A stretch of DNA of 64,000 nucleotides from the NCBI GenBank assembly GCA_033398695.1, contig CM065818.1, positions 54,344,001 through 54,408,000 of the forward strand, read 5' to 3'. Shown here in pieces: positions 1-64,000 of this stretch. The notes beneath the pieces are model-generated. The model had not been told where the DNA came from, searched no databases, and worked only from the letters and a program-made list of their open reading frames with translations. Source of the stretch: Orobanche coerulescens (Eukaryota > Streptophyta > Magnoliopsida > Lamiales > Orobanchaceae). The position numbers were made by a program, and so were the translations under genes. Within the stretch, counting starts at the first letter, position 1. Each line of letters starts with the position of its first letter.

Positions 1-1334
1 AGCATTGGAGCTAGCTGTATTAGATACACGAGAGCTCGATGATCTCGATTTGCATTAACGCATGCATAGCGTCAAGTACAGATAGGGTTTGACAGACCGT
101 GATCCTATAACTTGATCGGGACATTTGAAAAAAGGGTTTATACGTATACTGGTATTCACGACAGAATGGTTCTTGAATGATCCCAATCATTCGTTCTCAG
201 TTGGGGTACAGTGTAGGCCGCCAGGATGGCTAGGTGGTGCTACTACTCTTTGGATCCTCCCATTGCTGACTGAGACGGACCTACCGAGTCGCGCATTAGG
301 ATTGACGACGGAATGAATCAAGCTAATTATCTCATTATGTGTATTAGATATTGGATATCTAAATTTGGGACATTAGATGTCTAAATCGATTTATTGGATA
401 AATTGATTTAAGGCCTAATGAATTAAATAAATTACTGGGTGATTAATTTAATTCATGTATATAATTATTTCTTAGAGAAATTAATTATATTATTTTGTAT
501 TTTATATGATTAATTAATTGGATTAATTAATCGATATAAATACATCGAAACAGAATCGGAGTTTATCTGTTTGGACTTTCGGGAGTCCGAAACGAACCGA
601 ACTCGTCCATTTTTCATCATGGCCACCCTCCTCTTTTCCACCTAATTTCCCCTTGTCTTTTGTTTCCATTTTATATGGATGATATTGACATGGTGGGGAT
701 ACCTCTCATGTGAATGAGTTGTATAAGTTGGTGGAAGGTGTATAAAGAATAATATGTAGACTTGTGATTGAGTAGATATAATATCACATACATATTTCAC
801 ACTTTGAAAAAGAGAGAGACGTAAGAGAGTTTGAAGGAGAGAGAGAAAAGAACTTAGAGTTCATTTCATGGTGTTCATACTCATCTTCATCTTCTTCACT
901 AACTTCTTATTCATTTTTCTTGGAGAAAATTGAGAGAAAAATATTGAGAGAATTTTGATAAACATACTTGGAGTATATTCATCAAAATCAAAGCTTCATC
1001 ACTTGATTCTAGCCGTAACCTTAGAGGTTAATCGGGTGTTGTCATTCCGGTCGTTTTTTCGGCGCGTGACAAGTAGAGACGCAGTGCTTTCGTCATTGGA
1101 TCGTTCAAAGGCTTGGAGCGGATTGTACTCATAGAGATCAAACTAAAGCTTGGGGAATAGCTCAAGAGAAGGTTACCATTTAATCAACGGACTTCGAGGG
1201 TTAGTTTCTTACGACTCTTGCTTTTCGTTTATATATTTGTATATACGTAGCTCGATCGATCCTCGTAGGGATTCGGATCGAATTAATTTTCATTTTACCG
1301 CTTCCGCTGGGCCTTCGTTTTAGGCACCGAATCC

Positions 1335-1339
<5 letters not shown>
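1..1339 (+). mobile_element. 3' part of a Ty1/copia-type LTR
   Basis: The right edge reads CCGCTTCCGCTGGGCC followed about 30 bases later by ATCCCAACA, the usual end of plant copia LTRs (terminal CCAACA with a TTCCGCTG-type motif just inside). The edge abuts a (TA)n run that belongs to the neighbouring gypsy LTR, so the copia DNA probably inserted there. A TATA-like GTATAAAG near 740 would place U3 to the left and R/U5 to the right. The TGTTGG start is not visible, so the LTR or element begins outside the window. No gag or pol coding is seen. The 63-codon reading frame at 125-316 has no recognisable domain and I do not call it. Confidence 0.6.
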
Positions 1340-1365
<26 letters not shown>

Positions 1366-1375
1366 GTGTATGTGT
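1340..1375. repeat. (TA)n/(TG)n microsatellite
   Basis: A run of TA dinucleotides passes into TG-rich sequence. The related LTR at 14255-14384 has a matching CT/TA/GT microsatellite at the same place, so this is an internal part of that gypsy LTR family and not random filler. Confidence 0.9.
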
Positions 1376-1801
1376 GTGTAGGTATGTATGTACATAGATA
1401 TACGTATTCATATGCCGGTGATTGTCAGGTGATTAACACCGATACTTGTTGACGTACTCAACTTGGATTAAAGTACGAACCATATTTATGGAGATAATAT
1501 AGTAAGGTTTATGTATTAGGTTGAGTTACGATATAAGGATATATGTGTAGCGTTGGTTGGTTTTGCCGAATGCTTATTGTGTTAAGTCTTGATTGATAAC
1601 GTGCGTGTTGTTGTTTATTTGTGTGGTCGTGGACTGATGGATAAATTGTGTGAATTGGTGTACTGATTTGATAATTGTTGCAACGATTGACTGTATGCTT
1701 GATATTGTAACAATGTGAATACCTGTTGTGAGAGACGTCATATCCGGGAGCCTCTGGGGGCGGGGCGTGTACTCCGGCCTGGTGTACACTACAATGAGCG
1801 G
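1376..1801 (+). repeat. Left piece of the 5' LTR of gypsy element 2
   Basis: From GGTATGTATGTACATAG at 1381 to GAGCGG at 1801 the sequence aligns nearly base for base with 14385-14794 inside the 3' LTR of element 2. The match stops abruptly at 1801/1802, where sequence of gypsy element 1 starts. The remaining right piece of this LTR resumes at 9488. Seen directly from repeat comparison; the nesting is inference. Confidence 0.75.
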
Positions 1802-2930
1802 AATCATTGTGTAAAATGGTAATCCACCAATTGAAGTACTCGGAATAGAGAACTGAATTAGAAGTTATGGGATTCGATTATGCTATAGTCGTTTGGTGCT
1901 AACCGAATGATGATTGGGATAATCTTATTGAACAAATCGATATAGCTAGCGTTAACCGTAGAATTGAACGACATAGTGGTGCGTATTGCGTGTGAACTTA
2001 GAAGCACGATACTAGTTTTGGCAATTAAGACTATGTTAGGAACCCGGTTAGGGAAGGGAAGGGAGACTAGTTCTATTCATCATGATCCGTACGAGGTGTT
2101 AATCGGATATTACATGACTAGGTTAAGCTTGATCGGGCGTGGAGATCCCAATTATCATAAGGCACCTACCGTCGGATCAAAGGCAAGTGAAATCTTGCTC
2201 GAGAAATGTTAATATTATTGAAATGTTCGTATTTATGAATGTGCCATTGTTGATGAATGCCGACGGTTGTCATTCTCTAAGAATGTGTTATAAATGGACC
2301 GATGTGTTGGGGATAAAACCTATATGGTACCCGTATGGAAATGTGTTAGGGGATAAGACCCAAATTGGGCACCTACGTTCCGGGGTATTCCCGTGTGGAT
2401 ACTTTCGTGACTCTTGGTTGCGACCTTGGAGTTTATGTGTGGATACTTTCGTGACCATTAGTTGCGACCTTGGGGTTTATGTGATAAAAAGAGAAAGGCA
2501 ACGTCGGTCGTGTGGTGAAATATTTTCTATTGGTTATGTGGAACTGTGTTTGGTAAAATTTGGTATATCGTTACTAATAACTGTTATTGGTATGCGTTCT
2601 CTGACCCTGGTTACCTGGCATGAATTGTCGTGCCAGGTAAATTTGTTGATCATGTGCAGGACATTCCTGAGGGGTCCGGTTAGACTTGAATGGTGTTGGA
2701 ATAAACTCTTGCCGCTGCATAAATTAAATTTGATCTTTAAAACATCCGTTACGTAATAACCGAACTTTGAATTATGTTTCTTCTTAAAACTTTTCGGCTC
2801 ACGATATGTAACCCTGGACTTATCGTTTTATTGCAATTTCCTTAAAATGTCTATTTCCTAAACTACCCTTGTGGGTCCTACAAGGGATTCACGGCACTGT
2901 AATAACTCGGGAGATTTTGGGGGTGTTACA
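1802..2930 (+). repeat. Truncated left LTR of gypsy element 1
   Basis: It aligns with 8399-9487 along its whole length, with the same ending GGGGGTGTTACA. The first 1.26 kb of the LTR (the 7140-8398 equivalent, with promoter and palindrome cluster) is absent. The base run after the end, ACCCCGTTAC, matches the sequence after the right LTR at 9488 and not a primer binding site, so the left side has been rearranged. Confidence 0.8.
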
Positions 2931-2950
2931 ACCCCGTTACTGAACAATGT

Positions 2951-4181
2951 AGTTTTTCCTGTGTTTTCCTCCACATTGATTTTGGTCGAGTCAACTGAAT
3001 TTGCCCAGCTACTGCGGAGCGAGTACTGTCCCAGATCAGCCCAAACCGCTCGTGCGCGAGACTTTTTCAGTGCCGGACCACAGAATATGCCAGTACCAGA
3101 GATCATTCGGGCCTACCGAACAGAGCTAAGTTACATCTCGCAGATGGTTCCATCAGAAGATCAACGAATATGCCACCTTGCATAGAGGTTGCCGGAAGAT
3201 GTACAATGCTATGCCGCCGGATTCCACTGCACGACTCTGAAGGCGTACGAAGACGTGGTCACAGCATATGCCGATACTGTTGTTAATACCGACACCGGAC
3301 ATAACTTGAAGAAGCAAAAGACATCTTCTTTTAAGTCAGCAGTTTCATACCAACAGAAGGGTGCATCTGATCGGCCTTACCGTAGGGACTACTTCAATTG
3401 TGGCGTGTCCAGACATACTAAGGATCAGTGCCACAAGTCGGCCACCAAATGTTTCACTTGCGAAAAGAGTGGACACATGTCTCGTTACTGCTGGCGGGCC
3501 AATACCACTCAGAACTCGGCTTCCCAACCGGGTCAACAAGGCTCTATGCAATCCTCAAGGACGCTTTCCATTTCCAACGACCGAGCTCCATCCCATCAAA
3601 CTCAACCACCGCCACATGGTGCCGGACGAGGCCGTGGGCGCGGCGGTGGTACTTCATCCTTTTCGGAGTCAGTGCCATCCCGTGTATTTGAGCTGAGGGC
3701 TACGGATGGTCAGTCCGCGCCAGCCATCTCAGGTACTCTTCTTGTTAACTCTCAGCCAGTGCATGTACTATTTGATATCGGAGCCACACATTCGTTTATA
3801 TCTGTGGAATATGTTGAACGTTTAAATCTTGCTTGTGTGCCTTGTGAATCCTTTACTGTTAAGCTACCCGAGGGTAGTAGAATAGGCGGTGATCTAAAGG
3901 TTCAAGAGTGTCAGATCTGCATCAATGATCATAGTTGGACTGCTAATCTTATGGTCTTCCCGCTTCAGAATGAAGATATCATATTAGGTATGGACTGGAT
4001 GCCATTGCACAGGACGATCTTGGATACCTACCACTTGACTATTTCCATCACGGCTCATGATGGTACCACACATGTTATCAGAGGACGAGAACACTTCAGT
4101 ACGAAAGGGTCTCTCAGCCTTCTTGCATTGGAAGTATCCTGCAACTCTCGAAGGAAGTACTATTGGTGTTATGTTCTTTAG
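2951..4181 (+). pseudogene. gag (C-terminal half) and protease of gypsy element 1
   Basis: Residues related to the retrotransposon gag core (…RDFFSAGPQ…IIRAYRTELSYISQM…) start near 2990 and meet a stop at about 3183. A second open stretch, 3189-4181, has two CCHC zinc knuckles and a retropepsin-like protease. In the first knuckle the leading Cys is Tyr (YFNCGVSRHTKDQC); the second (CFTCEKSGHMSRYC) is complete. The protease motif reads LFDIGATHSFIS, whereas the family has D-S/T-G, so the residue after the catalytic Asp is wrong. Loss of the gag N terminus, the stop and this change mean it is a relic. Reading continues to a TAG at 4179-4181 just before RT. Confidence 0.85.
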
Positions 4182-4220
4182 GAGGGTACTTCACAACTTA
4201 CGATCACAAACATTCTGCTG

Positions 4221-5005
4221 GTGAATGAATTTCCAGACTTCTTTCCCGATGAACTACCAGGGTTGCAACCGCATCGAGAAGTTGACCTCTCCATTGAACT
4301 CGATCCGGGGACGAGACCTATTCCAAAGCTCCTTACAGGATGGCACCGGCCGAGATGAAAGAATTAAAGATACAGCTCGAAGATCTACTGGAGAAAGGAT
4401 TGATCTGCCCAAGCACCTCACCGTGGGGTGCGCCAGTACTTTTTGTTAAGAAGAAATACAACTCTCTACGCTTGTGCATTGACTATAGGGAACTAAATAA
4501 GGTTACTATCAAGAATCATTATCCACTTCCAAGAATCGATGACCTCTTAGATCAATTACAAGGGGCAGTTGTGTTTCCAAAGATCGATCTACGCTCCGGA
4601 TATCACCAATTGAGGATTCGGGAAGAAGATATACCCAAGACTGCATTTCGATAGAGGTATGGAAATTACGAGTATATTGTGGCATTATTCGGGTTGACTA
4701 ATGCCCCAGCCATTTTCATGGAACTGATGAACAGAGTTTTGATTGATTTCCTTGATAAATGCATGGTGGTTTTTATTGATGACATCCTGATCTATTCTCG
4801 AAGCCGACAGGAACACGAGGAACATTTGAGGCAAGTGTTGAGCGTGTTGAGGCAACACCAACTCTATGCGAAACTTTCCAAGTGCGAATTTTGGATGCCG
4901 GAGGTAATTTTTCTCAGACATGTTGTCTCGGCAGAAGGCGTCAAGGTCGATCCACAAAAGATCGAGACAATAATGAGTTGGGAACCGCCGAAGAACGTCA
5001 AATAG
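4221..5005 (+). pseudogene. Reverse transcriptase of gypsy element 1
   Basis: Typical Ty3/gypsy [22 protein letters not shown] near 4470-4530, then [11 protein letters not shown], and the catalytic box [12 protein letters not shown] near 4770-4800, where FIDD stands for the YxDD motif. The first about 105 bases are in another frame from the rest; a single-base deletion near 4327 explains it. A TAG interrupts the frame at 4652-4654 and another at 5003-5005, at positions where relatives read on. The polymerase would copy retrotransposon RNA into cDNA in cytoplasmic particles. This copy cannot be translated whole. Confidence 0.9.
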
Positions 5006-5557
5006 GTAAGGAGTTTACTAGGATTGGCGGGATACTATCGAAGATTCGTCGAGGCTTTTTCCTGTATCGCTCGACCATTAACGAACCTACTGAGAAAGAG
5101 CACCAAATTTGTATGGACTACAGACTGTCAGAAGAGCTTTGATGAGCTCAAGAGTAGGCTGACTACTGCTCCAGTGCTAGTGCTACCGCAGGGAACGGAA
5201 GGATTCATTATATACATGGATTCTAAGTATGGGCTAGGGTGTGTCTTCATGCAGAATGATAGAGTCATTGCATACACATCCCGACAACTGAGGCCTTACG
5301 AAGTGAATTACCCGACGCATGACTTGGAGCTAGCTGCAGTGGTGCATGCCCTCAAGATATGGAGGCACTATCTTTACGGAGTTACTTGCAAGATTTTCAC
5401 GGATCATAAGAGTTTGAAGTATATCTTCACTCAGAGAGAATTAAACATGAGACAGAGGCGCTGGTTGGAGCTAATCAAGGACTACGATGTGGAAATTTCC
5501 TATCACCCCGGGAAAGCCAATGTGGTAGCTGATGCTCTTAGTCAGAAATCTACATAA
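5006..5557 (+). pseudogene. RT connection and RNase H of gypsy element 1
   Basis: Same frame as RT after the TAG at 5003-5005. The stretch [20 protein letters not shown] marks the RT thumb/connection, followed by the RNase H domain with [11 protein letters not shown], the acidic residue in [22 protein letters not shown], and [10 protein letters not shown]. The end [15 protein letters not shown] is the highly conserved close of this domain in plant gypsy elements. A TAA stop follows at 5555-5557, where relatives continue into integrase. RNase H removes template RNA during reverse transcription. Confidence 0.9.
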
Positions 5558-5560
5558 GAA

Positions 5561-6676
5561 GTGATGGTATCCATCATAACAGTTCATCCCGAACTGCAGC
5601 AAGACATCAGGAGTAGCAGTACCAAAGTATGGAAACAACGTAGGCAAAGACAATTGTGCTCAATCAATATTCATTCGTCCTTACTAGACGAGATACATCT
5701 AGCACAGATGGAGGATCCCGAATTATGTGCGATTGGTGCAAGAATCGATGGAGGAGATGTTTCTGACTATAAGATCCAGGGTGACTTGGTGAGGTTCAAA
5801 AATAGGATCTGTATTCCGCCGAATGACAGGCTGAAGGAAACTATACTGAGGGAGGCGCACTCCACTCCCTATTATATTCAGCCAAGAGCGAGTAAATTGT
5901 ACAAAGATCTGTGACAGAGTTTTTGGTGGAAAAATATGAAATGGGAAGTTGCTAGGTTCGTCGCCCGATGTATGACGTGCCAACAAGTGAAGATTGAACA
6001 CCGTAGGGCAGCCGGAATCATGCAACCCCAACCCATCCCGGAGTGGAAATGGGAGAGCATATCGATGGATTTTGTCACTAAGCTACCAACGGCGGTGGGA
6101 GGAAAGGATAGAATTTGGGTCATTATTGATCGATTAACGAAATCGGCACATTTCATTCCTATTCAAGAAACAACCGGGGCAGAGCAGTTGGCTGCTATTT
6201 TCATCAGGGAGATCGTGAGGCTGCACGGCGTTCCATCATTTATCATTTCGGATAGGGACACCCGATACGTGTCTCGTTTTTGGAAAGCCGTCCATAAAGC
6301 TATGGGGACCCAGATACATTTTAGCATGGCTTATCACCCTCAGACGGATGGACAGACCGAACATACGATTCAAACCTTGGAAGATATATTGAGGGCATGT
6401 GTGCTCGATTGGGGTAAGGATTGGGCTAGGCATCTGGGATTGGTGGAGTTTTCGTACAACAATAGATGGCATGCAAGCATAAGCATGGCACCGTTTGAGG
6501 CCCTATATGGGCAAAGATGCAAGTCGCCGTTATGCTGGGATGATGCTTCTGACACCGCGGTTACTGAGTTAGATCTGATCCAGGAATCCATTACGAAGAT
6601 CTCTATCGTTCGAAAACACATGCTAGCAGCACAGAGCCGGCAGAAATATTTTGCCAAAACCGATAGTGACCGTTAG
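5561..6676 (+). pseudogene. Integrase of gypsy element 1
   Basis: Same frame as RNase H. The N-terminal zinc region reads EAHSTPYYIQPRASKLYKDL, then a TGA stop at 5912-5914, then VARCMTCQQVK. The second His of the HHCC finger appears replaced by Gln in IQP. The catalytic core shows all three acidic residues: VIIDRLTKSAHF, FIISDRDTRY and DGQTEHTIQTLEDI. GQRCKSPLCWDD is the usual plant gypsy motif after the core. A TAG at 6674-6676 closes the frame. The enzyme would insert cDNA into the genome; this copy is disabled by stops and the altered finger. Confidence 0.9.
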
Positions 6677-7105
6677 AATTTGCATTCGGGGATCATGTTT
6701 GGGTCAAAGTATCACCTATGCGGGGTATCCAGCGTTTCGGCCAAAAGGGCAAGTTAAGCCCGAGGTTTATAGGCCCATTTGAGATATTGGACATGGGTAG
6801 GGAAGCTTGCATATCGATTAACTCTGCCGCCGCATCTGGATGGAGTGCATAACGTCTTTCACGTCTCCCAGTTAAAGAAGTATGTCTATGATCCGAGTCA
6901 CAAACTTAATTTTGAAAAAGTGGAAATTTTCGATGACGCTATCTTCAGAGAGGTACCGATCGCCATCTTGGATCGACGTATGGAGATATTGCAGAATAAA
7001 GCCATACCCCTCGTGAAGGTTCAGTGGTCACACCACGGCCTGGAAGAAGCGACTTGGGAGACCGAGTCAAGCATGAAGGAGAGTCATCCCGAGTTATTTT
7101 CTTAG
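6677..7105 (+). pseudogene. Integrase C-terminal and chromodomain-like tail of gypsy element 1
   Basis: From about 6676 to 6793 the matching residues (FGDHVWVKVSPM, GKLSPRFIGPFEIL) are in a frame different from the upstream and downstream parts, so two compensating frameshifts are present. From 6779 on, LPPHLDGVHNVFHVSQLKKY is followed by a tail with VPIAILDRRMEI and VQWSHHGLEEATWETES, the form of the chromodomain-like end of Tekay-type chromoviruses, thought to steer integration to chromatin. The reading ends at the TAG at 7103-7105, 35 bp before the LTR. Confidence 0.85.
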
Positions 7106-7125
7106 TTTCGGGACGAAACTATTTT

Positions 7126-7139
7126 TAAGGGGGGTGATA
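7126..7139 (+). other. Polypurine tract of gypsy element 1
   Basis: A-G rich run AAGGGGGGTGATA directly before the LTR start TGTAATACC. The preceding TTTCGGGACGAAAC is shared with the tracts at 12768 and 26947, showing that the three gypsy elements are related at this point. It primes plus-strand DNA synthesis. Confidence 0.75.
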
Positions 7140-9487
7140 TGTAATACCACCGGTATTTCATGCTTAATTACCTTGTACTGTGTGAATTATTATAATGTGA
7201 TTTTGTTTTTTATTATTATTTATTTCATTAAATACTATACAATTGTGCAATGTGGATGAAACGGAGGTGATACGCCTTGACGCTGTTTGACAATCGTCGG
7301 TGCGAATATGACAGTGACCAACGCCTTGTTCCCCGAAAATTGTTGATGAGTGGGAAGGATGGTCACCCCGAGATGGTTAGAATGTGATATGTGGCTAAGG
7401 GATTGAATGTCTAACGCACGTTATAGTATATGCATAACGTACGCTAAATTTGAAGTATTATGTACGTTAATGTAACTCGGTTACGTACGCAATGGTTGAG
7501 TTGGTCTCCCGACCAGAATCTTCCTTTTGATGCGGATTGAGCTACTTTCGCTGGGCTAGAAGACAAACGAGTCAATCCCTTATAACGTACGCTATTCGCC
7601 AAGATTAGCGTACGCTGCGATTAGGTGCATTACGTATGTTATGACATCTTACATACGTAACATATGGGTGCAATTCAGTCAGTGGCCTCTGGACGGCCTT
7701 TACGTACGTTAACCATCGCACATAGCGTACGTATTAAACTTTACGTACGTAAATCCTAGAACTTTAACGTACGTTAACGAGATCGAGTGTTATAAAATAA
7801 CACTCCCACCTTCATTTCTCCCGACCCAAAACCTGAAGTGAAGCACTCTTGAAGTTTTTCCACCGCCTTATACTTGATTCTTGGACTCTCATACACTTGA
7901 ATTAACATAGAGGAGGTGATTTCATAAGCTCCGGTGAAGATATCCAAGTCATTCGATCCATTCCTCATTTATCCTCGTGGCTCTTGTTGATTTGTCATAT
8001 CTCTTCATTGTTCTTCATCTATTAAGGTAAGCCTATCAATCCTAGGAGTAATCTATTCAATGTTGTTGATTATTACTTGTTAGATTACGGGTACTTGGGT
8101 AGATTTTGCTAAATCTCGTAGACAATCTAAATGGATGAACTTGTAGTAATCGGGATTATCATTGTTCGTATATTTCGTTTTCATACTACTCGTTGTAACA
8201 ATCACATGCGAGAACTTCCATATCAATTTACATTGGGATTATATTAACTCGACGAATCAATTGTAAGATAATTTCGTAGGAATCCATCACCGTTTGATAA
8301 ACTAGTCGTAACCCACTCTTGCCACATGATTATCAACGTTAAAGTTAACTAGGGGAATTAATTCGATAATATTAATGTCATTGAGAATCAAACACCGTAA
8401 TTATTGTGTAAAATGGTAATCCACCGATTGAAGTACTCGGAATAGAGAATTGAATTACAAGTTATGGGATTCGATTATGCTATAGTCGTTTGTTGCTAAC
8501 CGAATGATGATTGGGATAATATTGTTGAACAAATCGATATACCTAGCGTTAACCGTAGAATTGAACGACATAGTGGTGCGTATTGCTTGTGAAATTAGAA
8601 GCACGATACTAGTGTTGGTAATTAAGACTATGTTAGGAACCCGGTTAGGGAAGGGAAGGTAAGGGAGACTAGTTCTATTCATCATGATCCGTACGAGGTG
8701 TTAATCGGATATTACGTGACTAGGTTAAGCTCGATCGGGCGTGGAGATCCCAGTTATCATAAGGCACCTACCGTCGGATCAAAGGCAAGTGAAATCTTGC
8801 TCGAGAAATGTTAATATTATTGAAATGTTTGTATTTATGAATGTGCCATTGTTGATGAATGCCGACGGTTGTCTTTCTCTAAGAATGTATTATAAATGGG
8901 CTGATATGTTGGGGATAAAACCTGTATGGTACCCGTATAGAAATTTGTTAGGGGATAAGACCCAAATTGGGCACCTACGTTCCGGGGTATTCCCGTGTGG
9001 ATACTTTCGTGACCATTGGTTGCGACCTTGGGGTTTATGTGATAAAAAGAAAAAGACAACGTCGGTCGTGTGGTCAAATATTTTCTATTGGTTATGTGGA
9101 ACTGTGTTTGGTAAAATTGTGTATATCGTTGCTAATAACTGTTATTGGTATACATTCTCTGACCCTGGTTACCTAGCATGAATTGTCGTGCCAGGTAAAT
9201 TTATTGATCATGTGCAGGACATTCCTGAGGGGTCCGGTCAGACTTGAACGGTGTTGGAATAAACTCTTTCCGCTGCATAAATTAAATTTGATCTTTAAAA
9301 CCTCTGTTATGTAATAATCGAACTTTGAATTATGTTTCTTCTAAAACTTTTCGACTCATGATATGTAACCGTGGACTTATCATTTTATTGCAATTTCTTT
9401 AAAATGTCTATTTCCTAAACTAGCCTTGTGGGTCCCACACGGGATTCACGGCACTGTAATACGTCGGGAGATTTTGGGGGTGTTACA
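7140..9487 (+). repeat. Complete 3' LTR of gypsy element 1 (2348 bp)
   Basis: Runs from TGTAATACCACC after the polypurine tract to GGGGGTGTTACA. It contains a cluster of ACGTACGT palindromes at 7412-7777, a candidate TATA box TATAAAATA at 7791, and a segment (8399-9487) that repeats the left LTR 1802-2930. After the end the sequence ACCCCATTACCGAATGATG resumes the LTR of element 2, which makes ACCCC the likely target site on this side. Confidence 0.8.
7412..7777. promoter_or_regulatory. Palindrome cluster TTACGTACGTAA, upstream of LTR TATA box
   Basis: About twelve sites of the form TTACGTACGTTA or close variants (for example 7435, 7481, 7582, 7606, 7699, 7740, 7764) in 366 bp. The last ends 14 bp before TATAAAATA at 7791. 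The spacing in front of a core promoter suggests binding sites for a host factor acting on LTR transcription. Function is inference; the repeats are seen directly. Confidence 0.7.
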
Positions 9488-10770
9488 ACCCCATTACCGA
9501 ATGATGTTCGTAATTCAAAGTTCTTTTAACTCGATTTAAAATGTTGGTCTTGATATAGACCACGATTCGTGTTTCTGAAAGTTTATTTCAACTTGTTTTA
9601 AATGTTGGTATCAGGGTTAATTAACCAAGGATATTTGACGAGATCTCCGAGGGTTAATAATCAAGGGTCTTGAGCAGGATTTGTCGAATGAGAGGTTGTG
9701 TCCTTGATTGTACTGTGATGATAGTCTGTGTATTGGGTCGAAGACCCCGTGAGATGTTGAGATCTTTGATCTTGTGGTGTTATTTTGTGTATTGGGTCGA
9801 GGACCCCGTGAGATGTTGAGATCTTTGATCTTGTGGTGTTATTCTTTGGATTGGGTCGGGAATCCTGTGAGATGTTGTAATAATTCGCTTGTGATAGTGT
9901 TCTATAAATTGGGTCGAGGACCCCGAATAATGTTGAAATGATTTTCTTATAAGATTGTTTTCCATATGCTGGGTCAAGGACCCGAGAGCTTTTGAAGTTA
10001 TTTTCCAAAAATATTCCCATTCGATTTTCAAAACCCCAAGACAGCCCGAGTCAATAATAACGTTTCCAGACTATCTTATCAAATATTTTTTTTAAAAAGG
10101 GATTTTTCAAACTAGATCTTTTGACTCATTGGGTTTGTTTAAAGTTTCATTGGTGTTATGATCTGTAAAGAGAATATAGCTATGTGATTATCTTTCACGT
10201 TGTTGTAAGCGAGTGTTTTTCTGTGTTGACTATGGGAACGCGTGGTTTGTGTAAAGGCTTCGCGGCTGTTGAGTTTTGTGTTGATATTATTCGTATATCT
10301 TGTATGATATGTACTTGCACTAGCAAAATTCTAGTTTGTTAACCCCCGAGTTTTCGGGGGGTGGGGGCCTGTTATGCGCTCCCGTTTTGGCAGCTCGGGA
10401 GCAGTCACAGGATTGGCTTGGAAGGAGATGGAAGGCGACGATGCTAATCACACAAGAGTCAGAGTCTTTTTCTTTTGTTTCATCTTGGTCGGTATTTTCT
10501 CTTTTGGTTGAGTATTCGCCCTTGCACGGGTGTAGTTTTCATTTATTAAATTGAGTCGTCATTCCTTTTCATGTTCAAGTTTATTATTGTCGTTGAGCTA
10601 TGAATTACGTTGGTTTTTGAATTGATGATTGACCTTATCGGTCTGTTTTGTAATTATATTGACCCCGGTCAGTCAATCATTGAGTAGTATATTGGAGCTT
10701 AGCCTGATAGATCCTTGTGAGAAGGGTCTACGGCATATGACATTCGCGATCGTATTCTGGGGGTGTTACA
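9488..10770 (+). repeat. Right piece of the 5' LTR of gypsy element 2
   Basis: Aligns with 14983-16266 almost throughout and ends in the same GTATTCTGGGGGTGTTACA. It is followed by a primer binding site at 10775, so it is a true LTR end. Inside are five tandem units of about 60 bp (9725-10000) built on ATTGGGTCGAGGACCCCG. Confidence 0.8.
9725..10000. repeat. 60-bp tandem repeats inside gypsy LTR
   Basis: Five units near 9731, 9790, 9849, 9908 and 9968 share TTGGGTCGAGGACCC then GAGATGTTGAGATCTTTGATC-like sequence with growing divergence. The same array occurs in the 3' LTR at about 15225-15485. Each unit contains the short inverted repeat GGGTCGAGGACCC. Confidence 0.8.
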
Positions 10771-10774
10771 GATA

Positions 10775-10786
10775 TGGTATCGGAGC
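10775..10786 (+). other. Primer binding site, tRNA-Met type
   Basis: TGGTATCGGAGC, four bases after the LTR end GTGTTACA. It differs by one base from the common TGGTATCAGAGC site. Confidence 0.85.
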
Positions 10787-11831
10787 TTAGGTTTGCGAAA
10801 AACCTAGGTCGTTGGGTCAAGTCCATGTCCTGTGTAAGTCGCGCGCATCAGAGTTGTGATTAGTATCTTGGTTCTGACATCATCTTCAGGCAATCCGTGA
10901 TGGTAAGTTCCTCGATCGTAAGTCCCCTTATATACGTATTTGATTATATCGTGCTAATGTATTTAATGTGAGCAAGGGTTGGAACTTGTTGGTGATACAA
11001 TTGTTTTAGGATAACATGCGCATATGGTCCGAGTGAAAATGGATATGTAGTATGCTTCGGAAGTCGAACATATTTATCGGTTTCTACATTTAGGTAGAAT
11101 AAATCTTTGAGTGTAATTTTATCCGCTGCATGAGTATTTTGAAATGGTTTTTGGTATCTTGAAAACTGAATTTGATTTCGTAAGAGCCAATTCCCTAAAC
11201 CGAGTTTTGGCATTTTGGTCTTGCATGTTTTGATGGTATTCTTATGACGGTATTTGATATTTTATAAATGTCAAAAGTGATTATTTGAAAATATTACCGT
11301 CATCGACCTTTTTGGCGTTTTGAACGTTTTTAAAAAAAATAGTTTTTAGCCTGGTGGGTTCCGGCGCGGGGCCCACGGCGCTGTATTATCGCGAACATTT
11401 TAAAGTGGTGCTTTGAAATTTTCTAACATTGTGAAAACCCATGATTTAATGTCGTCATGTCAAATGGTCACGTATCTCGGTGAAAAATCCTTTCGATTAA
11501 GCATTTTGGTAGAAGGGGAAAGATTTTCAAATTGTGGTATATGGAACTCGACACTTTTGAAATATTCAAATTAGTCACGATTCATAAAAGAATTTCTTTT
11601 ATACATTATTCGAAAATAATTTTTAAAGTCGATGTATAAACTTCCTCTTCTAAAATAAAGGACAGTATCTACAAGTTTTGGGCGTAATGTGACTCGCTCT
11701 CTTTTTCAAAAATTTGTTTTCATTAAGTGCATACATATAATGATCGTCCTCGTCGAAGGGCTCGAAATTGACTTCAGAAAACTTTGTGGTTTACGATATT
11801 GCCGTTATTCTAAAGATGTTAACTAAACCTT

Positions 11832-12281
11832 GTGGTATACTGTCCGACTGATTATTTAATAATGTCGAACGGTACTATCTGCATTAGCATGTCGAGCCTT
11901 GGCGGACGTAGGTGTGATGATGGAAGTGGAAGCGGCGAGGTGGTTCGTACGACAACTATCCATGCTACGGTGAAGGAGTATCAAGATCAAACTATATCCT
12001 ATGAAATCTCCGCAGTGATCGAGCCCACGAGCGAAGCAAAGAGACCAAGGACATCTGGAAAATTTCTGGCCGGTGAAGAGACTAAGGCTCCCAAACCCTC
12101 ACGTCATTCGAACGTGTCGTCTTTGCGGTCAGGAGTGAGCGCTAGAAATCCCAAACCAGCATCGGTGACTCTCGGTAAGAAGAGAAGGTGCTTCAACTGC
12201 AACCGTCAGGGACATGTCCGTGCAAATTGTCCCTTTCTACTCTTGACTTGTTACAGTGCAGGTGTGAATGTCATCGGGTGA
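11832..12281 (+). pseudogene. gag remnant with zinc knuckle, gypsy element 2
   Basis: An open stretch of 149 codons. The first part shows no match I recognise; a basic, Ser/Pro-rich section follows (EAKRPRTSGKF…KAPKPSRHSN), then one complete CCHC knuckle, CFNCNRQGHVRANC, near codons 121-134. The knuckle and the position after the tRNA-Met primer site identify it as the nucleocapsid end of gag. The gag core domain seen in the relative at 25558 is not visible here, so the gene has lost its N-terminal part or has diverged beyond recognition. Confidence 0.65.
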
Positions 12282-13324
12282 AACACTGTGAGATAGTTTC
12301 CGAATTGACAAAGAATGCTACCTTATTGGAAAACAGAGCAAGTGACCGAGGAGTGTCCCGAAACCTTATGTGTCCTTCTAAAGATCCTAGCAAATCAAGA
12401 TTTTGTACTATGTCTTAATCGTTGCTCTTTCCAACAATCGTGACTTTGATCGTTTTTCATTCATTGCTTTACATTTCCAACTCTTGTTGTTCTAAGTTTC
12501 GCGCTCGAAATGTCTTCTTAGTATGGGGGAATGTATTACCCATACTCTTCTTAGTATTTTCAGTGTTGGGTGACTTTCATTGTTGGTGATTCATTTGTAA
12601 TCCTCTCGACGATTTTAAACTAACTTGTTTTACTTAGCCTACCGTCCTCCGAACGAATTTTGGAGCTGTTTTGCTAAATCCCGTGGATTATTGTGGCCTT
12701 TCCACATCCGAATTTGATTCTTGCAAATTTTGTTTGAAACTATTGTTCCATCGCTCTCTATTTTAAGTTTCGGGACGAAACTTCTTTTAAGGAGGGTAGT
12801 ATGTAATACCCGTGATTTTATCTTTCGGTAATTTTTCGTTTTTCGCATTTTTTTGGTTTCCAGAAACTCGCTTGCGGGCGTTTTCACATTTTGATAATGT
12901 TTTGTTCTGCGTGTTTGGTCATCCGAATTTGTTCCGGGGCTGTTTTACCCGAATCCGTGTTTTGAGCGACTTTTTCCGCTCTTTGGTTCATTTCGTGTGA
13001 TGGTGGTTCGAAACTATGGTTACGTGTTTCCTATAAGTCCGTTGAGCTTTGTTATGCGTGTTGTGAGCTTCGGTCTGGTTGCTTGATGTCATATTGTGAT
13101 TTGTGGACGTTTTGGGCCGTTTCATAATTTCCCAAAGTTTGGGGGTTATTACTTCTGTTGTCGTATTCCGAACCTTCAGGTAGTCGGAATCGTATTTTCT
13201 TTTAACGCTTGTGTTCGTCGTTCTTCACTCCTCGTATCTATGTCCTCGTCTTGTGTTGTTGTTGTTTTCGTTTTGCAGTTTCGTCGACGAGCTGAACTTA
13301 GCAGTTTTGGAAGTTCTAAGTGAC

Positions 13325-13637
13325 TTACGTACGCTATGATATAAGCATAATGTACGTTATCATCATGTGCCTTACGTACGTTAAGCCCTTCACATTACGT
13401 ATGTAAGGGTCTTACCAGTTCAGACATTGAGTTCTGGCCGTCGGTAGCGCACGCTATGTGTTGGTCCTAACATGCGTTAACTGTGCGCATTACGTACGTT
13501 AAGTCCTTGATATAACGTACGTAATGGTCTTTGTTATTTCGGACAGGAGGTTCTGGTTATCGATTACGTACGTAATATTTCGTGCCTTACGTACGTTACC
13601 GATAACGTATGTTATCCTTCGTGTATAACGTACGTAA
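13325..13637. promoter_or_regulatory. Palindrome cluster TTACGTACGTAA in the LTR of gypsy element 2
   Basis: About twelve sites (13325, 13373, 13395, 13491, 13513, 13564, 13587, 13602, 13626 among them). The last ends about 15 bp before the TATA-like TTATATACC. Base sequence between the sites is unrelated to the cluster in the LTR at 7412-7777, so what is shared is the motif and its place. Confidence 0.7.
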
Positions 13638-14254
13638 TGCTGGCGCGAGTTTATATACCCAGGGGTTGACCATGTTCATCATTTTTCATCCTTCCTTCCT
13701 ACCTCCGCGGCTGTGGCGACTTGTGGCGATCGGAGGGCGATTTTGGAGTCTTGTAACTCCAAGTTTACATCTTCCTTGAGTTCATGGTGTTGATTAACAT
13801 CATCAATCCGTGTTCTTCATCTTCGATTCGAGGTAATCATCTTGTAAACCCTTCCTTTATATTTCGTGAATCTTCAAGATTCGGGTTGTTCTTCATGAAT
13901 TGTGCTGTTGTATATCATCAATCGGTTGTATTGATTCTCTCTCTATGATTTGATTCGTATCTCTTGTCGTATCCGGGTTCGGATGATGTTCTTGATGTTC
14001 TTGGGGAAATATTGAGCCCCAAGTGTTCGATCCTTTGTTTCTACGAATTCTTGTTGCGAATTTCATGTGTTTTGCATCTTCCTTGCGATCGACCTTATAG
14101 TGATTATGTTGTTCTTGTGTTTTCGACCTAGTTGGAATATTCGAGGGTTTCCGTTCGAGCTTTCCCGTTGCTTCGCGTGCTTTGTATTTGAGGCAAGTAC
14201 CTTGATATACGAATTATAACTACGTGAAATCATTGATGCCAAAGTGTGTGAATT

Positions 14255-14255
14255 A

Positions 14256-14318
<63 letters not shown>

Positions 14319-14384
14319 ATGTGTGTGTGTTATATATATGTATGTATAAAGATATATGCATGTGTATATATATATATATATGTA
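14255..14384. repeat. Compound microsatellite (CT)n(TA)n(GT)n
   Basis: CT from 14255, TA from about 14275, GT from about 14297, then TA again near 14366. Apparent short peptides across it are an effect of the repeat. Confidence 0.95.
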
Positions 14385-17300
14385 GGTATGTATGTACATA
14401 GATATATGTATTCATATGTCGGTGATTAACACCGATACTAGTTGACGTAATCAACTTGGATTAAAGTACGAACCATATTTATAGAGATAATATAGTAAGG
14501 TTTATATATTCGGTTGAGTTACAATATAAGGATATATGTGTAGCGTTGGTTGGTTTTGCTGAAGGCTTATTGTGTTAAGTCTTGATTGATAACGTGCGTG
14601 TTGTTGTTTATTTGTGTGGTCGTGGACTGGCGGATAAATTATGTGAATTGGTGTACTGATTTGATAATTGTTGCAACGATTGACTGTGTGCTTGATATTG
14701 TAACAATGTGAATACCTGTTGTGAGAAACGTCATATCCGGGAGCCTCTGAGGGCGGGGCATGTACTCCGGCCTGGTCTACACTGTAATGAGCGGCTCCAT
14801 ATGGTTGGTTAACGCCGATGTTACATAATGCGTGAGCAAGGGGCAGCTTTTGCGGCAGTGAGCGCCGACGCGGTGACATGTTCAATGGGCGGTCAACATA
14901 GTGGAGTGAACGCCGGTGCACAGGTGTGCAAGGGAGGTGCCTGGTAGGCTTATTGGTTACAGATATTCGAGTAACAGCTAAGACCCCGTTACCTAATGAT
15001 GTTTGTAATTCAAAGTTCTTTCAACTCGATTTAAAATGTTGGTCTTGATATAGACTGTGATTCGTGTTTCTGAAAGTTTATTTCAACTTATTTTAAACGT
15101 TGGTATCAGGGTTAATTAACCAAGGATATTTGACGAGATCTCCGAGGGTTAATTAATCAAGGGTCTTGAGCAGGATTTGTCGAATAAGAGGCTGTGTCCT
15201 TGATTGTACTGTGATGATATTCTGTGTATTGGGTCGAGGACCCCGTGAGATGTTGGGATCTTTGAGCTTGTGGTGTTATTCTGTGTATTGGGTCGAGGAC
15301 CCCGTGAGATGTTGAGATCTTTGATCTTATGGTGTTCTTCTTTGGATTGGGTCGAGAACCCTGTGAGATATTGTAATGATTCGCTTGTGACTGTGTTATA
15401 TAAAATAGGTCGAGGAACCCGAATAACGTTGAAATGATTTTCTTGTAAGATTGTTTTCCATATGTTGGGTCAAGGACTCGAGAGTTTTGAAGTTATTTTC
15501 CAAAAATATTCCCATTCGATTTTCAAAACCCCAAGACAGCCCGAGTCAATAATAACATTTCCAAACTATCTTATCAAATATTTTTTTTAAAAAATGTGTT
15601 TTTCAAACTAGATCTTTCGACTCATTGGGCTTGTTTAAAGTTTCATTGGTGTTATGATCTGTAAATAGAATATGGCTATGTGATTATCTTTCATCTTGTT
15701 GTAAGCAAGTGTTTTTCTGTGTTGACTATGGGAACGCATGGTTTGTGTAAAGGCTTCGCGGCTGTTGAATTTTGTGTTGATATTATTCGTATATCTTGTA
15801 TGATATGTACTTGCACTAGCAAAATTCCAATTTGCTAACCCCCGAGTTTTCGGAGGGTGGGTGCCTGTTATGCGCTCAGGTTTTGGCAGCTCGGGAGCAG
15901 TCACGGGATTGGCTTGGAAGGAGATGGAAGACGACGATGTTAATCACACAAGAGTTAGAGTCTTTTTCTTTTGTTCCATCTTGGTCGGTATTTTCTCATT
16001 TGGTTGAGTATTCGCCCTTGCACGGGTATAGTTTTCATTTATTAAATTGAGTCATCATTCCTTTTCAAGTTCATGTTTATTATTGTCGTTGAGTTGTGAA
16101 TTATGTTGGTTTTTTAATTGATGATTGACCTTATCGGTCTGTTTTGTAATTATATTGACCTTGGTCGGTCAATCATTGAGTAGTCTATTGGAGTTTAGCC
16201 TGGTAGATCCTTGTGAGAAGGGTCTACGGCATGTGATATTCCCGGTCGTATTCTGGGGGTGTTACAGGTAAACATATTCTTATATATGTTATATAAATTT
16301 TGTGTACTCGTATTGTGAAGTGGTAGCATTTATTTATTGGGAATGTTGTTGAAAAAATTATGTTATCTTTATTTGAATAATTTACAGGCTTGATTTGACA
16401 TTCCTTCTTCCCTGTTACACGCTTGGTGTGATAAGATGTAGGACACGAAGTAAGTAATGTTATTTATATGTGTTTGAGTTATTTACATGATCGAATAAAT
16501 AAATCTCAAACTTTTTGCTTTTGTGTCACTTGTATAGGTACAAGTCCTTGCAAAACGAGTTGCACCTATTTTGGGAGTCTTGGGTGGGCTTAAAATTCCC
16601 GAAGAGTTCAAGTACCAGGTATAAGAGTTGATGTGGCTGTTGTTTCATTTCGATAACCCGAACTATATAGTATAAGTATTAGAAATTACATTATTACTAA
16701 TATTATAGTATTGCATGTTCTGAATATGTTATTGTTATTGTCAAATACATTTTATACTCAATGCCGTGATTGTTTATTATTGATTTTACATGAAACATTT
16801 TGTAGTCCACTAGTAAGACCAACACGACCGCTTGTGGTCGTCTGGCCGAGCATCATAGTCTGGAATCGCGGTCGTTAGCATGCATTGCACATAAGGCTTC
16901 TACTTCTGATAAAGTGGACAATCAGTTTGTCTATGTGGATGAGAACGCATATCCGAGACGTGTGGAAGAACATGTAAGGGAAAATATAATTAATTACTGA
17001 AACTATTATTTTTTCCTTATAGCATCATGTCTTCTCTCTGACCTTTACCCATATCCGTTTGTTCATTTTTATTATAATTAGGCGAGGATCAGGATGGAGT
17101 CTTAGGATGTGTTGGCACAGATCATGAGGGAGAAGAATTTCGATTAGCCGAGACGGATCTCACTACAGCTATCGACCGGGTCTATCAGACAGATCCTTAT
17201 GTCAGAGTTAAGGTGTGGGGTACCCTTTACCCTCCTGAAGGGAGCCAATTTCGCACGCCGATGATGGTAAAAGAGGGTAATAGATTGTTGGAGGATGTAT

Positions 17301-17527
17301 CGGGCTTCCGACATCGTCGGGGCGACACGCAGAAGGCGAGGAACAATTGAAGATAGCAATGAGCTGTGACTTGAGTCATAAAGGTGGGCTGATGAGAATT
17401 TTGCTAAATTCTAGGAAGAGCAACAACAATTGATGGCTCAGAAACAACAAGCGATGGTGGCCCAGCACCAGTAGATGATGGATCAGCAGACGCATATGAT
17501 GTTAGTATATATGAACTCACTCAGCTC

Positions 17528-18693
17528 TGTTGGAGCAAAATTGGTCGGAATCGCCGTTTGGATATAGAGTTATAAAACTCTTTCGCGTTGCGGAAGCGAT
17601 TTAAATAAAGGTGCGGAAAATAAATCGACATAGGATTTATAGAGGTTCGGCCAAACGTGCCTACGTCCTCTCTCCGGATCTTTTTCTATAGGCTAAAGAT
17701 AATCCTCTGCACCCCTCTTCTATCAGTCGAGGGATAACCTTTACAAAACCATCTTCTATCGGTCCGAGTAAACCATTCAATCACTTGTCTTTTTGTCGGT
17801 CAAAGTTAAACCGTTTTCCTTTTCTATTGGATAAGGAATAAACCAATCCAGCTTTCTATGGGTACTAGATAAATCTTATGTGGATATCGATTGCGATTCT
17901 AACAATACCGGATCCTTGATCCTAATAACATCGAATCGAATCTTATACTTTCTTTTTCCTCTTGTATATGAGTTTTTGTGTATCATACCCAAACTCTTAT
18001 CAATATAAGCACAATTACAACAACAATAGAATGTATATCAATATCTGATCAATGTATCGATTGCTTGAAGTTGTTGTGTCTTCAATGCCATAGGAAGTGG
18101 TATTTATAGACTCCAAAGCCTCAACTAGCCATTAGCTCACTGCTGCCTCATTATGTATGTTATACAACTTCCTTTACGTACGTTAAGCCATTTACGTACG
18201 TTAGATCACACCTGTTACGTACGTTATGTATACTGCAAATCATTCCAGTAGCTTCTGTCTTTTGTGTTACGTATGTTATCAAATCTCCCATTACGTATGT
18301 TAACAATAGTCAAAATATCTATTGGTGTGATGATGTAAGCCATGACGTCACAACGGTCATATAGTTTGAATTCTGATTCAAACTCTTCATTACGTACGTT
18401 AGCCGTCCTGCATTACGTACGTTAAACTCCTTAGATTACGTAGGTTAAGCTCTCTCCATAGCGTACGTTAATATCATCAGGTAACTTTTACTTCAGCTGA
18501 CTTTTACTTCATGGCTGATCAGGTAGCATTCCTCTCATCTGATCAGGTAGCGTTCCTCTCTGATCTGATCAGGTAACATTTGCCCAGCTTAAATGACTTA
18601 AATGTTTTGTTTTGCTTCCTTGTTGTTTTTCTTTGTTTAACAACTAATCATCAAAACTCGATTAATGAATATTTAGAATAAAATATTCCAACA
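17528..18693 (-). mobile_element. Solo Ty1/copia LTR (1166 bp)
   Basis: Bounded by TGTTGG at 17528 and CCAACA ending at 18693, with flanks AGCTC and AACTC (one mismatch from a 5-bp target duplication). Read on the - strand it has the usual copia 3' features (CGCTTCCGC-type motif near 17600) and a TATA box at 18102-18109, so the LTR faces left. A palindrome cluster lies upstream of that TATA box. No internal region is present, so it arose by recombination between two LTRs. It splits the TNPA-like gene. Confidence 0.8.
18151..18470. promoter_or_regulatory. Palindrome cluster TTACGTACGTTA in a copia LTR
   Basis: About ten sites (TTACGTACGTTAA near 18174, TTTACGTACGTTA near 18190, TTACGTACGTTAT near 18214, TTACGTATGTTA near 18267 and 18291, further copies near 18391, 18414, 18437 and 18458). 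In the - orientation of this LTR they lie upstream of the TATA box at 18102-18109. The LTR is of another superfamily than the gypsy LTRs with the same motif. Confidence 0.7.
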
Positions 18694-19184
18694 AACTCGA
18701 CTATGACTCAGGCGGGATTTTCAGCACCAGCACCTCCGATTATTCCTTTACAGACTCCACCTTCATTTTCACAGTACCATGATGATGACTCACATGGCAG
18801 TACTGGTAATATTTTTTGCGGTTTTGGGAGTATTTAGTTATTTTTTTCATATGCTTATATAATGTGATGATGTACATATATTTGGGATATCTTGATTTGT
18901 TTCGTGAAGATGTTGGTTTATATTGCATTTGTTTGACTTGTTGTGCATTTGGAGTTGTGTATTTTTAATATCGTGCTGGTGTTTGGTTGACGATGTACAT
19001 ATATTTGGGACATCTTGATGTGTTTTGTGAAGATGTTGGTTTATATTGTATTATTTGGCTTGTTATGCATTTGGAGTTGTGTATTGTTAATGTTGTGTTG
19101 GTGTTTGGTTGATGATGGTGTACAGTCAGCAATAAGTTTTGGTAAAATAAAATCTGAATTTCTTTTTTACTAATAAAATGACTT

Positions 19185-19510
19185 TAGCCGACCACGGCTA
19201 AAGTCCGATTTGTACTAATTTAAAAATGAAATTTAGCCGACGGTATGTGTGGAACTCTTCGGCTAAAGTAGTTTTTCTATAATTTAAATAATACACTTTA
19301 ACCAACGACATAACTCGTAGGCTAAAGTGATTTTCTTCTTATTTAAATAATGCACTTCAGTCGACGACAGGGCTTGAACTCATCAGCTATAGTCGTTTTT
19401 TGTTATTTAAATAACACACTTTAACTGAAGGATCGTCTGCTAAACATTAGCCGACAACATTTCTCGCATCGACTAAAGTTCATTTTTAGCCGATTAAGTC
19501 CTTTTTGGCG
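19185..19510. repeat. CACTA subterminal repeats (TTTAGCCGAC / GTCGGCTAAA)
   Basis: Inverted copies of a TTTAGCCGACGAC-like word separated by AT-rich spacers, diverged compared with 35990-36475. In En/Spm-type elements such repeats bind the TNPA-like protein. Confidence 0.75.
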
Positions 19511-19753
19511 TCGGGTAAAGTGTATTATTCTGCGAATATTTAACAATCGATTTTTTTTAGCATCCAAACAAAAGTGGTGGAGAAAGGGGATTTTCTTGCA
19601 ATTAAAAATAGATATATTGTTTTGCACTTCACCTTCTTAGATTTAGTACCACTTTTGTTTTCGAATAGATATCAATTTTATTTTTCGAAACAAAACTGTA
19701 ATCATAAATAATTTTGTAATTATATCATGAATAATTATTAAAAATAATATTAT

Positions 19754-20456
19754 TGTTATAATTTTGGCCCAACCTGGCCCATATAACATTTAATTAATCC
19801 AGCCCAAACCCGGCCCATAGCCCTTGGCAGCCCTCCTAATAGGAGTCGTCCGATCGAGATATCTACACTTAATCTCGACTGTCCGATTACTCCTTATATA
19901 CACCCTAACCCTACCTCACTCCCTCATTCTCACCGCCTTCCTTCTCTCCTGTCTTCTTCTCCCCCCCCCTTCTTCAGTCAACTCCTCCAAACTCGGAACC
20001 TGCTCCAGATTATTTCATCATTCTTCCCCCCGTGAGTTTTGACTAACAATGGAACCCCGTGACATTCTCCATGTCCGATTCCCCCCTTGTATAAAAGGCT
20101 CGGATGGGGGATGAGCTTGGACACACTGAAAACGAGAAGGAAGACGGGAGAAAAACAAAACTTTCATATCCGAGTGAATCGAGCGAAAAGAAGTACCCTT
20201 ACTCTTTCTGTGTGAGCCGTGAGTCAGGTTATAAGTAAGGGATTCGGGTTCGTGAGGTTCTGGGTGATTTGAAGGTGCTACCGGGCTTTGTGGCTGGCCA
20301 GCGATGGTTTGGCATTCCTCCTCTGTGGAAACGTATTCTTGGTGTCAATTGCTAGTGTTTCGGAAGATCTGAGCCTACACATCTAGTTCCAACAAAGGGG
20401 GTTTTCTCGATTTTATTTATCTCCGAATAAATTGCTTGTTGGTGATATTGTGCAAT

Positions 20457-20491
<35 letters not shown>

Positions 20492-20948
20492 TATATTTGA
20501 TATATATTCGGTATTTATCTATATTTATATATATATATTTGTTATATATATTAATATATATATATATATATACCTGTTGTAGTCTAATATATATTATATA
20601 TATTATATATATTAGTTATATATATATACATATATATAATATATACCGGTTTATATACTGTTTCGGATTTGTTCCGAATATCGTATTCCGATCGCTTGGT
20701 TATTATCATTATCGTTGTTAACCTGGAATCGGCTATTTGTGTTTTCAGATTTGTTCTGGTCCTTTTTCGGTCAGCTTGTTCTTCGGGATTATTGCAATAA
20801 TTATATTGATTATAATTATAGGTTCATTAGTTGGCATGTAATCCTTAAACCCTATCTCGTAGAATATAATTGTGATTTTTATATTCGTTTAATCCGCTTG
20901 TATAATCGATCATGTCTTTAGCCGAATCATACGACCCGATACCTAACA
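19754..20948 (+). repeat. 5' LTR of the copia element (1195 bp)
   Basis: Starts TGTTATAATTTTGGCCC and ends ACCTAACA just before the primer site. Contains TATA-like TTATATACACCC near 19895 and TATAAAAGGCTC near 20091, an (ATT)n run near 20459-20483 and long TA-rich stretches to 20650. Matches 30595-30797 plus 33411-34438. Confidence 0.9.
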
Positions 20949-20949
20949 G

Positions 20950-20960
20950 TGGTATCAGAG
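20950..20960 (+). other. Primer binding site of the copia element
   Basis: TGGTATCAGAG, one base after the LTR end, complementary to the 3' end of initiator tRNA-Met as in most plant copia elements. Confidence 0.9.
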
Positions 20961-21436
20961 ACCATTTTGTCGGGTGTCGGGTCATGTGGCATCTTGGTGA
21001 TACGGAATAACCATCCGGGTTTTCCACTCTGGTATTTTGGCTAAACTCCACTCTTTTACTGTTTTTCGTGGATACCGCTTGCCGCCGTTGGTTATTGTGC
21101 ATATTTACAATCTGTGTGATTAATCTGGGCACATTGCTTATTCTGATCTCCTGTGTGTATTTTTTGCACTCGGTTTATATCGTTTAGGAGTTTTATTGCT
21201 GTTTTTGAGTGGAGTGTTGTACGTTTTTCAACCCTTGTGTGTAAACCCTCCTGCCTGGATCGTTTAGCGTCCTTGGATCTTGTAGGGGATTGAGGTTGTA
21301 ATCTACAGACTCGGTTGTGGTATTTTTAAGTCCGTTGTGTAAGTGCAGTGTGATTCAAATTTTTTTGTATTAGTGCAGTGTGTACTTCGTGTTGTTGTTG
21401 GTTTTACTGTTTTTGGTTAAACTTTATGTTTTCAAA

Positions 21437-21937
21437 ATGGTCATGACTTCTACATTTTACTTGGCCCCGTTTGATGGAAAATCGGATTTTCAAATATGGC
21501 ACCAAAAATTGAAAAGTATTTTAATACAACAAAAAGTTTTTAAAGTCATTGATCTAAGTTTTGCCGCTGATACTTCGGCCGATAAAAAGGCTGAATTGGA
21601 TGAGTTTGCTTACTCGTCTATTATCTTGAACTTGTCTGATTCTGTGATAAGAAAAGTTGGTAAACAAAATTCGGCTAAGGAACTTTGGAAAAAGTTGGAA
21701 GAATTATATGTTGAAACCTCTTTGCCAAATAAGCTATTTTTGCTTGAAAAATACTCCCGTTTTAAACTTGATTTGAATAAAAGTCTTGATGAAAATCTTG
21801 ATGTGCTTACCAAGTTAGTTCAAGATATTAAAAATTCCGGTAATAAACATATTGATGATTACTCTGCTATTGTAATTTTAAACGCTAATCCTGAGTCCTA
21901 TGGTGATGTTAAATCTGCTATTAAGTATGGTAGAGAT
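21437..21937 (+). pseudogene. copia gag, N-terminal part, broken by gypsy insertion
   Basis: ATG at 21437 opens a frame with the copia-type gag pattern: YLAPFDGKSDFQIWHQKLKS, then AKELWKKLEELYVE, LFLLEKYSRFKLD and IVILNANPESYGDVKSAI. The gypsy element 21938-29679 enters after the codon region for KYGRD and the rest lies at 29680-29990. Upstream codons from 21380 also read open, but the family pattern starts at about the second Met. The frame has no internal stop up to the insertion. The protein would form the particle that packages element RNA. Confidence 0.85.
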
Positions 21938-22489
21938 TGTAATGTCTGCAATTTCGATTTCCGGTAGTTTTCTTATTTTTTTGAGAAAGTCCATCTTAGC
22001 GACTCTGTTGTGACCATTTCGTCATTCCGAGAATGATTAATTATGCATTTTTGTCATCCGAGTTCATTTTGGTGTCGTTTTGTTGAGTTCCATGTTCTTA
22101 AGCGGTTTTTCCGCACTTGAGTTTGATTCTTGCAAATCTCGTCTGAAACTGTTGTTTCGAGTTTCTTGTAAGTTCATTTAATGTTATTATTCATGTTGCG
22201 AGCTTTGGCTTAGTGTTTCGATCGTGTATTGTGTATTTCGGACGTTTTGGGCCATTTTCGTAATTTCCTAAAGTTTGGGGTAATTACTTCCGTTGTCGAA
22301 TTTCGAGCCTTCGGGTGGTCGGAATCGTGTGTTCTCTTAGTGCTTAGATTCGTCTTTGCGAGTACTTTGTAATCGTGTCTTCGGTTTATATCCAGGTTTG
22401 GGTTTCGGGGTTGTTCAGATTGTCGGGGTTGGCCACGGTCGAGTCATGGCCGTACGTGTTGGGGCAATGGCACACCTGGCCGAGTTACG

Positions 22490-22612
22490 GCTGTAATGGT
22501 CCGGAAGTTACGGCCGTAAGGCCTGTTACGTACGTAACCCCTGGTCGGTAACGTACGTGATGCTGCCGGCAGTTTTGGGCAGCAGGGTCGTGATGGCCGG
22601 TTACGGCCGTAA
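22490..22612. promoter_or_regulatory. Palindromes TTACGGCCGTAA and TTACGTACGTAA in the 5' LTR of gypsy element 3
   Basis: TTACGGCCGTAA near 22515 and 22600, TTACGTACGTAA near 22527 and TAACGTACGTGA near 22549, all upstream of CTATTTAAGG at 22631. The half-site TTACG is shared with the other clusters; the two central bases vary (TA or GC). The same stretch of the 3' LTR (27485-27672) is decayed. Confidence 0.6.
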
Positions 22613-23159
22613 GCGCTCGGCAGGGACCGGCTATTTAAGGCCTGGGCACCGGGTCATTCGGCCATTTCCACATTTTTCTTCATTTTTCGCGATCCTTCGA
22701 CAGAAATTGAGGGTTTTGATCGGGAGCATCTTATAACAACATCTTTTGGAAGGCTTGTGTTGATTATAACAACATATAATCCTTGTTGTTCGTCGGATAG
22801 GGGTACTTTCTTGAAATCTCCTAGGATTGACTTCCGAGATTTCCTTCTTGATTTTCATTGTTCGTCCGATTTTGATGAATATGTTTGTTTGATTGTTTGA
22901 TATGAACTTTCAAAAGATCCGGTTTAGCCTCGTTAAGGGCTCACTTTCAAAACGCAATGTGTTTTATAAATGTGGGGTCTCGTGAATGGTTAAGTGAACC
23001 CTATGAATATGCTTGGTGTTGTTGTGCTTTGATGATGTATATGTACATATATTATCTCATTCTGGGGTGTTGTGATTTGACACTTGTGTTGTGCTATGTG
23101 TTTATTGCCTTTGGTTGAGTTGTTCGGATATCCTTGGCGTGCTATGTTATTTGTGTGAA

Positions 23160-23530
23160 TGTGTGGATATGATCGAAGGTCTAAGGTGACACATGGCATG
23201 TGACCATTTGGTCAGGATGCAACAAGTGATTGATCCAACCGTGAGAGCCTAAGACAAGACCTGCGGTGACATGTGGCATGTGATCATATGGTCAGGAGAC
23301 AACAAGTGATTGATCCAACCGTGAGATGGCGTGGCATGTGTTCACGATGTTATGTATTTGTATTTTACTCACCTCGGGAGGGTCCTGCGAGGCCTCGAGG
23401 GAATCCAATGGTATAGCCCTGGATTGATGAATCGGTGTGTATATGATTTGTGAATGTATTTTGCTCACCTCGGGAGGGTCCTGCGAGGCCTCGAGGGAAT
23501 CCAATGGTATAGCCCTGGATTCATGAGTTG
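23160..23530. repeat. Two tandem pairs of about 100 bp inside the gypsy element 3 LTR
   Basis: The first pair shares GTGACATGTGGCATGTGA and CAACAAGTGATTGATCCAA; the second pair shares CTCACCTCGGGAGGGTCCTG with GAGGCCTCGAGGGAATCCAA. Both pairs recur in the 3' LTR at about 28535-28890. Confidence 0.85.
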
Positions 23531-25557
23531 GTGTTGTATTCGTTGACCAAGAGTTGCGTATCTTGGGTGATTATGTTGTGTCGGTTTTTATATCCGTCGA
23601 GGACACGTGACGTGGGCTTTGACCCAGTGAACTGTTGCTGGTTTTCTATTTGCGAAAACAAAAACCTTCGGGTTGTGACCCCTGTAGATTTTGAAAAGAG
23701 AAGGATCTGATAATCCTAAATTGTTTTCTATTAAAACTCCTGATGGATTATTAAACCATTTTGTAAATTGTTTCTCTTGAATTGTGATCTTTTGATTTTG
23801 GAATGTTTTACCCAAACTCTTGCTTCGGGAAGTATTCTTCGTTGTGTTTGAATCTTTGAGGATTCCTGATTATTGTTATTCTTGGAACTTGAATTGTATG
23901 ACTCGTATTTTGCACTTTGTGCTTGCACTAGCAAAATAGTGGAATTTTGCTAACTCCCGAGTAATCGGGGAGTGGATGTCTGTTTTGCATTCAGGTTTTG
24001 GGGAACATAGCACAGGGTCTGTATGAAGGGTGATGAAATATGATCGATACTAATCATATGAGGACCCATCTATTGTTGTATTGGTTCAGTTGTACGTTAT
24101 TTCCGCTGCAATATTTTCCCCGTTGTACAGGAGTATTTTGTATTTGACCCTTTGGGATTGAGTTGTACGTATTTATTGATAGACCAAATCGGTCTACTGA
24201 GTCATTTCAGCCTGAAATGCATTGTTGAGATGTTCGATGTTGTTACCATCCTGGTAGATCCTTGAGGAAAGGTTCTACGGCGTGTAATATCCCTGAGCGG
24301 ATTGGGGGTGTTACAAAAATGGTATCGTAGCCAGGTTGTGGAAACCTAGGCTGTGGGGTTTAGTGGTGTCTGTTGAGTTTTTGTCTCGTCGGATTTTATC
24401 TGATTGAGTCGTGTTGCGACGCGTCGTCTGAGCTGGTTGGTCGTGATTAGTATCGTGGGGCGATCATCACCTTCGTGCGACCTGTGGATGTAAGTCTCCC
24501 TTCTTTGTGTTGTGCCTCGTGTGACACGAGCTACTGGTATGATTATGTATTAAGTGATGGAATCTTTATGCAGATTCTCAATTTCGTGATGCGTTTATGT
24601 AACTCTCATATTTCGTTTATATGAGGAGTGTTGTCGTTATTTATGTCCTTTTGAATATGATATTTGACTATTTGTTTCCGGTAAAAGACAGGTGTTGTCT
24701 TAGTTTTAAACGAGTTGATGCGTGTATTATGATTGTATGTAGGTGAATGTCGATACGTGTGAGTTTTGGGCACTCTGGCCCATTGGATTTTTGGAAACTT
24801 TGAGTATCTTAGAAAATAAAATTCGAGACGTACTTTTAAATGGATTATATTTTCGAGGCGCCTACTAGCGCAACTATCTATTTCAAAATCCTTCTACTTT
24901 GAGGACCAAAATATTTTTTTTTGATATTCCAGTAATTTTGGAAATGCATTTGCTTAGACCCAAGGGTCGAATATTTCTGAAAGTTTCAATTTAAAGGAAA
25001 AGTGCCCACATTTTTATCAAATTCAAGATGGTTTTTCAAGGTCTCGCTAGTGATGTTTGTACTACTTTTTGAAAGGTGATACTCAACATCAACCGGTGTT
25101 TCTAAATTATTTTCAAAAAAGTGGTTTTCGTTTTTAAAACCTATCATTCTTGTTTACGGCCTGGGAGTGTGTATATGATATTCGCATTGTCGTTAGAATG
25201 TTAGCTCCCGAGTATGATGGAATTGGTGGCGTGAACGTTGAGTCGTTTGCCACGCATTTGTTGTGATTAGCCCTCAGTGAGAGGTGAGATGTTGGTATTG
25301 AATGTTGTCGCTTTGTGGTGACTTGTGTGTTATCGCACCCGTGCGAGCTATTAGAACTTGAGTTTGTATGATTATGTACATACGTGGTTGTTTCATGATG
25401 TTTAGTAATTGTATGCTAGTTATCGTTCGGGGCGTTGAGGTCGCCGAACGATGCCGTCGTTGCAGTGGTGTTTGTATGTGTGTTGCTTTACGATGGTAAT
25501 CATTGTAAGTGTTTCGTGTTATGATTTTCTGTTATGCTGAGTGGTTATTTATTCAGT

Positions 25558-26589
25558 ATGCCGAGCGGCAGAGGTCGTGGTCGTGGCGACCGGGTGCGTG
25601 ATCGGGATCGTGCTGCTGGTGATGATATCGGTATCGGTGTTGCTACTATTTTACAGCAGGTAGCTACACAGATGACTCAGTTGACTCAGGCAGTTCAGCG
25701 TATTACAGATGTGACCCAGAACACTGGTGCAAATCAGTGGATTCGAGAAGTAGTTCGTATGAATCCCCCTCGTTTCGCTGGTGCTGCAGATGCATTAGGC
25801 TGGGATGGTTGGATTTTCCAGTTGGAAAAGATATTCGAGGTAGTTGATTGTCCAGAAAAACGTAAAGTATCGGTAGCTCAGTATCTTCTCGACAAGGATG
25901 TCGCTAACTGGTGGGAGGCTGTTAAGGCTCGAGATCATGTTGTCACGTGGGAAGAGTTCCATAGATTCATGAGAGATGAGTTTTATCCTGAGCCAATCAG
26001 AAATCATAGGATTAATGAATTCTTTTCGGCGAAACCGCAAGATGTACCGCTGTCTCAAGCTATTATTAATTTTAGCAAACAGCTCAGCTATATGTAGGAT
26101 CAAGTAAGGACGAAGGAGGACAAGATCTGTCATTTTAGTAGGCGGATGAAGCCGAAGGTTCGTCAGTACATGGCAGGTCTCACTTGTACTTCCTTGGGAG
26201 ATTATTAGAATAGGGCATTAGCCTATGAGCTATCAAGATTATCGACCGAGAATATGTCTGAGTCGAAGAAACATAAAACCGTTGAGGACTTTTCGGGAAA
26301 TTAGTAGAGTGGGCCCCCTGAGGTTGGGACTTCGTTTCGTCGTCCTAATATGGATCATCGATCGCGTGATTAGAGGATTAGTACCCCTGCAGTGAGTAAT
26401 GTGAGCAGCATGAAGACATGTTATAACTATAGTCGAGCGGGCCATACCGCGAAGAATTATCGTTCACCGTTAGTCAGTTGTTTCGAGTGTGTCCAGGTGG
26501 GTCACCGAGCCGTGCATTGCGAGATGGTAGCTGAGAGATTTGGGGATCGAGGTTGCGTCTCTGCTCCAAAAGGACACGAAGATGCCTAG
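25558..26589 (+). pseudogene. gag of gypsy element 3, with several stops
   Basis: ATG at 25558 starts an Arg/Gly-rich head (PSGRGRGRGDRVRDRD), then the retrotransposon gag core: NPPRFAGAADALGWDGWIF, VAQYLLDKDVANWWEAVK, FMRDEFYPEPIRNHRINEFF. A TAG at about 26095 ends the frame, and further TAG codons lie near 26207, 26302 and 26370 in the same frame, in places where relatives have Gln or similar. The zinc region at 26407-26522 has one damaged knuckle (CYNYSRAGHTAKNY, Cys to Tyr twice) and one intact (CFECVQVGHRAVHC). The pattern fits C-to-T and G-to-A decay of methylated DNA. Confidence 0.85.
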
Positions 26590-26979
26590 TGTGGTTTTTG
26601 AAAATTTCGGCGTAGTCCGAATTGTTTGTGATTGCCCTTGTGAATTGTTTGTGTTTACTTTCTGTTTTATCGACTATGCGTGTTTCCTTGTAATAGGTGC
26701 TTTATGTTTTGTGATTGTTCGGATAATCGACTTGATTGTATTATCTATTTGATGACGCTCGTCACTTGTTGGTTTTATTATGTCTCTACCGGTGGCGTTG
26801 TGTTGGTCGTCGTGGAGCGTGTTTTCACGCTGTATGTTCCTTTGCGTTGCTTGTAATGTTTCGCCGTTGGGCGTAAGTTACGCGTTTGTTGTGTATCTTA
26901 TTGAGTTTTTCCGGCGGGATATTGCTTCCCCCTACTTGTTTTAAATTTCGGGACGAAACTTCTTTTAAGGAGGGTAGTA

Positions 26980-29679
26980 TGTAATATCCGCAATTTCGAT
27001 TTCCGGTAATTTTCTTTTTTTTTCGAAGTCCATCTTAGCGACTCTGTTGTGATCATTTCATCATTCCGAGAATGATTAATTCTGCACTTTTTGTCATCCG
27101 AGTTCGTTTTGGTGTCGTTTGTTGAGTTCTGTGTTCTTAAGCGGCTTTTCCGCACTTGACTTCGATTCTTGCGAATATCATCCGAAACTGTTATTTCGAG
27201 TTTCTTGTAAGTTCATTTAATGTTATTATTCATGTTGCGAGCTTTGGCTTAGTGTTTCGATCGTGTATTGTGTATTTCGTGACGTTTTGGGCCGTTTTCG
27301 TAATTTCTCGAAGTTTGGGGTAATTACTTTCGTTGTCGAATTTCGAGCCTTCGGGTGGTCGGAATCGTGTGTTCTCTTAGTACTTATATTCATCTTTGTG
27401 AGTACTTTGTAACCGTGTCTTCGGTTTATATTCGGGTTTGGGTTTCGGGGTTGTTCGGACTGTCGAGGTTGGCCACGGCCGAGTCATGGCCGTACGTGTT
27501 GGGGCAATGGCACACCTGGACGAGTTATGGCCGTAATGGTCCGTGATTATGGCACATTACGTCGTAATACCCGGCCGTGCGTGCACGTAAGCTGCCAGCG
27601 ATTTTAGGCGGCGAGTCGAGATGGCCGATTACGACCGTAAGCCATAGCCGGTTACAGCCTTAAGCGCTTGGCAGGGACCGGCTATTTAAGGCCTGGGCAC
27701 CAGGTCACTCGGCCATTTCCACATTTTTCTTCATTTTTCGTGATCCTTCGACAGAAATTGAGGGTTTTGATCGGGAGCATCTTAGAACAACATCTTTTGG
27801 AAGGCTTGTGTTGATTATAACAACATCTAATCCTTGTTCTTCGTCGGATCGAGATAATTTCTTGAAATCTCTTAGGATTGACTTTCGAGATTTCCTTCTT
27901 GATTTTCATTGTTCGTCCGATTTTGATGAATCGTTTGATGTTATTGGGCATTAGTAGGCATGTTCTACGGATTGTATATCCGTATTTCGAGTTCGTTAGA
28001 ACCCAATTGGGAATTTTGGTGTTCTAAGGAAACCTTGAATGTGTTTTCCGTTGTTTTCAATTGTTATTCTCATAGTAATCGTGTTTCCGTTGGATTTCAC
28101 GGAGGATTGTAGGTATTCGGGGTTTTCCAGGTTGTATTGTGTCCGCCGGAGTATTCGCGTGTTGATTCGAGCAAGTACCTTGTCCATACATCTCTTGTTT
28201 CGTGGATATGATGATTGGTGATTGTCTTGGTATGTTTGTTTGATTGTTTGAGATGAACTTTCAAAATATCCGGTTTAGCCTCGTTAAGGGCTCACTTTCA
28301 AAATGCGTGTGTTTTGTGAATGTTGTGTCTCGTGAATGGTTAAGTGAACCCTATGAATATGTTTGGTGTTGTTGATGTGCTTTGATAATGTATATGTACA
28401 TATATTATCTCATTCCGGGGTGTTGTGATTTGACACTTGTGTTGTGCTATGTGTTTATTGCCTTTGGTTGAGTTGTTCGGATATCCTTGGCATGCTATGT
28501 TATTTGTGTGAAAGTGTAGATATGGTCGAAGGTCTGCGGTGACACATGGCATGTGACCATGTGGTCAGGATGCAATAAGTGATTGATCCAACCGTGAGAG
28601 CCTAAGACAAGACCTGCGGTGACATGTGGCATGTGATCATATGGTCAGGAGACAACAAGTGATTGATCCAACCGTGAGATGGCGTGGCATGTGTTTACGG
28701 TATTATGTATTTGTATTTTACTCACCTCGGGAGGGTCCTGCGAGGCCTCGAGGGAATCCAATGGTATATCCCTCGATTCATGAGTCGGTGTGTATATGAT
28801 TTGTGAATGTATTTTACTCACCTCGGGAGGGTCCTGCGAGGCCTCGAGGGAATCAAATGGTATAGCCCTGGATTCATGAGTTGGTGTTGTATTCGTTGAC
28901 CAAGAGTTGCGTATCTTGGATGATTATGTTGTGTCGATTTTTATATCCGTCGAGGACACGTGACGTGGGCTTTGACCCTGTGAACTGTTGCTGGTTTTCT
29001 ATTTGCAAAAACAAAAACCTTTGGGTTGTGACCCCTGTTGATTTTGAAAAGAGAAGGATCCGATAATCCTAAATTGTTTCTATTAAAACTCCTGATGGCT
29101 TATTAAACCATTTTGTAAATTGTTTCTCTTGAATTGTGATCTTTCGATTTTGGAATATTTTACCCGAACTCTTGCTTCGGGAAGTATTCTTCGTTGTGTT
29201 TGAATATTTGAGGATTCCTGATTATTGTTATTCTTAGAACTTGAATTGTATGACTCGTATTTTGCACTTCGTACTTGCACTAGCAAAATAGTGGAATTTT
29301 GCTAACCCCCGAGTAATCGGGGGTGGATGTCTGTTTTGCATTCAGGTTTTGGGGAGCATAGCACAGGGTCGGCATGAAGGGTGATGAAAGATGATCGATA
29401 CTAATCACATGAGGACCCGTGTATTGCTGTATTGGTTCAGTTGTACGTTATTTCCGCTGCAATATTTTTCCCGTTGTACAGGAATATTTTGTATTTGACC
29501 CTGCGTGGGTATTTATTGGGATTGAGTTGTACGTATTTATTGAAAGACCAAATCGGTCTACTGAGTCATTTCAGCCTTAAAGGCATTGTTGAGATGTTCG
29601 ATGTTCTTACCAGCCTGGTAGATCCTTGAGGAAAGGTTCTACAGCGTGTAATATCCCTGAGCGGATTGGGGGTGTTACA
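26980..29679 (+). repeat. 3' LTR of gypsy element 3 (2700 bp)
   Basis: Matches the 5' LTR but keeps an extra 300 bp (27932-28231) and has eroded versions of the palindromes near 27550-27670 (TTACGTCGTAA, TTACGACCGTAA). Candidate TATA CTATTTAAGG at 27682. Confidence 0.9.
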
Positions 29680-29990
29680 GAGATAACATATCTTTAGATA
29701 TTGTTGTGTCCGGACTAAAGAGTAAGGAATTAGACTTAAAAAACAATGTGAGTAATAATTTGAATTTCGAATCAGTTTCGATGGTTAGGAATAAAATTTC
29801 TATGACTATTTCACTAAGAAGGATGGTCAAAATTCTAATTTTCGACAGAACTCACGGAATTGCTATAGTTGTGGTAAAAAGGGTCATATTGCTAGTAATT
29901 GTCCTTAGAGGAACAAAAAAGATAAAAATCAAACTGATGATAAAGCTAACCTAGTTGCATCAGATATCAATCTTAGTGATGTGTATTAGT
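29680..29990 (+). pseudogene. copia gag, C-terminal part with zinc knuckle
   Basis: After the GAGAT duplication the copia gag frame resumes. It contains the complete knuckle CYSCGKKGHIASNC near 29868-29909, then a TAG and a charged tail (NKKDKNQTDDKANLVASDINL) ending at a stop near 29988. Different parts read best in different frames, so small indels are present. No protease follows, which fits a non-autonomous element. Confidence 0.75.
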
Positions 29991-30594
29991 TGACTTTTAT
30001 GGTTCTTCAGTCCTTAGTGGGCTTTGGTCGTCTTTGTGACTTTGTATGATTTATGTGTCTGTGTGACTTATGTGAATTATTCGTGGTTCTAATCCTTTGT
30101 GGATGTAGGTAGTATAATCTTTGTGATAATGTTTTCCATGAACTTTGTGTTCTGTGACATTTCTATGATGGCTGCGGTGTTGTGGTTCGGTCGACCAAAC
30201 TTTTTTGTGTTTTTACAGCTTTCATGTGTTGGCGGTTTTGAGTAAACCTCCGCTCCATTTTCAGGTGGAGCAACATGCTTAGTGCTTTGCGTTTGAGGTG
30301 GAGTGGTGTCCCCTCAGATCTATGTGTTGCTTATATCGTTCATTTCCCTTAATACGTTTGTATTTTTTGAATATTATGGTATTTGTGTGTTTTGTGCAAT
30401 TTTAGCTTATTGCTAAAATATTTGTTGTGCTAACTGTGTGTTTTTAGGGGATATCTTTGTGAGCTAGTCTTCTTTGTGAATACTTTACCTTATCTACTGT
30501 GTGTGAGTGCAGGTAACCCCAGAGTTAGGCAATGATGAGTTTTCTCCAAAACCCGAAAATGCAATTTGACTGGTTGGTCCAAAAAGGTGGAGAA
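29991..30594 (+). other. Noncoding 3' internal region and polypurine tract of the copia element
   Basis: About 600 bp of T/G-rich DNA without long reading frames where pol would be expected. It ends in AAAAAGGTGGAGAA (30581-30594) immediately before TGTTATAATTTTGG, the 3' LTR start. Confidence 0.75.
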
Positions 30595-30797
30595 TGTTAT
30601 AATTTTGGCCCAACCCGGGCCATCTAACATTTAATTAATCCATCCCAAACCCGGCCAATATCCCTTGGCAGCCCTCCTAATAGGAGCCGTCCGATCGAGA
30701 TATCTACACCTAATCTCGACCGTCCGAGTACTTCTTATATATACCCTAACCCTACCTCACTCCCTCATTCTCACCGCCTCCCTTCTCTCCTGTCTTC

Positions 30798-33410
30798 TGT
30801 AATATCCGACGGAATTCTTACTTGCTGTTGTACTATTCGGATAATTTAATACTGTTGTAATCTTGTTGCATTTGTGAAATGAATATTGATGTTGGAATAT
30901 ATCATAATAGACTTGAATAAAATGATCACTCGCATTATGTTTGAAATTTCAGTGTTGTAGAGATAAGTGCATATTGAACTATTAAAAACCTGAGCCTAAC
31001 GTACGTTAATCGTAAGTCATAGCGTACGCTATTTTGAGGCCTTTACGTACGTAAAGGGGTACCACGTGACGTAACGGGCAATCGTATCCGATCTCAACTT
31101 TCGGCGTGTGGGGCGGTGGGATTCGAATATCTGATTTTGGAGCCAACCTAGTTGACCCACATTACGTGCGTAATGCTTCTAGCGTAACGTCGTAATGAAG
31201 TTCGTATTTGATCCGGTAACCTCGAACTTAGCTTACGACGTAACACTTGTTGTGTAGCGTACGTAACTAATCTTTATTATAAAAAGACAGTTTGTGTCTT
31301 TCATTTTGCACGTCCAACCTCCGATTTTCACCCATATAATCATCCCCCTTCATCCCTAGAGCAAGTTTACCTTCTTCCTACTTGTGTTGGAGCTTTACAT
31401 TTTGATTTTGGAGCTTGCTGATTGGAACTTGGAGACATTCTTGAAGCTTATATTGTGTTCTTGTGGTTTGGTGTATTGTTCTCCATTTACGAAGGTATGT
31501 TCTACGATTTAACCCTATAATCTCGAATTTAATATGATAGTGATTAAGTATATTTCACCTAGTGATGAATTAATCAAAATAAACATGTTGTAGTTAAGCT
31601 TTCAACAACTTAATGATGAACATGATGATTAGAGGGTTTGTAATGGTGTGTTCTTGGTGTTTTAATATGGTAATGATCATGTTTAGTTTAACCACACTCT
31701 CCTTGCTAGACTTATAACACCATTGGTATAATAATAATCCTTATTCCATTGTAATGTAAATGACTTATTGGAATAATTACCATAAATGTTTTAAGAAACC
31801 TTGTTGATCATTAGAAGAATGAAATAATCTTCTTGAACCTAGGCTAAGTGAATTCAGAGGTGTGTTGTGTGAATCCCCAAGTCAGTTGGAAGAGTATAAG
31901 AGTGGTGCTAAACTTGAGATAGTCTTCATAACCATGATATGGATTTACAACTAATTAACTCAACATAAGTAATTGTATGTAGTGCGATTTTACTTTTAAT
32001 CATTTGAGATGTTCTTGATAAGATTAAAGGATAGGAGATTATTGTTTAAAACATTATGGAATGATTCTTAATCCAACAAACATTTGGTATCATCTTGTAA
32101 TCAATTGTGAGAATTGAATGGTATGAATAAGGTTCTTGAAGTAACACTTTAGAAGTTAAACTACTCAATCGGAAATTAAGATGTTATCTCGCGAACATTC
32201 GGTGTAGATGATCATATAAACGTATTAATGATCAAAATATACTTCATTCAAGGTTGATTGTTCGAGTACACAATATTAGTTGAGGACCGTTCGTTCGTTC
32301 CGACAAGAAGAGGACTATTCGCGTCTCCGTATTGAGGCAAGTTATCTTGCTTGGTTATAATGATGTGTGGATTCTTATGATGATTATGCATTTCGTGTAT
32401 ATGAAACACTTATAAACTTGTGTCTTGTGATTTGATGTTGCTCTTAATGATGTCCCGTTTTCATCGTGGGATTGTATTCCCAAGTTCGTTACTTTTGGAC
32501 CCTTGATATTGTTGATCTTGTTGTCATCTCGGTGAGTCCTCGATCCTTATTCGGATTTTGTGAAATTCTTGAATTCGTTGTCATGTTGCATCGTGACATA
32601 TCCGGAGTCATATCTACGTTCCGATTGGATATTGTGTAGGATTTTTAGCCGGGCACATATATAGTCATGCGTGAATATTTTCCGTGAAAGGTTGTGCACA
32701 CGAGACGTAGTTCGTTGAGGCTAATTAGGTACATTGTCCCACGTATATCCTGGATTCCGTATACGGGGTGGACATGTGCACTGACACATATTCGGATCGG
32801 GCGTACTGTGATGTCCCTCTTGAGCCGTACTATCTTAGTCGCTCACAGTCCATTTTTATACGTGGATGTGTTCGACGTTTTGTGACTGAGCGTTCATACG
32901 CCCGAGGGGTATGTACGTTAGTCGGGGCGTTATTCTTGAAATCTTATATGCGTGAATTGTATACTATCTTGAGAATCATTTATCATGTATATCTGACCCT
33001 GTGTTGGGCGAAATACTTGTGTTGTATTTTAGGTCGAGGAAAAGGCAAGGCACGGGAAGATCAAGGTGATGACGAAGGGTTCGAAGGATACTAGTTCGGG
33101 GGCCCCAAGTCTTTCGTGTCCGGTCATGTTCGTACCGTGTAATGTTATTTTCCACTTCATTTTAAGTTTGAACAAATGTATTGTTATTTAAGGTATAATT
33201 CATCTCCATATGGATTATACTTATGCTTTGGATCCTGTGTGTAATAAGGCCGTAGGCCATACTGCTGTAAACTCCACATCGGAGTAAGTACTATGTTTTG
33301 TGGTTCGGTATCACATGTATTGTGTATTTAATCTTTACTTTGGATATCGCCTGGTGGATCCCAGTGTGGGGTCCACGGCACTGTAATGGCCACCTTATCG
33401 GGGTGTTACA
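30798..33410 (+). mobile_element. Solo Ty3/gypsy LTR (2613 bp) in the copia 3' LTR
   Basis: TGTAATATCCGACGG…GGGGTGTTACA, flanked by TCTTC (30793-30797 and 33411-33415). Near its end it has GTCCACGGCACTGTAATGG, as do the LTRs of element 1 (near 2890 and 9448), so it belongs to the same gypsy group. Palindromes at 30997-31267 precede TATAAAAAG at 31278. Open stretches at 32694-33094 have no recognisable domain and are not called as genes. Confidence 0.9.
30997..31267. promoter_or_regulatory. Palindrome cluster in the solo gypsy LTR
   Basis: TAACGTACGTTAA (30997), TAGCGTACGCTA (31020), TTTACGTACGTAAA (31042), TTACGTGCGTAA (31162), the shortened TAACGTCGTAA (31185) and TTACGACGTAA (31233), and TAGCGTACGTAAC (31255). 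The last ends 11 bp before TATAAAAAG. Confidence 0.7.
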
Positions 33411-34443
33411 TCTTCTTCTCCCCCCCCCCCCACCCCGTGATTTCTCCCCTTCTTCGGTCAACTCCTCCAAACTCGGAACCATCTCCCGATTCTTTCATCA
33501 TTCTCCCCCCCCATGAGCTTTTGACTAACAATGGAACCCCGTGACATTCTCCATGTCCGATTCCCCCCTTGTATAAAAGGCTCAGATGGGGGATGAGCTT
33601 GGACACACCGAAAACGAGAAGAAAGACGGGAGAAAAACGAAACTTTCATATCCGAGTGAATCGAGTGAAAAGAAGTACCCTTACTCTTTCTGTGTGAGCC
33701 GTGAGTCGGGTTGTGAGTAAGGGATTCGGGTTCGTGAGGTTCTGGGTGATTTGAAGGTGCTACCGGACTTTGTGGCCGGTCGGCGGTGGCTTTGTGTCAA
33801 TGCTAGGGTTTCGGAAGATCTGAGCCTACACATCTAGTCCCAACAAAGGGGGTTTTCTCGACTTTATTTATCTGTGAATAAATTGCTGTTCTTAGTGATA
33901 TTGTGCAATTTATTATTTTATATATATATATATGATATATATTTTCGATATTTATCTATATTTATATATATATTTGTTATATATATAAATAAATATATAT
34001 ATATATACCTGTTGTAGTCTAATATATATTATATATAATATATATATATATCTATATATATATAACTAATATATATTATATATAATATATATTAGTTATA
34101 TATATATACATATACATATATATATATATAATATACCGGTTTATATACTGTTTCAGATTTATTCTAAATATCGTATTCCGATTGCTTGTTTATTTTCATT
34201 ATCGTTGTTTACCTGGAATCGGCTATTTGCGTTTGCAGATTTGTTCTGGTCCTTTTTCGGTCAGCTTGTTCCTCGGGATTATTGCAATAATTATATTGGT
34301 TATAATTATAGGTTTATTAGTTGGCCTGTAATCTTTAAACCCTACCCCGTAGAATATAATTGTAATTGTTATATTCGTTTAATCCGCTTGTATAATCAAT
34401 CCTGTCTTTAGCCGAATCATACAACCCAGTACCCAACAATTAT

Positions 34444-35216
34444 AAAAATATTTATTTAAAAAATAGAAATATATTTATATATATATAATCCAAATTTAAT
34501 ATTAAAAAAATCAAAAAAACGTCCGTCAAAAATAGAGAATAAATGATATAGCATGAAAATAATTAAAACGGGTGGTTTTTAAGGTCGTATCTCGTATGTC
34601 ATAAAAGCAACTCATAGACCAAAAAATAAGAAAGATCATATTCTTCCCCATGAACAGTGGCACACATACGCAAACGTGGCGATGACGCAATATGTGATGA
34701 TATGGTTGAGTAAGATTGCATTTCACTGTGTTCCGCTATATACGTGGCAAAAAAACAGATATATAACAATTTTCATTTTCTCTTACATATCCTAAACTTT
34801 TCTTTCTTTCTTCCTTTCTTTCTTTATTTAATTATAGCTTTGTGTTTGGGTCACCCCATCATTCACTATCTCCACCTTGTGGAGTCGATGACACCAGAAC
34901 AGGCTTTTGTAGTTCATCAGTACCTTTCGGAAAACCAATGGTGGGTCCAAGAAAGCATACACAGACACACACATGGACAACATATTATGAGTAATTCATA
35001 CAGATACAGAAAAAATTAATTAAGGAAGCTAATAAATTTATGCATTGGTTTTTGACAGTATATATATATATATATATATATATAGGTGGGTAAGGGGGAC
35101 TTTTGAGTTATTCTTGCTAGCAAGAGAAATTTACAACCTTCATCGGAGAAACACACACACACACACTCATATGATCTTATTAATTGGGATCACGTGGAAA
35201 TGAGTAAATATTGACA
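34444..35216 (+). promoter_or_regulatory. Upstream region of the MYB gene
   Basis: All non-transposon sequence between the copia element and the MYB ATG. AT-rich, with a pyrimidine run near 34800, a (TA)n run at 35059-35084 that could serve as TATA box, and (AC)n at 35150-35165. A 91-codon open stretch at 34744-35019 has no domain I recognise and sits where a promoter is expected, so I do not call it a gene. Confidence 0.5.
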
Positions 35217-38200
35217 ATGGGAAGACAACCTTGCTGCGACAAAGTTGGGGTGAAGAAGGGGCCGTGGACGGCTGAGGAGGACACAAAGCTGATAAATTTT
35301 ATAGTGAGGAATGGGCAATGCTGCTGGCGGGCCGTACCCAAGCTGGCCGGCCTACGCCGCTGTGGGAAAAGCTGCCGCCTCCGGTGGACTAATTATCTCC
35401 GGCCAGACTTGAAGCGAGGACTTCTTAATGAGGCGGAGGAGCAACTGGTCATTGATTTACATGCACGTCTTGGCAACAGGTATACAAACATATTTCGCGG
35501 TTTTATTATGTTATTTAGGGGCTGTTTAACAAATTTGGGTAAATTGTGTCTGTCTGGGTAAATGTGTTTGTTTGGGTAAATTGATGGTGTTGTTTACTTT
35601 TTCATCTGAATAAACTGTCTGAATAACAGAAATGACCGATTTATCCCTGAATATGAATTATAAGATGTTTTATAAATTGTTGTTTATTTTTTAAGCAATA
35701 TAAATGATATAATCCAAAAATCAAAACATAAATTCATAAAGTACTTACAAATTCAATTTCAAACACAAATAAGTCAAGTTCAAACACAAAGTAGCCAAAT
35801 TCAAACACAAAATAGATAAATTTAAACATTATTGAAAAATCAAATTTGACTCATCTTTATATATATATATATTATTTAAATTTAAACAAAATATTATACA
35901 TAAATGATTCAATTTTGTATGTAAGTAATATATAAAATATTTAATACATATATAAATAATATGTATAATACACTACCAAAAATCAGACTTTAGCCGACGA
36001 CTTAAAGTGGTCGGCTAAATCCCAAAGTCGTCGGCTAATCATGCCAGCTGTCGGCTAAAAAACCGTCGGCCGATATTCGTCGGCCAAGGTTTAGCCGACG
36101 ACATTTTTGCAGTCGTCGGCTAAAGTTCAACGATTAGCCGACCACTACTACACGGTCGTCGGCTAAACCTGTTTGAAAAAAAAAAATTAGACGACGACCT
36201 TAACAAGCCAGTCGGCTATAACCGGTTTTTTAAAAAAAAATAGAGTTTAGTCGACGACCGTCATATATGTCGTCGGCTAAAACCATTTTTTAAAAAAAAA
36301 AAAAAATTATTTTAGCCGACGACCGTCTTATAGGTCGTCGGCTAAAACCCTTTTTAAAAAAAAAATTAAATTACTTTAGCCGACGACCGTCTTATATGTC
36401 GTCGGCTAAAATCCTTTTTAAAAAAAAATAAATGACTTTAGCCGACGACCGTATTATATGTCGTCGGCTAAAACCCTTTTTAAAAAAAAAAAAATTTAAT
36501 TTAGATTTTGGGATCCCAAAACCTGTATTTTTTGCACCTGCAATTTTTATACACCAGCTCTCATTATCAACAACAATCAACGCGCAACACATTCAACTAA
36601 TACCATTAATAATATGCCCAACATTATATGCATCACAACGCACAACACATTCAAGAACATTAATCTCATCAACATACTAGTAGCGTCAATAAAATCACTT
36701 ACACAATTGTAAGACAAATATAAATATACAAGAGTACTACAACAACACAACTACAATCCACTGCCAAAATCATCTAAATGTCGTAATGTAGTAGTAGAAG
36801 GATTACTACCATCCCCTAGATCCTCGTCACGAGGCTGTGAAGATGGGGTCTGTCCGAAGAGAGAAGGCGGTGGAGCAGGTGCCTGCAGTCCAGCCTGAGT
36901 AATGGTCTGAGTCAGCGTCATCATATGCTGCTGTCTCTGGAAACTCTCTAACCGCGACTCAGTCTTCTGCTCGCTCTCATGTAAACGCGTCTGAGTCCTC
37001 CTTTCATTCTCAGCTCGGAGCTCCCTCTCCGCCCTCAACTGCTCATCGAGATAGGCAGTCCGTGCATCCCGTCCGCGAGGGCGCTGGAAGCCGGGGGTAT
37101 CTTTCAATACATGGTGACCCTCGGCTCCCATCATCTTAGTGCGGTACCGACTACCTCTAGGAGGGTAGACGGTACCCCACACCCTAGCGCGAACATAAGG
37201 ATCGGCCTGATCGATCTGTCCAATGGCAGAATCGAGGTCAGTCTCCGCTAAGTCCGGATACTGCTCCCGAGCAATCTCAGCAAGCATCCTCTGAGACTCC
37301 TCCCGCACACGCTCCTAAGTTAATATGAAAATAAATATTTAAATATCAATAAAAGTATGATACAAAGGCATTTATTTTATTACTAAAATAAAATAAAAAA
37401 AAGACTTACATGCTCCTCAGGACGGTTCGGAAATGCTTTCTGAGTCACGTAGGCAAATGCGTCCAATGAATCAGAAGAAATGGCCTCGTGCGCAACTCTG
37501 GCTAACGACCGGGAACCCAGACTGTGATGGTTAGTCAGACCAGCACGATTGGTCGTGTTGGTCAAGCTAGTCGCCTTCAAAAAAATATTATTTAGAATCG
37601 AGTTTATATTTAGAATTCAAAAAAAATAAAAACTTACACAATATTATTATTTTTTATTAAATACTAGCATTTTTTTAATAAATAAAATACAATATTGATT
37701 TTTATTTTTTTATGGAAAATAATATTCTAGTTTTTATTTTTATTAAAACAATTTATTTCCACTTTTGAATAAAAATTCCGATTTTTAATATTAATAATAT
37801 TCCAGAATTTTAAAAAATACATGAAGTTTCGATTTTTCTAATTTAAAAACCGAACTTCAAGTATTTTTATATTCTCAAACATTAATTTAAAAAATGGAGT
37901 TTATATTTAGAATTCAAAAAATAAAATCAAAGAGGAAGAATGAAATGAGGGTATTTTAGTCATACCATGAACTCGGTCGCGAAAATGGGCGCGTAGCCAC
38001 TTCCACTCATACTCCCTAACTTGAATTCTTAGGGTAGCCTCTGTATCACCCCAGTCATCGTAACATGTGCATCTCATTTTTCCAAGATTTGTACCTACGA
38101 CACACGTTGCACAGCATATATCATTCGTAAGAAAAAAAATTACGCAAACAATGTAGATACAAAATAAATTAAAATGACTTGGTAAACTGCACCTCGTCAC

Positions 38201-41200
38201 ACCAAGTACGTAGTAGATAGTCGGGAATGACAAACCACACCTATGAACAGCATAAATACGCAATAATTTAAAAACATAACATATTGCATTTTCAAGAACT
38301 ACGTGTTGATTGAAAAACACTTATTAAATATTTATTAACTTACCGACATAGCATTATTCAAAGCATCCTTCACGCACTGCGGCACGTCCCCCAATCGGGC
38401 CACAAAACTAGACCTGGCAAAATAGGCCCAGGCCCGCGGGCCGGGCCAGCCCGCCCGTTTTTGGGCGGGCATTGGGCTTCATATTTTTGGCCCAAAAAAA
38501 ACCGGGCCTTTTTGGCCCGGCCCAGATTTGGCCCGCCCGGCCCAGTTTTTTTTTTTTTTTTTTTAGGTTATATGTAATTATAATATTTAAAAATTTTCAT
38601 TATTTGTTAGATTAGATTACATCTATATGTTAATTATTGATGTAGTTTTATTTTTTATGGGACTTTGTGATTACTTTGTAGTATCTCATATCAATAATAA
38701 TATTATTTTATGATTTTTATAAGAAAGTAGTAGTGATAAATGAAATGATGATCAAATAAAAATATTTATATATTTATCTTTTGATTGTGGTAGTGTAGTA
38801 AATAATATAATTATCAAATAAAAATAATTCTACATTTATTTAATTGATTGTGATAGTATAGTGAATAATATAATAATTACGGATCGAAAAATATTTCTAT
38901 AATTATTCAGAAATAATATTTCAAAAAAAAAAGTCGAGGCTCGCGGGCCGGGCCGGGCCCGCCTGGGGCGGGCCACGGGCCTAATATTTTTGGCCCAAAA
39001 AAACCGGGCCTTTTTGGCCCGGCCCAGATTTGGCCCGCCCGTTTTTTGCCCGGCCCGTTTGGGCCGAGCCCGCCCGTTTGCCAGGTCTACACAAAACGGG
39101 GACTTTGTCCCGAATGACAAAGCCAACATTACGGCTATATGACGCCGCAGCGTCAGAAGACATCACCGGCCGGCCGTGTCTGTCTAGAGGAATCTCATAA
39201 CGGCCATGCTTACTTACGTACGAGTCGAGCGCCAGACCCTTTGCTGGGCCACGAGTCTTCTTCTTTTTCTTCTCCTCCTCGACTACATTTTTCCCCTTCT
39301 CCTTCTCCCTCTCTATCTCCTCATACAGTTTCGTCTTCGAAACCCGACAACTCCGCCAAAACATGTTGTCTGTCCAAGACTCGTAGACGTACGCCTCGTC
39401 AGGGCTAATCAATCGAACGGGAATTCGGGCTCCCGTCTCATCGACCTCTGGAATAGTCGGAAGCATCGGAGGCATGAATAGAGTCGGCGGCGGACCGTGG
39501 GGCACCGCGGACGAGGAACTCCGTACATCTTTCTAAACAAATTCATCAAATAGTCTAAACAAATTCATCAAATTCACAATTCAACACAACAGTAATTATC
39601 AATGCCATACCACGTTAATCTTTCGATTAACGCTGGCTATACAATCCCTTCCTCCTCAAACAAATTCATCAAATTTACAACTCATTAAACACAAAATATT
39701 GAAAATACTAAATTCATCAAATATTGCATCACAACTCATTAAACAATTTATCTAATTATCACATAATCTAAACAAATTCATCAAACAAATACAATAAATT
39801 CAACAAACCGCGGCCGGGCTGGCGGGCGACGGGCGGAGGGCGTCGGGCGGGCGGGCGGGCGATGGGACCGTGGCTGCCGGGCTTGCGGGCGGAGGGCTGA
39901 CGGGCGGACGATTGGCAAAACCAGAAGAGGGAGCGACGGGACGATCGGCTGGGTCACGATCGGCGGGACGGGGGCTAGGTGACGGGCGGTTGGGGCTGGG
40001 TGACGATCGACGGGCGACGAGCGACGACTAAACCAGAAGGAGGAAATAACAAAAGGGAGTACGGGAAACGTATAAAAGGTGGGGGTTTAGCCGACGACAA
40101 GATCTACGTCGTCGGCTAAAGGTTTTTTAAAAAAAAAATTATTGTTTAGCCGACGACATTTAAGACGGTCGTCGGCTAAACCCCAGTAATGACCCGACCG
40201 TGTTAGACAACACGGTCGGGCAGGCAAACAGTGTGTTTTTAATTTGTGGGCGGGTGCGACACGGCTGTCGGCTAAACCTCCCGGTATTTTTTTAATAATA
40301 TTATTGATATTATATTAATGTTATGATTATGATTATTATTTTTACTATTTTTTTTAATTATATTTAACAAATGAAAATATATATCTACTAAATTTATGGC
40401 TCATAGTTTGAGTCATCACTACAGTCTGTCTCACTATCTGAGTTGATATCCGGCAACATATGCCTCAAGTCGTCCACATTATCGTCATCAGAATTTTCAA
40501 GTAATTGGTTTATATCAACGTCAACGTACCCGCGAGCATCACCACGGAGTCGGACGACTCGTCCTTCAGGAACATTATTCATTGTAATTGTCGTTGATGG
40601 TGGAATATTTGCTGTATTTGGCTCTTGATAAGCATCATCGTCATCGATTACTGTTGTTTCTCGGTCTAGCAAAGACTAAAAATATTCCTCGTTGTCACAA
40701 CGTTCACTACCTTCCATGTGCCTTTCTTCACCAAGTCGTCCAAATAATACACCGACTTTGCTGATGTAGCAAATACAAAAGGATCACTTTCATACCATGA
40801 AGTGGAAGTGTCAACAGATAATGACCGTAGTCGTCTTGCATATCGGTTCCAAGGCGGTGTCGTACCATCGACACTTAAACAAGTAAATTGTCATGCCTTC
40901 CCCGTAAATTAGTTCTACCACTTCCAAAAGAACACCATAATATCCACCATCTATCATAACCCCAGAATTTTGACATCTTCTTTTTTGGTCTCTCTCAAGG
41001 CATACGAATGTGACACCGTTGACTTTGGCCATCGAATAAATTCTTGACATAACCGGCTTCATAGAAAGAAGCATAAGTTCACGCGACCAGTTAGGGTGTC
41101 CGTCATCTTGTATGTGTGTCATCTGTCGTAAATAAACTTGTTATGTAAAAAAATATCTTAAGTCCAAAATGCAATAGCAACTGAATGTATACGTACCCAT

Positions 41201-41606
41201 TCTCCAAAATAGTCGGCAAAAGTGTCATTGTGGAATCTAGTGTCACCTCGCACCATATCGCATGACAAGTGGATGTCTTTCCGATCTTGAACTTCTGGAC
41301 AATTGAGCAATATCCACCAATGTGCAATTCGTGACTCGTACGGGTCTAATTGTCTTCCTGGCAACCTCCCATAGACGTCAAACTCAGTGGATATGATAGA
41401 AAGATTGAATTGTATTTTATCTGCTGGAATAGAGTGGGAAGGGGGCTCGAAGGTGCCCAAATACAACTTGATATGCGTAATACACTCCGACGCAAGGTAA
41501 GATTCTGCAATGCATCCTTCTGGTGCAGACTTATTGGCCACGGAGTCTTTATAATCACCGAGTTGCCTGTAATATTGTCATTGTGTTAAAAATCATACTT
41601 AATTTG

Positions 41607-41643
<37 letters not shown>

Positions 41644-44177
41644 TACAAAATTATGTTACCTTTCAACCGAGTACATCCACGTGTAGTGCACTGGACCAGT
41701 GACCAATAACTGCCTGGGAAGGTGGATCATGAGATGAGGCATGAGATCAAAAAAGTTTGGAGGAAATATTCGCTCAAACTTGCACAAGATATAGATGATC
41801 TCATCTTGCATTTTACGCAAATCAGATCTCTTGACTTCTCTCGTACATAATTTCTGGAAAAATCTTGACAATGCAACACACGGCTCGACCACCTGTTTTG
41901 GTAAGTACGGTCGAATAAATACCGGAAATAGGCGTTGGAGTAGGATATGACAATCATGACTCTTCAAACCAGTTAACTTGTTCTCCCTGAAATTAACACA
42001 TCTTCCTATATTTCCAGCATACTCGGTAGGATACCTAGCAGTCTTTATCCAGCAAAATATCTCAGTTCTCTGCTCGGCAGTGATGATGTAAGCTGCCTTA
42101 GGCATTTTTTGTTTTCCCTTGACAGTTTTCAACCACAAATATTTTCTTATGCTCATTTCTTCCAAACCTTTGCGTGCTTTTGGCCCGTCTTTGGTCTTTC
42201 CATCCCAACCTAAGGTTGTCCCAACCACACTTTTGCAAACATTCTTTTCAATGTGCATGACATCCAAGAAGTTCCTTATCAGTAACTTGGACTAGTAAGG
42301 CAATTCCCAGAATATACTTTTGTGCGACCAATACTTATACCTGTCGGGCCTTTCAGGGGTCGCTGCAATCACATCAGGATGGTTGCTAAGCTGACCAAAA
42401 TCGTACTCATTAAGAATTGATAGTATTTCATCACCTGTCCACTGTCGTGGTGGCTCGCCCATGTCTACAGTGCCATCAAATGCTGCAGCATCCATACCCC
42501 ACTCATGTTCTATCTCGAGCCATATCCGATGATGCATTCGGATAACTTTCCCTCAATGGTACCTAGCACAATCTGCATTCAAACACACTGGACAACCTCT
42601 ATATCCGCTAATAACAGATCCAGACATCATTCCATATGCAGGAAAATCACTAATAGTGCCGATACACATGGCGTGCAAGTAGAACGTCTCGGACGAATAA
42701 CTGTCGTACGTGGGATGACCTTGCTCCCACAACAATTTTAGCTCCTCTATCAAAGGTCTCATATACACATCGATACACTTTCCCGGATATCCCGGCCCCG
42801 GGACTAACAAGGTCAACATATTATACTCCTTCCGCATACACATCCACGGAGGAAGATTGTAAGGAATCACTACAACAGGCCATATGGTATATGAAAGACT
42901 CATGTTACCAAAAGGGTTGAAACCATCAGATGCAATCCCGAGCCTCACATTTCGGATATCTGAAGAAAAATTCGGATACTCCCTATCTATATGCTTCCAC
43001 GCTTCTCCATCTGAAGGGTGTATCATAGTAGTTTAGCCGCCGACCTAGATCGAGGTCGGCGGCTAAATTATATTATTTTTTTTTCTTTCGAAAAAATGTT
43101 TAGCCGCCGACCTCGATCTAGGTCGTCGGCTAAACTATTACAATATTATTTTTTTTCGGAAGGAGTTTAGCCGACAACCTAGATCGAGGTCGTCGGCTAA
43201 AGTATATTATTTTTTTTTTCGAAAAAGTGTTTAGCCGACGACCTAGATCGAGGTCGGCAGCTAAACACTTACAATATTATTTTTTTTTCGGAAGGAGTTT
43301 AGCCGACGACCTAGATCGAGGTCGTCGGCAAAAGTATATTATTTTTTTAAAAAAGTGTTTGTGACGACCTAGATCTAGGTCGTCGGCTAAACTTATTGCA
43401 ATATTTTTTTACCGAAAGGGATTTAGCCGACGACCGAGATCAAGTCGTCGGCTAATCTTTTTTTTTTTCGGTCGGTTAAACGTCACCTCGGTCGTCGGCT
43501 ATAGCCGACGACTATTTCAAACTTTAGCCAACGACATCGGCCAAGTCGTCGGCTAAAACCCTTTAGCCGACGGTAGAACAAGTCGGCTAAAGTGCAAAGT
43601 TTAGCCGACGACACTTTATAGTCGTCGTTTTTTTTTTAAGTCATCAAGTAATTTTTTTGGTAGTGATATACAATATATATTTAGATATAGAAATATATTT
43701 TAAATAGATAAAAGCATATATAATAAATATTATACATATGAATAACTGTTAATATATAAGTAATATATAATATTTATTTATATGTTCATAATATTTATGA
43801 TATTTTGTAGATACAAAAGTTTATTCATACAATAATATATAGTAACAAATATTATATATAAGTTAATAATGTATATTATTTATATATGAATAATATATAT
43901 TACATTCATTTATATTAAAATCTAAATTTTTTATGTTGTATATATAAATGAGTATATACAATGGGGACAAGAGAGTCATGTGCGGTTTTCAATTAGGGGT
44001 AGGGGAGTTATTTTTTTGTCTTAATGGAGACAACACTCCTTTTCATGCTTAATGAATAAACCATTTTTGTCTGCGCGAATAGGTCATTAAGCCACAAGTA
44101 AACACCTCCAAATGTCTAAGCGAATAAGACATTTTACCCATTAAGCTGATTAAATCACAAGTAAACAGCCCCTTAGT

Positions 44178-44235
<58 letters not shown>

Positions 44236-47200
44236 GGGGGTTAGTAGACCTGGCAAACGGGCGGGCTCGGCCCAAACGGGCCGGGCAAAAAACGGGCGGG
44301 CCAAATCTGGGCCGGGCCAAAAAGGCCCGGTTTTTTTGGGCCAAAAATATTAGGCCCGTGGCCTCAAGGCGGGCGGCCTGCCGCGAGCCTCGACTTTTTT
44401 TTTTTTGAAATATTATTTCTGAATAATTATAGAAATATATTTCGATCCGTAATTATTATATTATTCACTATACTATCACAATCAATTAAATAAATGTAGA
44501 ATTAATTTTATTTGATATTTATATTATTTACTACACTACCACAATCAAAAGATAAATATATAAATATTTTTATTTGATCATCATTTCATTTATCACTACT
44601 ACTTTCTTATAAAAATCATAAAATAATATTATTATTGATATGAGATACTACAAAGTAATCACAAAGTCCCATAAAAAATAAAACTACATCAATAATTAAC
44701 ATATAGATGTAATCTAATCTAACAAATAATGAAAAATTTTAAATATTATAATTACATATAACATAAATAAAATAAAAAAAAGCTGGGCAGGCGGGCCGCC
44801 ATGGCCGGCCTCAACGGCGGCTGCAGGCGGGCCAAAAGGCCCGGTTTTTAGTAAAAATGAAGCCCAATGCCCGCCCAAAAACGGGCGGGCTGGCCCGGCC
44901 CGCGGGCCTGGGCCTATTTTGCCAGGTCTAGGGGTTAGAATGAGAACCATTCCTTAAAATGAGATTTTAGGTTCATGTTAATTTGTACGGATTCGCTACA
45001 CTTATAGTATGTTATAATGCACATTCACTTTTTTCACAGTGCATAGAGAATTCGTACTAAATATGTGTCGTGAATCCGAAAAAAATGAATATACCTTATA
45101 TATAACATACTATATGTATGTAGTGAATCCGTTCTTGTAGCAAAGGCGAAATCCCTCGCCCCCAGGACCGTTGTAAATATCCAGTAAATTGAAATTCCTA
45201 ATTTAAGAAATAGTTCTCATTTAAATTAATAATATATATATATATATATAGTTCTAATGAAGGTGCCAATTTTTTGTTCGCCAAAACTACCACACAACAC
45301 AGTCCCGAATGGCTTTCCATATTTCTCGAGATTGAATCTTGTTGCAATGATGTCCAAAGTGTTCAAACAAAGTCGTCGGATTTGTCATCCTTTCGTCCAA
45401 CGATTGATATATTTCTTCCCAAATCTGGTTTTGTAATTCCCCATTCCCGGACTTTGTATGTTTTACATAAGTGCAAGATTTAACTTTTTTTTTTTTTTTA
45501 TCATTGAATAACCTTTTTTTTTCTTTTGAAGTTCACGTCATATCAAATATTATGTGAGGATGTGAAACGATTAGTTACTAGTCTCCATCACAAGTTGGTA
45601 CCGCATGGCAATGGCGTGATTGAAAGCGTTTGTTGTCAGCATTTTTTTATATTATAGTTTAATAAAAGACCTTTGATTGTTCATAGTGGCCTTTATAAAT
45701 CATTTGATACTTAATTCCCTTGTTTTGTTTTTTAAATTTAAATTAAATTTATTTGGTCCTCCTTTTGTGCATTTCTTAATCGTATTTCTTCCGCAAAACA
45801 AGCAATCAACTCTTATGTTTTATTGTCTACTCTCTAAGAAGCTGATTATTAACTAAGTGCATTTACTTTTCTTGTCGAACTTAATCTTGTCGAACTTAAT
45901 CAATCGATTATATTTTGTTGTTTACTTTCTACTTAATGATCTTAATAATGTCTTTTCATTAAGACTTTTGGGGTGTCCTTACCATTAAGGCAAATCTTCC
46001 CAATATACCAAAATTACCCTCTTTAATAATAAAAGAATTGAGTATATAGTATAAATTATCATATAATCTTAATTACAATTAAGTATATATAATATAAATT
46101 TAAAATATATATTAATATTATACATTTAAAATTCATAAAATATAAGCTATTTATTGATAAAAATTTAATATAACTATATATTAAAATATAACTTAATATA
46201 TTTATAAAAATATTATCTGATTATTTAAATATACCTGAAAATTATAATATGATTTATGAATATAAGTATATTATAATATAAATTAAAATATATATTATTT
46301 TATATTATATAAATTGATTTTTTTATATTGACTATTAAAAAATTAATATAACTATATATAATAAAATATAACTTAATATATTTATAAAAATATCGTTTGA
46401 TTATTTAAATATACCTGAAAATTATAATATGATTTATGAATATAAATATATTATAATATAAATTAAAATATATATTATTTTATATTATATAAATTGATTT
46501 TTTTATATTGACTATTAAAAAATTAATATAACTATATATAATAAAATATAACTTAATATATTTATAAAAATATTGTCGATTATTTACATATACCTAAAAA
46601 TTATAATATGATTTATGAATGTATATTATAATATAAAATAAAATATATATTATGTTATATTATATAAATTGATTTTTTTATATTGACTATTAAAAAAATA
46701 ATATAATTATATATTAAAATATAACTTAATATATTTATAAAACTATTGTCTAATTATTTAAATATATCTGAAAATTATAATATAATTTATGAATATATAT
46801 TATAATATAAATTAAAATATATATTATGCTATATTATTTAAATTGATTTTTTATATTGATTATTAAAAAATTAATATAACTATATATATATATTAAAATA
46901 TAACTTAATGTATTTATAAAAATATTGTATGATTATTTAAATATATCCAAAAATTATAATATGATTTATGAATATATATTATAATATAAATTAAAATATA
47001 TATTATGTTATATTATTTAAATTGGTTTTTTTATATTAACTATTAAAAAATTAATATAACTATATATATTTAAATATAACTTAATATATATATAAAATAT
47101 TGTCTGATTATTTAAATATACCTGAAAATTATAATATGATTTATGAATATATATTATAATATAAATTAAAATAAATATTATGTCATATAATTTAAATTGA

Positions 47201-50200
47201 TTATATAAACTAAAATGCTCAATCCGTCCTTTATCAAAAAGGACTTAATTCATATTGAGGGGTAAAATGGTCATTTTTGTCATTCAGATAGTTCATTCAG
47301 AAAAGAAAGAAACAACAGGATATTTTTTCAAATCAGACAGATTAATCCACCCAGACAGCTTAATCCATTCAGGTATTAATGGAAAAAAAGTAAACAGCCC
47401 CTAAGAATAAGTTTGAACTTTTCATCTTCCCTATTATCTTTTGTACATCCAAAAGCCTTTGATTCGTGCCATTTCCTGGTTGGGTATATGGTACACCTCC
47501 ATGTAGTGCATCCCCTGTCAGATGTGCTACACGTGGCGTGCATAGACGGTGCAGATAGATGTGCCATCTAGTGCATCAATCTGCACCGTCCATGCACGCC
47601 ACGTGTAGTACATCCGTTAAGGGATGCACTACATGGAGGTGTACCATGGACGGTACCCCGTTTCCTCCTCCTTATGATGATAACATTTGTTGCTTTTACC
47701 TTTTCTTTTGCCTATTTAATAGTTCTTGAATAAAAGGCTATCTTTTCTGTCAAGTGATTATCATTTTTCTTTTTTGTTCTTTCCATGTAATCAATTTAAT
47801 TATATATATAGGGAATGATTCTGGTGGGACTGGGATTTAAATCAAGAAATAGGAATAAATTTGGTTCATAAATTTTAAAATGGATGACCAAGATTTATTG
47901 AAAAATTATGCATGTGTGCATTGTTTTAATGAATCGATATTTTTGTACATATAATATAATAATTGTAATGCATGAAATATCTATACTTTATGCATATGCT
48001 AATTTAAGCCGTAGATTACATAAAGGTAGTTAGTTCACATGCCTATTTTTGTTCAAAAAATCATTCTCAATTATATATATATGGTTCAATCATATATCGA
48101 GTAAAACTTCTCATTAAATTGGTTTTCGTTCTAAATAGAATCGCCATTCATAAAAATAGTGCTATTAAATAGTACTTATGTCGCATGGTCATTAGTTTGG
48201 ATCAAGATTCTCCATATATTGGGTGTTTGCAAACTCCGAGAGGAGAAAAGCACAAAAGGAGCATATTTACTTTTAAGTTTTAAGCATTTTTGGTGCTTTG
48301 TTTTGAAGAAGCAAACATAAACAGTTCTCCAAATACTCCCATGGAGACAAAAAGCGGTTTGTGGTTCTCCTCATTGAGTTTGCAAATACTAGGGCCGAGC
48401 ATGGGTTGGTTTGGGTCGGTTTTGGGGCAAAATTGAACCTATTTTTTAGAAACCAATGAATTCGGTTTCTGATCGGTTTTGGTTTTGGTTTCGGTTTCTC
48501 GGGTTCAACCCATACGCTCATGGATTTTGGGTTTAAACCATTGGATTTTGGGTTTTAACCTATTTTCCAGCAAATGTATATATTAAAATATATATTAAAT
48601 ATATATATTTAATATAAAATAATCAGTGTTAGGTTCCATATTTTAGTTTTTTTATTTTTTAAAATATATATTAAATATTAAATAATCAGATATATAAATA
48701 TATTATGGGCCAGTTTCTGGGTTTGGCTCGGTTCCTGAGTCGGTTTCGTAAGAATGGGTCGGTTTCGGTTTCACGATGCGGTTTCTAAAGTACAAACCGA
48801 AATCGAAACCGAAAAATTCGATTTCTAAAATATGAACCCAAAACGATGGGTTCTCTTTGGTTTCGGTTTTTCGATTTCGATTTCATCGATTTTTGTCGAT
48901 TTTTCGATTCCGGTTTCGATTTTGCTCAGCCCTAACAAATACTCTATTTAGTGTTTGATCATTATATATTAGGCGTGTTCTCTGTAGTAGATTTTTAGTG
49001 TTTTGAGTAAGCCAAAATGCTACTCCCTCCGTCCGCTAAAAACTTGCCCCAATTTTCTTGTTGTGATGTCCGCTAAAACCTTGCCGCAGTTATAAAAATA
49101 AAGTTTTTCTCTTTTTTTTTTCTTTCCAAAAGAGGAACCTTTTTTGCTAAAATAACTTTGTACCAGTTTTTTTTTAAAACCTATTCCATCCCAACTGGGG
49201 CAAGTTTTTTATGGACGGAGGAGTACTATGTAAAAATTATACTGTTTAGAAAAATAGGAGTCGATTGTAGGTTTTACCAGTGGCGGATCCAGGATTACAT
49301 GATCAAGGGGGCAGGACAAAAAAAATCAAAAAATTCCAACAAAAGAGATAATACTCAAAAGATAAACATTATCATTTTTATGAAAAGCTGGTGCAAATTG
49401 CTTCAAAATTACACAAAATCGATTTAGAACCTAACGGTCCTGACCTAGAAAATTTCATAAATCTGAACATGATATCCCTTAGTCCTTAGACAATTCATCA
49501 AACCACAAAACAAACACAAGATAAACAAAATAACTAAATCCAGTCCCAATCCCAGCAATCCCGTGCTTTTTTTTCTTCCACAATTAATTATGTTTGGGAC
49601 ATTTGGGCTTAATGGGTAATTGATTGGGCTTGGGGTTGAGCTTTTAATTTTTTTATATATTATTATAATATAATATGTAAAAAAAGATTTTTTAAGGGGT
49701 CAGATAAACCCTCTTGCCCTGCAGTGGATCCGCCACTAGATTTTACCTTCTCCAATATTCACCAATATCACTTATCTCTAATAATTACTAGTTGACAACT
49801 GAGAACTACTTAACAACTGACACCTTGTAATAACCAATATCTACAACTAGTATTGCGAACAAACCCTACATATAATTGTATGATTATTACTTTATATCTA
49901 TAGAAAATGACATCGTCATTTTTCAAGTGATATATATCAGTAATGTGAAAATCGAAGATGAAACATTGGATATAATACGTACAACTTTGTAGTCAATATT
50001 TGGTTCAAATCAAGTCCAATTTGGATAAAAAAATCCTAAAAATTTTGTGGCGCAAGTACTTGATATTAGGACATTTACATTGACGATAATTTATCATAAT
50101 TTTCATGGACAAATTACATAAAATACTTTGGTCAAATTACATATTAGTATCCATAACTTGAATAATTACATCAACATCCAAATCATATCCACGTAAAGTA

Positions 50201-51057
50201 CCCTTATTGTGTGTTATATGAATGATTGTTTGAACAATTACATCCATACGGACCATACCCCCAATCTCACCTTCGATGTTGACTTTTGGACGAATTTGTA
50301 ATTGTTCAAACTGTAAACACTAATCTGATTTGGAGCCATTTAGCAATGGTGGATTATGTAAACATCCCTATTTTCATTGTTTAGTCCCTACATTGATGAT
50401 CCTGTACTGACAAACCTTAGTAATTTTTCTCTCCCTATTACAATTAGGTGGTCCAAGATTGCAGCAAGATTGCCAGGGAGAACAGACAACGAGATCAAGA
50501 ACCATTGGAACACACATATAAAGAAAAAGCTTCTGAAAATGGGGATTGATCCCGTCACCCACCAACCCCTTCTCAAAGAAACTCATGAAACTGACCATCA
50601 AAACCCGCAGTCTCAGGCAGCAGAAAATTCTCTAGAATCCGGAAAAGATAACGATCAGGCCGTCCAGTTGCCACTGACGAGTAATAATACTGTCCATAAC
50701 GATCAGGCCGTCCAGTTGCCACCGACGAGTAATAATACTGTCCATGGAAACTCCTACTCGCCGACGGATCAAAATAGCTCCTCATCTGATGAATCCAATC
50801 TACCGGATAGCAACTTGTACGAAAACGACCCTTTGATCAGCTGCCTATTTGAAGATGACCTTCCCCAAGTCGACTTTCCATGGGAATTTCCATCCACAGG
50901 CGATCGTTTCAATGGATTCTGCGCGACTTCTTGGGAAGAAAGCTGCAATTGGCTGTTGGATTGTCAAGATTTCGGCATTCATGACTTTGGTTACGAGTGT
51001 TTGAACGACATGGAAGTGAATAATGGTTTGAACTCAATAGATACGGGAAATAACTAA
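35217..51057 (+). CDS. R2R3-MYB transcription factor (exons 35217-35479 and 50448-51057)
   Basis: Nuclear DNA-binding regulator. Exon 1 starts [17 protein letters not shown] and holds all of R2 ([44 protein letters not shown]) and the first part of R3, ending in HARLGN with a split Arg codon. Exon 2 continues [28 protein letters not shown], the third R3 helix, then [12 protein letters not shown], the mark of the MYB20/43/40/85-like group, several members of which act in secondary wall or phenylpropanoid control (family knowledge). The junction is AG|GT…AG|G, phase 2, the usual second-intron site. The spliced frame is 290 codons without stops. The C-terminal part is acidic with Trp/Phe-rich segments (PQVDFPWEF), suggesting activation. 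The usual first intron is absent; the remaining intron is 14,968 bp. Expression is not shown by sequence. Confidence 0.88.
35990..36475. repeat. CACTA subterminal repeats, left end
   Basis: At least six near-perfect inverted pairs of TTTAGCCGACGACC and GGTCGTCGGCTAAA separated by poly-A spacers. Each pair can form a hairpin and forms the presumed binding site of the TNPA-like protein. Confidence 0.9.
36751..39505 (-). pseudogene. TNPA-like (Ptta/En/Spm type) CACTA protein gene, interrupted
   Basis: Exon blocks on the - strand: 39505-39098 ([20 protein letters not shown], basic [16 protein letters not shown], then [13 protein letters not shown]), about 38400-38343, about 38230-38180, about 38100-37965, 37580-37410 ([17 protein letters not shown]) and 37308-36751 ([36 protein letters not shown], coiled-coil Glu/Arg-rich, Pro-rich end). 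Splice-like GT/AG borders flank several. A hAT MITE with its 8-bp duplication sits inside the exon at 38401, and a one-base loss in a G run beside it shifts the frame. The family binds subterminal repeats. The plus-strand remnant at 16267-19560 is a relative. Confidence 0.8.
38409..39089. mobile_element. hAT MITE, copy 1 (681 bp)
   Basis: TIRs TAGACCTGGCAAA and TTTGCCAGGTCTA with target duplication CACAAAAC on both sides (38401-38408, 39090-39097). Subterminal DNA is rich in GGGCCGGGCC-type words, the middle is AT-rich; no transposase. It lies within the TNPA-like exon. Copy 2 at 44245-44930 is the same family in inverse orientation. Confidence 0.92.
39806..40030. repeat. GC-rich GGGCGG-type low-complexity block in the CACTA element
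   Basis: Irregular repeats of GACGGGCGG and GGGCGGGCGGGCG between the two CACTA genes, in sharp contrast with AT-rich flanks. It lies upstream of the TNPA-like start at 39505, so it may belong to that gene's 5' region. Confidence 0.6.
40083..40282. repeat. Internal cluster of CACTA subterminal-type repeats
   Basis: TTTAGCCGACGACAAG…GTCGTCGGCTAAAGG and a second such pair, plus GGCTGTCGGCTAAACC. It lies between the two CACTA genes where such repeats are not usual. Confidence 0.8.
40394..43026 (-). pseudogene. TNP2-like CACTA transposase, N-terminally truncated
   Basis: Blocks on the - strand: 43026-42553 ([66 protein letters not shown]), the TNP2 catalytic region; 42537-42292 and 42267-41656 ([38 protein letters not shown]); 41541-41158; 41122-40811 ([29 protein letters not shown]); 40672-40394, acidic tail. 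These correspond to the TNP2 domain and the two conserved domains after it in this family. The usual N-terminal part is missing: subterminal repeats start 4 bp beyond the first codon. The TAG-type break at about 42289-42291 also interrupts the frame. Confidence 0.88.
41607..41641. repeat. (TA)n microsatellite inside a transposase intron
   Basis: Perfect TA run between the transposase exon ending at about 41660 and the next at about 41560, probably within an intron. Confidence 0.85.
43030..43625. repeat. CACTA subterminal repeats, right end
   Basis: About seven inverted pairs of TTTAGCCG(C/A)CGACCT and AGGTCG(T/G)CGGCTAAA with AGATCGAGGT or AGATCTAGGT loops, spaced by poly-T runs. More regular than the left-end set. 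Confidence 0.9.
44179..44236. repeat. (TA)n(GA)n microsatellite
   Basis: TA run to about 44214, then GA to about 44234 and poly-G. The second hAT MITE is inserted right after it. Confidence 0.95.
44245..44930. mobile_element. hAT MITE, copy 2 (686 bp)
   Basis: TIRs TAGACCTGGCAAA and TTTGCCAGGTCTA; target duplication GGGGTTAG at 44237-44244 and 44931-44938. Internal sequence is the reverse complement of copy 1 over its whole length: the left end of copy 1 (AATAGGCCCAGGCCCGCGGG) is found inverted at the right end here. Confidence 0.92.
44939..45222. mobile_element. Possible small inverted-repeat element
   Basis: AATGAGAACCATTCCTTAA at the left and TTAAGAAATAGTTCTCATT at the right are imperfect inverted repeats next to TA-rich DNA. 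No class can be assigned. Confidence 0.4.
45856..47401. mobile_element. Second Harbinger-like unit with an internal tandem array
   Basis: The right end TAAACAGCCCC (to 47401), followed by TAA, is the same as the right end of the element at 44172. The left end is degenerate (TGCATTTACTTTTC near 45858), so the left border is approximate. Interior is mostly the tandem array at 46045-47210. Confidence 0.5.
46045..47210. repeat. Six AT-rich tandem units of about 175-180 bp
   Basis: GATTATTTAAATATACCTG-like words recur at about 46219, 46399, 46578, 46753, 46931 and 47106, each followed by AAAATTATAATATGATTTAT. The first two units differ by few bases; later ones diverge. Confidence 0.9.
47490..47645. 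repeat. Foldback element with 72-bp near-perfect arms
   Basis: The left arm from GGTACACCTCCATGTAGTGC and the right arm ending in its reverse complement pair over about 72 bp, with a loop near 47562-47573. It lies in the MYB intron and transcription would give a long hairpin. Confidence 0.85.
48390..48934. mobile_element. hAT-like MITE (545 bp)
   Basis: TIRs TAGGGCCGAGC and GCTCAGCCCTA; flanks GCAAATAC and ACAAATAC, an 8-bp duplication with one mismatch. Interior full of GGTTTCGGTTT-type words; no coding. Confidence 0.8.
49023..49223. mobile_element. Stowaway-type MITE (201 bp)
   Basis: CTCCCTCCGTCC at the left and GGACGGAGGAG at the right, flanked by TA on both sides, as in Tc1/mariner-related Stowaway elements. 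The inner arms also pair (AACTTGCCCCA and TGGGGCAAGTT). Confidence 0.88.
49279..49739. mobile_element. hAT-like element with AGTGGCGGATCC ends
   Basis: AGTGGCGGATCC at 49279 and GGATCCGCCACT near 49726, flanked by GTTTTACC and ATTTTACC (8 bp, one mismatch). Noncoding. Confidence 0.7.
50650..50745 (+). repeat. 48-bp in-frame tandem duplication in MYB exon 2
   Basis: Two units, 50650-50697 and 50698-50745, encode NDQAVQLP(L/P)TSNNTVH twice. They differ at one visible base (CTG versus CCG). They lie in the nonconserved C-terminal part. Confidence 0.95.
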
Positions 51058-51523
51058 GAAAAAGTATACGGCAAAAAACGGGATCAAGGGCTTGATCCTA
51101 CATGTTATTAAGTATCGATCATGCCGCTGGGCTCATCTCTTGATCATGATTATGTTTCGCATTAGTTGATTTTTTTTTCTTGGTGTATGGTGATGGTGTT
51201 TGAAAGAGAAAATCATTCTTGTGAAGAGGTTTTCTCATCAACCAGATTAGAGAGAGTTGAATTATCAAATTTAAATTGTTTAAAAAGGTTAATATATTAT
51301 GGAAAATTAGAGTAGCTGTACTCCAATGTCACAAAGGATGGGGATACAGTGTAGAAAGGGGTTAATGTGATATGTAATTGTGAGCCTTTTTACGTACATT
51401 ATGTATATATATATATATCATGTCGTCAATAAAGAGAATGCCCTCTTGGGCTGTTTCTGCAAGTAAATGCTTCTCTTTTTTCTTTGGTAGGCTGCTGAAA
51501 GATAAAATCAATACCGTCATACT
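51058..51523 (+). terminator. MYB 3' region with poly(A) signal
   Basis: After the TAA at 51055-51057 comes T-rich DNA with AATAAA at 51428-51433, a fair candidate for the poly(A) signal. The next transposon starts at 51524, so the 3' flank of the gene is 466 bp at most. Confidence 0.6.
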
Positions 51524-52244
51524 GGTTGACGTCTGTTTTGGTCACGTGTGCTGATCAAGACGAATGGATCGAAGACACGTAGAAAATAAAATAACAAAAG
51601 GGAAGGTGTTTGATCACTAAATTTTATTAATGACCTTTAAATAGAGTAGAACCGAGCATGATATTTTATGCCGGTGTATCTTGTTGCTTGTTAATTACAA
51701 ATCTTATTTTCTTTTTGGCGATGAATCTCTATTCTCTCTTTTTTCTCTCTCTGTTATAAATGCTTGAAATCCAAAGATCTGCTTTCACTGTACATTTCTT
51801 CTATATATAGACAACCAGGGCCAGTGGAGAGGTGACAGCTGGCGAATGTCTGGGGAATATGCCCAAAACACTTGTCAGTCTGCATTTACGCCCAGGACAC
51901 GTGGCGGCTTCTAAGGAGCGCCTTGGGAAGGGGCGTGATTGCATGCTTTAATTGGCATGCGGGCATGCCTTGCCGACTCTTGGGGGTGCTTATCCGATGG
52001 GGTCGGTCCTCGGGTCTCCCGCCGTTCAGGTCGGCCTTGTTGTAATCTTGAATCGGAGCATTTTTGTCCTCTCTCTGCTCGGCCCTCCCGGATCGAATAC
52101 CGGGTCGGCCTTGGCGTCGCCGTCCGGTCCGGTTTTTTGTGAGCCCGGGAGGAAATCGGGTTTTACGGTCTGGTCGAGTTACGCTCGTCGGTTTAGTAGC
52201 CTTGGTGTGACTACGTGGATCACAAGTTGGATGGGTCGCCAACA
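51524..52244 (-). repeat. 3' LTR of the Tat element (721 bp)
   Basis: On the + strand GGTTGACGTCTG (first base or two altered compared with TGTTGATGTCTG at 62397) to GCCAACA at 52244. Next to it is the C/G run AGGGCCCCCGAGTC (52245-52258), on the - strand the polypurine tract GACTCGGGGGCCCT. Confidence 0.9.
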
Positions 52245-52507
52245 AGGGCCCCCGAGTCGAGGGCCGTCTTGAAGTCGAAGTGAGTCGTTTCATGTTGAGA
52301 TCGATCCGGCTTGTGGGAGGATAAGATCTTTCGAATAGACGCCTCTTCGAGAGTCGCGTCGAATCGATTCCCTGGTCTTTAAGTGTCATTATGTGGGGGA
52401 CGCGTGGCACAGGCAGATTGGACGGCGTGTTCACGCGCTCTCGAACTTTGCGACGGTTCAGTAGGAATTGTCGCCTCACGCGCCTGGCATTTAATGCCCT
52501 TATTCTT

Positions 52508-52517
52508 CTATAAATAG
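52508..52517 (+). promoter_or_regulatory. TATA box of the antisense Tat gene
   Basis: CTATAAATAG, 148 bp before the ATG at 52665, followed by a pyrimidine-rich leader (TCTTCTTCTTCAG…). It lies inside the element and faces against gag-pol, so the extra gene appears to have its own promoter. Confidence 0.65.
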
Positions 52518-52664
52518 AGCCTGTCTTCTTCTTCAGTGTTCTCTTCGCCATTTTTACGTGTTGTTGCAGAGAAAGAACTTTTCCGGCGATTTTTCTTCTT
52601 TTAGATTTCACCTGAGACTTTCCTTAAGCTTGCTTTTCCTCCTCTTTTTTCCTTTCTATTTAAG

Positions 52665-54884
52665 ATGTCGGAGATGAGGGGCGAGATAGAGGTCGGTTTG
52701 ACCGTGTCTCCGGACCGCACGGGTGTGGCGGATCTATCGATAGGCGAAGCTCCCGTAGACTGGAGCGTCGAGGAGGAAGAAGGCGAAGTTGTGAAGTCGC
52801 CGGGATCTGGGGTAGTGGAGATGGTGGCACCGCTGACAGTCGTCGGAGAGACTCAGGCGGAGGAAAGAGTCGAGTCGGTGATGGCTTGGACTCGCCATCG
52901 GCCGTCCCCTCTCGTGGAGGCGGAGTGGGATTCAGCTTCGATTCAGAATACCGTTACGGAGGAACAACTGGCGGCCTGGCGGCTGCGATTTAAGATTCCG
53001 GCGAGGGTGCGGATGTTTGTTCCGAATCCCGAGGAGAGGCCCCACATTCCGCCCGTCGGTTGTACGGAGGTGTATTACCGCTCTCTACTGGCCGGGCTTC
53101 GGTTTCCGCTTCCGTTGGCCTTTTCCCGGTGGCTAAGGCAGTGGGGCCTTCCTGTCCCCCAGATTCATCCGAATTCCTGGGCTCGGGTGGTGGGCCTTTT
53201 TATTCTTTTTAATCAGCATGGCTGGCCCGAGCCCAGTTTTGAGGAGTTCAACAGCCTATTTCTATGGAGGTCGGTTGGTAGATCCGGCTCGGGCTGGTTT
53301 TATCTGACGGCCCAGCATGCTATGCACAAGGAGTTAGTGGGGGTGCCGGAGACCATCCACAGCTGGAAGGAACAGTGGTTCTTTATTGGGGGGCCGTGGA
53401 GGAGCTCGTTGGATGAGTGGGAGCCGGGGGTGATAGATGCCGAGCTGAGGGTCCGTGAGCATTTTACGGCCAAAATGAGTGAGTGTCGTATTTTTTATTC
53501 TTTGTTCCTTTTTTTGTCTAACGCTCATCATTTGTTGCATGTGCAGAACGCATCCCGGCGCCAGAGACCTCTCCCGACTTCGACGACCGGGTTGAGCAGC
53601 TTTTGGATCTTCCTCTTGAACAAAGGAAGTCTCATCTTTTAGTGACCGAGGAAAACCTTTGGGCGGCCGGACTTAGATCGACCGATCCGAGTATAATGTC
53701 TTCTTCAGGTAGCCCTCTTTTCCGATCTTTTATTTTTGACATGTCTTCCTTTTCCAGCTCCTAAGGCCAAGACTCCGTCTGGGCGGAAAGAGACGCCCGC
53801 GCAGCGTGTGGCGAGGCTGGCAGCTGAGGCCGCCGAGCGGAGGGAGCGGGCCGGTAAGCGCAAGAGGGTGGAGACCGGGCCTGAGGACAGCGCGAACAAG
53901 GCTGAGGGTTCGTCTGCTCCTGAAGTCGTCGTGTCCGCTCCGACTCCTGTCCGGGCGGGTCGGGAGGAGCCCGTCATTGACTTAGAGGGCCATTATTTCC
54001 CGGTTAACCAGGAGCGGGTGGAGCCGTGCGACCAGATGAAGGGGCGACGACCGCGCTGGTTCCTTGACTATGTCCGGGCAGCTGCCCCGACTCCTGAGAT
54101 GCTCAACCGGGTCCCTCCTGTGGTGGCCGTCTCCAGCCATATTCCGATCAGGGGTTGGACGCCCAAGTTGGAGATGATGACTAATGATATGGATCCGGTT
54201 GAGCAGATCCAGTTTGGAAATGCTCTGGTCGGCCGGGCCATGTGCACCTATGTGAAGGCCTCCAATGAGTTTTCGACCTTGTCTGAGAAGCACAAGAAGG
54301 CGGAGGCCGACCTCAAAGCTTCGCAGGAGGAGCATCACCCATGCCCTTCCTTGATCAAGTCTCTAGAGGGGGAGATAACCTCCATGAGGGGTGAGATGGA
54401 GCTCCTGGACAATCGAGCCCTCCAGGCCGACATATGGAAGCTGAAGGCCGAAGAGATGACAGATGCGGCCGAGCAGGCGCAAAATCAGTGCTTGGATATC
54501 CGGGCCGAGCACGAGGCTTATTTGAAGGAAACCAAGGCCCAGGTGGAAAGCCTGACCGAGCGTATGAACACCTGCGAGGCCTCGAGCTATGCCAGGGGTC
54601 TTGCCGCTGGGGCGGAGGCTTTTAAGGAGTCGTCTGCGTTTGAGGAGCTGATCAACTTGAATTATGTCTCCACCTGTTACGAGATATTAGATCTCATGAA
54701 GGGTGGTAAGACCGTTCAGGAGATCGAGGCCTACATTGCATCTCAAGCGACCGATCTGCATGTTGATATTGCTGGAGCCGATGAGCCAAAGGTCGCTGAG
54801 GTTGAGGATGCCGTTCAGGCTCCGCACGGCGAAGGTGAGGGGCAATCCTTTCAGACGGCCGGCCAGGATGGTGGGGCCGAATAG
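52665..54884 (+). CDS. Antisense extra gene of the Tat element, 'putative gypsy type transposon' family protein
   Basis: Three predicted exons, 52665-53478, 53547-53708 and 53758-54884, join into 700 codons without a stop. Introns of 68 and 49 bp have GTGAGT…GCAG and GTAGCC…CCAG borders and keep the frame; the second is shorter than most plant introns. The N-terminal half has the pattern VYYRSLLAGLRFPLPLAFSR, WLRQWGLPVPQIHPNSW and VVGLFILFNQHG, which I recognise as the domain Pfam calls 'putative gypsy type transposon' (PF04195). The middle is basic (RKETPAQRVARLAAEAAERR); the C-terminal part is a long Glu/Lys-rich coiled coil. Function is unknown. It is transcribed against the element's own genes, has its own TATA box and AATAAA, and stays open while pol has decayed. 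Confidence 0.8.
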
Positions 54885-55020
54885 TTTCCTTTATTTTTGC
54901 TTCTCGCATGGCCTGCGTGCCGGTCTTTGTCTTTCTTTTATTTTGTTTCGTGTCCGGCCTGCGTGCCCATCCGCCTTGGTTTGTTGTCATCGTTTGTAAT
55001 TTGTAATAATGACTTGGTTA

Positions 55021-55026
55021 AATAAA
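55021..55026 (+). terminator. Poly(A) signal of the antisense Tat gene
   Basis: AATAAA 136 bp after the stop at 54884, preceded by TTTGTAATTTGTAATAATG, a typical plant upstream element. Confidence 0.6.
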
Positions 55027-55107
55027 ATCCTTCTTGCAGTATTTGTTGTTGCTCTTTTTAGGCCCCGTTGAAGGGTTTTTGCCTTTCTATTATGTTCCTG
55101 GTTGATT

Positions 55108-56655
55108 GTGCCGAGACGAGCTCGGTCTTATAGTGCCGGAGGAGCCGGTCTTATGAGGTGCCGAGACGAGCTCGGTCTTATAGTGCCGGAGGAGCCGGTC
55201 TTATGAGGTGCCGAGACGAGCTCGGTCTTATAGTGCCGGAGGAGCCGGTCTTATGAGGTGCCGAGACGAGCTCGGTCTTATAGTGCCGGAGGAGCCGGTC
55301 TTATGAGGTGCCGAGACGAGCTCGGTCTTATAGTGCCGGAGGAGCCGGTCATTTGAGGTGCCGAGACGAGCTCGGTCTTATAGTGCCGGAGGAGCCGGTC
55401 TTATGAGGTGACGAGACGAGCTCGGTCTTATAGTGCCGGAGGAGCCGGTCATTCGAGGTGACGAGACGAACTCGGTCTTATAGTGCCGGAGGAGCCGGCC
55501 ATTCGAGGTGTCGAGACGAGCTCGGTCTCATAGTGCCGGAGGAGCCGGTCTTATGAGGTGCCGAGACGAGCTCGCTCTTATAGTGCCGGAGGAGCCGGTC
55601 ATTCGAGGTGCCGAGACGAGCTCGGTCTTATAGTGCCGGAGGAGCCGGTCATTCGAGGTGCCGAGACGAGCTCGGTCTTATAGTGCCAGAGGAGCCGGTC
55701 TTATGAGGTGCCGAGACGAGCTCGGTCTTATAGTGCCGGAGGAGCCGGTCTTATGAGGTGCCGAGACGAGCTCGGTCTTATAGTGCCGGAGGAGCCGGTC
55801 TTATGAGGTGCCGAGACGAGCTCGGTCTTATAGTGCCGGAGGATCCGGTCTTATGAGGTGCCGAGACGAGCTCGGTCTTATAGTGCCGGAGGAGCCGGTC
55901 ATTTGAGGTGCCGAGACGAGCTCGGTCTTATAGTGCCGGAGGAGCCGGTCTTATGAGGTGCCGAGACGAGGCTCGGTCTTATAGTGCGGAGGAGCCGTCA
56001 TTCGAGGTGACGAGACGAGCTCGGTCTTATAGTGCCGGAGGAGCCGGTCATTCGAGGTGTCGAGGCAGGCTCGGTCTCATAGTGCGGAGGAGCCGGTCTT
56101 ATGAGGTGCCGAGACGAGCTCGCTCTTATAGTGCCGGAGGAGCCGGTCATTCGAGTGCCGAGGCAGGCTCGGTCTTATAGTGCGGAGGAGCCGGTCATTC
56201 GAGTGCGAGGCAGGCTCGGTCTTATAGTGCCGGAGGAGCCGGTCTTATGAGGTGCCGAGACGAGCTCGGTCTTATAGTGCCGGAGGAGCCGGTCATTTGA
56301 GGTGCCGAGACGATCTCGGTCTTATAGTGCCGGAGGAGCCGGTCATTCGAGGTGCCGAGACGAGCTCGGTCTTATAGTGTCGGAGGAGCCGATCATTCGA
56401 GGTGCCGAGACGAGCTCGGTCTTATAGTGCCGGAGGAGCCAGTCATTCGAGGTGCCGAGACGAGCTTGGTCTTATAGTGCCGGAGGAGCCGGTCATTCGA
56501 GGTGCCGAGACAAGCTCGGTCTTATAGTGCCGGAGGAGCCGGTCATTCGAGGTGCCGAGACGAGCTCGGTCTTATAGTGCCGGAGGAGCCGGTCATTAGA
56601 GGTGCGAGGCAGGCTCGGTCTTATAGTCTTGGAGGAGGAGCGAGTCTTATGAGGT
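55108..56655. repeat. 50-bp tandem array, about 31 units
   Basis: Unit made of GTGCCGAGACGAGCTCGG, TCTTATAGTGCCGGAGGAG and CCGGTCTTATGAG or CCGGTCATTCGAG. The unit length is exactly 50 bp in the first part and varies by one to four bases after about 55970. The word CGAGCTCG is palindromic and CCGGAGGAGCCGG is nearly so. It lies between the 3' end of pol (56665) and the end of the antisense gene. Open frames within it come from the repeat. Confidence 0.97.
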
Positions 56656-56664
56656 GCATCAATA

Positions 56665-56982
56665 TTAAAAATGGAATGACGTCGATTTTATTGATAATAC
56701 CTCTTTAAATACATAGCATTCCACGGGTAAGTTAATCTTTGGCGTTCGGATATTCAGTAGGTAGGCTCCATTCTGAAGGACTTCACTAACTTTATATGGT
56801 CCTTCCCATTTGGGCTTGAGTGGTCCGGGATCCGGGCCCAACACCTTTTTAAGGACTAGGTTGCCGACCTGGAAGCTTCTCGGGTGAACCTTGGAGTTGT
56901 AATATTTTTCACTCCTTCTTTTGTAAACGGCGTTTCGTATTTCTGCCTGAGCTCGTTTTTCGGCAAGGAGGTCCAAATTCAC
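56665..56982 (-). pseudogene. Integrase C-terminal part of the Tat element
   Basis: NAVYKRRSEKYYNSKVHPRSF, VGNLVLKKVLGPDPGPLKPKW and EGPYKVSEVLQNGAYLL match the end of Tat-type pol. It is in a frame other than the integrase core at 57047-57805, so a frameshift lies near 57000-57046. The stop is 10 bp from the tandem array. Confidence 0.85.
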
Positions 56983-57046
56983 TTTCAGGGCTAAGTCGTT
57001 ACCCTGCTCTTCAAAGTGGGCTACTCGGTAGGTAGGTGTCCCGATT

Positions 57047-57805
57047 TCAACCGGGATAACGGCTTGAGCAGCTTGATGAGAAAGGCGTTTCGCCGGTGGC
57101 GGATCTATGCGTTGTTCGATAGGCCCATAAGGTCCCGGGGAGCTCCTCGGGCCAAGAACCCTTGAGTTTTTCGAGGCGTGTCTTGAGATGTTGTTTCAGG
57201 ATTTTGTTGACCGCCTCGACTTGCCCGTTGGATTGTGGATAGTAGGGCGTAGAAAAGTTATTTCGTATTTGGAGGCCGTCGCAGAAAGCTCGAAACTTCT
57301 TATTGTCAAATTGTTTGGCATTATCAGAGACAATAGATTGAGGGATCCCGAACCGGCATACGATTGACTTCCATATGAAGTCGACTATCTTATGTTCAGT
57401 TGTTCGTGCCATAGGCTCGGCCTCTGCCCATTTCGTAAAATAATCGACTGCGACGATGGCGTATTGCACTCCTCCCCGTCCCTTAGGTAGAGGGCCGATC
57501 AAGTTGATTCCCCACTTGGCGAATGGCCATGGGCAATATACGGAAGTGAGGGTTTCCGGCAGGGATCGGATCTGCGGGGCGAAGATTTGGCACCGGACGC
57601 ACTTCCGCACGAGCGTGATGGCATCTTTTTTAAGGTTAGGCCAATAATAGCCTTGCCGAATTAATTTATAGGCCAATGCCTGGCTGTCGGAATGATTACC
57701 GCATATACCCTCGTGTACTTCTCTGAGGGCATATTCTGCTTCTGACTCGGACAGGCATTTCAGCAGCGGAACCGAGTATCCTCTTTTATATAAGGTTCCA
57801 TCCAC
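57047..57805 (-). pseudogene. Integrase of the Tat element
   Basis: Zinc finger HEGICGNHSDSQALAYKLIR then YYWPNLKKDAITLVRKCVRC (HHCC complete). The catalytic core has VAVDYFTKWAEAEP, IVSDNAKQFD and NGQVEAVNKILKQHL, giving the three acidic residues. The frame runs off course near its end (SSSCSSRYPG), where a frameshift separates it from the C-terminal part. Upstream it is cut from the second RNase H by stops near 57826 and 57917. Confidence 0.92.
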
Positions 57806-57919
57806 GATGGTGAACCGGGCAGACTAAGTTCGTAAGGATCTCGCTTGGGCCCGGTCCTCGGGTAAAATGCCACTTTGAAGGTATTGCATTATAGGCTGCA
57901 TCCACCCTTGCGGTTCTAA

Positions 57920-58237
57920 CTATTCGGCTGCTCGGATTTCGGCCATTTCAAGGGCTGATGAGGCGTGATACCCTATGCTGACCTCATCCATATGTTCGGC
58001 CCCGGAGCTAGATGCGAGTTTGGCCAAAGAGTCGGCTTGGATGTTTTCAGTTCTGGGAATATGTTGTATTGTTCCCTGAAAATTTTGTAGCCGGGCCCGT
58101 GCCAGGTTGAGGTACTTAACCAGTTTGGGCTCTTTGGCTTCATATTCGCCGTTGATCTGGTTGACTACTAATTGAGAATCACTTAGGATAGTGAGGCGGG
58201 CAAGACCGAGGGAGGTTGCCATTTCTAGACCGGCCAA
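57920..58237 (-). pseudogene. Second RNase H domain of the Tat element
   Basis: MAGLEMATSLGLARLTILSD, SQLVVNQINGEY and NIQADSLAKLASS show the archaeal-like RNase H fold found in Tat elements in addition to the retroviral type. The N-terminal part of the domain (58240-58380, including ASYSAS-like antisense text) is broken by stops at about 58238 and 58382. Confidence 0.85.
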
Positions 58238-58384
58238 GAGAGCTTCCTATTCTGCCTCATTATTGGTGGTCGGGAAATTCAGGCGAATAGCCGAGCAGAA
58301 CAGGCGCTGGTCAGGACTAACGAGGACTATTCCTGCACCCGATCGGTCAGCGGTTGAGGACCCATCCACATAGAGCGACCATTC

Positions 58385-58978
58385 TTATGATCGGTCGTCC
58401 TCCCGTGCGATGGCTGGGGTGAACTCTGCAATGAAGTCCGCAAGGGCTTGTCCCTTTATAGCAGTACGCGATTCGTAAGCTACGTCAAACTGTCCGAGTT
58501 CGACGGCCCACTTTACCATCCGGCCGAAAACGTCAGGTCGGTGCATAACCTGCTTTAATGGATAGTTGGTTAAGACGACTACCTGATGTTCCAAAAAGTA
58601 GGGTCTCAACTTCCGGGATGCCATTATGAGCGCATATGCCAATTTTTCCATTGGGGCATATCTGAGCTCGGCTTGGTAAAGGGCCTGACTCATATAATAA
58701 ACCGGATGTTGCACCGCATTCTCCGTTCGAATCAGAGCGGCGCTGATCGCGGAGTCGGAGACCGCGAGATATAAGGTAAGAAGTTCCCCTCGGGTCGGTC
58801 TCTGCAAGGTCGGGGCTTCTGCCAGGACTTTCTTGATAGCTTCGAAGGCTTTTTGGCAAGGTTCAGTCCATTGAAAATCCTTTTTCTTTTTTATCGCCTC
58901 AAAGAAAGATTTGCATTTATCCGTTGAGCGAGAGATAAAGTGACTCAGCGCGGCTAGGCGGCCAGTTAGGCTTTGCAC
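58385..58978 (-). pseudogene. First RNase H domain of the Tat element
   Basis: GRLAALSHFISRSTDKC, FQWTEPCQKAFEAIKKVLAE (RT connection), then the RNase H part LYLAVSDSAISAALI, YAPMEKLAYALIMASRKLRPYF and LADFIAEFTP. It is in a frame different from the RT ORF, with a shift near 58980-59011. Confidence 0.88.
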
Positions 58979-59010
58979 CTTTTTGACCGGGTTTGGAGGA
59001 ACAAGCTCGG

Positions 59011-59868
59011 TTACTGCCTTAATTTTATCGGGGTTGCTTCAATCCCTCTTTGGCTTACCATGTAGCCGAGGAATTTTCCAGAACCTACCGCGAATGAACA
59101 TTTCTTCGGATTTAACTTCATCTTATACTCTCGCAAAATAGCAAACATTTTATTGAGGTCATGTACATGGTCGGCCGAGTGCAAAGATTTAACTAACATG
59201 TCATCTACATATACCTCCATAGTATGGCCTATCAAGCTATTGAACATTTTATTTACCAGGCGTTGATATGTCGCGCCGGCATTCTTGAGCCCAAAAGGCA
59301 TCATCCGGTAGCAGTATAGGCCGCGGGCCGAGTAGAAGGAGGTGTTTTCCTCATCAGCGGGATGCATTGGGATCTGGTTGTATCCAGAATACGCATCCAT
59401 AAAGCTCATTAGCTCGTGCCCGGCCGTTGCATCCACCATGTAGTCTATATGGGGTAGGGGGTAGCTATCTTTCGGGTAGGCTTTGTTCAGGTTGGAGAAG
59501 TCAATGCAGAGCCTCCATAGCCCGGTCGGATTTTTTACCAAGACCGGGTTGGCTACCCAAGTCGGGTATTGGGCTTCCCGAATAAACCCGTTATCGATTA
59601 GCTTTTCTACCTCCTCTTCCAGCCCCTTCTGTCGTTCCGGCCCCATTTTCCTTCTTTTCTGAATAACCGGCTTCGAGCTGGGGTCGATATTTAGCCGGTG
59701 GCATGCGAGTTCCGGGTCAATCCCCGACATATCCGAATGGGTCCAAGCGAAGACATCCAGGTTTTGTCTGAGATGGGAGATTAGCTCGGAGCGGATCGGC
59801 TCTTGGAGGTTGTGGCTGATCTTTAGTTGTCGGGTCGGATTAGATGAGTCCACGTCGACCAGGTCCAA
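59011..59868 (-). pseudogene. Reverse transcriptase of the Tat element
   Basis: LCIDFSNLNKAYPKDSYPLP, SFMDAYSGYNQIPMHPAD, MMPFGLKNAGATYQRLVN and the catalytic VYVDDMLVKS are all intact. The N-terminal side has QKRRKMGPERQKGLEEEVEKL. It shares a frame with the protease but is split from it by a TGA near 59990 and runs into a frameshift at its end. Confidence 0.93.
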
Positions 59869-59991
59869 TTCTTCTGTTGGCTCAGCGTGGCGAATTTTTC
59901 CTCTCGGATTTTGATACCGCGGGTCGACGGGATCTTCTTCTAAGATCGGCTCCTTCCCGGGCCTGCGGCCCCGGTCCGTTTCCTGTCCGGT

Positions 59992-60642
59992 TCACATTTC
60001 GGGGGTTTGTGCGGCCCCGGGACCGTCGGACCCCTGTTCAAGCAGGGTGGTTCCCGCCAGCCGTTCGGAACTGGTAGTCTCCATTTCTTCCGGCAAACTT
60101 TCCGGGATACCTTCTACGACGTTGATTTCGCGAGCCCGGATGCTGAGGTTGCATTCCCGGGCGGCCCTTTGGTCCCCTCTATGTACCCCGACGCCGTCCG
60201 GGGTGGGAAATTTCATGCACAGGTGATAGGTAGACTGAGTGGCCCTCAGCCTTGACATCACAGGTCGGCCTATGATGGCATTATAATCACTGTGCACATC
60301 GATGATCTTGAAGGTTGTGATCATCGTCCTTCTGATCGGCCCCTGACCAAATTTCAAGGCGAGGTTGATTTCCCCCAGTGGGGAGGTGCGGCAGTTGGCA
60401 AATCCCCGAATATCTTCGTTGCAAGGCCGGACATAAGATTGGTCTACCTTCATCCTACGAAGGGTATGAAGGTAGATGATGCTGGCATAGGCCCCGGAGT
60501 CCACCAATACCCTGTGAACCGGGATCCCCATTACGGGCAGGGTGATGACAAGGGCGTCTGAATGGGGATGGTCCAAGTCGTCGGCATCGGACTCCTCAAA
60601 AGTAACTGCCAGCTGGGGGTTTTTGGGGGCTTCTTCGGCCAC
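59992..60642 (-). pseudogene. Protease region of the Tat element
   Basis: VHRVLVDSGAYASIIYLHTL has the D-S-G aspartic protease motif and DYNAIIGRPVMSRLRA the conserved second half (…GRPW/V…). It is in another frame than gag, which ends at 60762. A stop near 59990 cuts it from RT. Confidence 0.88.
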
Positions 60643-60761
60643 TGATAGGAACCCCTCTGCTCGGCGTTCTGTCCGTTGGTAGGAGGTGGTGGCTTCTCGG
60701 ATGGAGGTCTTTTTCTGGCGCTTTGATCGATGGTCGTCGACCTCAGCGGTCCCTATAATGG

Positions 60762-62333
60762 TTAAAATTTCCTGGGGGGTTTGGGGGCTGGAGGCACCTG
60801 ATCATTCTTAGCTCTCGTTGGGTCGGCCCTATCGTGGCGATCCCGGGGCGGATTCCGGGTAAATCGCCTCAAGCCTGTCTCGTCGCATACCGCGCTCAAG
60901 GCGGTGACGAGGTCTTGGCACTGTTCAGTGTTGTGACCCGCTGATTCATGATATTTACAAAAGCGGGTCTGGTCCATGTCCTTCTGATCTTTGTAGATCG
61001 GCCGAGGAACTGGGAGCAGATTTTTGTCCTTTATTTGATCGAATATGGCCGCGGCTCCGACGGAATATATTTCAATGAAATTGGCCATGAGCTCGGGCCT
61101 ACGATAACTCTGAGTTGCAGGGACTGTCGAGGAAGAGGCGGGGGTTTTATTTTCCCGTCGGGATTCTTGACGGGCCTCTTTGTAGTCACGCCTTTCTTCT
61201 TTCTTTTTATATGATCCTTTCTGATCGGGGGGCATGACTAACATTGGTGCCGACATAGCTTCCTCGGCAGCTATGTGGGAGCTAGCGCGCTCCAAAAATT
61301 CCTGGTAGGTGTGTGGGACATTCTGGCACACCATCCAGCGAAAAAAAGAATTTTTGAGAAGGCCGGCCTGGGCAATAATGGCCAGCGCATCGTCAGACAT
61401 AGGTTCCGTCTCCAATATCCATTTATTGAAACGGGATATATAATCTTTAAGGGACTCGCTCGGCCTCTGGACTACGGAAGCAATGGATGAGCGTGGGGCG
61501 ACTCGCACAAGGGACCCCATGAAGTGGGATCGGAACGTCGCCGAAAGCTGAGCCCACGTTTGAACCGAATGATGGGGCAGCGTCCGATACCATCTCTGGG
61601 CCCTCTCTCCCAGAGTCAGGGAAAACATTCGGCATCGGAACGCGTCCTGAGACCCGTGCAGATCCATCCAGGAATTATAATGCCCAAGATGGGCGTTGGG
61701 GTCTGTCTCCCCGTTGTACGGCGGAATTTGAGGAATTTTGAACTTCTCCGGGAGGGGTTCCGCCAGAACGTTGGGGGCGAGGGGACTCTCCTGGCTGTTG
61801 AGCCATTCCGAACTTTGGGATGGATGGAGTTGTTTATTTTCGAGCTCCGTAAGGCGCTTTTTTAGAAACTCGATTTCGCTCGAATTATCGCCCGAAGTTA
61901 GAGGTAATACTTGTGTTGGATTTAGGGACGGGCGGGGAGCTTTTTCTTCCTTACGGCTCTGACTCTGGACAGTAAGAGCCGGCGCTGCCTTCTCGATTTT
62001 CTTCCCCGCCCCAAGGCGATCAAAAACGGATGGGGGGCGCGAAAGCTTACTTTTCCGAGAGGGATGTGAGCTTTCGCCGTGGCTCTCCGCCCTTTCTCCG
62101 GCGGCCCCAGAGGCCGTCCTTTTTCTGTTTCGTCCCGAGGCAGCGGGGCGGGTCGTCTGAGATTCCGCCTCGACATGGTCTTCGGGTTTTTGAAGGGTCC
62201 CACCCCCTGTAACCCTTGCCATAAGGGCCTCCATGCCATGGATGACGGCAGGGTGTTTAAAGCACTCAACCACCTTAAGGAGGTTTTCTTCCTCCGTCGC
62301 GGGCTGAGGGTTTTTCGAACTGTCGTGAGACAT
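60762..62333 (-). CDS. gag of the Tat element (523 aa, intact)
   Basis: Structural protein of the particle. A Ser/Lys/Arg-rich head precedes PEKFKIPQIPPYNGETDPNA, YNSWMDLHGSQDAFRCRMF, ERAQRWYRTLPHHSVQTWAQ and DYISRFNKWILETE, the retrotransposon gag core, at about residues 200-330. Near the end, CKYHESAGHNTEQC is the zinc-finger-like motif of Tat gag. The ATG lies 63 bp from the LTR and no stop occurs. The neighbouring pol frame is shifted relative to it. Confidence 0.92.
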   Translation of the reverse strand: MSHDSSKNPQPATEEENLLKVVECFKHPAVIHGMEALMARVTGGGTLQKPEDHVEAESQTTRPAASGRNRKRTASGAAGERAESHGESSHPSRKSKLSRPPSVFDRLGAGKKIEKAAPALTVQSQSRKEEKAPRPSLNPTQVLPLTSGDNSSEIEFLKKRLTELENKQLHPSQSSEWLNSQESPLAPNVLAEPLPEKFKIPQIPPYNGETDPNAHLGHYNSWMDLHGSQDAFRCRMFSLTLGERAQRWYRTLPHHSVQTWAQLSATFRSHFMGSLVRVAPRSSIASVVQRPSESLKDYISRFNKWILETEPMSDDALAIIAQAGLLKNSFFRWMVCQNVPHTYQEFLERASSHIAAEEAMSAPMLVMPPDQKGSYKKKEERRDYKEARQESRRENKTPASSSTVPATQSYRRPELMANFIEIYSVGAAAIFDQIKDKNLLPVPRPIYKDQKDMDQTRFCKYHESAGHNTEQCQDLVTALSAVCDETGLRRFTRNPPRDRHDRADPTRAKNDQVPPAPKPPRKF

Positions 62334-62377
62334 CTCCGGTGAGCGGTATATATCTTTTTTTTATCGGAGGTTCAGGC

Positions 62378-62393
62378 CCTCCTTCTAGCGCCA
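62378..62393 (-). other. Primer binding site of the Tat element
   Basis: On the - strand TGGCGCTAGAAGGAGG starts three bases after the inner LTR edge. It begins with TGG, as a tRNA CCA-end complement must. I cannot assign the tRNA with certainty; it is not tRNA-Met. Confidence 0.75.
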
Positions 62394-62396
62394 ATC

Positions 62397-63131
62397 TGTT
62401 GATGTCTGTTTTGATCAACGTCACGTGTGCTGATCAAGACGAATGGATCGAAGACACGTAGAAAATAAAATAACAAAAGGGAAGGTGTTTGATCACTAAA
62501 TTTTATTAATGACCTTTAAATAGAGTAGAATCGAGCAGGATATTTTATGCCGGTATATCTTGTTGCTTGTTAATTACAAGTCTTATTTTCGTTTTGGCGA
62601 TGAATCCCTATTCTCTCTTTTTTCTCTCTCTGTTATAAATGCTTGAAATCCAAAGATCTGCTTTTACTGTACATTTCTTCTATATATAGACAACCAGGGC
62701 CAGTGGAGAGGTGACAGCTGGCGAATGTCTGGGGAATATGCCCAAAACACTTGTCAGTCTGCATTTATGCCCAGGACACGTGGCGGCTTCTAAGGAGCGC
62801 CTTGGGAAGGGGCGCGATTGCATGCTTTAATTGGCATGCGGGCCTGCCTTGCCGACTCTTGGGGAATGCTTATCCGATGGGGTCGGTCCTCCGGTCTCCC
62901 GCCGTTCAGGTCGGCCTTGTTGTAATCTTGAATCGGAGCATTTTTGTCCTCTCTCTGCTCGGCCCTCCCGGATCGGATACCGGGTCGGCCTTGGCGTCGC
63001 CGTCCGGTCCGGTTTTTTGTGAGCTCGGGAGGAAATTGGGTTTTTTGCCCGGTCCGACTTCAGGTTCTGCTCGGCCGGTTTAGTTGCCTTGGTGTGCCTA
63101 CGTGGATCCCAAGTTGGATGGGCTGCCAACA
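62397..63131 (-). repeat. 5' LTR of the Tat element (735 bp)
   Basis: TGTTGATGTCTG to GCCAACA on the + strand. It matches 51524-52244 with scattered substitutions and a few small indels. Open frames inside it on both strands are repeated in both LTRs and show no known domain. Confidence 0.92.
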
Positions 63132-63136
63132 ATACT

Positions 63137-64000
63137 GTATATAGACATTTGAGTTTAAATATTTGTATATACATACAATCCATTTATATGTGTCCATATG
63201 GAAATACCAAATGGGTATCATGGGATGAATAAATACATGCTATATACACGTAGTGTCAAAATAAGCATACATAGTACAAAATGCCGTTGCATATATAAAA
63301 AGAAGTTTGGAGATTTTAACGTCTTCCACTCCATCATTGTGTCACCAACCTCTAATCGGATAATTTATATATTTTTTATGTTAAAGTTTGGCGTACCATT
63401 TCAAAATCAATTGAAATTAATGAAATGAGTAGTACATAATCTTTATATCTTAAAGGTAAGACATGTAATTGTCGGATGTCGGATTGACTTTTCAACACGT
63501 AGACCAGGATATCTATATATAAAAAGCAAGACTGGTAGATGTCCAATGTGTGATTAACATTTCAATACGCCCCCTCATGCATACCCAGGCTTAATGCTTA
63601 TAACATGTACTTTTGACTCGGATGGTACAGAGCTAAAAATCATCACGGGTCGATTGTTTGTTTGGACATGTAGGGAGCCTACTCTTATATCATGTTAAAG
63701 CACGAGGCACCATCCCCTTAAAGGCCTTATTAAGGGGTGATTATATATTGTGTCCAGGATTTGCACCTAGTCCATGTGGAACAACGTGACTTCAACATGT
63801 TGAAGTATTAATTTCATATCGAGTGATACAAGCCTTTTTTTGATATATAAAGATCCTAAACTGTTCTGCTCGTGTCAAATTGGTTTCGAGATGGAAATAC
63901 AAATTTTATAATAGTGTCACAGAAGACTCAAGTAGCTAGTGTGAGGAAGCCCCATTGTCCCACATCAATATGTAAAGATTATTATGGACTCCATATATAA
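63137..64000. other. No feature identified
   Basis: AT-rich intergenic DNA after the Tat element. The end of the window has TGTCCCACATCAAT, which resembles the start of some plant LTRs, but the sequence stops too soon to judge. Confidence 0.5.

Follow-up and report, generated by a model that had tools for sequence, protein, structure and literature searches.

Regularly spaced arrays of a 12-bp palindrome precede TATA-like boxes in gypsy-type and copia-like LTRs of Orobanche coerulescens

In a stretch of 64,000 nucleotides of Orobanche coerulescens DNA (the window), a 12-bp palindrome is repeated at preferred distances in short arrays within long terminal repeats (LTRs), close upstream of TATA-like boxes. 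We consider it reasonably probable, with no great certainty, that these are cis-regulatory arrays for a cooperatively binding dimeric protein, which would switch the adjacent TATA promoter. The arrays come from at most five LTR families in this one 64-kb window and are listed with their elements in Table 1. The repeated palindrome, reported in a preliminary description of the same DNA, was confirmed and proved to be tighter than first described. The cluster sizes given there (about 12, 12, 10, fewer and 7) were right, with 12, 12, 10, 5 and 5 palindromes in arrays A to E plus two 11-bp forms in E.

Enrichment of the motif over shuffled sequence was borne out within the 64-kb window, with eight matches to TTACGNNCGTAA against 0.11 expected from dinucleotide shuffles and, allowing up to one mismatch, 20 matches to TACGTACGTA against 1.32. 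All 24 exact copies of TWRCGTACGYWA lie within the arrays, as do 39 of the 40 with at most one mismatch, in 1,535 bp or 2.4% of the window; the sole outside match is a lone site at 51390. The LTR at 1-1339 and the Tat LTRs (the former labelled copia, both labels being those of the preliminary description) are free of the motif at up to one mismatch, as had been stated. The near-universal constant of the variants is the half-site TWRCG facing its own mirror image across 1-2 bp: TWRCG-N(1-2)-CGYWA occurs 33 times in the window, every time in one of six short LTR arrays. Centre gaps of 0, 3, 4, 5 or 8 between TWRCG and CGYWA do not occur in the window, and gaps of 6 and 7 gave one pair each, from overlapping sites of array E and from outside the arrays, respectively. 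Half-sites, including the palindromes' own, are likewise concentrated, 88 of 272 being inside arrays (7.1 expected by length). The centre is TA (CGTACG) in 37 of 44 sites and GC in three, all in array D (two CGGCCG, one CGGCTG), where the 44-site set comprises the 12-bp sites of A to E and excludes score-9 windows, the score-10 site 31034 of array E, array D2 and the 11-bp sites; adding 31034 would turn the array E gaps into 23, 14, 9, 119 and 93. The 11-bp variants are three in number, two in array E and one in D2. These variants, the 23-bp spacing and the sixth, decayed array (27525-27663) had gone unnoticed in the preliminary description.

Table 1. Array-bearing elements, palindrome arrays and TATA-like boxes in the window.
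Feature	Position	Strand	Description
Element 1 internal region	2931..7139	+	protease and integrase zinc-binding domains (both above Pfam cut-off); frames broken
Element 1 internal region, further domains	2931..7139	+	integrase core and chromodomain-like C terminus, both below cut-off
Gypsy element 1 3' LTR	7140..9487	+	termini TGTAATACCA...GGTGTTACA; PPT
Array A	7412..7776	+	12 palindromes; gaps 23,23,23,102,23,24,19,51,23,18,24
TATAAAA	7791..7797	+	14 bases past last site of A
Gypsy-type element 2 3' LTR	12802..16266	+	element 1 appears nested in the 5' LTR of element 2
Array B	13325..13637	+	12 palindromes; gaps 23,24,23,50,23,22,23,51,23,16,23
TATATA	13652..13657	+	14 bases past last site of B
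Solo LTR C	17528..18693	-	copia-like termini TGTTGGA...TCCAACA; flanks AGCTC/AACTC; without internal region
TATAAA	18103..18108	-	42 bases past last site of C, LTR sense
Array C	18151..18470	-	10 palindromes; LTR-sense gaps 23,23,23,99,24,52,23,18,23
Gypsy-type element D 5' LTR	21938..24315	+	GAGAT flanks element D on both sides
Array D1	22485..22612	+	5 palindromes, three GC-centred; gaps 23,18,23,52; TATTTAA at 22632
Element D 3' LTR	26980..29679	+	partner of 21938..24315
Array D2	27525..27663	+	decayed, rearranged counterpart of D1; 11-bp site at 27557
Solo gypsy-type LTR E	30798..33410	+	TSD TCTTC
Array E, 12-bp palindromes	30997..31266	+	sites at 30997, 31020, 31043, 31162, 31255
Array E, 11-bp forms	31185, 31233	+	shorter sites of array E; TATA-like box TATTATAAAA of this array at 31275

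The distance between the starts of neighbouring sites is 22-24 bp in 25 of 39 gaps, with further recurrent gaps of 50-52 bp (5/39) and 16-19 bp (5/39), and exact doublets number 10 against 0.00 expected. For arrays A, B and C random placement would give this spacing with a probability of no more than 1e-4, for E with 0.007 and for D with 0.044; these values are not fully blind, since the site positions were set after the lists had been seen. The sites are about 81% identical (some 2.2-2.3 differences per 12 positions), and the 11-bp spacer flanks show 27-30% identity, the random level, although the spacer lengths are kept. The spacers are thus unrelated, as had been claimed, and homology between arrays was undetected in five of six array pairs (the E-A pair gave P 0.032). 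What the arrays have in common is gap sizes and not the whole layout: full colinearity (a 4+2+4 layout) was in 20 tests mostly no better than with permuted gaps, the lowest P values being 0.043 (B-E chain) and 0.050 (A-B rigid), with 0.09-0.24 for C against A or B and 0.44-0.87 for C against E. A distance of 23 bp does not correspond to a whole number of helical turns.

A TATA-like box lies 8-42 bases downstream of the last site in all five arrays checked, out of six. The boxes reported earlier for three gypsy LTRs were found again at 14 bases (7791, 13652) and 8-11 bases (31275-31278), and two further ones lie 19 bases past the last site (22632) and 42 bases past it in the minus-strand LTR. 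The observed/expected CpG ratio of the arrays is 1.36-2.05, compared with 1.06 for the window; arrays A, B, C and E are clearly above the sequence on either side, and in D1 and D2 (1.36 and 1.59) the ratio is not above that of the 300 bp upstream (1.46 and 1.62). The suggestion that these CpGs are methylation targets gained indirect support only, from paired-LTR differences at 48 of 260 CpG-context positions against 96 of 2,099 others.

Four gypsy-type LTR families have the termini TGTAAT...GGTGTTACA in common, and LTRs B and D share 71% identity immediately before the array, so that convergence is not needed among the gypsy-type LTRs, whose arrays may descend from one ancestor. Elements B, D and E were classed as gypsy-type by termini and partial LTR similarity, and element 1 by its domains too, among which the Chromo match (E 5e-5, 23.5 bits) falls under the cut-off of 25.1 and rve is also below its cut-off; element 1 may be a Ty3/gypsy chromovirus of the Tekay/Del type. 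The termini TGTTGGA/TCCAACA are typical of copia, and they fit the copia label given earlier to the LTR at 18 kb, of which they are the sole basis; its target site duplication matches at 4/5 positions. That the arrays span the gypsy and copia superfamilies is plausible, not proven, because LTR C has copia-like termini and no coding region. The paired LTRs of element D show strong mutation or conversion pressure on the array windows, where identity is 73-88% and 33 gap columns occur; in the other 22 windows identity is 90-100%. In a 2016 study, a palindrome cluster with hairpin potential in an LTR control region was reportedly a hotspot of sequence evolution, which the divergence of D1 and D2 resembles.

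In the mechanism we favour, the arrays would be U3 enhancers, the upstream control region of the LTR promoters. Each palindrome is a candidate docking site of one symmetric dimer, the preferred 23-bp spacing would let neighbouring dimers bind cooperatively, and an array of 5-12 sites would switch the adjoining TATA promoter. The helical misfit of a 23-bp distance, the layouts that mostly do not agree between families, the pressure on the array windows of element D and the CpG ratios of D1 and D2 speak against this mechanism. We observe the sites, their position, their spacing and their conservation amid randomised spacers; the protein, its cooperativity, activation rather than repression and one host factor for all families are what we infer. 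The gypsy-type LTRs would have had one probable ancestral array followed by fast turnover, and the copia-like LTR would have gained its array separately, by convergence or transfer. The convergent recruitment of a host factor site proposed earlier thus stands in one part, a site for one trans-acting factor being the best reading, and convergence would be needed only for the copia-like LTR. More tentatively, and with less confidence than even chance, one dimeric plant protein, binding cooperatively at 23-bp-spaced palindromes, may control both gypsy and copia LTR promoters of this genome, through a cis-code that arose independently or was transferred between the superfamilies, with the spacer bases left to vary.

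Of the SBP-type and bZIP-type candidates named earlier, neither fits all sites in pure form, although most sites do contain GTAC. GTAC, the SBP core, is missing from the 3/44 GC-centred sites of D and from the three 11-bp sites (E, D2); for bZIP (core ACGT), the dyad lies on GTAC or GGCC, and ACGT is off-centre and missing from the TTACGGCCGTAA/CGGCCG sites. The half-sites CGTTA and CGCTA do not fit the NAC consensus. The distinct palindrome and strict spacing rule offer a clean handle for a DNA-affinity search for the factor, and the arrays offer a test of whether LTR promoters of different superfamilies are shaped by host regulators and of whether the silencing machinery reads the same region.

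An unlikely but not negligible alternative is a minisatellite-like by-product without binding function, in which a 23-bp unit was multiplied in one ancestral LTR by slippage or unequal exchange and spread by recombination or gene conversion. It would agree with the periods that Tandem Repeats Finder gives for array B (24 and 39) and array C (23), with the similarity of LTRs B and D directly upstream, and with the alignment of element D, where base differences cluster in the array and a 23-bp unit that is single in D1 stands twice in tandem in D2, near 27621-27666. Drift, however, would be expected to wear down sites and spacers equally, whereas the sites are alike and neighbouring spacers (identity 0.298 and 0.295) are barely more similar than those of different arrays (0.271 and 0.272), besides the undetected homology in five of the six array pairs. 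We find it rather improbable that the palindromes owe their presence, or their recognition by the host, to RNA structure in a hairpin-forming region that feeds small-RNA silencing, such as has been proposed for maize Sireviruses. Maize small RNAs are reported to be in excess over the palindrome clusters of these elements (PMC10760457). Compared with dinucleotide shuffles, the array RNA does fold better (z -3.53 in A, -3.67 in B, -4.59 in D, -2.49 in E and -1.35 in C), but with the sites fixed and the spacers shuffled folding is equal or better in A (z +0.95), B (+0.73) and C (+0.35) and about equal in E (-0.60); array D alone out-folds this control, 2/100 being as low. Moreover, the average site pairs better with itself than with its neighbours (descriptive mean mismatches 2.14 with themselves, 2.48 with the 23-bp neighbour and 2.70 with other array sites), and in array C the orientation TAA......TAA of 9/10 sites in LTR sense leaves the second bases unable to pair between sites. 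Hairpin potential is a by-product of the palindromes in four of the five arrays.

We give very little credence to the arrays being targets of an element-encoded protein supplied in trans, either a VANC-like anti-silencing factor or a transcription factor. VANDAL transposons are DNA transposons. In the VANC studies (PMC5735166, PMC10398659), the VANC target arrays of these elements resemble ours in being dense, short, non-coding motifs with fast turnover via tandem repeats, for which density matters, and the D1-D2 comparison is somewhat alike. Those targets, however, are oriented 9-mers arrayed in one orientation and specific to a family, and the word palindrome is absent from the main text (PMC5735166); the palindrome here is common to different families. 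Among stop-to-stop ORFs of at least 220 aa, none is listed between 6,676 and 50,362.

The closest known system is the palindromic repeated motifs (RM) of Sireviruses, and what is new here is another palindrome, other carriers and a spacing rule. Palindrome clusters before LTR promoters have been described as a Sirevirus feature: in the consulted sections of Bousios et al. (2010; PMC2829016), RM boxes are CpG-bearing palindromes with 3-14 copies per 3' LTR and no fewer than 8 in a whole element. Of those in the 3' LTR, 92% occupy its upper half, from 200-400 bp onwards, in CpG islands whose end is a short way upstream of a TATA box. The copies are strongly conserved amid otherwise divergent LTRs, 12 of 13 elements have a CGG-CCG core with a mostly element-specific consensus, the boxes are called absent from classic (other copia) elements, and their regulatory function was left to experiment (PMC2829016, same sections). 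The arrays described here are like them in being a repeated LTR palindrome, before a TATA-like box in the five arrays checked. They differ from the RM signature in having TWRCG as half-site with mostly TA at the centre, from the element-specific consensus in sharing one palindrome across several families, and from the Sirevirus carriers in lying in gypsy-type LTRs and one copia-like LTR (domain evidence coming from element 1 only); no rule like the 23-bp spacing was found for RM boxes in those sections of PMC2829016. Maize Ty3 elements are described as generally without an obvious structure peak (PMC10760457), whereas 4/5 array-bearing families here are gypsy-type.

No literature link of the palindrome to retrotransposons was found among the matches listed, by titles and the starts of abstracts; the consulted passages of PMC6911290 deal with insertion preference. 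Outside plants, TTACGTACGTAA is repeated at 22-23 bp in the bacterial or phage contigs L003 and L007-L010, from organisms unrelated to the plant host. The palindrome scan gave four spirochaete MAG contigs in the prokaryote collection, whose arrays, unlike those of the plant LTRs, repeat in tandem with spacers that resemble one another, and six contigs in the viral collection. Contig L003, the viral one examined in detail, has eight palindrome sites directly in front of a small ORF, whose match to RHH/CopG is below threshold.

Considering the palindrome clusters reported before TATA boxes in the preliminary description, we determined their frequency in the window, which established them as real and highly specific, with eight copies of TTACGNNCGTAA against 0.11 expected. 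Arrays cover 1,535 of the 64,000 bases; all 24 exact copies of TWRCGTACGYWA in the window fall inside them, as do 39 of the 40 with at most one mismatch, the sole off-array site being a lone TTACGTACATTA at 51390. A repeat starts near 51525, about 130 bp after this site, and again at 62398. Mirrored half-sites TWRCG...CGYWA were counted with the centre varied from 0 to 8 bp, giving 30 pairs centred on 2 bp and three centred on 1 bp; every one of these 33 falls in an array. No pair with a centre of 0, 3, 4, 5 or 8 bp was found in the window; the single pair with 6 bp comes from overlapping sites of array E, and the single pair with 7 bp lies outside the arrays. The 88 half-sites comprise TTACG (35), TAACG (25), TAGCG (11) and others (17), and the 44 site centres are TA (37), GC (3), CA (2) and TG (2). 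The SBP and bZIP proteins earlier put forward as candidates are not favoured as sole readers, because variants exist without a GTAC or ACGT core, which makes these cores dispensable. C-to-T or G-to-A changes at CpGs account for 12 of the 20 departures from TWRCGTACGYWA (GC centres not counted), a pattern such as would be produced by decay of methylated CpGs. The observed/expected CpG ratio is 1.68-2.05 in arrays A, B, C and E, higher than in both flanks, and 1.36 in D1 and 1.59 in D2, no higher than in the 300 bp upstream (1.46 and 1.62).

The arrays are located in LTRs. Those of element 1, element 2, D and E share a TGTAAT start and a GGTGTTACA end, termini also typical of gypsy chromoviruses of the Tekay/Del type. 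Element 1 displays an integrase core below the Pfam cut-off (29 vs 32.6 bits) and a sub-threshold Chromo match in its C-terminal tail (E 5e-5, 23.5 vs 25.1 bits). The 5' LTR of this element is truncated, without the portion that would hold the array, and the element appears to be nested inside the 5' LTR of element 2. LTR C looks copia-like by its termini; it has no internal region, which makes the copia class tentative.

Positions of carrier LTRs, palindrome arrays and palindrome-based repeats (gaps between neighbouring sites in bp)
Feature	Position	Strand	Details
Element 1, internal region	2931-7139		protease and integrase zinc-binding domains above Pfam cut-offs
Element 1, 3' LTR	7140-9487		carries array A
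Array A	7412-7776		gaps 23,23,23,102,23,24,19,51,23,18,24
Element 2, 3' LTR	12802-16266		carries array B
Array B	13325-13637		gaps 23,24,23,50,23,22,23,51,23,16,23
LTR C	17528-18693	-	TGTTGGA start, TCCAACA end; flanks AGCTC, AACTC
Array C	18151-18470	-	gaps in LTR sense 23,23,23,99,24,52,23,18,23
Element D, LTRs	21938-24315 and 26980-29679		element flanked by GAGAT; arrays D1 and decayed D2
Array D (D1, D2)	22485-22612 and 27525-27663		gaps of D1 23,18,23,52
LTR E	30798-33410		solo; TSD TCTTC
Array E	30997-31266		gaps 23,23,119,93
Spirochaete 22-bp repeats	L007:500-555, L008:293-392, L009:1684-1783, L010:981-1036		one contig titled goat rumen

Spacing was analysed on 44 twelve-base sites, leaving out D2, 11-bp sites, score-9 windows and the score-10 window 31034. 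Neighbouring sites lie 22-24 bp apart in 25 of 39 gaps, 50-52 in five, 16-19 in five and further in four, the 16-19 and 50-52 classes having been defined post hoc. Against random placement in the same span, this spacing has a P of no more than 1e-4 in each of A, B and C; the values for E and D are 0.007 and 0.044. Two 11-bp sites of array E, at 31185 and 31233, lie 23 bp after site 31162 and 22 bp before site 31255, respectively. When whole-array layouts were compared between families, most of 20 tests gave no closer match than did permuted gaps. Array C has a TGACGTCA palindrome at 18343-18350, inside its 99-bp gap.

Two sites of one array show about 2.2-2.3 differences over their 12 positions. 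The 11-base flanks after or before a site match at 0.295-0.298 for 23-bp neighbours, 0.271-0.287 for the remaining pairs within an array and 0.271-0.272 for pairs from different arrays, about the random level in each case, in agreement with the earlier view that spacers are unrelated between clusters. Aligning corresponding gaps, we detected no spacer homology in five of six array pairs (E-A, P 0.032). Since sites and spacer lengths are conserved and spacer letters are not, selection probably acts on site and spacing; an origin by tandem duplication followed by constraint would give an identical picture.

Array RNA is more stably folded than its dinucleotide shuffles, with z of -3.53 in A, -3.67 in B, -1.35 in C, -4.59 in D and -2.49 in E. 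When sites were kept and spacers shuffled, folding was at least as good in A, B and C, and almost as good in E (31/100 as low), D alone folding better than this control (2/100 as low). With the sites shuffled, A, B, D and E lost their added stability (z -5.28, -4.72, -5.10 and -3.05), with no such effect in C (z -0.27). Sites show fewer mean mismatches to themselves than to their 23-bp neighbour (2.14 vs 2.48, a difference carrying no significance test). Because spacer-shuffled controls fold alike in most arrays and sites are on average more self- than neighbour-complementary, RNA folding is for the most part a side effect of the palindromes, and a protein dimer site is favoured. The arrays would act as control regions in U3, occupied by a putative dimer, with adjacent dimers expected to touch at 23-bp spacing. 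A TATA-like box lies 8-42 bases downstream of each of the five arrays checked, and their position suggests activation, not repression, by the predicted dimer. Any generality of this model is judged from one 64-kb window and at most five LTR families.

The two LTRs of element D were presumably identical when inserted. In their alignment, 22 of 24 hundred-base windows are 90-100% identical, and the two holding the array (22438-22637 vs 27484-27676) show 88% and 73% identity with 33 gap columns; base changes are therefore concentrated in the array. A single 23-bp unit of D1 corresponds to two such units in D2. Off-array, there is a gap of ~300 columns near 22838-22937 and one of 13 columns near 24138-24237. 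Over the whole LTR pair, CpG-context positions differ at 48/260, others at 96/2,099. The array changes may stem from slippage, from deamination or from conversion by a different copy.

Bousios et al. (2010; PMC2829016) report repeated palindromic motifs for 13 Sireviruses, with a CGG-CCG core in 12 of them; these motifs mostly begin 200-400 bp into the LTR, form CpG islands and precede the TATA box; classic copia elements are said there to be without them. The present arrays, beginning 199-547 bp into the LTR, are alike in position and style, but differ in palindrome and carriers. According to PMC10760457, an excess of maize small RNAs maps to such palindrome clusters, and in maize a clear structure peak is generally missing from Ty3 elements. 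A second analogue is provided by the target arrays of the VANDAL protein VANC, motif arrays with fast turnover (PMC5735166, PMC10398659).

In the viral contig IMGVR_UViG_3300033463_001428 (L003), eight TTACGTACGTAA-like sites with unlike spacers lie 22-23 bp apart at 5761-5931, directly preceding a small ORF, which matches RHH/CopG below threshold, and a terminase large-subunit-like ORF. In spirochaete MAG contigs, the palindrome of the arrays forms the basis of 22-bp tandem repeats. Within the window, a fragment of a MYB gene matches an Orobanche minor protein (86% identity over 88% of the query); six of the best nine of 3,382 matches carry names from Orobanchaceae, so that the host probably belongs to this family or close to it. 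Tandem repeats of 62-67 bp at 36129-36504 and 43030-43455 have an inverted repeat, TTTAGCCGACGACC...GGTCGTCGGCTAAA, as their basis and are alike on the two strands. At 55108-56627, a 50-bp unit is repeated in tandem ~30 times, with ORFs on either side, one of which (57047-57823, minus) has integrase domains.
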